Shown here in pieces: positions 1-35,931 of a stretch of 35,931 nucleotides of DNA (its first letter is position 1; the number at the start of each line of letters is the position of its first letter). A program made the translations under genes and the position numbers. Under the pieces are notes generated by a model. The model ran no database searches. It saw only the letters and a program-made list of their open reading frames with translations, and had not been told where the DNA came from. The stretch comes from Nitrospinota bacterium (GTDB lineage Bacteria; Nitrospinota_A; UBA7883; JACRGQ01), in contig JAOUMJ010000028.1 of the NCBI GenBank assembly GCA_029881495.1, forward strand, positions 1 through 35,931, given 5' to 3'.

Positions 1-1
1 C

Positions 2-928
2 GTAGGGCCGGGGGATCTTATAATCGGCGCCGACAGCCATACCTGCACCTACGGGGCGCTTGGAGCCTTTGCCGCGGGGGTAGGGAGTACCGACCTGGCC
101 GCCGCCATGGTTACCGGCGAAGCGTGGTACAAGGTCCCGGAAGCTATCCGCTTCACCCTAAAAGGGAAGCTTGGAAAGTGGGTAGGGGGTAAAGACGTTA
201 TCCTGAATATCATCGGTAAAATCGGCGTTGACGGCGCCCTTTACAAAAGCATGGAATTTGTCGGCGATATGATAGGGAGCCTCCCGATGGACGATAGGTT
301 CACTATCGCCAATATGGCCGTGGAGGCCGGCGCGAAGAACGGGATCTTCCATGTGGATGAAAAGACCGATGCCTACATAAAAGGGAGGTTCCAGCGTGAG
401 CCGAAAGTATTCAAATCCGACCCTGACGCGAAGTACGTTCAGGAGATCGAGATAGACGGAGCAAAACTCGAACCTCAGGTGGCATTCCCGCACCTCCCGT
501 CCAATACAAGGGGTATCTCCGAAGCTGGCAATGTGAAGGTTGACCAGGTTGTCGTAGGCTCCTGCACAAATGGACGCTACTCCGACCTTGAAATGGTGGC
601 AGGGATACTGAAAGGGAAGAAGGTAGCCAAAGGCCTACGGATGATCATCATCCCGGCAACCCCGCTCATTTATAGCCAGGCCCTTAAAAACGGCCTTCTG
701 GAGATATTTACAAACGCAGGGGCTGTCGTCTCCACCCCGACTTGCGGGCCGTGTCTCGGAGGCTATATGGGCATCCTTGCGGACGGCGAAAAGGCGCTAA
801 CCACCACGAACCGCAATTTCGTAGGGAGGATGGGTTCCACAAAGAGCGAGGTATATCTTGCGGGCCCCCCCGTGGCGGCCGCGACTGCGATTACCGGAAA
901 AATATCATCCCCAGAGGAGGTAGTTTGA
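2..928 (+). CDS. leuC: 3-isopropylmalate dehydratase large subunit, 5' truncated
   Basis: Catalytic large subunit of isopropylmalate isomerase, which interconverts 2- and 3-isopropylmalate in leucine synthesis with a [4Fe-4S] cluster, together with LeuD. The reading frame is open from base 2, so the gene begins upstream of the window. About 308 residues remain, and roughly 110 N-terminal residues of the usual ~420 are missing. The visible part begins with the aconitase-type segment [10 protein letters not shown]. The cluster-ligand motifs follow: SCTNGR near base 560 and CGPCLGG near base 745. It ends one base before leuD starts, so the two subunits are translationally coupled. The first ATG in the visible part (base 107) is internal. 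The short C-terminal region fits the bacterial/archaeal two-subunit LeuC type. Identity is secure from these motifs and from the leuD-leuB neighbours. Confidence 0.96.
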
Positions 929-929
929 T

Positions 930-1427
930 ATGACGATGAAGGGAAAAGCTCACCTTTTTGGTGACGATATAAATACGGACGAGATAATACCGGCGAGGTA
1001 CCTGAATACCTCCGACCCGGCAGAGCTTGCGAAGCACGTTATGGAAGACGCCGACGCTGATTTCCCGAAGAAGATCGCGAAAGGCGACATTATCGTCGCC
1101 AAAAAGAACTTCGGGTGCGGTTCAAGCAGGGAGCATGCGCCGATAGCGATAAAGGCGGCAGGCCTCTCCTGTGTCATTGCCAAGTCGTTCGCGCGCATTT
1201 TCTACCGAAACGCCTTCAACATGGGGCTCCCGATATTCGAATCGGATGAAGCGGTGGAAAAGATCAAGGCTGGTGACCAGCTGGAGGTCGATATGTCGAG
1301 CGGAAAGATAAAGAACCTCACCAAGGGAGAGGAGTACCAGGCGGGGGCCGTACCCCCGTTCATGCAGGAGCTGATAAATGCCGGAGGCCTTATGGAATCG
1401 GTCAAGAAGAAAATAGGAGGCAAATAA
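930..1427 (+). CDS. leuD: 3-isopropylmalate dehydratase small subunit
   Basis: Small (swivel-domain) subunit that pairs with LeuC in the second step of leucine biosynthesis in the cytoplasm. It is 165 residues, matching the short LeuD type rather than the ~200-residue enterobacterial form. Visible family motifs are the N-terminal [15 protein letters not shown] and the [11 protein letters not shown] segment, whose GSSREH part contacts substrate. The ATG at 930 is supported by a strong Shine-Dalgarno site, AGAGGAGG at 913-920, nine bases upstream. A second ATG at 936 is possible but less well placed. The stop abuts the leuB start. Identification is secure. Confidence 0.97.
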
Positions 1428-2501
1428 ATGCCGTTGATAGCGATATGCGGAGGCGACGGGATCGGCCCGGAGGTTACCACCGAAGCGGTTAAGGTACTAA
1501 AGGCGGTCGACGAGAAATACAAATTCGGCTTTAAGTTTGTGGATGCCCCTGTCGGAGGCTCGGCCTACGACAAGTTCGGCACGCCCCTCCCCCCTGAAAG
1601 CCTGGAGACAGCCAAAAAGGCGGATGCCGTTTTCCTCGGCGCCGTAGGCGGGCCGAAATGGGAGAGCCTCGATTACTCCGTAAGGCCGGAGCGCGCACTC
1701 CTGGGATTACGCTCGGAGCTTGACCTGTTTGCGAATCTCCGCCCGGCGAAACTCTTCGCACCTCTGGTTGACGCTTCGACGCTGAAGCGCGAAGTAGTGG
1801 AAGGGGTAGACATGCTGGTGGTTCGCGAGCTTTGCGGAGGGATATATTTCGGGAAACCGCGCGGTGTGGAGGATTTCGAAGGGGGGAAGCGGGGCATTAA
1901 CACCCTTGTCTATACCACCCCGGAGATAGTGAGAATTGCGCGGGTTGCGTTTGAGGCGGCCCGAAAACGGCGCGGGAAGGTCTGCTCCGTGGACAAGGCG
2001 AACGTCCTGGAATGCACCGAGCTTTGGCGCAACGTCGTCATCGAGGTCCACAAAGACTACAAGGATGTGGAGCTTTCCCATATGTATGTCGATAACGCGA
2101 CCATGCAGCTGATAAGGAACCCAAAGCAGTTCGACGTTATAGTGACAACCAACATGTTCGGCGATATCCTGAGCGACGCGGCAGCAATGCTTACCGGTTC
2201 CATCGGGATGCTCCCAAGCGCCTCCCTGTCGGGCAAGAAAGGGATGTACGAACCGGTCCATGGAAGCGCCCCGGATATAGCGGGGAAGGGGATAGCAAAC
2301 CCCCTGGCGGCGATCCTTTCAGCGGGGATGATGCTTACATACAGCTTCGACAAGCCTGAAGCGGAAGCGGAAATAGAAAAAGCGGTGGCATCGGCGCTGG
2401 ATGAAGGGTATCGCTGTGCCGATATATTTTCCGGGGGGACAAAGAAGATATCTACCGCTGAAATGGGCGATTTGATAGTGAAAAAGCTAAAAGGAAATTG
2501 A
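1428..2501 (+). CDS. leuB: 3-isopropylmalate dehydrogenase
   Basis: NAD-dependent oxidative decarboxylation of 3-isopropylmalate, the third leucine-specific step. The 357-residue length is normal for the family. It starts with the GGDGIGPEV motif. The metal/substrate segment of isocitrate/isopropylmalate dehydrogenases appears as [18 protein letters not shown], followed by the NAD-binding segment [18 protein letters not shown]. The ATG directly follows the leuD stop and has AGGAGG at 1415-1420, seven bases upstream. The stop lies two bases before asd. It is part of the leuCDB-asd unit, with GC-rich codon use like its neighbours. Identification is secure. Confidence 0.97.
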
Positions 2502-2502
2502 A

Positions 2503-3507
2503 ATGAAAAAAAAGAAAGAGTTTAACGTCGCGGTAGTCGGCGCTACCGGCGCGGTCGGCAACGAGATGGTCAAAACTCTCGAAGCGCGCGACTTCCCGGT
2601 GAAATCGCTTCGGCTCCTCGCCTCTGCGAAGTCGGTCGGCAAGACCATGCAGTTCAGGAAACATGATTATGACGTTGAAGAGCTGGATGAAGGCTCCTTT
2701 GAGGGGATAGATATCGCCCTTTTCAGCGCCGGGGGTTCCGTATCGAAAGAATTCGCCCCGGTTGCCGTGAGGGCAGGCGCGACAGTGATAGACAACTCCT
2801 CGGCATGGAGGATGGACGACAGCGTGCCGCTCGTGGTGCCGGAGGTGAACGCCGATTCGATCGCCTGGCACAAGGGGATAATTGCCAATCCGAACTGCTC
2901 TACCATCCAGATGGTAGTGGTGCTGAATCCCCTGCATAAAAAGGTGAAGATCAAGAGGATAGTTGTATCTACCTACCAGTCGGTTTCAGGGACCGGGCAG
3001 AAGGCGGTCGACGAATTAAGCCAGCAGGTGAGGGATATCTTTTCCATGAAGCCCGCAACCCACAAGGTCTACCCGCATCAGATAGCATTCAACTGTCTCC
3101 CCCACATAGACGTGTTTACCGAAAGCGGTTACACCAAGGAGGAGATAAAGATGGTGAACGAGACGAAGAAGATAATGGGGGATAACTCCATTGAGGTCTC
3201 GGCGACCTGCGTGCGCGTTCCGGTCTTTTACAGCCATTCGGAATCGGTGAACGTGGAGTTCACCGGGCCGATGTCGCCGGAGTACGCCCGCGACATCCTC
3301 GCGATTGCGCCGGGTGTTGGCGTTCTGGATATTCCGGCGGACAATGTCTACCCGCTGGCAATCCAGGCCGCGGGCGAGGACGAGTCATTCGTCGGGAGGA
3401 TAAGGAAGGACCCGACTGTTCCGCACGGTCTCAACATGTGGATAGTTTCGGACAACATCCGTAAGGGAGCCGCCCTCAACGCCGTCCAGATAGCCGAACT
3501 CCTTTAA
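2503..3507 (+). CDS. asd: aspartate-semialdehyde dehydrogenase
   Basis: Reduces aspartyl phosphate to aspartate semialdehyde, the branch point to lysine/diaminopimelate, threonine and methionine. It is 334 residues, the usual length. The NADP-binding motif GATGAVGNEM lies near the N terminus, and the active-site segment NPNCST carries the catalytic Cys132. The conserved C-terminal region ends with SDNIRKGAALNAVQIAELL. The ATG at 2503 has AAGGA at 2491-2495 as ribosome-binding site, inside the end of leuB. It is the last gene of the plus-strand amino-acid unit and converges on the minus-strand glycan operon across a 69-base gap. I saw no convincing intrinsic terminator in that gap. Confidence 0.97.
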   Translation: MKKKKEFNVAVVGATGAVGNEMVKTLEARDFPVKSLRLLASAKSVGKTMQFRKHDYDVEELDEGSFEGIDIALFSAGGSVSKEFAPVAVRAGATVIDNSSAWRMDDSVPLVVPEVNADSIAWHKGIIANPNCSTIQMVVVLNPLHKKVKIKRIVVSTYQSVSGTGQKAVDELSQQVRDIFSMKPATHKVYPHQIAFNCLPHIDVFTESGYTKEEIKMVNETKKIMGDNSIEVSATCVRVPVFYSHSESVNVEFTGPMSPEYARDILAIAPGVGVLDIPADNVYPLAIQAAGEDESFVGRIRKDPTVPHGLNMWIVSDNIRKGAALNAVQIAELL

Positions 3508-3576
3508 TCCGGTGATATCTTTATCAGCCAGGCCAGGTTCGATGGCACCAAGCGTGGATATTCACAGAAATATTTT

Positions 3577-4572
3577 CTACACTGCTTCCGCATTATCGTA
3601 TTTGCGATAGTAGAAGTAGCTCAATGAAAGTATCAGAATGGAAGAGAGAAGAAATGCGAACCTCTGGAAGATAATGAATGAAGCCGCATCCTGGTTTGAT
3701 ACACCCGAAAAAACGAGAATACCGAACCAGCCCCATTCCAGTATTCCAAGACTCCCCGGTGTAAAGCCGATTAGTCCAGCGATAAATATCGTAGGGGCGC
3801 ATATGAGCAACAGAAGCAAAGAAATGTCAATATTGAACGCAAGAGCTACAAAATAGCTTCTTGTCACAAGAACAAGGAATTTTAGCAAGCTCAGGTAATA
3901 GAGCTTTTTGCCAGTAGATGCGGAAATGGTTTTTGATTCTGTGTCCATCGTCAGGAAGGACGGTCTGTTCTTCCGGGATGTCATCGTGCATGCGATCTCT
4001 ATAAGTTTTTCATATGAAAAGAGGATGATGTTGTAAATGAAAAGCGGTTTTACCGAAAATGCTGCGAAAGAAATCATCGAAAGCAGGGCCATGGCCATTG
4101 CCAGCTCTTTCATTTCGAATTTGCCGGTCAGGAACATTGTCGAAGGGATAATGAATAAAAATAGAATGAAGAGGTCCATCAGCTGATCGAGCAGAACCGA
4201 GTATGCCCCAGCGCTAAGTGGTATGTTTTTATTAATCTTCAATGAGAGCGACCTTACTCCAAGCGAACTCAGGTTTTGAGACACAAAAAAACCGGATGTA
4301 ATCCCGAGCGCGGAATAATAGAAGAAAAAACCACGTCCGAAATCTCTTGCTCCTGTTTGGTCATAAATGATGCTTTTCCATTTTTCAGCGGTTATTAAAA
4401 AGACAATAGCAGTTAATACAATGATCCCTAACAATGGGAGTATCGAGATGGATGTCGATTTGCGGATTATCTCGTCAATTCCTACGTCGGAAAATACGAT
4501 GACTGATATGAACAGGGCTATACCTGTCACGAAAAGGAGGATGCTTTTTACGGTAGCTTTAAATTTGTCCAC
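3577..4572 (-). CDS. flippase-like integral membrane protein (LPG synthase TM region family)
   Basis: Polytopic inner-membrane protein of 331 residues with about eight hydrophobic segments. It resembles the lysylphosphatidylglycerol-synthase transmembrane region/UPF0104 family, whose members include lipid flippase domains and glycan-pathway proteins such as AglD. The most diagnostic piece is the C-terminal IGFTPGSLGILEWG, the family's proline-glycine 'PGSLGxxE' signature. No soluble LPG-synthase catalytic domain follows, so if active it is more likely a lipid or lipid-linked-sugar translocator or accessory than a lysyltransferase. It reads from a GTG at 4572, and no better start is visible. 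It is the last gene of the minus-strand operon, 35 bases after the formyltransferase. No ArnE/ArnF or Wzx homologue is visible in the window, which makes it the best local flippase candidate. That role is inference. Confidence 0.75.
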   Translation of the reverse strand: MDKFKATVKSILLFVTGIALFISVIVFSDVGIDEIIRKSTSISILPLLGIIVLTAIVFLITAEKWKSIIYDQTGARDFGRGFFFYYSALGITSGFFVSQNLSSLGVRSLSLKINKNIPLSAGAYSVLLDQLMDLFILFLFIIPSTMFLTGKFEMKELAMAMALLSMISFAAFSVKPLFIYNIILFSYEKLIEIACTMTSRKNRPSFLTMDTESKTISASTGKKLYYLSLLKFLVLVTRSYFVALAFNIDISLLLLLICAPTIFIAGLIGFTPGSLGILEWGWFGILVFSGVSNQDAASFIIFQRFAFLLSSILILSLSYFYYRKYDNAEAV

Positions 4573-4607
4573 TGCTTAATTTCGGGATTTGCTGTGATAC
4601 TCGTTCA

Positions 4608-5525
4608 TCATATTAATCTATTGCCCGCAAGGTCGAGTTTTTTCACCGCTGGCAGTACATTCCCATTATCGCCGCACGAGACCTCCAAGATCAGTAAATC
4701 CTCATCCAGGCAGCTTACTATAACGCCTTCGCCGGACTTGCCAAGGATTTCTCCTGGAATCCTATCGCTCTTGTTTCCTGTCAATTTTGACTTCAGGACA
4801 ACAATTTTTTCATTTTCAAGGTATGTAAAGGCGCCGGGTAATGAGGGGCCGTTTAGGGCTCTTATGAAATTGTATATCTGCCGGGCGGACATGGTTTCCC
4901 AGAAAATTCTGCTGTCTTCGGGATACCGTTTCTTGTAATAACTCCCATCGGATGAATTCTGTTTTTCTCTCTTTATCCTTTCGTTGGCGATATCTTCCAA
5001 CGTATTAACGAGCAGGCGCGGGAAGATTTCCAGCGTTTTTACATAGATGTCGCCAGCGGTATCTTCAGAGCCAATCTCATATGTTTCCTGTACAATGATG
5101 TCTCCAGTATCAATTCCTTCATCGACGAATATTATCGCGCAACCCCCCTTTTTCTCATCATTGATGATTTGCCAATTGATAGGTGAGCCGCCTCTGTATT
5201 TAGGAAGTAATCCACCATGCAGGTTGATCGTTCCAAGTCTGGGAATTGACAGTATCTCCTTTTTAAGTATTTTTCCGTAACCTGACAATATCATTAAGTC
5301 GGGTTGCTTTGAGCTTATCTCATCGATGAATGGGGATTTATTCACGCTGGCAGGAGCGTATACGGGAAGGTTCAGGCTGATGGCAAACCTGCGGATAAGA
5401 TTATTTTCAAGTTCCGATGCGGGGGCAGGGTGTACTACAACTGCCTCCGGTAAATACCCATTTTGGCAAATTTCCTCAAGGCAACGTAAACCGCGTTCGC
5501 CGTTGCCGAAATATATCGTCTTCAT
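4608..5525 (-). CDS. formyltransferase (ArnA N-domain/Fmt-like), probable sugar N-formyltransferase
   Basis: Cytoplasmic enzyme of the formyl-tetrahydrofolate-dependent transferase fold, 305 residues. The catalytic triad is visible: Asn101 and His103 in INLHGG, and Asp139 in GIDTGD. The 36-residue His-to-Asp spacing equals that of E. coli Fmt. The segment LLPKYRGGSPINWQI is the usual family block, and a C-terminal Fmt/ArnA-like subdomain follows. It could be read as methionyl-tRNA formyltransferase. However, it sits in a glycan operon with an aminotransferase, an ArnC-like GT2 and an ArnD-like deformylase, which argues for N-formylation of a nucleotide-linked amino sugar, as in the first half of ArnA. 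It follows the AP-superfamily gene by 30 bases. The exact substrate cannot be read from the sequence. Confidence 0.85.
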   Translation of the reverse strand: MKTIYFGNGERGLRCLEEICQNGYLPEAVVVHPAPASELENNLIRRFAISLNLPVYAPASVNKSPFIDEISSKQPDLMILSGYGKILKKEILSIPRLGTINLHGGLLPKYRGGSPINWQIINDEKKGGCAIIFVDEGIDTGDIIVQETYEIGSEDTAGDIYVKTLEIFPRLLVNTLEDIANERIKREKQNSSDGSYYKKRYPEDSRIFWETMSARQIYNFIRALNGPSLPGAFTYLENEKIVVLKSKLTGNKSDRIPGEILGKSGEGVIVSCLDEDLLILEVSCGDNGNVLPAVKKLDLAGNRLI

Positions 5526-5555
5526 CTGTTTGCTGTATATCCGTGGTTGGTTGTG

Positions 5556-7229
5556 CTACATGTAACCGAGATCCTTAAGCCTTTTCGAAATATCTTCCTT
5601 CTCCTCTTTTGAATAAATGTCCTGACCTTTTGGAGTCTTGGGTATCGAGGGTGTATCATCAACTTTGTCTGTTTCAGGTGTTTCATTTATCTGATTCTCG
5701 AAAATTTCTTTGATTATCCTTCCGTCTATTCCCTTTGGTACTGGGATGCCGAGTATTTTTAGTACGGTCGGGAAAACATCCTCGTCCTTTAGGTTTTGAA
5801 GATGTTGTGATTTTTTTATTCCATCACCTTTGCAGATGAATATACCGGAGTGATTGTGATGACCAGTAATGGCAAACGTATCGGTAATGGATCTATTTGA
5901 GTTGAAATCTAGGGTACCCAAAGCCTTGTATTCATAATTTTTTGTGTAAAAAAGGATGTCTTGTGCGGAATCGGTATAGTCTCCTGTGTAGATATCGTGC
6001 TTCAAGAAAACCTTGTCCACGATTCGTTCATCGCCTTTTTCATTTGTCAGCTCCAGCAGGTCGTTTTTGAGTCTTTCAAGGATATCCTTATCATTAATGG
6101 CACTTTTGTTGTTTCTTTTCCTGTTTAGGAATATCTGGGAAAAATTCCCCTTCGCAAATGCTATAGTCTCATTCCAGTTTACGTCACTGAAAGAGAGAAA
6201 CACGAAGCCTATCAATTTATTGTAGGAGGTGCTTAGCATGGGCATTCCCTGTTTGAATATGAAGAACCTGTTTGCAAGTTTATACATATTTTCCGGTGTA
6301 AAGCCGATATCGAACAGTATCTTCTTGATGCGAACCTTGGGCGTTTCCAGTAATCGTATATATCCTTTTTGCAGCAGCCATGTATTCAGGTGCACGAAAC
6401 CTGCAAGCCCCGAAAGGCCATGGTCAGACACGAAAAGTACAACAGATCGCTCGATGACCTTTAAGTAGATGTTTTGAATGGTGCTGTCCAGTTTTTTAAA
6501 GTATTCAAGAATTGCGGGCATATATCTGTCATGTAGGGAGCGGTTGAATTTCGGGTGCTCATCATCCAAAATGTGAAGCATCGAATGCTGGATATGGTCC
6601 AATGACCAGAAGTAGAGAATAAAGAGGTCCCAGTCGAGCCTATTGTCGATATATTCGAAGGCTTTCATTTTGTATTCCAGTTCCTCAAAGTAATCGTTCA
6701 AAACCGCGTCAATCCTGTTGTCAGCGTATGTAACGTTGTTAAATATCTTGAACCTGCCAATATCACTTTCCATCACTTCAATAAAATTTTCTGGATATGC
6801 ATACGCGTTCGATCTGCGAGGGGTGAAAATATGATCGGATACGATAATCCCGTTGACGGGATGTACCGGGTAGGTGATAGGCTGATTAAGAATGACTACC
6901 TTTTTCCCGGCCTTGCCGGCGTGATCCCACAACATTTTACCATCGACGAAGCTGGAATTGATCGGGTTAAAGTTCCCGTTGGCGTCCTGAAGGATAAAAT
7001 CGAAAATTCCATGTTTCCCTGGGTTCAGGCCGGAGAATATTGAGGTCCAAGCTGTCGGAGTAAGTGGAGGGTTTGTGCTTTCAAGCTCTCCTTTGGAACC
7101 GGATTCCATCAATTTGGATAGAAAAGGGATCACATTATACTTTTGTATCTTCTCAAGAAGGCTAAAGCTGGCACCATCAAGTGAAAAGATGAAAGCTTTC
7201 CTTTTAAAAGGTCTAATCTCTTCAGTCAT
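5556..7229 (-). CDS. alkaline-phosphatase-superfamily protein (type I phosphodiesterase/nucleotide pyrophosphatase-like)
   Basis: A 557-residue metal-dependent hydrolase or transferase of the AP superfamily, type I phosphodiesterase/NPP branch. A metal-ligand Asp18 lies in SLDGAS. The predicted nucleophile is Thr57 in LTPTAWTS, followed by the typical SGLNPGKHGIFDF block. Further metal ligands lie in WSLDHIQH and SDHG. No signal peptide is evident (it begins MTEEIRPFKRK), so a cytoplasmic location is likely. The C terminus is charged and ends LKDLGYM, a tail style common in this superfamily. There is no sulfatase C/SxPSR motif. The ATG at 7229 has an AAGGG-type site just upstream and overlaps the ArnD-like gene by 8 bases. 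Its substrate is unknown; a phosphodiester or pyrophosphate in the glycan or its lipid carrier is an inference from context. Confidence 0.85.
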   Translation of the reverse strand: MTEEIRPFKRKAFIFSLDGASFSLLEKIQKYNVIPFLSKLMESGSKGELESTNPPLTPTAWTSIFSGLNPGKHGIFDFILQDANGNFNPINSSFVDGKMLWDHAGKAGKKVVILNQPITYPVHPVNGIIVSDHIFTPRRSNAYAYPENFIEVMESDIGRFKIFNNVTYADNRIDAVLNDYFEELEYKMKAFEYIDNRLDWDLFILYFWSLDHIQHSMLHILDDEHPKFNRSLHDRYMPAILEYFKKLDSTIQNIYLKVIERSVVLFVSDHGLSGLAGFVHLNTWLLQKGYIRLLETPKVRIKKILFDIGFTPENMYKLANRFFIFKQGMPMLSTSYNKLIGFVFLSFSDVNWNETIAFAKGNFSQIFLNRKRNNKSAINDKDILERLKNDLLELTNEKGDERIVDKVFLKHDIYTGDYTDSAQDILFYTKNYEYKALGTLDFNSNRSITDTFAITGHHNHSGIFICKGDGIKKSQHLQNLKDEDVFPTVLKILGIPVPKGIDGRIIKEIFENQINETPETDKVDDTPSIPKTPKGQDIYSKEEKEDISKRLKDLGYM

Positions 7230-8160
7230 TCTGCCCTTTCAGCAAATCGAAATAATTGTTTTGTAAAAAATCTTCCTGGCAGGAGACATCACCGAATCCC
7301 CCGGGAACTCTGATCTGCGAAATACCATCAGCCTCTATATTCTCGTTCCGAATTGTATCGTAATACTGTCCCAGCGTGGTGAATTTATAGCCCGCGGATA
7401 GAAGTTCATCTACCGTGTTCTTGAAAAGTTCCCTTTCAAGCAGACCTTCGTAATAACCATGTATGACGAGCATATTATAGCTTTTATCAAGACATCCTTT
7501 TATTGTTTGTGGAATGCTTTTTTTTGGGATGCCGTATTGAACCAGTTCGTGTATGGCTGGCAAGGAGATAGGCAGTTCGACGACATTTTTTTCCTTGCCG
7601 GAAAATTTTGGTAGAAAAGGTTTGTTCCCGCGCACGTTCGAGGAATATTTAATATTCATGTTTTCCATGATGTCGTATAAAGGCTCTACGGTTCGCCAAT
7701 TCGGAGAACCCCAAAGCGAACTGTTGGTACCAAATATTTTATGATATTCGTTATTTGCCCTCGCAAATTCTTTTAACACGCCTTCAGAATTCAGAAGTTT
7801 CCAGTTATCAGCCCACCAAGAGTGGTCGTAACCATGCAGTCCCAGTTCATGCCCGCGCGCCTGGATATCTTTAAGTATGTCTGGATTATCCTTTCCGACA
7901 TGACTGACCGGAAGGAGTTTTCCCCTCAGCAGGAAAAGCGGACCAAAGGCCCATATCATTTTGAGCGGATTCATGCTTATTAATCTTTTGATATAGCCTT
8001 TTTTCCCTATCCTTTTTCCATGTGACGAGACTGTGTCCGGCCCCATAACTGAAAAAAAGGTGGCTTTAATGCCGTTCTTGTCGAAATAATCAAGGAGCCA
8101 TGGAACCCCCTTCCTTATGCAGAATGAAAAGTCTATATCAACTCTTAGCAATATATTCAT
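7222..8160 (-). CDS. ArnD-like polysaccharide deacetylase family protein (probable lipid-linked sugar deformylase)
   Basis: NodB/CE4-fold hydrolase of 312 residues. It aligns by eye with ArnD, the undecaprenyl-phosphate 4-formamido-arabinose deformylase. The opening MNILLRVDIDF matches ArnD's RIDVD start, with metal Asp8/Asp10. The zinc pair is His109 and His113 in ELGLHGYDH (ArnD: GLHAWDH). Later blocks also match: KYSSNVRGNKPF, ELPISLPAIHELV, and the final catalytic-region VIHGYYEG (ArnD: TIHAEVEG). This is closer to ArnD than to generic peptidoglycan or chitin deacetylases. The start at 8160 is preferred over an ATG at 8169 because AGGA at 8169-8172 is well spaced from it. It lies between the methyltransferase and the AP-superfamily gene. 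With the formyltransferase it implies that an N-formyl group is added and later removed. Confidence 0.85.
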   Translation of the reverse strand: MNILLRVDIDFSFCIRKGVPWLLDYFDKNGIKATFFSVMGPDTVSSHGKRIGKKGYIKRLISMNPLKMIWAFGPLFLLRGKLLPVSHVGKDNPDILKDIQARGHELGLHGYDHSWWADNWKLLNSEGVLKEFARANNEYHKIFGTNSSLWGSPNWRTVEPLYDIMENMNIKYSSNVRGNKPFLPKFSGKEKNVVELPISLPAIHELVQYGIPKKSIPQTIKGCLDKSYNMLVIHGYYEGLLERELFKNTVDELLSAGYKFTTLGQYYDTIRNENIEADGISQIRVPGGFGDVSCQEDFLQNNYFDLLKGQND

Positions 8161-8161
8161 G

Positions 8162-9085
8162 CTATTCATCCTGTTTTACGGCTTGAACAATATAGAAATT
8201 GAATGCAGGAACATAAACACCGAGCTTGTTGAAAGGGTAATGTTTGGCTATTCTCTTGAGAAGCGCAGAATCGAGTTGTGAGGCGAGAAACGATATTGAA
8301 TAGTAGGGAAATACTCGTTTAAAGGTTATGGTGCGAAAACCACATTTTTCCAGAACCGTTTTTATCCCTGTTCTGGTTGGAGCGCAGGTGATATGAACCC
8401 CTTTCTTTCTTTTTCTATATGTGTATATGCTGAAGATGCTGTTCATGTCGAGAAAATCCAGGAAGAGGGAGCCTCCAGGTTTCAATAGATGAAAGACTTT
8501 TCTGTAAACCTCTTCCGGTTCACGGAAATTCATGGAGGTCCCCCAAGTGAAAACGATATTGTAGGAACTTTTATCAAACGTGAGATCTTCAAAAAGCCCC
8601 AAAAACACCTTCATGCCAAAATTGTTCCTCGCGTGGTTTGCCATGTCAATCGAAGGTTCGACACCGGAAATATCGATTCTGTTATTAATGAAAGGGACTG
8701 CCGAGAATCCTGCCCCTGAGCCTATCTCCAATACCTTGATGTTCTGCAAAATTTCAAAGCGAGTACTTTTGGCCATAAGGTGGTACCGCCTGGCGGCTTC
8801 ACGCATATACTGTGATTCCTGTTCGGAATAAGAAGAATAGATATATTCATCCTTATCGTCGGTTCCCCAATACGCCTTGCTGTTGTAGACTGCGGAGAGT
8901 GAATCAAATGTTAATAGCGGATTTTGGAAAATCGCTCCGCAATATTTACACCGGTCATATGACACTTTGTTTACTTTGAATTCGGCAAAATATGCAAATG
9001 AATGCTCTTTGCTCCCGCAAAGAGGACATTTTCTTTTTTCGCTTTCCACATGGATCGCAAAACTATCCTTATGGGTGGTTGTCAT
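8162..9085 (-). CDS. class I SAM-dependent methyltransferase with N-terminal zinc ribbon
   Basis: Predicted small-molecule or sugar methyltransferase, 307 residues, cytoplasmic. The N terminus has a four-cysteine zinc-ribbon-like module (Cys20, Cys23, Cys46, Cys49 in CPLCG and CKYCG) of the type that precedes many nucleotide-sugar and natural-product methyltransferases. The Rossmann SAM-binding motif I, VLEIGSGAG, lies around residues 118-126. Later motifs include IVFTWGTSMNF and a post-motif LLKPGGSLFLDFLD. It overlaps the upstream FemAB-like gene by 4 bases (ATGA) and its stop lies one base before the ArnD-like start, so it is in the middle of a coupled operon. The position methylated (C, O or N) is not predictable. 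The zinc module and setting make a sugar intermediate a reasonable guess. Confidence 0.85.
   Translation of the reverse strand: MTTTHKDSFAIHVESEKRKCPLCGSKEHSFAYFAEFKVNKVSYDRCKYCGAIFQNPLLTFDSLSAVYNSKAYWGTDDKDEYIYSSYSEQESQYMREAARRYHLMAKSTRFEILQNIKVLEIGSGAGFSAVPFINNRIDISGVEPSIDMANHARNNFGMKVFLGLFEDLTFDKSSYNIVFTWGTSMNFREPEEVYRKVFHLLKPGGSLFLDFLDMNSIFSIYTYRKRKKGVHITCAPTRTGIKTVLEKCGFRTITFKRVFPYYSISFLASQLDSALLKRIAKHYPFNKLGVYVPAFNFYIVQAVKQDE
8169..8172 (-). promoter_or_regulatory. ribosome-binding site deciding the ArnD-like start
   Basis: AGGA on the minus strand lies eight bases upstream of the ATG at 8160. The alternative in-frame ATG at 8169 has its nearest AGG only two bases away, too close to serve as a normal site. 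This, and alignment with the ArnD N terminus, favours the shorter protein. Confidence 0.45.
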
Positions 9086-10077
9086 TTCCCCAGTTCTCCA
9101 CGGATAAACGGCCCGATAAGGTTGGCAATTCCTTCAGGGAGGTAGTTGCGCCAGATGTGCGAGAAAAGTTCTATCTTCCTGTTTCTTGGGTCTATATAGT
9201 CCTTTGTTTTTCCTTTTATGATGTAATGAACTTCTATCGGTTCATATTTTGTCCACTTCTGTTTGTAATTCCATACTCCTGTTCCTTCACGGGAAACACC
9301 AAAGTCGAAATAGCGTACGCCTTTATTTTTAGCGCTCTTTATGGCATTCATGAAAAGGTAGGTTGTTGCATTTAGGTTTTTAAGGTTTTCATAGCTTGCG
9401 CCGGCGAAATACCTGGCGCAGTAATTTGTTTGGTCTGTAAGTACGAGAATAGATGCAACAAGTTTGCCGTCAAGAAGTGCGTGATGAAATTCGGCGTTCT
9501 CTCCCAGCAGCTTTGAAATATTCTCGAAAAAAGCCCTGGAATGAGGAGGTGTGCCGAGGTTTTTCATTGTGTGCCTGTGCATCGCGTAATATTCATTGAT
9601 CATTTTTCCAGGGCCGGAATCTATCCGGATTGGTCTGTTCTTTTTTAATATGCGCTTTATATTATGATGTAAATTGCCTTGCAGGCTTTCGAGGCTTTGC
9701 GACAGGTCGATTCTGAATGTATAGTTACGGTAGATCGTATCGTAATTGAATTTTTTCGCTTCCTCAGCAACATGCTTGCTGACACCTTTCAACTCAACGT
9801 AATCCAGTTTTTCGTTCATCAATGTTTCATCGACGAACAAGAAAAAATTTTCAATTTGCTTGATATTGCAAGTGGATGATACAGGGCCTGCCTCGTCGCT
9901 GAACGGGAGCGACAGGAGAAACCTTTTTCGTAGTATACGGTTGTTGACAATCATTCCAGGAGCGAGAATCCCAAGGTCTGAACCATATCCATACGACATA
10001 TCATGATATCCGTAGGTCTTGGCTAATATCTCCTTCCATTCTTCGCTGTGGTAAACGGTTATTTCATTTCCGTGCAT
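9082..10077 (-). CDS. FemAB/GNAT-family transferase (BioF2-like)
   Basis: Soluble 331-residue protein of the FemAB-like branch of the GNAT fold, which transfers aminoacyl or acyl groups to amines. Supporting blocks are the central LHHNIKRILKKNRPIRI, which resembles the conserved start of the BioF2/FemAB acceptor domain. There is also a C-terminal GVRYFDFGVS followed by an aromatic-rich NYKQKWTKYEP stretch, the usual 'YxFxxKxxWxxxP'-like end. The N-terminal half is less conserved. Such proteins recur in exopolysaccharide loci. It overlaps the methyltransferase by 4 bases and follows the amidotransferase by 3. A role in acylating or aminoacylating the amino sugar made by this operon fits, but donor and acceptor are unknown. 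Confidence 0.75.
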   Translation of the reverse strand: MHGNEITVYHSEEWKEILAKTYGYHDMSYGYGSDLGILAPGMIVNNRILRKRFLLSLPFSDEAGPVSSTCNIKQIENFFLFVDETLMNEKLDYVELKGVSKHVAEEAKKFNYDTIYRNYTFRIDLSQSLESLQGNLHHNIKRILKKNRPIRIDSGPGKMINEYYAMHRHTMKNLGTPPHSRAFFENISKLLGENAEFHHALLDGKLVASILVLTDQTNYCARYFAGASYENLKNLNATTYLFMNAIKSAKNKGVRYFDFGVSREGTGVWNYKQKWTKYEPIEVHYIIKGKTKDYIDPRNRKIELFSHIWRNYLPEGIANLIGPFIRGELGK

Positions 10078-10080
10078 ATT

Positions 10081-11979
10081 TTACGAACCCATATGTTGCT
10101 TGTGCCATAGCGAAAAGCAAAGGAGAGAGAACAGCTTGAAACTGTTATTATCTTTTGCGTCAAGATGTCTTTCAAACAATCTTTTTATTTCCCCGATATC
10201 AAAGTGCTCTGCCATGGTGTCGCTATACAGGTGTTCCTCTATATAACTCCTGTAATTATCCTCTTTCAGAAAATGCAGTGGCGTCACAAGACCAGATTTC
10301 TTTCTTCCGGTAATATAATCTGGAAGACGTCCCTTATATGCCTTTCTAAGGCATTGCTTCGTTTTTCCATTTGCAAGTTTTTTGTTGAACGGGATCGAAA
10401 AAGAGAACTCGGCAAATCTTTTGGTGAGAAAAGGTGGCCTGACCTCAAGGGAAAAAGCCATGCTAATTTGGTCTACTTCCATATTGGCGTTATCTACCAG
10501 AAATCTGTAGAAATCGGCATAAAGGGTTTGATCCTCGAAGTTCAAACGCCCATTTGAAGCGTTGAAAAGACTTTCGTAACTATGATATGTGTTTTCCATC
10601 AAGGTCGCGCTGTCGCAAAAGGCACTGTTAAGAATTCTGCCCTTTTCATCATCTGTGAAAATGGTTCTCCACCAATAATGACTCTTTTCCCTGTGGTAAA
10701 GTGAACCCTGCGTGAATTTTTTTGCGAAATAATCGAAAGAGTATTTTCCATCGCTTACGGGGAGCATTTCGGCAAAAATGTTGGCCAGTTTCCTTGCCGG
10801 CAAAGGCAAAAGGCCGAAAACATGCCTGTATTTATCCGCCTTGTATGTGGGGTACCCTGCAAATAGTTCGTCGTTGCCTGAACCCATCAAGGTGACCTTG
10901 TATTTTTCCGATACTTTCTTGAAGTAAAAATGTTCTGCAATTATGCAGGGATTGGCGTTAAGGGAATCCAGGCTGTATACCAGTTCTTCCAATACACCGA
11001 TAAGACTGGTGTCCGGCATCATTATCAAATCATTCTGGAATCCGTTCTCAATGGCAAATCTGTTAGCCTCCTCGCCTTCATCGTAAGATTTGTCGTTAAA
11101 TCCTATGCTCACCGTTCCGACATCCGATCTACCAAATTTTTTCAACTCATGCAGTATTATCGATGAATCCAGCCCAGAACTGAGCAGGAGGCTTACCGGG
11201 ACATCGGAATAGAGAGAGTCGCGGACGGCAACCGATATTTCCTCGCGCAGTGCTTCCTCGAGCTCTTCCTGGCTGCCGAAGCACGCTGTTTTTCCGGCTG
11301 AATGGAGGAGATCCCAATGTTTTACCTGTTGAAACTTCTCAGGGGTCTGGAAAATCATGTAAGTTCCTGCTGGTACCTGGTAAACGCCATTTATGATAGT
11401 ACGAGGCGAAGGGACGTAAAAGAGTGACAGGAAGTCGTATAGCGCCTGCTTATCAACTTTTTTTTCAACAAGGCCTGACGCAAGAAGTCCTTTTATTTCC
11501 GATGAAAAGACCACCTTCCCACGGTTTGCGCAATAAAAAACCGGCTTTACGCCGCACGCATCCCGGGCAAGAAGCAGTTTTTTTTCTTTTACATCCCATA
11601 TTCCCAGTCCGAACATCCCTTCCAGTTTGTTAAAAAGCGATTCCCCCCACTCTTCATATCCATGAACAAGGATTTCAGTGTCCGTTGTGGATATGAATTT
11701 ATGTCCCAGGGATTTTAATTTTCCCCGTATCTCAAGATGGTTATATATTTCACCATTAAATGTTACCCAAACGGTGCCGTCCTCATTTCCCATAGGCTGT
11801 TTGCCTGCTTCCGTAAGGTCTATTATCGACAACCTTCGATGTCCGAGGACTATGTTATCGTCGGTGTAGATCCCTTCTCCATCCGGTCCGCGGTGACGCA
11901 AAATATCGTTCATGCGTTTAATATTGGGGACATTCGCTTTCGCATTCCCTGGGGCAAATATCCCGTTTATTCCGCACAT
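10081..11979 (-). CDS. asnB: asparagine synthase (glutamine-hydrolysing)-type amidotransferase
   Basis: Two-domain enzyme of 632 residues. The N-terminal class II glutaminase begins MCGINGIF with the nucleophilic Cys2 and contains RHRGPDGEG. The C-terminal ATP-pyrophosphatase synthetase domain has the PP-loop as LLSSGLDSSI, and a later SGNDELFAGYP block is typical of the family. Length and domain order match AsnB. Homologues within exopolysaccharide and LPS loci often amidate carboxyl groups of sugars or attached acids rather than make free asparagine. Here the gene sits between a radical SAM gene (6-base gap) and the FemAB-like gene (3-base gap). I therefore prefer amidation of a glycan precursor, while the biochemical call remains glutamine-dependent amidotransferase. 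No strong ribosome-binding site precedes it, suggesting coupling. Confidence 0.9.
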   Translation of the reverse strand: MCGINGIFAPGNAKANVPNIKRMNDILRHRGPDGEGIYTDDNIVLGHRRLSIIDLTEAGKQPMGNEDGTVWVTFNGEIYNHLEIRGKLKSLGHKFISTTDTEILVHGYEEWGESLFNKLEGMFGLGIWDVKEKKLLLARDACGVKPVFYCANRGKVVFSSEIKGLLASGLVEKKVDKQALYDFLSLFYVPSPRTIINGVYQVPAGTYMIFQTPEKFQQVKHWDLLHSAGKTACFGSQEELEEALREEISVAVRDSLYSDVPVSLLLSSGLDSSIILHELKKFGRSDVGTVSIGFNDKSYDEGEEANRFAIENGFQNDLIMMPDTSLIGVLEELVYSLDSLNANPCIIAEHFYFKKVSEKYKVTLMGSGNDELFAGYPTYKADKYRHVFGLLPLPARKLANIFAEMLPVSDGKYSFDYFAKKFTQGSLYHREKSHYWWRTIFTDDEKGRILNSAFCDSATLMENTYHSYESLFNASNGRLNFEDQTLYADFYRFLVDNANMEVDQISMAFSLEVRPPFLTKRFAEFSFSIPFNKKLANGKTKQCLRKAYKGRLPDYITGRKKSGLVTPLHFLKEDNYRSYIEEHLYSDTMAEHFDIGEIKRLFERHLDAKDNNSFKLFSLLCFSLWHKQHMGS

Positions 11980-11985
11980 ATCTGT

Positions 11986-13002
11986 TTAGATAAATGTCCT
12001 TTCGTGGCTCGAGCTTTCATAACAGTATTCGCAGGTGGGATTGAACGGGAACTTATCAGTAAAATATTTTCTATGACTGAGAAAATACTTTTTATTCCAG
12101 AATTGATCGTCGGAGAGGTTGCCAAACTTCCTGTCGGGAGGGACTATGCTGGAGCAAGGAGCTAAAATTCCATTTTTGCCGACAAAGACAACTGTGTATA
12201 GATCGTAGCAAAAACGTTCCTTGATGTTTCTTTTCAAAGGAGCAGGGAACATGATGTTTAGGCGTTTGCCATACTTGCGATCCAGGTCTTTGAAATATTC
12301 GAGGATTTCAATATTGTCGTCAAAAATGCACAGGTTTTCGTTTTCCTTGCTTGTAGCAATAAAATTTTGGAAGCATACCTGCTTTAAATTTAGCTGCTCC
12401 GACATTTTAATTACTTCGGTCATATAATCCAGGGAATTTTGTTCAGTAGTTACATATCTAGCAAGAGCAATATCTATGTCAAGATTAACGCTTCGTAATA
12501 ATTCTACATTGCGTATCTGATCTGAGATATTGCCATCATATAGACTAACTTGTAAAGATGATAAATGAGAATTTTTAAATTCATCCAATCGTTTTTCAAT
12601 AAGTAAACCATTACTAGGGAACATGGTAAGTTTCTTGTTGCTATGTGCTATTTCGATAAACTGAAAAATATCTGGATGGATCAATGGCTCGCCGCCAACG
12701 AAGGATAAGCGAAAAGCATTTTTCAATCTTGGGTGTTGTAGCATAGAGGAGAATTCCTCAATATTCATCTGCTGTGAAAGGAATTCCTTCTTATTTATAG
12801 TCTGGTTCCAGCAGAAAGGACATTCAAGGTTGCAATGATAGGTTATATATACACCGATACTCAAAGGGTCATGGCTGACTGCCGGAGAGAAGCTGTTTGA
12901 GAAAAAACGCATGGAATATTTCATGGTGTTTAAAACCTGAGGAACAGTCGGGGAGAGCTTTAAAAACTGTTTTGTTAAAGCGTATAAGGCAGAAAGTTTC
13001 AT
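11986..13002 (-). CDS. radical SAM protein with SPASM-like C-terminal cysteines
   Basis: Radical SAM enzyme of about 338 residues. The [4Fe-4S]-binding CxxxCxxC motif is Cys57, Cys61 and Cys64 in HCNLECPFC. The glycine-rich FVGGEPLIHP follows, the typical SAM amino-group contact. The C terminus has further cysteines (CSSIVPP and TCEYCYES), suggesting an auxiliary cluster of the SPASM/twitch kind. I choose the ATG at 13002, directly after the stop of the upstream radical SAM gene. An in-frame ATG at 13044 would add 14 residues and overlap that gene by 41 bases. Its composition is AT-richer than its neighbours. The reaction is unknown; SPASM enzymes act on peptides and small molecules, including sugar substrates such as aminoglycosides. 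Its setting points to modification of a glycan precursor. Confidence 0.82.
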   Translation of the reverse strand: MKLSALYALTKQFLKLSPTVPQVLNTMKYSMRFFSNSFSPAVSHDPLSIGVYITYHCNLECPFCWNQTINKKEFLSQQMNIEEFSSMLQHPRLKNAFRLSFVGGEPLIHPDIFQFIEIAHSNKKLTMFPSNGLLIEKRLDEFKNSHLSSLQVSLYDGNISDQIRNVELLRSVNLDIDIALARYVTTEQNSLDYMTEVIKMSEQLNLKQVCFQNFIATSKENENLCIFDDNIEILEYFKDLDRKYGKRLNIMFPAPLKRNIKERFCYDLYTVVFVGKNGILAPCSSIVPPDRKFGNLSDDQFWNKKYFLSHRKYFTDKFPFNPTCEYCYESSSHERTFI

Positions 13003-13003
13003 T

Positions 13004-14503
13004 TTAATCTGCCAAGCGTGAAGAAATAGTCTTAAACAGTGCATATTCGAAGAGGAATCCTGAAAATCCCTGATTTATTCTAAATTTGGCGATAGGTTTA
13101 TATAAGATCTTCGCTATCTTGAATGCAAGTTGTGCACTCCATGAATACTTTTTAAGATATGCTTCCCAGTTGCTTAAGGCGTACGAGCCTATCTGGAGCA
13201 TCTTGATATATCTGTCGTATTCCGGTGTATACCATGGGAAATAGATATCTCCTTCCTGGTCGAGGGCTCTCCATTCCTCGCTTGTAGTCGGTGGTTCAAA
13301 ACCGTTTTGCCTGGCAAGCTCGTACATTTCAGAACCGGGATATGGAATAAGTTTGCCGGGATCGAAAATTATGCAGTTCGGGTTATCTTCGGATAGTTTC
13401 AGCATGAATTTCCCGGTCTCTTTCAAGTCGTCGATTGTCTCAGTGGGGATTCCGCATAGTATGTTATACATAGGTAGGAGTTTAGGGTACTTCAACATTT
13501 CCTTGTTTACGAAAAGTGAATCTTCCACAGATATCCCTTTTTTCATGAGGTCTAGCATCCTTTGCGAACCGCTTTCCAGGCCGATATGCAAGGTTTCTAC
13601 GCCGACGTCTACAAGAAGCTGGAAGTCTTTCGCCTTCATCTTTTTAAGTTCGTTTACTCTTATACCACGAATGCCCAGTTTTACCTTCAGATTTCTGTTA
13701 ATGAGTTCCCTGGCGATGCCTTCGAAATGGGAAAATTTTACAAACGTATCATCGTCGTAAAAATAGATGGACTCTATGCGATATTCCCGAACGAGGTGTT
13801 CGATATGGTCAGCGACATCGACAGCTTCCTGAGGAACCCATTTTTTCCTGATGTCCTTGTACCAGACAGGAGAAATGCAAAAGGAGCATTGATAGGGGCA
13901 GCCGCTCGCCGTATATATTGGAAATATCCTTTCATTTTGAATGGAGAAATATTTTTCCAGGTTGTTCTCAACCAGGAAATATGGCAAATCCCTGAATTTG
14001 AAATTTTCAAATTCGTTATGGATCTCTCCTATAATTAGTTCGCCGTTTTTTTTGTAACATAGCCCATTTATAGAATCCATTTCCTCTCTGTCTTGCATTA
14101 GGAACTCAACGAGTTCCCTTAAAGAATTCGATGCGTAGCCTCTAATGCAGTAATCGACGAACTCGTAATTCAGTGTATCTTCAGGCATGATGGTAGGGTG
14201 CGCACCGCCCCATACCACCGGTATGTTAGAAAAACCTTTCACGATTCTGGATATCTCGAAAGCTCCGACAATTGGTATCCCGCTCATAACGGAAATGCCT
14301 ACCATGAGGACGTCCCCATTTTTTAGGGTTTCATTAAGATATTCGCGCCATCCGGGATTAACCCTGCAATCGATGATTTCAACTGTAAGTCCCTTGATAT
14401 TGACGGACTTTGCAGCTGCATATATAAGGCTTATCGGTACATTGATGACGAACGAACCGGTAAATCCCAATTCAGGGTAAAGTAGAAGTAGCCGCTTGTT
14501 CAT
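13004..14503 (-). CDS. B12-binding-domain-type radical SAM protein
   Basis: 499-residue protein with the layout of cobalamin-dependent radical SAM enzymes. The N-terminal Rossmann-like domain (about 1-140) contains VGISVMSG and VVWGGAHPTIMPED, characteristic of that class. The radical SAM core follows with SGCPYQCSFC (Cys202, Cys206, Cys209), and later has a LHIGLESGSQRMLDLM block. I see no DxHxxG cobalamin-ligand motif in the N-terminal domain, so if it binds B12 it may do so base-off without a protein histidine. Family members methylate unactivated carbons or rearrange natural-product and lipid substrates. The ATG at 14503 has GGAAG seven bases upstream. It lies 3 bases after the GT2 gene and one base before the second radical SAM gene. 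Confidence 0.87.
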   Translation of the reverse strand: MNKRLLLLYPELGFTGSFVINVPISLIYAAAKSVNIKGLTVEIIDCRVNPGWREYLNETLKNGDVLMVGISVMSGIPIVGAFEISRIVKGFSNIPVVWGGAHPTIMPEDTLNYEFVDYCIRGYASNSLRELVEFLMQDREEMDSINGLCYKKNGELIIGEIHNEFENFKFRDLPYFLVENNLEKYFSIQNERIFPIYTASGCPYQCSFCISPVWYKDIRKKWVPQEAVDVADHIEHLVREYRIESIYFYDDDTFVKFSHFEGIARELINRNLKVKLGIRGIRVNELKKMKAKDFQLLVDVGVETLHIGLESGSQRMLDLMKKGISVEDSLFVNKEMLKYPKLLPMYNILCGIPTETIDDLKETGKFMLKLSEDNPNCIIFDPGKLIPYPGSEMYELARQNGFEPPTTSEEWRALDQEGDIYFPWYTPEYDRYIKMLQIGSYALSNWEAYLKKYSWSAQLAFKIAKILYKPIAKFRINQGFSGFLFEYALFKTISSRLAD

Positions 14504-14506
14504 GGC

Positions 14507-15430
14507 TTACTTCCTTTTTTTTACAATTAGGTCGGCAAGAATTCCAAATATTAGAAGTTGAAATCCGATGATCATTGTAACAAGCGAGACATTTTGCATG
14601 AACAGGCCGGATATCGACCAAGCGTAGATATTTGCCAGATGTGCAAGGAAAAAATAGAAAAACGAGAATAATATCGAAAATATACCCAACAATGAAAAGA
14701 CCTTTAACGGATTTCCGAATATCAGGAGGCGGAATATGTTGGTGAATACATAAAAAGGATATTTAAGGTTTACGAACGATTGTCCAGTAGTTCTTGGATG
14801 AAAAACGACCGGAACTTCAAAGTACCGCATATGTTTGAAGCTTGCGTCGACAAGGAGTTGTTGAGGAGGATTATAGTCGCCATGGATGTCAAAAATTGCG
14901 AGGTATTTGCGGTTAAAAGCCATCATACCCGTTTGCGCATCGGAAATTTTATAATATGTCAGCTTGTTCATGAGGTAGGTGAAAAACCTGTTGCCCAGAT
15001 ACCTGACTAGAGGCATTTTGTAATTGATCTTCCCGGCAAACCTTGACCCCCAGCAAATATCTGCATTATCACGTATGATCGGCATAATTACTTTTTCAAT
15101 ATCGGCAGGATCATGCTGGAAATCCGCATCCAGCTTTATCGCTATGTCAGCTCCCATTTCATAGGCTGTTTCCATGCCGGTCCTGGTAGCGGCCCCCAAT
15201 CCGAGGTTCGCTGGATGGTTTCGCACGGCAACACCTTTTGATATGGCAATTTCCTCAGTTTTGTCTGTACTGCCGTCATTCACAAGCAGTATTTCGATCT
15301 CGTATCCGGCGGGTATGGTACGTTTTTTGTCGTATAGCTCTCTAAGCTTATCGATAAGAGAGCCTATAGTTTCCTCCTCGTTTAGGGCCGGGATGAATAC
15401 TATGACCTTTTTAGGGCTTTGGTCGTTCAA
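14507..15430 (-). CDS. GT2 glycosyltransferase, ArnC/DPM1-like, with C-terminal membrane anchor
   Basis: Family 2 glycosyltransferase of 307 residues. The nucleotide-binding N terminus has VIVFIPALNEEETI and ILLVNDGSTD. The metal-binding motif is LDADFQHDP, and acceptor-side residues include DAQTGMMAF and HPRTTGQSF. Two hydrophobic segments at about residues 235-300 anchor it in the inner membrane. This layout is that of polyprenyl-phosphate sugar synthases (DPM1, GtrB, ArnC), which move a sugar from a nucleotide to undecaprenyl phosphate. It starts at TTG 15430, supported by AAGGA five bases upstream, and overlaps the aminotransferase gene by 20 bases. Together they suggest that the amino sugar made by the aminotransferase is loaded onto the lipid carrier by this enzyme. 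Confidence 0.88.
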   Translation of the reverse strand: MNDQSPKKVIVFIPALNEEETIGSLIDKLRELYDKKRTIPAGYEIEILLVNDGSTDKTEEIAISKGVAVRNHPANLGLGAATRTGMETAYEMGADIAIKLDADFQHDPADIEKVIMPIIRDNADICWGSRFAGKINYKMPLVRYLGNRFFTYLMNKLTYYKISDAQTGMMAFNRKYLAIFDIHGDYNPPQQLLVDASFKHMRYFEVPVVFHPRTTGQSFVNLKYPFYVFTNIFRLLIFGNPLKVFSLLGIFSILFSFFYFFLAHLANIYAWSISGLFMQNVSLVTMIIGFQLLIFGILADLIVKKRK

Positions 15431-16553
15431 AATATTCCTTTATTGTGCTTACAATGTAGTTGAGGTCATTTTCTTCCATCCCTGGGAACATCGGTAAAGT
15501 AAGAATGTTATTTGTAACATTCTCCGTAACCGGCAGTTTTGAATATTTGTATTCGGAATAAGCCGGGTGCAGATGAACGGGTGGGTCGAAATGAACAGAA
15601 GCTTCAATTCCCCGTTCCTTGAGGTAAAAAACGAAATTGTCCCTTTCGCCATTTTTCACTTTCAGTGTGAACATCTGAAAAACGTGCCTGCAATCGGCAT
15701 TTTCCACAGGCAAATCAATTTCTTCCACATCCCTTAAATTTTCGATTAAATGATAGCTGTGTTGGCGGCGCAAAGCATTCATTTTGTCGACCTTCTTCAT
15801 CTGCTCGACTCCCAGTGTTGCGAGAATATTGCTCATCCTGAAATTATACCCCGGTACTACAGCAGCCCTGTACCAACTATTTTTGCTTCCTGTTCTTTGA
15901 GCAGTCGTTTTATCTATGCCATGCCCAAGCAGTGTCTTGACCCTGCTCGCAAGAGCATCGTCATTTGTTGTTAGCATGCCGCCTTCTCCGGTCGTGATAT
16001 TTTTCGTCGGGAAGAACGAATAACATCCGATCCCCCAAGAACCGCTCTTCAGGTTCTTGTATGTCCCGCCGATGGTCTCGGCGGAATCCTCTATCACGAG
16101 CAGTTTATGTTTATTCGCGATATCCATTATCCTGTCCATGTCACAGCATTGCCCTGCATAGTGGACGGCCATTATTGCTTCGGTCTTGCTGGTTATATAG
16201 CTTTCAAGCAGAGACGCGTCAATGTTGCAGTCATTGTAATTGATATCCACAAAAACAGGTTTTGCGCCGGCAGTAACAATGGCGTTTGCCGAGGCAACGA
16301 ATGTGAAACTTGGTACAAGAACCTCCCCCTTTATGTTATTTGCGAGAATTGAGAGGAAGAGCGCCGAAGTGCATGAATTCATGGCTATGGCATTTTTGAC
16401 CCCTAGGTATTCGGCGAACGAATTCTCAAACTCGATGTTCTTGGGGCCATGCGTGAGCCACCCGCTGTTTAAAACCTCTTGAACGGCTCTTGATTCCTCT
16501 TCACCGATGTATGCCTTGCAGAGAGGTATTATCTTTCCATTATTAGGTAGCAT
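15411..16553 (-). CDS. DegT/DnrJ/EryC1/StrS (ArnB-type) PLP aminotransferase
   Basis: Nucleotide-sugar aminotransferase of about 380 residues that converts a keto sugar to an amino sugar using glutamate. It has the family opening IPLCKAYIGEEE and the GWLTHGP substrate block. Asp156 in IEDSAET contacts the PLP pyridine nitrogen, and Lys184 in FFPTKNITTGEGGM forms the PLP aldimine. I prefer the ATG at 16553; in-frame ATGs at 16568 and 16595 are possible. The gene overlaps the upstream SDR gene by 11 bases and the downstream GT2 gene by 20. The order SDR, aminotransferase, ArnC-like GT2 reads as keto-sugar formation, amination and lipid loading. Which carbon is aminated cannot be told from the sequence. 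Confidence 0.9.
   Translation of the reverse strand: MLPNNGKIIPLCKAYIGEEESRAVQEVLNSGWLTHGPKNIEFENSFAEYLGVKNAIAMNSCTSALFLSILANNIKGEVLVPSFTFVASANAIVTAGAKPVFVDINYNDCNIDASLLESYITSKTEAIMAVHYAGQCCDMDRIMDIANKHKLLVIEDSAETIGGTYKNLKSGSWGIGCYSFFPTKNITTGEGGMLTTNDDALASRVKTLLGHGIDKTTAQRTGSKNSWYRAAVVPGYNFRMSNILATLGVEQMKKVDKMNALRRQHSYHLIENLRDVEEIDLPVENADCRHVFQMFTLKVKNGERDNFVFYLKERGIEASVHFDPPVHLHPAYSEYKYSKLPVTENVTNNILTLPMFPGMEENDLNYIVSTIKEYFERPKP
15436..15440 (-). promoter_or_regulatory. ribosome-binding site supporting a TTG start of the GT2 gene
   Basis: AAGGA on the minus strand ends five bases before TTG at 15430. The protein has no nearby ATG or GTG, and the conserved VIVFIPALNEEE block begins only nine residues in, so this site fixes the unusual start. 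Confidence 0.5.
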
Positions 16554-17517
16554 TGTTGAACGCTTCATAAAATTCGATATATTTCTTAAGACCATCTTCC
16601 AAGGAATATTTTGGCTCGTAGTTCAGAAGGTCCCTGGCTTTCTGAATTGAAAGCGCGCCTCTCTTTGGTCTGTAATGCTGCATCGGTTTTTTCACTATCT
16701 CAATGTTGGGAAAGTAACCCTTTATAAGATCAATAAGGTCAATGAGAGATCTCCCTTCTCCGCGAGTGATATTGAATACCTCGTTTTCGCCAGAGTCTGA
16801 AAGTGCAACCTTCACAAAGCCCTGGGCTGTGTCTTCAACGTATGTAAAATCCAGCACGTTATCCTCACCGCCATAGATAGTAAGTTTTTCACCTCGGATC
16901 GCCTTTTCTATAAGTATCTGGCATACACGGCGGTTTACGTCAGTAGGGCCGTAAACTGCAGATGGTCGAACTATGGAATACTTGATACCATACCTGCGGC
17001 TGTATGTTTCAGTAAGGATTTCCCCGGCAAGCTTTGTCCCGCCATAAACGTCCTTCGGTGCCTTAGGATGCTCTTCCAAGGCGGGGATGCTCTTGAAATC
17101 ACCATATACCATGCTGGAAGAGGTGTACACGAACCTTTCCACAAAATCGACTTCATGGATTGTATCGAGAAAATTCAGTGTTCCGTTTAATATGCTACCG
17201 GTAGTTTCTTCGGTATGCGTAAAGCTTAGGTCAGCTATGGGAAGCGCGGCAAGATGTATTATAACCTCTGGCTTGTGTTCCATGATAACTTTTCGTACGT
17301 CGTTCTTATCTCTGGTATCGCCACGAACAAAAGTTACCTGATCCTTTATGCCGCGAAATCTATATTCAAGATGTTTCTGATAGGAGCTTTCGAATGGAGA
17401 TACGTACTGGATAAAAGCATCGTAGACAATCGGTTTCTGTCCATTTTCAAGCAAAATGCGGCAAATATTGGAACCAATAAACCCTGCTCCGCCAGAAATT
17501 AAAACTTTCTTCGACAA
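16543..17517 (-). CDS. NAD-dependent epimerase/dehydratase (extended SDR)
   Basis: Extended short-chain dehydrogenase of 324 residues acting on a nucleotide sugar. The NAD-binding motif is GGAGFIGSN at the N terminus. The catalytic YxxxK is YGGTK, preceded by the Ser region TSSSMVYG, and RPSAVYGP and a C-terminal LNYEPKYSLEDGLKKYIEFY are typical. It is not obviously the ArnA decarboxylase; it resembles UDP-glucose 4-epimerase and 4,6-dehydratase/reductase relatives equally well. It starts at TTG 17517, with GGGGAT about seven bases upstream and no alternative nearby. It heads the tightly overlapping part of the operon and is separated from the upstream membrane protein by 116 bases that hold a promoter candidate and a hairpin. 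Confidence 0.88.
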   Translation of the reverse strand: MSKKVLISGGAGFIGSNICRILLENGQKPIVYDAFIQYVSPFESSYQKHLEYRFRGIKDQVTFVRGDTRDKNDVRKVIMEHKPEVIIHLAALPIADLSFTHTEETTGSILNGTLNFLDTIHEVDFVERFVYTSSSMVYGDFKSIPALEEHPKAPKDVYGGTKLAGEILTETYSRRYGIKYSIVRPSAVYGPTDVNRRVCQILIEKAIRGEKLTIYGGEDNVLDFTYVEDTAQGFVKVALSDSGENEVFNITRGEGRSLIDLIDLIKGYFPNIEIVKKPMQHYRPKRGALSIQKARDLLNYEPKYSLEDGLKKYIEFYEAFNNAT

Positions 17518-17527
17518 CCAGTTATCC

Positions 17528-17544
17528 CCACAAATTCATTGTGG
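17528..17544 (-). other. small hairpin in the leader of the SDR gene
   Basis: A perfect 6-bp inverted repeat, CCACAA / TTGTGG, around a 5-base loop. It lies ten bases before the TTG start of the SDR gene on the minus strand. There is no T-tract after it on that strand, so it is not a terminator for the preceding gene. It may affect translation of the TTG-initiated gene; function is unproven. Confidence 0.35.
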
Positions 17545-17572
17545 AGCTTTTATACCATAATTTTAATGAAGT

Positions 17573-17601
17573 ATCTAATAAAATAAATGACATGTTTTCA
17601 A
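17573..17601 (-). promoter_or_regulatory. sigma70-like promoter candidate before the SDR gene
   Basis: TTGAAA (17601-17596), a 17-base spacer, then TTAGAT (17578-17573) on the minus strand, in an AT-rich gap. It could drive the SDR-to-flippase gene block independently of the upstream membrane-protein gene. It was matched by eye only; AT-rich sequence yields such matches by chance. Confidence 0.3.
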
Positions 17602-17633
17602 TGAATTTTGACTAAATCCAGTCGAATTTGCTT

Positions 17634-19289
17634 TTAAAAGGCATTTACCAAATGGATATAGCTGGCATACTTGGTGAGGCCGAAAATAAAAATGAACTGG
17701 ATTATGATTGAGACAGCGAGTGGAGCAGAAACAATTATTTTTACGGCACGATTGAACCGTGTTTTCATGATCCATATCGACCAGGAGATAGCAATAGCTA
17801 TGTTCCAGTAATGAAATGAAAAAGTCCAAAACCTAGTCATGTTCCAGTCTGGCCAGTTAAAGCCGAGAAAAAGGAACCCTACTGTGATATCGGCAAGAAA
17901 TATTCCACCAATAAACAGCGAGTGATTTAGAAAAGAAACGGATCTATCCTTGGCAAGAAAAATCACTAAGGGCATAAATATTAATATATTCCCTGTTTGA
18001 AGAAACAGCTTTATCCAAGACCCGATCTGCCCCAGAGGAAATGTTTCGCTTTCCCACTTTACGAAGTATAGTGTTTCTTTTTGAAGAAGTTTCAGGTTAT
18101 CAGTGAAATACACATTGTAAAAGTCCAAGGTCCATTTAAATGTAATAGAACTGACGGCAAGAAGAAGAATACCAGTTAGAAAAACTAACTTATATTGAGA
18201 GGTATTTTCTTTTATCAGTTTATGGTATGTCAGCATCAGGGAAAGAATCAATGCAGAGGAGATATATCCGAAACCTGTTCCATTTTTCATAAAAAAAACC
18301 ATTAAGAGAATAGGGGCCAAAAGAGTAAGTGTACTAGTTTCTTTTTTTAGAAAATAGAAAAATCCGAAAAGAAAGAAAGTCCCTGTCATGAAATCGATGA
18401 TGATGTCAGGGTTTTGTATGAGCGTGGTTGGATATCCGAAAGAGATTGCGTTGCCGAACGCAAGCCGGTAGCTTGAGCTGTATTCGGTGGGCGAAACATT
18501 GTTCATAATGAACAACCATTCTGAGAGATTTGAAAGCATCAACCAGCTTCCGGAAAAAATATAGATTGATGCGCCAGCGAATCCAAGAAGCGCTTTGCCT
18601 GTTTCATAGTTAATGAAAAGAAAAATCATCGAAATTATGGAAAGCTTGAAAATCACGAGCTCGAAAAGTTGAAGGAGAGGGTATGCCATATCCAGTGATA
18701 AAAGTCTAAAAACAGATAGAATGCTTGGATGCTTATAGTGAAATGGTCTTAGTGGCTCTTCAAGAGGGAAAAAATTCAAAGGAAAATAGATACTTTCATG
18801 AATGGTAAATAGGGATGTTTCGTTATCAAGTTCTAGTTTGTCGATTCCAATTGTGCCTAACTCGGCAGTATTCATGACCGGAAGATTTCCGTATTTAATT
18901 GCATCGGCAATAACCATATGAGATTCTACATGCCCGATACCGATTTTCAGGTGAATGAAAAATATAATAAGAGCAGTTATGGCAAAGAAAAAGAAGGAAG
19001 AAGCGAAGTTCTGGTTACAGAATCTAATGCTGACAAAGGCGATGTCCTTCTTCAGAAGATAGAGTGCAAGAAGCAGCAAGAAAGCAAATGGTAAATAGGA
19101 GTGAAATAATGAGATCGAGTAGTAATATGTCAAGGCGGTAATCTCGAGGCCAATGCAAAAACTGACAATCAGCAATGGTATTACAGGAAGATTCTCAAGA
19201 CGGCTTTTACCGACAAGTCTCGAGATGGTATATAATCCGACAAGAGTCAGTGGTATTAAGACCAAAAGCAACTTGATTAAAAAAAGCAT
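17634..19289 (-). CDS. polytopic membrane protein, possible GT-C-type glycosyltransferase
   Basis: A 551-residue, strongly hydrophobic protein with roughly a dozen membrane segments. I do not recognise the exact family. After the first few helices comes a loop with an acidic residue and the sequence GHVESHMVIADAIKYGNLP. This resembles the first extracytoplasmic loop of GT-C transferases (ArnT/PMT type), where an acidic residue acts in catalysis. A further large loop carries LDNETSLFTIHESIYFP. These features suggest a lipid-linked-sugar-dependent glycosyltransferase, but a polymerase or unknown membrane role is not excluded. The ATG at 19289 lacks an obvious ribosome-binding site. It is AT-rich compared with the leu genes. 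It is the first minus-strand gene of the operon and is divergent from another GT-C-like gene. Confidence 0.65.
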   Translation of the reverse strand: MLFLIKLLLVLIPLTLVGLYTISRLVGKSRLENLPVIPLLIVSFCIGLEITALTYYYSISLFHSYLPFAFLLLLALYLLKKDIAFVSIRFCNQNFASSFFFFAITALIIFFIHLKIGIGHVESHMVIADAIKYGNLPVMNTAELGTIGIDKLELDNETSLFTIHESIYFPLNFFPLEEPLRPFHYKHPSILSVFRLLSLDMAYPLLQLFELVIFKLSIISMIFLFINYETGKALLGFAGASIYIFSGSWLMLSNLSEWLFIMNNVSPTEYSSSYRLAFGNAISFGYPTTLIQNPDIIIDFMTGTFFLFGFFYFLKKETSTLTLLAPILLMVFFMKNGTGFGYISSALILSLMLTYHKLIKENTSQYKLVFLTGILLLAVSSITFKWTLDFYNVYFTDNLKLLQKETLYFVKWESETFPLGQIGSWIKLFLQTGNILIFMPLVIFLAKDRSVSFLNHSLFIGGIFLADITVGFLFLGFNWPDWNMTRFWTFSFHYWNIAIAISWSIWIMKTRFNRAVKIIVSAPLAVSIIIQFIFIFGLTKYASYIHLVNAF

Positions 19290-19485
19290 TCGGGGATTAT
19301 CAATGTTGTTTAAACCTTAAGCAAGACAAAAATAAGGAAATCGTGCGAAGATAAAGCATAATATTCAAAATTTGAGTGGGTTATGTTGGGATAAACAAAT
19401 CTTTAAAACTATCAAGTATTTTTAACGAGAGGAATCAGCGGACTGTTAATGAATATATTGGCAAGCTGTAAGAAGTGAGGCCTTG
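19290..19485. other. divergent intergenic region between two membrane-protein genes
   Basis: 196 AT-rich bases between oppositely oriented genes, so it should hold a promoter for each. I saw TATTAT-like and TTGAGT-like elements, but no pair with good spacing on either strand, and no clear operator palindrome. The only solid element is GAGG at 19477-19480, the ribosome-binding site of the plus-strand gene. Confidence 0.5.
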
Positions 19486-21294
19486 ATGGGAAATAAATTG
19501 TATCTCAATATTACGATCGCAAGGTGGCTGATAATATCCATATCGGTATTATTAGCCGTACTCGGAGCATTTGCGTACTATGGTTCTGGGCTCCCATTTG
19601 AGGGCGTTCTATATGGCGACGAAGATTTCGTCATCATGAACGCGATAAATTTTGCGAATAATCTCCTCAATTATTCCCTTTCCAACTGGTATGGCTATAA
19701 ACACTATTCGCCTTTCTTTGTGTTGTTTATGGGATTCGTTATATTTCTTGCGGATATCATCGGTAGTATTTTTTCAGTGGATATTCTTTCCTATTTTGAA
19801 AATGTGCTTGTTGTTGGACGATTCGTGAACATAACTCTTTTTACAATCAGCCTTTTTGCGCTGTACAGGATATTCCTGATCCAAACAGAAAACAGGGAAT
19901 TATCGACTCTGGGACTACTAATTTATGTTGCGATTTTCGGTACTCTTCATACAGCAAGCATGGTGAGAGCCGAACAGGCCGTGCTGGCAACAACAATAAT
20001 ATTTATTTGGGCGATATTTAAAGCAGGTCCTAGACCGGGATGGAAAGCATTGGGATCGATATCGGTTCTCGCAGCAGTTCCGATAGGAATAGAGATTTAT
20101 GGGGCAATAGTTGTAGGGGCATCTATGTTTTTCTATATCTTGAATGAAAGATATCTTGATTGGAAGGAAAAGGGCTACAATCGCAACTTCTTCTTTAAAA
20201 CATCTGCAGTAGTGATTTTGTCAGCCGCGCTTTTCTTTTCGGTGTTTGCAGTGTTGAATTTTAGGATACTGACGAACTACTCTGATTATGTATGGTATGT
20301 GTCTCATTACCAAAAGCAGGCTATTTTAAGATTTTGGGAAATGAGCGTTCTAGGGGGTATTGGATCTAGCCGTTCCATGCTAGAGATACTGTTATATTTG
20401 TTTGAGTGGTTATCGCCGTTAATTGCGATAGCCGTTTTATACCAGTTGTATCACTTGGTGTTCAGCAGGCGATACAAGTGGTGGTTCCTGGCATTGTTGG
20501 TATCTCTTGTTTTCTGGTCGAGAAAATATTCTGAGTCAACAGGCGGGTTATATCTGGTTTTGCCAATGATGCCCTTATTCGTATTAACGACGCTTGATTT
20601 CTTGAAAGATCAGAAACGGGTGATGGTATATCTTACGGTCATTTTGTGCACAATAGGTATTTTCAGGGTGGCGGCGAATCAATTGTTGAAATTCGGTGAT
20701 ACGAATTACAGGGATGCCTATGAATATTTAATAAAAACCGAGGCGGGTAATAATGATATACATATATATGAATACGGATTCTGGCCCCACCGAGCCGTAA
20801 AACACAAACCGGCAGATGAAAAATTCTACAATGATTACAGTCAATATTTAATAACAATTCCGAAATTCTCGGACCCGCCAAATGTTTTGACAATGCCCGC
20901 ATCATGGACCGTCAGGGATATTTCTGATGCGTACTATGGCAGATCTCTTGAGATAGGACTGGCAAATATACAAAAGGTTCTGGATAGCGATCTGTCAATT
21001 TACGAATATGTTGTCTTCGATGGGCATTGGCACTGGTTTGACAATTATTGGATCCGAAATCGGAACCCTGAACTATCAACAAAATGGTATGAACTGTACG
21101 AAAAGCTTAAGGAAGGAAGGGAGAAGGTTTATGAAACCGGTGGGATCAATAGCAGGATGTATTTTAATCAGAGCATACATGAACCTATATGGACAGTAAA
21201 TCTGGTTTTAGAATTTATGGAATCATTCCCTGAAAGAAATAGCAGGGAGACGATATTCGGCCCAAAGGTAACAATATATAAAAGGAAGAACTGA
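19486..21294 (+). CDS. GT-C-like membrane glycosyltransferase
   Basis: A 602-residue protein with about ten membrane helices followed by a soluble C-terminal part of roughly 200 residues. The first loop carries GDEDFVIMNAINFANN, like the catalytic DE-containing loop of GT39/ArnT-type transferases. A later SMVRAEQAVLAT resembles the conserved 'RPE' helix cap of that group. The family predicts transfer of a sugar from a polyprenyl-phosphate donor outside the membrane. I place the start at ATG 19486, with GAGG five bases upstream; a TTG at 19483 is directly adjacent. It is transcribed alone on the plus strand, divergent from the large glycan operon and convergent with the cysDN/AP unit 38 bases away. 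The acceptor is unknown. Confidence 0.65.
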   Translation: MGNKLYLNITIARWLIISISVLLAVLGAFAYYGSGLPFEGVLYGDEDFVIMNAINFANNLLNYSLSNWYGYKHYSPFFVLFMGFVIFLADIIGSIFSVDILSYFENVLVVGRFVNITLFTISLFALYRIFLIQTENRELSTLGLLIYVAIFGTLHTASMVRAEQAVLATTIIFIWAIFKAGPRPGWKALGSISVLAAVPIGIEIYGAIVVGASMFFYILNERYLDWKEKGYNRNFFFKTSAVVILSAALFFSVFAVLNFRILTNYSDYVWYVSHYQKQAILRFWEMSVLGGIGSSRSMLEILLYLFEWLSPLIAIAVLYQLYHLVFSRRYKWWFLALLVSLVFWSRKYSESTGGLYLVLPMMPLFVLTTLDFLKDQKRVMVYLTVILCTIGIFRVAANQLLKFGDTNYRDAYEYLIKTEAGNNDIHIYEYGFWPHRAVKHKPADEKFYNDYSQYLITIPKFSDPPNVLTMPASWTVRDISDAYYGRSLEIGLANIQKVLDSDLSIYEYVVFDGHWHWFDNYWIRNRNPELSTKWYELYEKLKEGREKVYETGGINSRMYFNQSIHEPIWTVNLVLEFMESFPERNSRETIFGPKVTIYKRKN

Positions 21295-21332
21295 ATATTT
21301 GCGAAGTGCGTTGGACTGGTATGGTGAGATAT

Positions 21333-22574
21333 TTAAAGTATCAAATCAGCGATTTTCTCAACATGGAATGGCTCCGTTATCCTGTCATCTCTGGTAGAAG
21401 AGATAATAAATGCATCGTCCTGGGTATGCATTCCTCTGAAATGTCTTTTGCCGTACAGGCCATCAACAGCAACTAGTGATTTAATGTCGTATCCTCTCTC
21501 TCCAATTGCAACCAGATCAGGGGCTCTCGATGATTCAGGTCCGCGAAAAATATCATTGCCATCCAAAATGCGCATAATTGGCGACATGCTTTCCGTTTCA
21601 AGTTTTAAAAGGCCTTCACGGATATCCGTTTTGATCTTTTCTACATCCGAAGGATTTACCCCGCCGCTTGGAAACCGATCTTTTGAATTTATGTAAATTC
21701 TTCCCGGATCAAGGGCAAAGGCCTTTGAGTCAGGATTTATTTCCATTATTGTTTTCGGATCTGTGGAGTTGAATTCTAGAAATCCGTTCTCCTGTAGCCA
21801 TCGGTTAATGTAAAATTCGGTTTTCAAGGGGCAGAACCCATGATCAGAATGAATATATACGGGTTGCGATCCTGCGATCTTCTCGAGAATTCTACCGATA
21901 GAATCGTCAATTCGGCGATAAAATTCGGTGAAAACGCCGTGATATTTATGCGATGCGTCATCCCATGCATCAAAAAGAAAATGGTTTAGCCTGTCTGTCT
22001 CCGTAAAGACGAAATAGAAAATATCCCAATCTTCCAGCTCCCAGGCATATTTAAAAAATCTGTTGCGTGCTTCAAGTGTCGCAAATAGGTCGTCCATAAA
22101 AATATCTATGGATTCATGGGCAAGGTTTGAGTCCACATCCACACGATAGTCCATTGATCTTAATTTCGGGATCAGTGATGCAGGGTAAACTGAACGCTCC
22201 AGGTCAAGGGCAACAAAACCTGAGACCAAAAGGCCATTCTCGATCTTGGCTGGAAATGTCTGTGGAACATTTATTATGGCGGCTTTCCTTCCCGTCCAGA
22301 ATGGTGATGTCTTCAAATCATTGAAATTGGGAAATCGAAATTCGTAATTGGCAGGATTGACCTCGATAAAACCGAAAATCCCATGCTCGCCAGGGTTTTT
22401 CCCGGTGATGACACTGCTCCAGGCAGTAGACGAAACATCTGGAATCGAGGACTCCATCCTGACAAAAGTTCCATTTTCTAAAACGCTGTTAATATTTGGT
22501 AAAATTCCCTCGGATGAATATTTCTTGATCAATCCGAAGGGCACTCCATCGAGCCCTAATATCACACTACCCAT
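21333..22574 (-). CDS. alkaline-phosphatase-superfamily protein (type I phosphodiesterase-like), second copy
   Basis: A 413-residue AP-superfamily enzyme, shorter than the copy at 5556. The metal Asp9 lies in GLDGVP. The nucleophile position aligns to Ser48 in VSSTAWSS, where the other copy has Thr57. The block TGKNPGEHGIFGF follows, and metal ligands are in TETDRLNH and SDHGF. There is no signal peptide and no C/SxPSR sulfatase motif. It starts three bases after the cysN stop, so it is translated with cysD and cysN. This pairing with sulfate activation makes a sulfate- or APS-related role possible, though a phosphodiesterase acting on glycan precursors is equally compatible with the fold. 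The substrate is not determinable here. Confidence 0.83.
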   Translation of the reverse strand: MGSVILGLDGVPFGLIKKYSSEGILPNINSVLENGTFVRMESSIPDVSSTAWSSVITGKNPGEHGIFGFIEVNPANYEFRFPNFNDLKTSPFWTGRKAAIINVPQTFPAKIENGLLVSGFVALDLERSVYPASLIPKLRSMDYRVDVDSNLAHESIDIFMDDLFATLEARNRFFKYAWELEDWDIFYFVFTETDRLNHFLFDAWDDASHKYHGVFTEFYRRIDDSIGRILEKIAGSQPVYIHSDHGFCPLKTEFYINRWLQENGFLEFNSTDPKTIMEINPDSKAFALDPGRIYINSKDRFPSGGVNPSDVEKIKTDIREGLLKLETESMSPIMRILDGNDIFRGPESSRAPDLVAIGERGYDIKSLVAVDGLYGKRHFRGMHTQDDAFIISSTRDDRITEPFHVEKIADLIL

Positions 22575-22577
22575 TGA

Positions 22578-23801
22578 CTAGTAAATTGTTCCCGCGGCGA
22601 CGGGGATATCGTTTATTTCTAGGACAAACCGGCCCATTGAGGGGATAGAGATAAAAGGATCGTATACAGCGGTATCGTCAAGAGAGATAATTACATCGGC
22701 GATATGCGATTCGGTGATCTCCTCTCCGACATCCAAAACATCTGGGATGTTATTACCAGGATCGAATACCTTCGTAATTGATTTTATCTTGCAGCCGATA
22801 TCCTGTGTGAGACACTTGAAAACATATTTTTCATTTTTGTTTCCGGGTTTCGATGACATCCAGAAGAGGTGAGTATGCAACATTTTTCCGAACTTGATAC
22901 TGGATCCGTCGACGATCACTTTGCCCCTGTCGGCTCCGGTCTTGCAATCAATGGTTACAGCTACACTTTCACCCGTTATTGCGCAGGACACGTTTTTATG
23001 ACCGAATTTTTCTATAGTGCGGACCGTCACTTTCTCATTGCCGGGCTGCAAAAAGTATTCAGTATCGGTTCTGAGTGTACCGGATTCGACACGACCGGGA
23101 TAAACCGGTATTTCGCCGAGAAAATCATAGCTATCCTGGATGGAGAAACGGAGATCAAGTTCTTCCATAACCTTTGCTTTAAACTGATCAAGAGCTTCCA
23201 GAACACATGGTCCGGTATACCAGTTAGCATTTTCAGTTTTTTTGGCGATATTATCTCCAAGCATAGCGCTTATGGGGATGAAGAATTTCGGCTGTATCCT
23301 GAAGGATGACAATAATTCGGTCATCTCTTTTACTATGGAGTTGAATGCGCTTTCGGACCACTTGACGAGGTCCATCTTGTTCACAAGGACGGCAACCTGT
23401 TTTATGCCGATGAGAGATAGCAGGTACGCGTGCCTTTTTGTCTGATCCATTATCCCTTCGTTAGCATCAAGGAGTATCATAGCCCCGTCGGCATGAGAAG
23501 CACCTGATATCATATTCTTGATGAATTCCCTATGTCCGGGAGCGTCGATTATTATGTAGCGCCTTTTTGATGTATTGAAAAATTTTTGGGAGGTATCGAT
23601 GGTTATACCTCGTTCCCTTTCCTCTTTGAAATGGTCCATTATATGGGCAAGTTTCATAGAGGAATTATCTGCAAATGCGTCCAAGTTGTTCATTACAGAG
23701 CGTGGAAGAGAGCCAGTATCCAGCAGGAGCCTTCCAATTAATGTGCTTTTCCCGTGATCGACATGGCCGACTATGACAAGAGGAAAAAGTTCTTCATGCA
23801 T
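22578..23801 (-). CDS. cysN: sulfate adenylyltransferase subunit 1 (GTPase)
   Basis: Regulatory GTPase subunit of heterodimeric ATP sulfurylase, which with CysD forms adenosine 5'-phosphosulfate (APS) from sulfate and ATP. The G motifs are visible: GHVDHGKST at residues 12-20, [14 protein letters not shown] and NKMDL, followed by the two EF-Tu-like beta-barrel domains. It is about 407 residues, shorter than E. coli CysN (~475), and has no fused C-terminal APS kinase as in NodQ/CysNC. I choose the ATG at 23801, two bases after the cysD stop. An upstream in-frame ATG would add 32 residues inside cysD that lie outside the conserved domain. It lies between cysD and an AP-superfamily gene, with no cysH or cysC in the window. 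Confidence 0.92.
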
Positions 23802-23802
23802 G

Positions 23803-24606
23803 CTACATGTATCCAAGTGCGCGAAGCTTTTGCATCGTGTCGGCGTTTTCCTTATCCTGCGCTCTTCCGGCCCTTTCATCTTCCCTGGTAGTTTCAATCT
23901 CGCTGATGATTTCGTCTATATTGCTGGCATTTGAATTGACAGGCGAGCAGCAGGGGGCGCATCCGATGCTTCGAAAGCGTGTTCCATTCTTGCTGTAGTA
24001 AAGCTTGTTAATGGGGAGGTTTTCCTTCTTAATGTAATTCCAGATGTCCAGTTCAGCCATGTGAAGAAGCGGATGTATGCGGTAATGATTGTCACTGTCT
24101 CCAAGTGATCTGTATTGGTCCCACATCTCGGTAGGTTGGTCGGTGTAGTTCCACTTGAATTCTTCATCACGTGGAGAAAAATAGCGTTCCTTGGCCCTGA
24201 TTCCATGCTCATCACGCCTTATACCAATGAGGAGCGCGTCGAAACCTTCTTTTGCGATCACTTTCTTCAAGGCTTCGGTTTTCAGCATGTTGCAACATTC
24301 TATCTTCTTTGAGGCTTCGGGTCCCATCCCATTCTTGATAGCCTCGTCGTTTTTCACGACAGTGAGATCAAGAGCCCACTCCTTTGCATACTTTTCCCGG
24401 AATTCATATATCTCTGGAAACTTGTATCCCGTATCGATATGGATGACAGGGAAAGGCAATTTCCCCAAAAAGGCCTTCCGAGCAAGATGTAAAAGCGTCG
24501 TGGAGTCTTTTCCAATCGACCACAGGAGAGCTATATTCTTGAACTTATAAAAAGCTTCGCGGATGATGTAAATGCTGCGGTTTTCAGAAGCTTCCAGATA
24601 ATTCAT
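23803..24606 (-). CDS. cysD: sulfate adenylyltransferase subunit 2
   Basis: Catalytic ATP-pyrophosphatase-fold subunit of ATP sulfurylase, 267 residues, partner of the adjacent CysN. The opening aligns with E. coli CysD ([16 protein letters not shown]). The PP-loop is [12 protein letters not shown] at about residues 30-41, followed by [30 protein letters not shown] and [10 protein letters not shown]. It is shorter than E. coli CysD (~300). The C-terminal GRAQDKEN...LGYM corresponds to the family's usual GR.IDR...GYF ending. The ATG at 24606 has no Shine-Dalgarno site and a TATAAT lies only eight bases before it, raising the possibility of a leaderless transcript. It is the first gene of the cysD-cysN-AP unit, which suggests APS made for glycan sulfation or a related use. 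Assimilation is not excluded. Confidence 0.93.
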
Positions 24607-24892
24607 AGACGAATATTATATACCAATTAAATATTGGATTAAGAAAATATATAGTCGAGAATAGCATGCAAAAAGGATTTTAGGTCGAAACGAACAGTGC
24701 CTGAAATAAATTATCTAATCTCTGCTTATTATATCTCTTGGCGAAGAGGGGGTATATATCCATTTAAATCAGTGCATTACAAGTCATTGATTGAGAGTGT
24801 TCTTTGAGCCTCCTGGTAATTTGATTTAGCAATCGCAAAAGTGCATTACTTAATAGAATTTAACAGACCGAATTCCTGCCAAAGTGTCCCAC
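24607..24892. other. AT-rich non-coding gap between cysD and the pentapeptide-repeat gene
   Basis: 286 bases with no credible gene on either strand. It should contain the 3' end of the pentapeptide-repeat transcript and the cysD promoter. Visible structure is limited. The 10-mer AGTGCATTAC occurs twice in direct orientation (24771-24780 and 24840-24849). A small imperfect hairpin, CTCTT/AAGAG, lies near 24731-24748 without a clean T-tract. Nothing else was recognised. Confidence 0.6.
24615..24620 (-). promoter_or_regulatory. TATAAT -10 candidate for cysD
   Basis: A perfect TATAAT on the minus strand, eight bases upstream of the cysD ATG. The matching -35 is weak (TTAATC near 24642-24637). 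If used, transcription would begin at or within a few bases of the start codon. Confidence 0.3.
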
Positions 24893-26242
24893 TTATCTCC
24901 TTGACTGCCGGAAGAGGGCGGTGATGAACTGGTAAATGAGAAATACCGAAATTATCTTGTATATCAGCCAGAGGATGTAATAGTCGGGGAATACGTCTTT
25001 CGATTCTGATTCGAGCGGGTTCATGAAAATGAATAGCTTGTTCCATTCAAGATCAATGATGTTTTGATGTGCGTGGAAGATGAATTTGTCAAAAATCGTC
25101 GGCCAGAAGTCGAGCTTCTGGTTGTCGATATTGAATTTAATCATCTCATAGTCGAGCAGGAACGACATGAAGAGAAAGAAGAACATCCCTGTGGCAAAGA
25201 ACCATACGATGGGCCTTACCCAGTTGGTCGAAAATTCCGACAGCCAGTCCCTGATAGTGAATAGCGCTCTTGTTTGCATGTTTTCCCAAGGGGGGCCGCC
25301 GTTTCGCAGTTCCCTGCGGTGGGCTCGCATCTCCATGGCGTAGAAGCCGTTCGCGTCGAGATAGTTTCCCTGTCTTTCGTTCGCCACCTTGAGCTGTCGA
25401 AAGGTGTCCCGATCCCCCTTTATCCTTTTGATGTTACCCCATTCGGTGTTGTTGAATATCGAGCTTGCGAAAGAGGTCTTCTCTATCGTGACATTCTTTG
25501 CGGATGAAACGTCGAGCCCGAAAATGTCGGCTCCGTCGAAACGGGAATGAACGATGGCACAGTTTCCTTTGACCTTTACCGGATCCATCCTGAATGATGA
25601 GTGCGTGAAGGAGAGGCCGTTGAAGGTCAACTGTGTCAGCTCAGCCGGACCAAGCTCCACATCCGAATTCATGAACGATATTCTGGAAAAATTGAGGTAG
25701 TCGACTGAGGAAGGGGTGAAGACAAACCTCCCCGACGAAGAGACATCCTGGAACGAGACATTGCCGTTGAAGAGAGCCCCCCTGAAATTCGTATCGGCAT
25801 GGAATGAGGTATTGGAAAACCGGCATGTTGAAAGGAACTGCACCCATTCGAAGCTGGTCTCGCCTGAAAATTGCGTTTCGGTGAATACAGCCTCCTTGAT
25901 GAACTCGGCGTTCTTGAATGAGGCCCCCTGGGCAAAAGTGACTTTCTTGAATGACGTGCTCCCCCTGAATTCGGCATTGTCGAAGACCGCCTTCTTTGGG
26001 AAGGTCAACCCTCGCGTGGATAGAAAATAGGGGAGACCTTCAGCGTCCAGTGGAAAGGTAGGGAAGACGAAGTAGGCGAAATGGTGTCCGCTCTGTTTGA
26101 CGACATATTCGATGGTCTTTTCCCAGAAGGTAGTGATCTCCTGCGACCTTGCTTTTACAGTCCAGCCGTCCTTTTCACAGTGGAATATGCATTTACCGTT
26201 CAGGAACGTATCTCGCTTGCAACCACCTATTGAACAGTCCAT
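24893..26242 (-). CDS. pentapeptide-repeat (Pentapeptide_3-like) membrane protein with N-terminal Cys4 motif
   Basis: A protein of about 449 residues in three parts. Residues 1-25 carry C-x4-C-x9-C-x3-C (Cys3, 8, 18, 22), a possible zinc site. From Phe81 to Phe164 sixteen phenylalanines alternate at exactly 5- and 6-residue steps, the 11-residue F-x4-F-x5 pattern of Pentapeptide_3-type right-handed beta-helices. A weaker, degenerate extension runs to about residue 265. The C-terminal third has two or three membrane helices (WFFATGMFFFLFMSFLL and IYKIISVFLIYQF). Such proteins are often paired with ion-channel-like C termini, but I cannot assign a function. The ATG at 26242 is preferred over a TTG at 26251. 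It is transcribed alone, divergent from manC, and is more GC-rich than the cysDN unit beside it. Confidence 0.8.
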   Translation of the reverse strand: MDCSIGGCKRDTFLNGKCIFHCEKDGWTVKARSQEITTFWEKTIEYVVKQSGHHFAYFVFPTFPLDAEGLPYFLSTRGLTFPKKAVFDNAEFRGSTSFKKVTFAQGASFKNAEFIKEAVFTETQFSGETSFEWVQFLSTCRFSNTSFHADTNFRGALFNGNVSFQDVSSSGRFVFTPSSVDYLNFSRISFMNSDVELGPAELTQLTFNGLSFTHSSFRMDPVKVKGNCAIVHSRFDGADIFGLDVSSAKNVTIEKTSFASSIFNNTEWGNIKRIKGDRDTFRQLKVANERQGNYLDANGFYAMEMRAHRRELRNGGPPWENMQTRALFTIRDWLSEFSTNWVRPIVWFFATGMFFFLFMSFLLDYEMIKFNIDNQKLDFWPTIFDKFIFHAHQNIIDLEWNKLFIFMNPLESESKDVFPDYYILWLIYKIISVFLIYQFITALFRQSRR

Positions 26243-26316
26243 ATGATACAAAATATCACAAAAGCGGACAAACCGTATCAGTGGCTTTGAATTTAATCTT
26301 ATCGTGATTCAATTTA

Positions 26317-26346
26317 TTGAACTTGCGCCGATTAATGGGATAAACT
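26317..26346 (+). promoter_or_regulatory. sigma70-like promoter candidate for manC
   Basis: TTGAAC (26317-26322), an 18-base spacer and TAAACT (26341-26346), about 105 bases before the manC ATG. It is the best-spaced pair I found in the 208-base divergent gap. Matched by eye only. Confidence 0.3.
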
Positions 26347-26450
26347 GACTTGCTTGAAATGTTAATATTACCCTCCTATCAGCATGGGAAGAGATAGCGG
26401 GTAATTGATTTCGTAAATTGGAACCCGCAGGGTGCAAGGGGAATTCATTG

Positions 26451-27863
26451 ATGTCTGGTTTCAAGGTGGTAATACTCGCCGGCGGTTCGGGCACGCGCCT
26501 CTGGCCGCTATCGCGCAAACAGCTACCAAAACAGTTTTTGAATCTTTTTGGCGATGAAACGATGCTAGACGCAACTATTTCAAGGCTTGATCCGCTCGTT
26601 TCCAAGGACGACATCTGGGTGATCACAGGTGAGGAATATGCCAAAGGGGAGGCGTACGATACGCTGAAGTCGCTGAATACGATCCTGGAGCCCTGCGGAC
26701 GAAATACGGCCCCCGCTATCGGAGTAGTTGCGGCATTATTGATGGATCAGTCAAATACCGACCCTGTTATCCTGGTACTGCCAGCCGATCACATAATCAG
26801 GGACGTAGGAAGGTTTCATGACGCTTTGAGGAGCGGTATAGCCACTGCCGAAAAAGGGAGGCTGGTCACGTTTGGCATCAAACCGGAGTCGCCGGAGACA
26901 GGGTTTGGATACATTGAGACAGGAACCGGGTCAGACGGCGTTTTTCCAGTAATCCGTTTTACGGAAAAACCTGATATTAAAACCGCAAAAAAATTCGTTG
27001 AATCCGGGAGCTACTACTGGAACTCCGGGATGTTCATTTGGAAAGCGTCCGTGATACTGGAAGAGATAGGCAAACATATGCCGGAGCTTTCCGGACAAAT
27101 TGAAGAAATGCGGAGCCTCTGGCGGGCCGGGAGTGCATCACAGGATGTTATCAGCAAAAACTTCGAAAAGATGCAGTCCGTTTCCATCGATTACGGAGTC
27201 ATGGAAAAGTCCGACAGGGTATCCCTCATACCTTGCGACATAGGGTGGTCTGATGTAGGAAGCTGGGACGCTGTCTATGAGCTGTCGCCGCATGATGACG
27301 CTGGCAATTCCATGCAAGGGGATGTTTTGCAGATAGACTGCAAGAATTCCCTGCTGAACAGCCGGTCGCGGCTTATTGCCGCTGCGGGTCTGGAAGATAT
27401 CATTGCGGTAGAAACAAAGGACGCGATAATGTTGACCAAACGGGGGAAGAGCCAGGATGTAAGGACTCTGGTGGATAAGATCAAGGATCGAGGAAGCCGT
27501 GAGCACCTTGAGCACGCTACCGTTTTCCGCCCCTGGGGGAAATATACGGTTGTGGAGGAGGAGGCATCCGGCTACAAGGTGAAGAGGATCGAGGTGAATC
27601 CTGGCGCGAAACTAAGTCTGCAGAGCCATAAACAGCGCTCGGAGCACTGGGTAGTGGTTTCAGGGACGGCGACGGTTACAAGAGGAAAAGAGACATTTGT
27701 CGTAAAAAAAAATGAGAGCACATACATTCCGATAGGGGAGAAGCACAGATTGGCAAACATGGGGAACGACCTGTTGCAAATGATAGAAGTACAGATAGGC
27801 TCCTATCTCGGCGAAGACGACATCACACGCTATGATGACGTCTATGACCGGGAGAAAAAGTAA
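26451..27863 (+). CDS. manC: mannose-1-phosphate guanylyltransferase/mannose-6-phosphate isomerase
   Basis: Bifunctional enzyme (AlgA/ManC/XanB type, about 470 residues) that makes GDP-mannose for glycan assembly. The N-terminal nucleotidyltransferase begins [20 protein letters not shown] and contains PADHIIRD and GFGYIETG, then FTEKPD and NSGMFIWK. The C-terminal type II isomerase cupin has FRPWGKYTVVEE, LSLQSHKQRSEHWVVVSG and YIPIGEKHRLAN. I choose ATG 26451, supported by AAGGGG at 26436-26441. An upstream TTG at 26418 would add eleven non-conserved residues. It is transcribed apart from rmlA (a 168-base gap). No manB, gmd or fcl is present, so the fate of GDP-mannose is decided elsewhere. 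Confidence 0.95.
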   Translation: MSGFKVVILAGGSGTRLWPLSRKQLPKQFLNLFGDETMLDATISRLDPLVSKDDIWVITGEEYAKGEAYDTLKSLNTILEPCGRNTAPAIGVVAALLMDQSNTDPVILVLPADHIIRDVGRFHDALRSGIATAEKGRLVTFGIKPESPETGFGYIETGTGSDGVFPVIRFTEKPDIKTAKKFVESGSYYWNSGMFIWKASVILEEIGKHMPELSGQIEEMRSLWRAGSASQDVISKNFEKMQSVSIDYGVMEKSDRVSLIPCDIGWSDVGSWDAVYELSPHDDAGNSMQGDVLQIDCKNSLLNSRSRLIAAAGLEDIIAVETKDAIMLTKRGKSQDVRTLVDKIKDRGSREHLEHATVFRPWGKYTVVEEEASGYKVKRIEVNPGAKLSLQSHKQRSEHWVVVSGTATVTRGKETFVVKKNESTYIPIGEKHRLANMGNDLLQMIEVQIGSYLGEDDITRYDDVYDREKK

Positions 27864-27992
27864 AGAAGGTTGCATCTATATCGAATTTCCAGGTTCTTTT
27901 CCAGTCCACCCGTCATTCTGCTTTCGCTTTGATTGGCAGGAGTGAGTCCGAAATAATACGGATAGTGTGCAATCGGATATCTCCGTAATCGC

Positions 27993-28021
27993 TTGTCAAT
28001 CGCCCCGCGTAATGTTAAAAA
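27993..28021 (+). promoter_or_regulatory. promoter candidate for rmlA-rmlC
   Basis: TTGTCA (27993-27998), a 17-base spacer and TAAAAA (28016-28021) directly before rmlA. Transcription from it would start within a few bases of the ATG at 28032, which itself lacks a Shine-Dalgarno site. This is tentative; the element may simply be AT-rich sequence. Confidence 0.22.
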
Positions 28022-28031
28022 TGTGTGCTAC

Positions 28032-28916
28032 ATGAGTTACAAGGGGATAATTCTTGCCGGAGGTTCGGGGACGAGGCTCCATCCGCTTACAGGGGCTGTC
28101 AGCAAACAGCTGATGCCGATATACGACAAACCGATGATCTATTATCCCCTCACGACACTCATGCTGGCTGGCATCAGGGATATCCTGATAATAACCACTC
28201 CAAACGACAGGGATGCATTTGTGCGCCAGCTGGGTGACGGTTCGGCCTGGGGACTATCCCTGCATTATGAAGTTCAGCCAAGCCCCGACGGACTGGCTCA
28301 GGCTTTCATCATCGGGGAGAAGTTCATCGGTAAAAGCGCTGTAAGCCTTATCCTCGGCGATAACATCTTTTACAGCGACGGTCTTGAAAGCATATTGAAG
28401 AGCGCCGCATCCCGCGAGAGCGGAGCGACGATATTCGGCTATTACGTTAACGACCCGCAGAAGTACGGCGTTGTAAGTTTCGACAAGTCCGGGCGGGCGG
28501 TCGATATCCAGGAGAAACCGAAAAGCCCGAAATCGAATTATGCGGTCACGGGATTATATTTCTACGACAATGACGTGGTCGATGTAGCCAAGGGGATAAA
28601 GCCTTCCGCCAGAGGGGAACTGGAGATCACCGACGTTAATATGGCCTACCTGAAGAAGGGGAGGCTGAACGTTGAGATACTTGGCAGGGGAACCGCCTGG
28701 CTCGATACCGGAACGCATGCATCCCTGCTTGATGCGGCGAATTATGTAAAGATACTTGAAGAGAGGCAAGGACTTAAGATTGCCTGCCCGGAGGAGATCG
28801 CATATAGGCATAAATTCATTAGCGCTGATCAACTGGAGAGGCTGGCAGAACCGCTAAGGAAGAGCGGATATGGGCAGTACCTGCTCAGGATACTCAAGGA
28901 AGACGGCTCATTGTGA
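28032..28916 (+). CDS. rmlA: glucose-1-phosphate thymidylyltransferase
   Basis: Makes dTDP-glucose from glucose-1-phosphate and dTTP, the first step to dTDP-rhamnose and related deoxysugars. It has about 294 residues, the normal length. The N-terminal motif [16 protein letters not shown] and the following [17 protein letters not shown] are diagnostic. [22 protein letters not shown]-like [11 protein letters not shown] and [11 protein letters not shown] complete the family pattern. The ATG at 28032 is preferred over a TTG at 27993, which would add a non-conserved 13-residue leader. The stop overlaps the GTG of rmlC. rmlB and rmlD are not in the window, so the product sugar depends on genes elsewhere. 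Confidence 0.96.
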
Positions 28917-29461
28917 AATTCGTCCCGGCAGATATACCTGGCATTGTAATAATAGAGCCGAAACTGTTCGGTGACAGCCGCGGATTCTTCATGGAATCGT
29001 GGAACAAGCGGGAGTTTGAAAAAGGGGGGATCTCCGCCAGTTTCGTTCAGGATAACCACAGCCGTTCTGTTCAGGGGACGCTAAGAGGGCTTCATTACCA
29101 GTTCAAACAGCCCCAAGGGAAGCTCATACGCGCTATAAGCGGCGATATATTCGATGTGGTTGTCGACATTCGCAAAAACTCCGGGACGTTCGGAAAAAGT
29201 TTCTCTCTGATACTTTCAGGCGAGAACAGGAAAATGCTTTGGGTGCCGAAAGGTTTTGCGCACGGCTTTTATGTGCTTAGCGAAACGGCGGAGGTGGTAT
29301 ACAAGGTAACCGACTATTACGCGCCGGAGGACGAGGAGACTATTATGTGGAATGATTCGAGCATGTCGATCGACTGGCCACTTGTGGATGGCAAGTCTCC
29401 GATACTGTCAGTAAAGGATTCCTCCGGCAGGGCCTTTAAAGAGGCGAAGTATTTCGATTAG
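28913..29461 (+). CDS. rmlC: dTDP-4-dehydrorhamnose 3,5-epimerase
   Basis: Cupin-fold epimerase of 182 residues, the third step of dTDP-L-rhamnose synthesis. [31 protein letters not shown] (with the catalytic-base His) and [15 protein letters not shown] are clear family blocks. It begins with GTG at 28913, overlapping the rmlA stop codon (GTGA), so it is translationally coupled. It converges on the following minus-strand SDR gene with only 24 bases between the stops and no terminator visible there. Confidence 0.95.
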
Positions 29462-29485
29462 AGGGGCGGGGGAGACGCGACGAGC

Positions 29486-30526
29486 CTAATCCTTTACCGG
29501 TGTGTAACCTTGCAGGACGTTGAAGTGCGAGGTTATCTCCTGCAACCTTTTCACATTGAAGTATTCTGACGAGTTGAAATCTGCGGACGGATGGTCTTTT
29601 ATGTAATCGGCGATTTCAGAAATTGAATTTGAAATATTCTCCTTCGGCGTGAAACCCAATACTCTCTTGATTTTCGAGAAATCCACGTTATAGCTCCGCC
29701 TATCGGTATCATCCGGTGCGACGACCACTTCTATGTCTTCCAGTTCGCGGCTTACAAGCTCTGCGAGTTCGACTATCTGGAAGTTGTTCTCGTCGGAACC
29801 TGCGTTAAATACCTGCGAGAATACATCTTCACGGGGCGCTTCAAGACATGCCTTGAATAGCCTGGCTGAATCGCGGACATGGAGGAACGGGCGCCACTGT
29901 TCGCCTCCTCCCATAACGAAAATCTTTCCCCGTGTAATCGCGTGCATCGTCATCTGGTTTATTGCAAGGTCGAAGCGCATCCTTGGGGAGAGGCCGAATA
30001 TCGTTGCCTGGCGAAGCAAAACGGGGCAAAAGGATTTGTCCGCCATTTTCATAATCGACTCTTCGCTTCGAAGTTTCAGATCGGCGTAAAGGGATACCGG
30101 ATTACAGAGAGAGGTTTCCGTGAGGATTTCCTCGCCTCCAAAACCGTATACGGAGCAGGAGGAGGCGTATACGAAACGCCTGCATCCCTTCTCTTTTGCC
30201 GCTATCGCGAGGTTTACCGTCGCTTCATGGTTTATTTTCAGCGACCACTTGGGGTCCATGTCGCATGAAGGGTCGTTTGAAAGGGATGCAAGATGTATGA
30301 CATCCATCCCTTTTTCAAGAAGTGACGCGACGGTTGCAGTATCCTGCACGTCTCCCTTCACAACCGTCAGGCTTGGGTGTTGCGAAATATTCTTTATGGA
30401 GGATTCGTTGAAGAAGAAGCAGTCGTAGAGGATTACCTCGTATCCGGCTTCGAGAAGAATGCCGCTAAGTACCGAGCCGATGTATCCGGCGCCGCCGGTT
30501 ACAAATACCTTTTTACTGTTTATCAA
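29486..30526 (-). CDS. NAD-dependent epimerase/dehydratase (extended SDR)
   Basis: A 346-residue nucleotide-sugar SDR. The NAD motif is VTGGAGYIGSVL, the Ser region is YASSCSVYG, and the catalytic YxxxK is YADLK. The substrate-side blocks LRQATIFG and RPFLHVRDSARLF are followed by a C-terminal domain. It starts at TTG 30526, with a G-rich stretch just upstream and no ATG near. It belongs to the WcaG/UDP-glucose 4-epimerase-like group; the exact reaction (epimerase, dehydratase or reductase) cannot be read. It follows the O-antigen-ligase-like gene by 136 bases, but a probable terminator lies between, so it is likely a separate unit. It could supply the missing dTDP- or GDP-sugar steps beside rmlAC and manC; that is inference. 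Confidence 0.87.
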   Translation of the reverse strand: MINSKKVFVTGGAGYIGSVLSGILLEAGYEVILYDCFFFNESSIKNISQHPSLTVVKGDVQDTATVASLLEKGMDVIHLASLSNDPSCDMDPKWSLKINHEATVNLAIAAKEKGCRRFVYASSCSVYGFGGEEILTETSLCNPVSLYADLKLRSEESIMKMADKSFCPVLLRQATIFGLSPRMRFDLAINQMTMHAITRGKIFVMGGGEQWRPFLHVRDSARLFKACLEAPREDVFSQVFNAGSDENNFQIVELAELVSRELEDIEVVVAPDDTDRRSYNVDFSKIKRVLGFTPKENISNSISEIADYIKDHPSADFNSSEYFNVKRLQEITSHFNVLQGYTPVKD

Positions 30527-30623
30527 ATTGCCCCCAATTCGAGGTTATATTATCATTCCTGTCCAGGCAATGGAACTGGACGATGTCGCAAGATAACATT
30601 TCCTTGCAGTACTGCTAATCGGC

Positions 30624-30654
30624 AAAAAGCGGAATTTACTTTACTTCGTTCCGC
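30624..30654 (-). terminator. probable intrinsic terminator after the ABC/O-antigen-ligase unit
   Basis: On the minus strand a 6-bp GC-rich stem, GCGGAA/TTCCGC, with a 14-base loop is followed directly by TTTTT. It starts about nine bases after the stop of the O-antigen-ligase-like gene. Position, stem and T-run fit a Rho-independent terminator, although the loop is long. Confidence 0.5.
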
Positions 30655-30662
30655 AGGGTAAA

Positions 30663-32177
30663 TTACGCGGCTTCGGTTTCGTCTATTCCGGTAGAAGGAT
30701 GCCCTAATATTCGATGCCTGAGACTTCCATAGGCTTTAACTGCCAGTTGGCACACCCAATCGTAGATATTGCGGCAGTTTGTTTCTTCAACACCGAGAAA
30801 AAGCCTTGGAAACACGAAGAGCAAGCCGATGAAAATCCAGAAAAACGTGCCGAAAAACGGTCCCTGAAGCGCGACATGCGCAAAAGGGTAGGTTGTTGAA
30901 GGTAAGAAGGCGAAGAATACCGCTTCTGCAAGCCTCAGTTCCGGGGAACCGGAAGGCGCCATATGTATGGAATATAGCCCTGATAGAAAAGCGCAGGCGA
31001 GAATGGAAAAGAAGAATATCCCTCCTTCAATCCCGGTTCTTATAAGGATAGAAATATAGGAGTTGTGGAGAGAGTGCATGTTATCAACGTTTATGACCCT
31101 TTCGCGAATATGATCCCCGAAAATGGAAGGGCCAAATCCAATTCCGTAGGGGTATTCCACAAAATCACGCATTGCAAGAAAGTTTACGGCGTTTCTTGTT
31201 TCCTTGATGTAGTTCGTGCCGAGAAATGTTTTATAGGCCGAATAGGTCTTGCCTGGTGGGGTAATCAGGAATGGGAGGATAAGAGTCATCACAATGATCA
31301 ATTTCATTCTACGGTCTAGAACTTTCCTTTTCATAACGAGGCATGCCAATAGCATGATGAACAGGGTAATAATCGCTGTCTTGGTATAGGTATAGAGGCA
31401 TAAAACGATGAAGGCAGCAATCATGAAAACCGCAACAGGCTTGAAATATTTTCCAGTTTTGCCGCCATAAATGAACGGAAGGCATACCCCCACGGCAGTA
31501 AGGATATAAAAGGAATTGCGAAGGGATAAGTTCTTTTGCTCCGGGGTTGCTGGAAATGTCATGTATAGAAAGTTGAGGAGGTCGCCCAGCAGGTGCGGAA
31601 TCGAACCGAGTATCATTGCCAGCAAGGTGATTTTGAATTGATATGGCTTTGTGATGTGGGCAAAGATGGCAATGGCAAAGAGTGAATAGTATACGATAGC
31701 AAAATGCCTGATAGCTGTTTTTGCCTCCCAGTACGGTCCCGATGCCAGAAAAAGGGCAAAGCCTACCATGAAAAACGAGAGGATAATCAATGTCGGCGTT
31801 TTATAGGTTTTAATTATTGACTGAAATCGCGGGATAGCCGCGATAAGGAGTATCATCAATACCCATTCAGTTATGTAAAGCGGGGTGAAAGATAGATCCA
31901 TAGACAGGTATGTAAAATCCCTGTGTGCGAGAGCCACAAGAAGGATGAATGCCGAGGCGAGGTAGGCCGGCCAGATGAAACCCATCAGCGAGAATGAAAA
32001 AATGAAACTCCCTGTGATCGTGGTAATCCCTAGTTTGAACAGGAGAAAGGAGAACAGTGAGAGCGCAAGAATCACGGAATATTGCAGTAGATATATTCCC
32101 GTTTCGGAGAAGCTGGTAAATTTTCTGTCTATAAAAACTCTAGCATTTGAGAATAAGTTGAGCGGACTGGAAATCAC
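30663..32177 (-). CDS. O-antigen ligase/polymerase (WaaL/Wzy) family membrane protein
   Basis: A 504-residue polytopic inner-membrane protein with about eleven hydrophobic segments. The large periplasmic loop holds the family's characteristic MHSLHNSYISILIRTG, matching the conserved HNxxL/Y block of the Wzy_C/WaaL domain, preceded by FGPSIFGDHIRERV. Members either polymerise O-units or ligate glycans to lipid A core or to proteins. Which one applies here cannot be told from sequence. The ATG at 32177 overlaps the ABC permease stop by 4 bases. A terminator candidate follows, making it the last gene of a three-gene unit with an ABC exporter. That association is not the usual Wzm/Wzt arrangement. 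Confidence 0.85.
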   Translation of the reverse strand: MISSPLNLFSNARVFIDRKFTSFSETGIYLLQYSVILALSLFSFLLFKLGITTITGSFIFSFSLMGFIWPAYLASAFILLVALAHRDFTYLSMDLSFTPLYITEWVLMILLIAAIPRFQSIIKTYKTPTLIILSFFMVGFALFLASGPYWEAKTAIRHFAIVYYSLFAIAIFAHITKPYQFKITLLAMILGSIPHLLGDLLNFLYMTFPATPEQKNLSLRNSFYILTAVGVCLPFIYGGKTGKYFKPVAVFMIAAFIVLCLYTYTKTAIITLFIMLLACLVMKRKVLDRRMKLIIVMTLILPFLITPPGKTYSAYKTFLGTNYIKETRNAVNFLAMRDFVEYPYGIGFGPSIFGDHIRERVINVDNMHSLHNSYISILIRTGIEGGIFFFSILACAFLSGLYSIHMAPSGSPELRLAEAVFFAFLPSTTYPFAHVALQGPFFGTFFWIFIGLLFVFPRLFLGVEETNCRNIYDWVCQLAVKAYGSLRHRILGHPSTGIDETEAA

Positions 32178-33490
32178 TCGTAGATATCTCTCTTCTTGGA
32201 TAGGTAGTTGATGGTTATTATGGCGCCGAGTGTCATCAAAGCAACTGCCAGGAACTTGTAAACAAATTCAGCCGTTTGGAAAGGGGATCTGAACAGCAGG
32301 GTCCATCCATCCATATACGAGGTGAAGAAGAGGAATCTTATATCTTCAAATAGCGGCAGCCCGCCAAGTGTGAACAAAATGAAATAAATAATAGTGACCA
32401 TTCCGATGACCGTGGAGGGTTCCGGTCTGATATAAGAGACAAGAATCGCTAGAGCGGCGAGCGGGAAAAATGAGATTGCCGCGACAGGGATACAAAGCAT
32501 GAAGAGTAAAATAGCTCCATCCCCAAGTATCATCCTTGTTTCTCCAATGTCACCAATGAGTTCCGAATCCAGAATAAGGTTGCCGTATCCGGCAAAAACC
32601 ACCCCGACGAGCATTGTGGTAAAGATGAAAAACATCATGAGAGAAGCAAGATACAGTGAAACGACAATCAGCTTGGAAGCAAGGTATTGGCCGCGCGAGA
32701 TGGGATTGAGAAATATTGTCCGTATAGTGCCTTGCGAGAATTCCACCGCGAATAACTGGGCCACTACAGAAACGGTTAGTAGCGGGAAAACAAAAACAAA
32801 TGAAAAGTAAAGGGAGAGATAAGTGAACCGAAGACCGTTGAACCTGGACCTGTCAATAAGCATGTTTTCTAGTTTTACTGTATCGACGAGCCAAACGACC
32901 CTCTTTTGGATCCTCTCCACGAAGGAGTCCCTTTTATCTATTACGGGCGGCTTCCTCGCAGGGAGTTCCGTGACAGCGTAGGCGTTTGGTACTGAAATAA
33001 AATCGAGGAACCTGCCGAGGACATTGTTTCCGTTATCAGGTTTTTCATTTTTATCAGGGCACTCAGTACAGTCGCATCCGGGGCGCGGCAGTGATTTCGG
33101 ATTGAACAGGCTTTTGAAAAAAGTTCCGAAGTAGTCGAAGCCTTTATCCTCACCTGGCTTCAGTTCGATTATATCTTCATCCTGCTCGGCAACGACCGCC
33201 GCGGTGTTGCCGGCCTTCATGCGGCCGAAAGTTACTATGTTCAGGAGATTCAACCCTATTTTCTGTACCGCAACGAAAGAAGAGACGACTGCGGAACCGG
33301 TCATCTTGTCGTTGTCGGAGAAGGTCTTCATGCCGGATTTAACAAGGTTCTTGTCGATTCCGTTCTTTGCCGCATATACCTCAAAGCCGAACAGCATGAG
33401 CCCCAAAAAGAAGATAAGCACAATGGGGGCCACCCAGAAAACAGAAGATCTGACGAGCTTCTCTATCTCTACCAAGATAAGTCGTTTCAT
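32174..33490 (-). CDS. ABC-2-type transporter permease with large Cys-containing loop
   Basis: A 438-residue membrane permease. TM1 is near residues 18-38. A very large loop of about 190 residues follows. From about residue 225 come five or six further helices that include AVEFSQGTIRTIFLNPISRGQYLASK, the typical ABC-2/NatB-like coupling region. The loop contains a C-x-C-x2-C cluster (Cys139, 141, 144, in GCDCTECPD) and later a SVPNAYAV segment. The first loop of ABC-2 permeases is normally extracytoplasmic, so the cysteines would face the periplasm. This is not the compact ~260-residue Wzm fold. It overlaps the ATPase gene by 4 bases and the ligase-like gene by 4, so the three are coupled. 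The substrate is unknown. Confidence 0.85.
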   Translation of the reverse strand: MKRLILVEIEKLVRSSVFWVAPIVLIFFLGLMLFGFEVYAAKNGIDKNLVKSGMKTFSDNDKMTGSAVVSSFVAVQKIGLNLLNIVTFGRMKAGNTAAVVAEQDEDIIELKPGEDKGFDYFGTFFKSLFNPKSLPRPGCDCTECPDKNEKPDNGNNVLGRFLDFISVPNAYAVTELPARKPPVIDKRDSFVERIQKRVVWLVDTVKLENMLIDRSRFNGLRFTYLSLYFSFVFVFPLLTVSVVAQLFAVEFSQGTIRTIFLNPISRGQYLASKLIVVSLYLASLMMFFIFTTMLVGVVFAGYGNLILDSELIGDIGETRMILGDGAILLFMLCIPVAAISFFPLAALAILVSYIRPEPSTVIGMVTIIYFILFTLGGLPLFEDIRFLFFTSYMDGWTLLFRSPFQTAEFVYKFLAVALMTLGAIITINYLSKKRDIYE

Positions 33491-34410
33491 GAATATACAG
33501 GGCTCTTTGATTTGTCCAGGAGATGCTGAACTAGGTCGGATGTCGAGTATCGGATAAATGCGTGTTCATCGATCCTGCATCCTTTCTCGACCAGTAATTT
33601 GATAAGGTCGCTTGAATATTCCTTACGCATCGTTAGTTCGAAGCCTCCGCCGGTCGAAAGTATCTTGTGCACATATTCAAGGTTGTTCACAGTATCGAGA
33701 ATGGTCTGTTCGGGAGTTCCGCGCAACAGGAAGTAGTATGGAAATTCAGCGACCTTTTTCAACTCTCCTTTATACAGGGATTTTCCTTGATCAAGTATCA
33801 AGACTGTTTCGCAAAGGCTGGAAATAAAGTCGAAGTTATGGCTTGTTATTATAAACGTTTTGCCTGTTTTCTGCCTGGACGCAATGATCTCCTTGAGTTT
33901 TTCAATCCAAACCTCATCTACACCCTGCGTCGGCTCGTCGAATATATAGAGTAAAGGGTTTTCAATGAGGGTAAATGCTATACCGAGCCTTTGAAGCATT
34001 CCCCTGGAGAAAACCCCGACTTTCTTATCCTTTTCTTCATGAAGTCCGACCTCCTCTAGCGCCGCCATTATCCTGTCGCTACCGTTTTCCCCCTCGGAAG
34101 TGGAGAAAAGCCTCATATTGTCGAATGCGGTGATATGGGGATAATAGGCGGGTATCCCTATAAGCGATCTCACACTTGCAAGGGCAGAGATGGGATCTTG
34201 CGAAGGATCGTGGCCGAATAATTTAATTTTTCCCGTGGTACGGGCCACAAGGCCGGTCATCAAACGTAACAATGTTGTTTTGCCCGAGCCGTTTTCTCCG
34301 ATTATGCCGGTACACTCACCTTGCTTGACCGTGAGTGAAACATTTTCCAGGACTGAAACATCCCTTATATTCTTTCCAACGTCCAGCACTTCAACAATAT
34401 TGTCCTGCAT
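33487..34410 (-). CDS. ABC transporter ATP-binding protein (NatA/CcmA-like)
   Basis: Cytoplasmic ATPase of 307 residues that powers the adjoining permease. Walker A is GENGSGKTT at about residues 38-46, and Walker B is LLYIFDEPT with the following D-loop. The switch His lies in IITSHN. The ABC signature is degenerate (FSRGMLQRL in place of LSGGQ), as in many ABC-2 exporters. About 85 residues after the core form a C-terminal extension found in NatA-like proteins. It lacks the carbohydrate-binding C-terminal domain of Wzt. The ATG at 34410 has AGGA five bases upstream. It is the first gene of the ATPase-permease-ligase unit, with a TATAAT candidate about 80 bases upstream. Confidence 0.93.
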   Translation of the reverse strand: MQDNIVEVLDVGKNIRDVSVLENVSLTVKQGECTGIIGENGSGKTTLLRLMTGLVARTTGKIKLFGHDPSQDPISALASVRSLIGIPAYYPHITAFDNMRLFSTSEGENGSDRIMAALEEVGLHEEKDKKVGVFSRGMLQRLGIAFTLIENPLLYIFDEPTQGVDEVWIEKLKEIIASRQKTGKTFIITSHNFDFISSLCETVLILDQGKSLYKGELKKVAEFPYYFLLRGTPEQTILDTVNNLEYVHKILSTGGGFELTMRKEYSSDLIKLLVEKGCRIDEHAFIRYSTSDLVQHLLDKSKSPVYS

Positions 34411-34486
34411 CGCATCCTGATAACTTAAAAAATTGGTTAAAGTCTAATAAATCAACGCATTGCATTAAGCGTATTTCGTAAGAAGT

Positions 34487-34492
34487 ATTATA
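34487..34492 (-). promoter_or_regulatory. TATAAT -10 candidate before the ABC unit
   Basis: A perfect TATAAT on the minus strand about 77 bases before the ABC ATPase ATG, in the 114-base gap after wecB. The hexamer at the expected -35 position is poor (GATATT). A TTGACC further upstream is too distant to pair with it. Weak support for a separate promoter. Confidence 0.3.
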
Positions 34493-34524
34493 CATTAGTT
34501 GGTTTATAAAATATCCGATAGTGG

Positions 34525-35628
34525 TCAAGGCAATTCTAGAAATACCTTCACAATGCGCCCGGCAGTTTTGCCGTCCCACATCTCCGGTACTTTTGCAGTC
34601 ACTTTTCCAGAAGTATTTTGCATGATTTTTTCCGCGTTGGTTTTCAGGTTTTCAATCGATGTAAGCTTATTTGTTCCGATAGTGATTGTTACCGGGCGTT
34701 CCGTATTTGGCCGCAATGTGAGACAGGGAATACCAAGATATGTAGTTTCTTCCTGTACTCCACCGGAATCGGTAATGACGTAAGCGGCATTTTTAATAAG
34801 GCATATTGATTCATGGTAGGAGAGAGGGGCTGCAAGAATGAGTCTTTCATGTTCGGTCGCGAAATCGGCGAGACCGTATTCTTCTAACCGCAACTTGGTC
34901 CTTGGATGGAGCGGAAGTACGATAGGGATTTTGAAGGAAATATCCGCCAGGCTTTCGAAAATGGATAAAAGTGCACTACGGTCATCGACGTTAGATGGTC
35001 GATGTAACGTGGCGTATGCGAATTTCCCGGTTTTCATTCCGAAGCGCTCTAATGTATTTTTCTTGTCAGCCTTGTCGATTTCGCGAACAAGGGTGTCAAT
35101 CATTATGTTGCCGACGCGCTTAATTTTTTTTTCGTCCACACCTTCTCTTTTCAGATTTTCATCCGCGTCTATGGACGGCGTGAAAAACAGATCCGCTATC
35201 GAGTCGGTGACCTTCCGGTTTATCTCTTCTGGCATGGACATATCGAAGGAGCGGAGTCCGGCTTCTACATGTGCGACTTTCAGGCCGATCTTTTTCGCCA
35301 CAAGAGAGCATGCCAGGGTAGAGTTTACGTCACCGACGACAATGACCCAGTCCGGATTCAGATCGTTGCAGACTTTTTCAAATTTGGTCATGATGCTTGC
35401 AGTTTGGACGGCATGGCTGCCGGAGCCGACTTCAAGATGTATATCAGGTTTTGGTATTGAAAGAGTCTCAAAGAAATCGCGGCTCATGCTCATGTCGTAA
35501 TGCTGGCCGGTGTGTACAAGGATATGCTCTATCCTATCATTCACCTTTTCCATTGCCTCGCAAAGCGGGGCAATTTTTACGAAGTTGGGGCGGGTACCAA
35601 CGACACTTATTATCTTTATGGCTTCCAT
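34525..35628 (-). CDS. wecB: UDP-N-acetylglucosamine 2-epimerase (non-hydrolysing)
   Basis: Interconverts UDP-GlcNAc and UDP-ManNAc for surface glycan synthesis. It is 367 residues, the family norm. Conserved blocks are VVGTRPNFVKIAPL, HILVHTGQHYDMSMS, VVGDVNSTLACSLVAKK and HVEAGLRSFDMSMPEEINR. The C-terminal nucleotide-binding part has TDSGGVQEE and GIPCLTLRPNTERP. The ATG at 35628 is preceded immediately by GGAGGT, which is closer than the usual five to nine bases; no other in-frame start is near. No wecC (UDP-ManNAc dehydrogenase) is seen. It follows the galE-like gene by 33 bases on the same strand. Confidence 0.95.
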   Translation of the reverse strand: MEAIKIISVVGTRPNFVKIAPLCEAMEKVNDRIEHILVHTGQHYDMSMSRDFFETLSIPKPDIHLEVGSGSHAVQTASIMTKFEKVCNDLNPDWVIVVGDVNSTLACSLVAKKIGLKVAHVEAGLRSFDMSMPEEINRKVTDSIADLFFTPSIDADENLKREGVDEKKIKRVGNIMIDTLVREIDKADKKNTLERFGMKTGKFAYATLHRPSNVDDRSALLSIFESLADISFKIPIVLPLHPRTKLRLEEYGLADFATEHERLILAAPLSYHESICLIKNAAYVITDSGGVQEETTYLGIPCLTLRPNTERPVTITIGTNKLTSIENLKTNAEKIMQNTSGKVTAKVPEMWDGKTAGRIVKVFLELP

Positions 35629-35661
35629 ACCTCCACAGGTTAATTCATGTAGAATTGCTAA

Positions 35662-35931
35662 TTAATAGGCTCTATTAAAATGCCAAGTATATGCCGAGCG
35701 AATGATAGTTTCCAAATTGGAGTACTTTGGCGTCCAGCCCAATATTGTCTGAGCCTTCCGGTAGGATGCAACCAACTCCGGCGGGTCACCAGGGCGCCTG
35801 CCGGCGTATTTTATTTTCATTTCCGAGGAGCTTACTTTGGATATCATATCGAGTATCTCTTTTACTGTTGTTCCTCTTTCAGTACCGAGGTTGAAAATAT
35901 CGAAGCCGTTACCTTGTTTATATGATCAATT
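35662..35931 (-). CDS. galE: UDP-glucose 4-epimerase-like protein, C-terminal end, cut by window edge and possibly frameshifted
   Basis: The last ~87 residues of a GalE-type SDR run off the right edge. The C-terminal epimerase signature is clear: GFDIFNLGTERG, then GRRPGDPPELVA, the LGWTPKYSNLE block and a terminal AYTWHF. Only this end is present, so the NAD-binding and catalytic parts are unseen. In this frame a TGA occurs at 35928-35926, just before YKQGNGFD. The neighbouring frame reads IDHINK, which would continue better into GNGFDIFNLG, so a one-base deletion around 35914-35919 is possible (sequence error or a real lesion). UDP-galactose or another UDP-hexose epimer is the likely product; related UDP-sugar epimerases share this C terminus. 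Confidence 0.72.

Follow-up and report, generated by a model that had tools for sequence, protein, structure and literature searches.

A formyltransferase and an ArnD-fold deacylase in one glycan operon of a Nitrospinota bacterium point to a possible Arn-like cycle on a different amino sugar

The stretch of DNA analysed here, hereafter the window (Nitrospinota bacterium, GenBank assembly GCA_029881495.1, contig JAOUMJ010000028.1, positions 1 to 35,931; 35,931 nucleotides), carries a minus-strand operon at 3577-19289 that may run an Arn-like cycle, in which an N-acyl group is added and then removed, on a different amino sugar, and not the Arn pathway itself; we give this reading about an even chance. 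The genes are tightly packed and lie inside a low-GC island: between 3577 and 17517, 12 genes are separated by gaps of 35 bp at most or overlap, the thirteenth gene is located 116 bp further (Table 1), and GC3 is 0.41-0.50 in the operon compared to 0.65-0.73 in the leu/asd genes on the flanks. The seven genes from which an earlier note had proposed the add-then-remove strategy are all intact open reading frames, with the positions and families given there.

In the proposed scheme, SDR1 and the DegT aminotransferase would generate a nucleotide amino sugar other than UDP-Ara4N, whose amine would be formylated by the formyltransferase FT. The GT2 glycosyltransferase would transfer the N-formyl sugar onto polyprenyl phosphate, where DEF, a metallo-deacylase of the ArnD fold whose substrate pocket is altered, may act on the product of FT and remove the formyl group on the lipid; the free amino sugar could then be delivered by the flippase-like protein and the polytopic transferase. 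The presence of FT, DEF and GT2 in one tight operon, and the conservation of the catalytic residues of DEF, argue for this cycle. The scheme leaves six tailoring or accessory genes (AP1, the methyltransferase, FemAB, the asparagine-synthase-type protein and the two radical SAM proteins) without a role. The invariant residues of AP1 are D18, D211, H215, D269, H270, H458 and Y556, its C-terminal tail is conserved (..RLxxLGYM), and the top PDB folds for its AlphaFold model (pLDDT 87) are ENPP/NPP.

Table 1. Genes of the operon and evidence for their assignment
Product	Position	Strand	Evidence
Flippase-like membrane protein (LPG_synthase_TM, TIGR00374)	3577..4572	-	PF03706 72 bits; TIGR00374 49 bits, above cut-off
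FT, sugar N-formyltransferase, triad N101/H103/D139	4608..5525	-	Formyl_trans_N + C; own clade, support 100/100
AP1, alkaline-phosphatase-superfamily (NPP-like) phosphodiesterase	5556..7229	-	PF01663 123.5 bits; AlphaFold fold match
DEF, ArnD-fold polyprenyl-phosphate-sugar N-deacylase (deformylase candidate)	7222..8169	-	ArnD model, fold, kept catalytic residues
SAM-dependent methyltransferase, CxxC pairs at N-terminus	8162..9085	-	Pfam Methyltransf_25
FemAB/GNAT-type acyl or aminoacyl transferase	9082..10077	-	PF13480; TIGR03019 124 bits, under cut-off
Asparagine-synthase-type amidotransferase	10081..11979	-	PF00733; TIGR01536 above cut-off
Radical SAM/SPASM protein	11986..13044	-	PF04055, PF13186
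B12-binding radical SAM protein	13004..14503	-	PF02310, PF04055
GT2 polyprenyl-phosphate glycosyltransferase (AglJ/PpgS/DPMS type)	14507..15430	-	Family models; two C-terminal TM helices
DegT/ArnB/PseC-type sugar aminotransferase	15411..16595	-	PF01041 395 bits, above cut-off; perosamine synthase nearest in PDB
SDR1, NDP-sugar epimerase-like SDR, motif SSSMVYG	16543..17517	-	Motif; 60-66% identity with G120/G155 homologues
Polytopic membrane protein, candidate lipid-linked sugar transferase (putative GT-C)	17634..19289	-	~10 predicted TM helices

The ArnA/Fmt triad that had been read from the FT sequence is indeed present and intact, together with both Formyl_trans domains, the C-terminal one being PF02911. 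In the tree, FT forms a clade with its homologues from three other genomes (G120, G155 and G179) with a support of 100/100; the ArnA_N clade (99/95) excludes it, and FT is likewise missing from the Fmt clade (99/97), which includes both Escherichia coli Fmt and that of the genome itself (C1). The genome encodes separate Fmt and PurN proteins besides FT, which is therefore not its only Fmt, and the tree rules out FT as a second one. Judged by its sequence, FT is a sugar-type formyltransferase, neither a translation enzyme nor a member of the lipid A pathway.

Among the NCBIfam models the best for DEF was ArnD (NF011923), with 136 bits over residues 6-298, followed by PdaB with 36 bits; the full-length alignment with ArnD noticed earlier thus holds, at a score below the curated equivalog cut-off of 382 bits. 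ArnD (8t0j) was the sole match in a sequence search of the PDB (104 bits), and the AlphaFold model of DEF (pLDDT 92.7) matched the same structure with an E value of 7.6e-24 and TM scores of 0.76/0.88, the next CE4 protein reaching only 1.2e-11. A chitin or peptidoglycan deacetylase is ruled out, since ArnD was best by profile, PDB sequence and structure match, and DEF falls with ArnD and not with such deacetylases. DEF is the sole NodB protein in the genome, which thus offers no other ArnD. The metal and catalytic residues are all kept (D11, D13, H112, H116, R180 and H237), and seven family-invariant pocket residues, 98-100% conserved in 85 other family members, are all replaced (T14, G17, G48, F59, G157, D207 and E239), suggesting that the substrate of DEF may differ. 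The branch of DEF, at the base of the ArnD family, is very long (4.79 changes per column), so that its placement in the tree is only approximate. By sequence and structural model, DEF is an ArnD-fold protein far diverged from the lipid A deformylase ArnD, with deformylation of a polyprenyl-phosphate sugar as a candidate activity.

The GT2, described as ArnC-like with a membrane anchor, is a polyprenyl-phosphate glycosyltransferase with two C-terminal TM helices, but AglJ (121 bits) and PpgS (92 bits) outscore ArnC (56 bits, cut-off 529). The DegT family assignment stands, but the protein is nearest to perosamine/QdtB/PseC-type enzymes (PseC model 319 bits), with ArnB second at 293 bits, under its equivalog cut-off of 631 bits. 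SDR1, for which the best models are RmlB, LegB and GalE, carries the motif SSSMVYG and lacks the T[SD]E motif, and judged by motif it is neither a decarboxylase nor a dehydratase; the ArnA_C decarboxylase is also absent in the window, in agreement with the earlier claim that no decarboxylase is recognisable. The protein at 3577 is flippase-like, belonging to LPG_synthase_TM/TIGR00374, but it is not an ArnE or ArnF; LPG_synthase_TM-Sulfatase fusions were also observed. For the membrane protein at 17634 there was no Pfam or NCBIfam match and no relative among 385 genomes, and no ArnT was recognisable in the window. An ArnA fusion is absent, as remarked before, but this is not unusual, ArnA_N and ArnA_C being separate open reading frames in many of the arn operons retrieved.

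An SDR and a DegT of this type accompany FT in all four genomes of the FT clade: the FT homologues of G120, G155 and G179 lie beside such a pair, or their genome has it, and the SDR1 homologues of G120 and G155 are 60-66% identical. The flippase-like gene also comes next after FT in G120, and in related clusters a GNAT acyltransferase takes the FT slot. No ArnD-like protein was found in the G120, G155 or G179 genomes, leaving one of the four FT-clade genomes with such a gene. The co-conservation of formyltransferase and deformylase, the only one of the three tests named in the earlier note to go against it, was thus contradicted: FT does not need the deformylase, and formyl gating is not co-conserved. 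DEF was present in none of 23 other genomes of the same phylum, and the same operon was found nowhere else among the roughly 400 genomes covered; a contig scan gave 80 ArnD loci, most of them in arn operons, and for all except two of these E. coli ArnD was a nearer relative than DEF. ArnD-family proteins with ArnC were found without a sugar formyltransferase at three loci (L030, L057 and L058), hence the family name is no proof of deformylation.

This distribution raises the possibility that one glycan operon serves two jobs. Like the N-formyl sugar pathways (perosamine WbkC, VioF, QdtF, N-formyl-legionaminic acid), the operon has an SDR, a DegT enzyme and a formyltransferase for a nucleotide amino sugar, and this is the only gene set kept with FT across the genomes compared. 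Known N-formyl sugars retain the formyl group, as 5-N-formyl-legionaminic acid does (PMC6137143). The sugar made by SDR1, DegT and FT could keep its N-formyl group in the same way, like N-formyl-perosamine or N-formyl-legionaminic acid, while DEF and GT2 would start from an N-acetyl sugar and, in a NaxD-like manner, turn it into an amino sugar on polyprenyl phosphate. NaxD, of the YdjC family, is a GalNAc deacetylase serving lipid A galactosamine, and PpgS is a polyprenyl-phospho-GalNAc synthase; in such systems (FlmF/NaxD-type GalN, PpgS-type GalNAc) an N-acyl sugar is loaded on the lipid by a related GT2 and the acyl group is then removed. The recurrence of FT with SDR1/DegT in three genomes lacking an ArnD-like gene, the affinity of GT2 for PpgS and AglJ over ArnC, the altered DEF pocket and the ArnC and ArnD-family pairs without formyltransferase are all consistent with two jobs. 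However, FT, DEF and GT2 lie together in a single compact operon, and no other family is nearly as close to DEF as ArnD; NaxD belongs to a different one. FT differs from the N-formyl sugar pathways by its ArnA/Fmt-type C domain and by the ArnD-fold deacylase and polyprenyl-phosphate GT2 in the same operon, and the operon differs from the deacetylation systems by its acyl donor, a formyltransferase, and by the ArnD fold of its deacylase. We regard the division into two jobs as the main alternative, a real but rather doubtful possibility.

The add-then-remove logic is still plausible because a Bacillota bacterium (GPS1B09, locus L026) carries a comparable cassette on one contig, in the order SDR-DegT-WecD-like acetyltransferase-PpgS/AglJ-type GT2-ArnD, which follows the functional order of the proposed scheme with the acetyltransferase replacing FT. 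The formyltransferases found in that genome are Fmt- and PurN-like, with no sugar FT, and its ArnD is closer to the canonical one (231 bits, against 136 for DEF). The proposal of a different amino sugar made by addition and removal of an acyl group is strengthened by this cassette, by the position of FT outside the ArnA and Fmt clades and by the ArnD fold of DEF, but weakened by the lack of FT/DEF co-conservation. Tentatively, and with somewhat less than even confidence, we suggest a general and exchangeable module of N-acyl gating on polyprenyl phosphate, using formyl here and acetyl in L026: an N-acyltransferase would mask the amine and so let GT2 load the sugar, and an ArnD-fold deacylase would unmask it, for amino sugars unrelated to L-Ara4N and lipid A.

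DEF might also have ceased to be a lipid-linked sugar deacylase: derived from ArnD, it would act on a nucleotide sugar or on an N-acyl group installed by FemAB/GNAT, or be otherwise repurposed, as its very long branch, its many changed pocket residues and the many extra tailoring enzymes of the operon could indicate. We consider this improbable, given the intact metal and catalytic residues and the polyprenyl-phosphate GT2 in the same operon.

As for the Arn (Pmr) pathway, which modifies lipid A with L-Ara4N (ArnA-B-C-D-T-E/F), the operon shares with it a DegT aminotransferase, a polyprenyl-phosphate GT2, an ArnD-fold deacylase, a formyltransferase matching in its triad and its two domains, and a candidate flippase and polytopic protein, all in one operon; it differs by the lack of a decarboxylase, the AglJ/PpgS-type GT2, an FT outside the ArnA clade, the changed DEF pocket, another flippase family and the six extra tailoring or accessory genes. 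A true arn operon is ruled out, with no decarboxylase and no Arn model above its cut-off. A true but diverged L-Ara4N pathway, to which the distant homology of DegT, FT, GT2 and DEF with ArnB, ArnA_N, ArnC and ArnD might point, is hardly credible, being already contradicted, at the level of sequence, by the missing ArnA_C decarboxylase and T[SD]E motif, by Arn models far under cut-off, by a GT2 that is not ArnC, by the lack of a recognisable ArnT in the window and by the placement of FT.

In the Arn pathway a formyl group is added and then removed, and the reason is usually sought within lipid A biology. If the Arn-like cycle proposed here is true, it would serve to make a second, unrelated amino sugar, using formyl or acetyl depending on the lineage, so that the gate would be a reusable device and test cases for gating outside polymyxin resistance would become available. 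If the formyl group stays instead, the clade of sugar N-formyltransferases to which FT belongs would still be new, and DEF would represent ArnD-fold deacylases outside the Arn pathway.

The source genome is a draft of 2.82 Mb, 97% complete, of which the window is one whole contig; 24 genomes of its phylum were in the set searched. Thirteen minus-strand genes lie between asd and a plus-strand membrane gene, twelve of them separated by gaps of at most 35 bp or overlapping by 4 to 53 bp, and the thirteenth, a polytopic membrane protein gene for which family searches returned no recognisable family, located 116 bp upstream of the others. The leuCDB-asd genes on its flank have a third-position GC of 0.65-0.73 and the block itself one of 0.41-0.50, which makes it likely that the block was acquired as an island.

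Coordinates of the features discussed (L-numbers, loci fetched from other genomes; numbers in brackets, transcription order in the block)
Feature	Sequence	Start	End	Strand
asd	window		3507	
Twelve closely spaced genes	window	3577	17517	-
Polytopic membrane protein (1)	window	17634	19289	-
SDR1, NDP-sugar SDR (2)	window	16543	17517	-
DegT aminotransferase (3)	window	15411	16595	-
GT2 glycosyltransferase (4)	window	14507	15430	-
B12 radical SAM protein (5)	window			-
SPASM radical SAM protein (6)	window			-
AsnB-type amidotransferase (7)	window			-
FemAB/GNAT protein (8)	window			-
Methyltransferase (9)	window			-
DEF, candidate deformylase (10)	window	7222	8169	-
AP1, NPP-like, tail-related (11)	window	5556	7229	-
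FT, sugar N-formyltransferase (12)	window	4608	5525	-
Flippase-like protein (13)	window			-
Membrane gene	window	19483		+
AP2/CysN/CysD unit	window	21333	24606	
CysD-like protein, tail-related	window	23803	24606	
Tail-related	L233	3200	3805	
Tail-related	L262	4575	5210	
Tail-related	L266	8013	8687	
Tail-related	L265	9517	10197	
Tail-related	L291	8178	8810	
Tail-related	L276	9649	10212	
LPG_synthase_TM-sulfatase fusion, tail-related	L261	6986	10237	
LPG_synthase_TM-sulfatase fusion	L263	11175	14363	
LPG_synthase_TM-sulfatase fusion	L266	10481	13702	
GT2-formyltransferase fusion	L175	460	2436	
GT2-formyltransferase fusion	L022	7623	9170	

The Arn pathway of L-Ara4N lipid A modification proceeds by amination, formylation, loading on undecaprenyl phosphate, deformylation, flipping and transfer (review PMC12748117). 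The operon could follow an Arn-like order with a candidate gene for every step, although none of these candidates belongs to the corresponding Arn equivalog, and we consider the chances evenly balanced that it runs an N-acyl add-then-remove cycle. The strongest support for such a cycle lies outside the window's genome: on a 4.8 kb Bacillota contig (L026), consecutive genes encode an SDR, DegT, an acetyltransferase resembling WecD, a GT2 of the PpgS/AglJ type and ArnD (231 bits), so that the functions follow one another as in the Arn order, acetyl standing in for formyl. The formyltransferases that turned up in the L026 genome resemble Fmt and PurN. Fusions of an ArnC-type GT2 with a formyltransferase occur in Cloacimonetes 4572_55 (G294, locus L175), with the NLHA motif intact and ArnD on a different contig, and in TA06 (locus L022), with the motif lost and ArnD also in the genome; no ArnA_C was seen for either on the stretches read.

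Among the sugar-pathway proteins, GT2 is a polyprenyl-phosphate glycosyltransferase that scores higher with AglJ (121 bits) and PpgS (92) than with ArnC (56). The nearest enzymes to DegT are perosamine synthase and those of the PseC type, and the flippase-like protein belongs to LPG_synthase_TM rather than to ArnE/ArnF. SDR1 has SSSMVYG in place of the T[SD]E motif of 4,6-dehydratases and decarboxylases, and shares SSSM[VI]YGDF with its 60-66% identical relatives. Because a TDE-type dehydratase is encoded on another contig (C6) and rmlA and rmlC in the window, dTDP-4-keto-6-deoxyglucose may be available.

DEF is, by sequence and predicted structure, an ArnD-fold protein: among NCBIfam models ArnD scores highest (136 bits, with 36 for the runner-up family), and ArnD is also its sole match in the PDB sequence search and its best fold match (TM 0.76/0.88, E 7.6e-24, next CE4 enzyme 1.2e-11; predicted model, mean pLDDT 92.7). 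It is the one NodB-domain protein in its genome and an outlier of the ArnD family; in a tree of 87 sequences its end branch measured 4.79 changes per column and its neighbour was not resolved. D11, D13, H112, H116, R180 and H237 are kept, whereas other residues stand in place of T14, G17, G48, F59, G157, D207 and E239, positions 98-100% conserved in 85 other members. DEF is expected to function as a metallo-deacylase whose pocket differs. ArnD-like coding sequences are also present in two records labelled Salmonella and Pseudomonas phages (OR851169.1 and OQ572407.1), possibly as host DNA.

FT contains both ArnA_N/Fmt domains and the triad N101, H103, D139. It cannot be placed by score alone (PDB search: ArnA 141 bits, E. 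coli Fmt 135 bits) and was placed by a tree of 62 sequences, in which the genome's own Fmt and E. coli Fmt form one clade (support 99/97), ArnA_N from arn operons a separate one (99/95), and FT with sequences of the genomes G120, G179 and G155 a third (100/100); FT is therefore distinct from both Fmt and ArnA. Its homologues in G155 and G179 adjoin those of SDR1 and DegT. In G120 the latter two (SDR1 60% identical) lie at a short contig's end and FT at the end of another contig, followed by flippase-like, B12 radical SAM, FemAB and methyltransferase genes, all four families being present in the window operon. Clusters of G201, G020 and G046 otherwise match the IDH-DegT-SDR1-x-NeuB of G179, with a GNAT acyltransferase in the formyltransferase slot. 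It is a sound conclusion that FT N-acylates the product of SDR1 and DegT. At L145, L168, L169 (which stops inside NeuB) and L171 the cluster IDH-DegT-SDR1-(GNAT or formyltransferase)-NeuB is conserved, in most cases accompanied by AsnB and a PP-loop amidotransferase; it represents a nonulosonic-acid-like pathway whose N-acyl donor enzyme is swapped between lineages.

The co-conservation of FT with a deformylase, whose absence the earlier note listed as refuting its pathway, did not hold: in the sample of four FT-clade genomes, the ArnD-like gene is missing from all three others (G120, G155 and G179; G155 is only 86% complete), and because these have FT all the same, FT does not need DEF. This speaks against the add-then-remove cycle, as do N-formyl sugars known to retain the formyl group, next to leg-type SDR/DegT genes (PMC6137143). 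ArnC and ArnD-family pairs occur at L030, L057, L058 and L092, loci without an ArnA-type formyltransferase (in L030 and L057 along with two ArnT-like proteins), and could be variants of the Arn scheme that work by deacetylation. In the genomes of L030, L057 and L058 the sole formyltransferase found is Fmt-type; this again speaks against the cycle, and the ArnD family name thus does not settle the acyl group. That formylation and deacetylation are separate activities we put at about a one-in-three prospect, behind the add-then-remove cycle. That DEF has been repurposed, its replaced residues set against those kept, seems improbable.

AP1 is an NPP-like protein of the alkaline-phosphatase superfamily with relatives in 58 of the 384 other genomes searched; most of these relatives, where ends were read, terminate in RLxxLGY(L/I/V/M). 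APS kinases in five of the AP1 neighbourhoods have an additional extension at the C-terminus that is absent from E. coli CysC and terminates in the same way, and a PAPS-reductase-type protein and the LPG_synthase_TM (flippase-like)-sulfatase fusions share this ending; in the window the flippase-like gene and AP1 are instead separate, within one operon. Such ends numbered 98 against about one expected (all ORFs of at least 150 aa in the loci, overlapping loci counted repeatedly). The kinds of protein that share the tail are unrelated to one another, and their genes are close together. AP2, which is also NPP-like, is encoded in the window in a three-gene unit with a CysN-like GTPase and a CysD-like protein, the reading frames of these two overlapping by 95 bases as listed; the window has no APS kinase. 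The CysD-like protein ends LRALGYM, which may be inherited since E. coli CysD ends KKRQGYF. The shared tail may serve as a docking tag for a complex that activates sulfate. Its presence in AP1 relatives and sulfate-activation proteins is a hint of a link between AP1, AP2 and sulfate activation, and of a possibly sulfated glycan as the operon's product.
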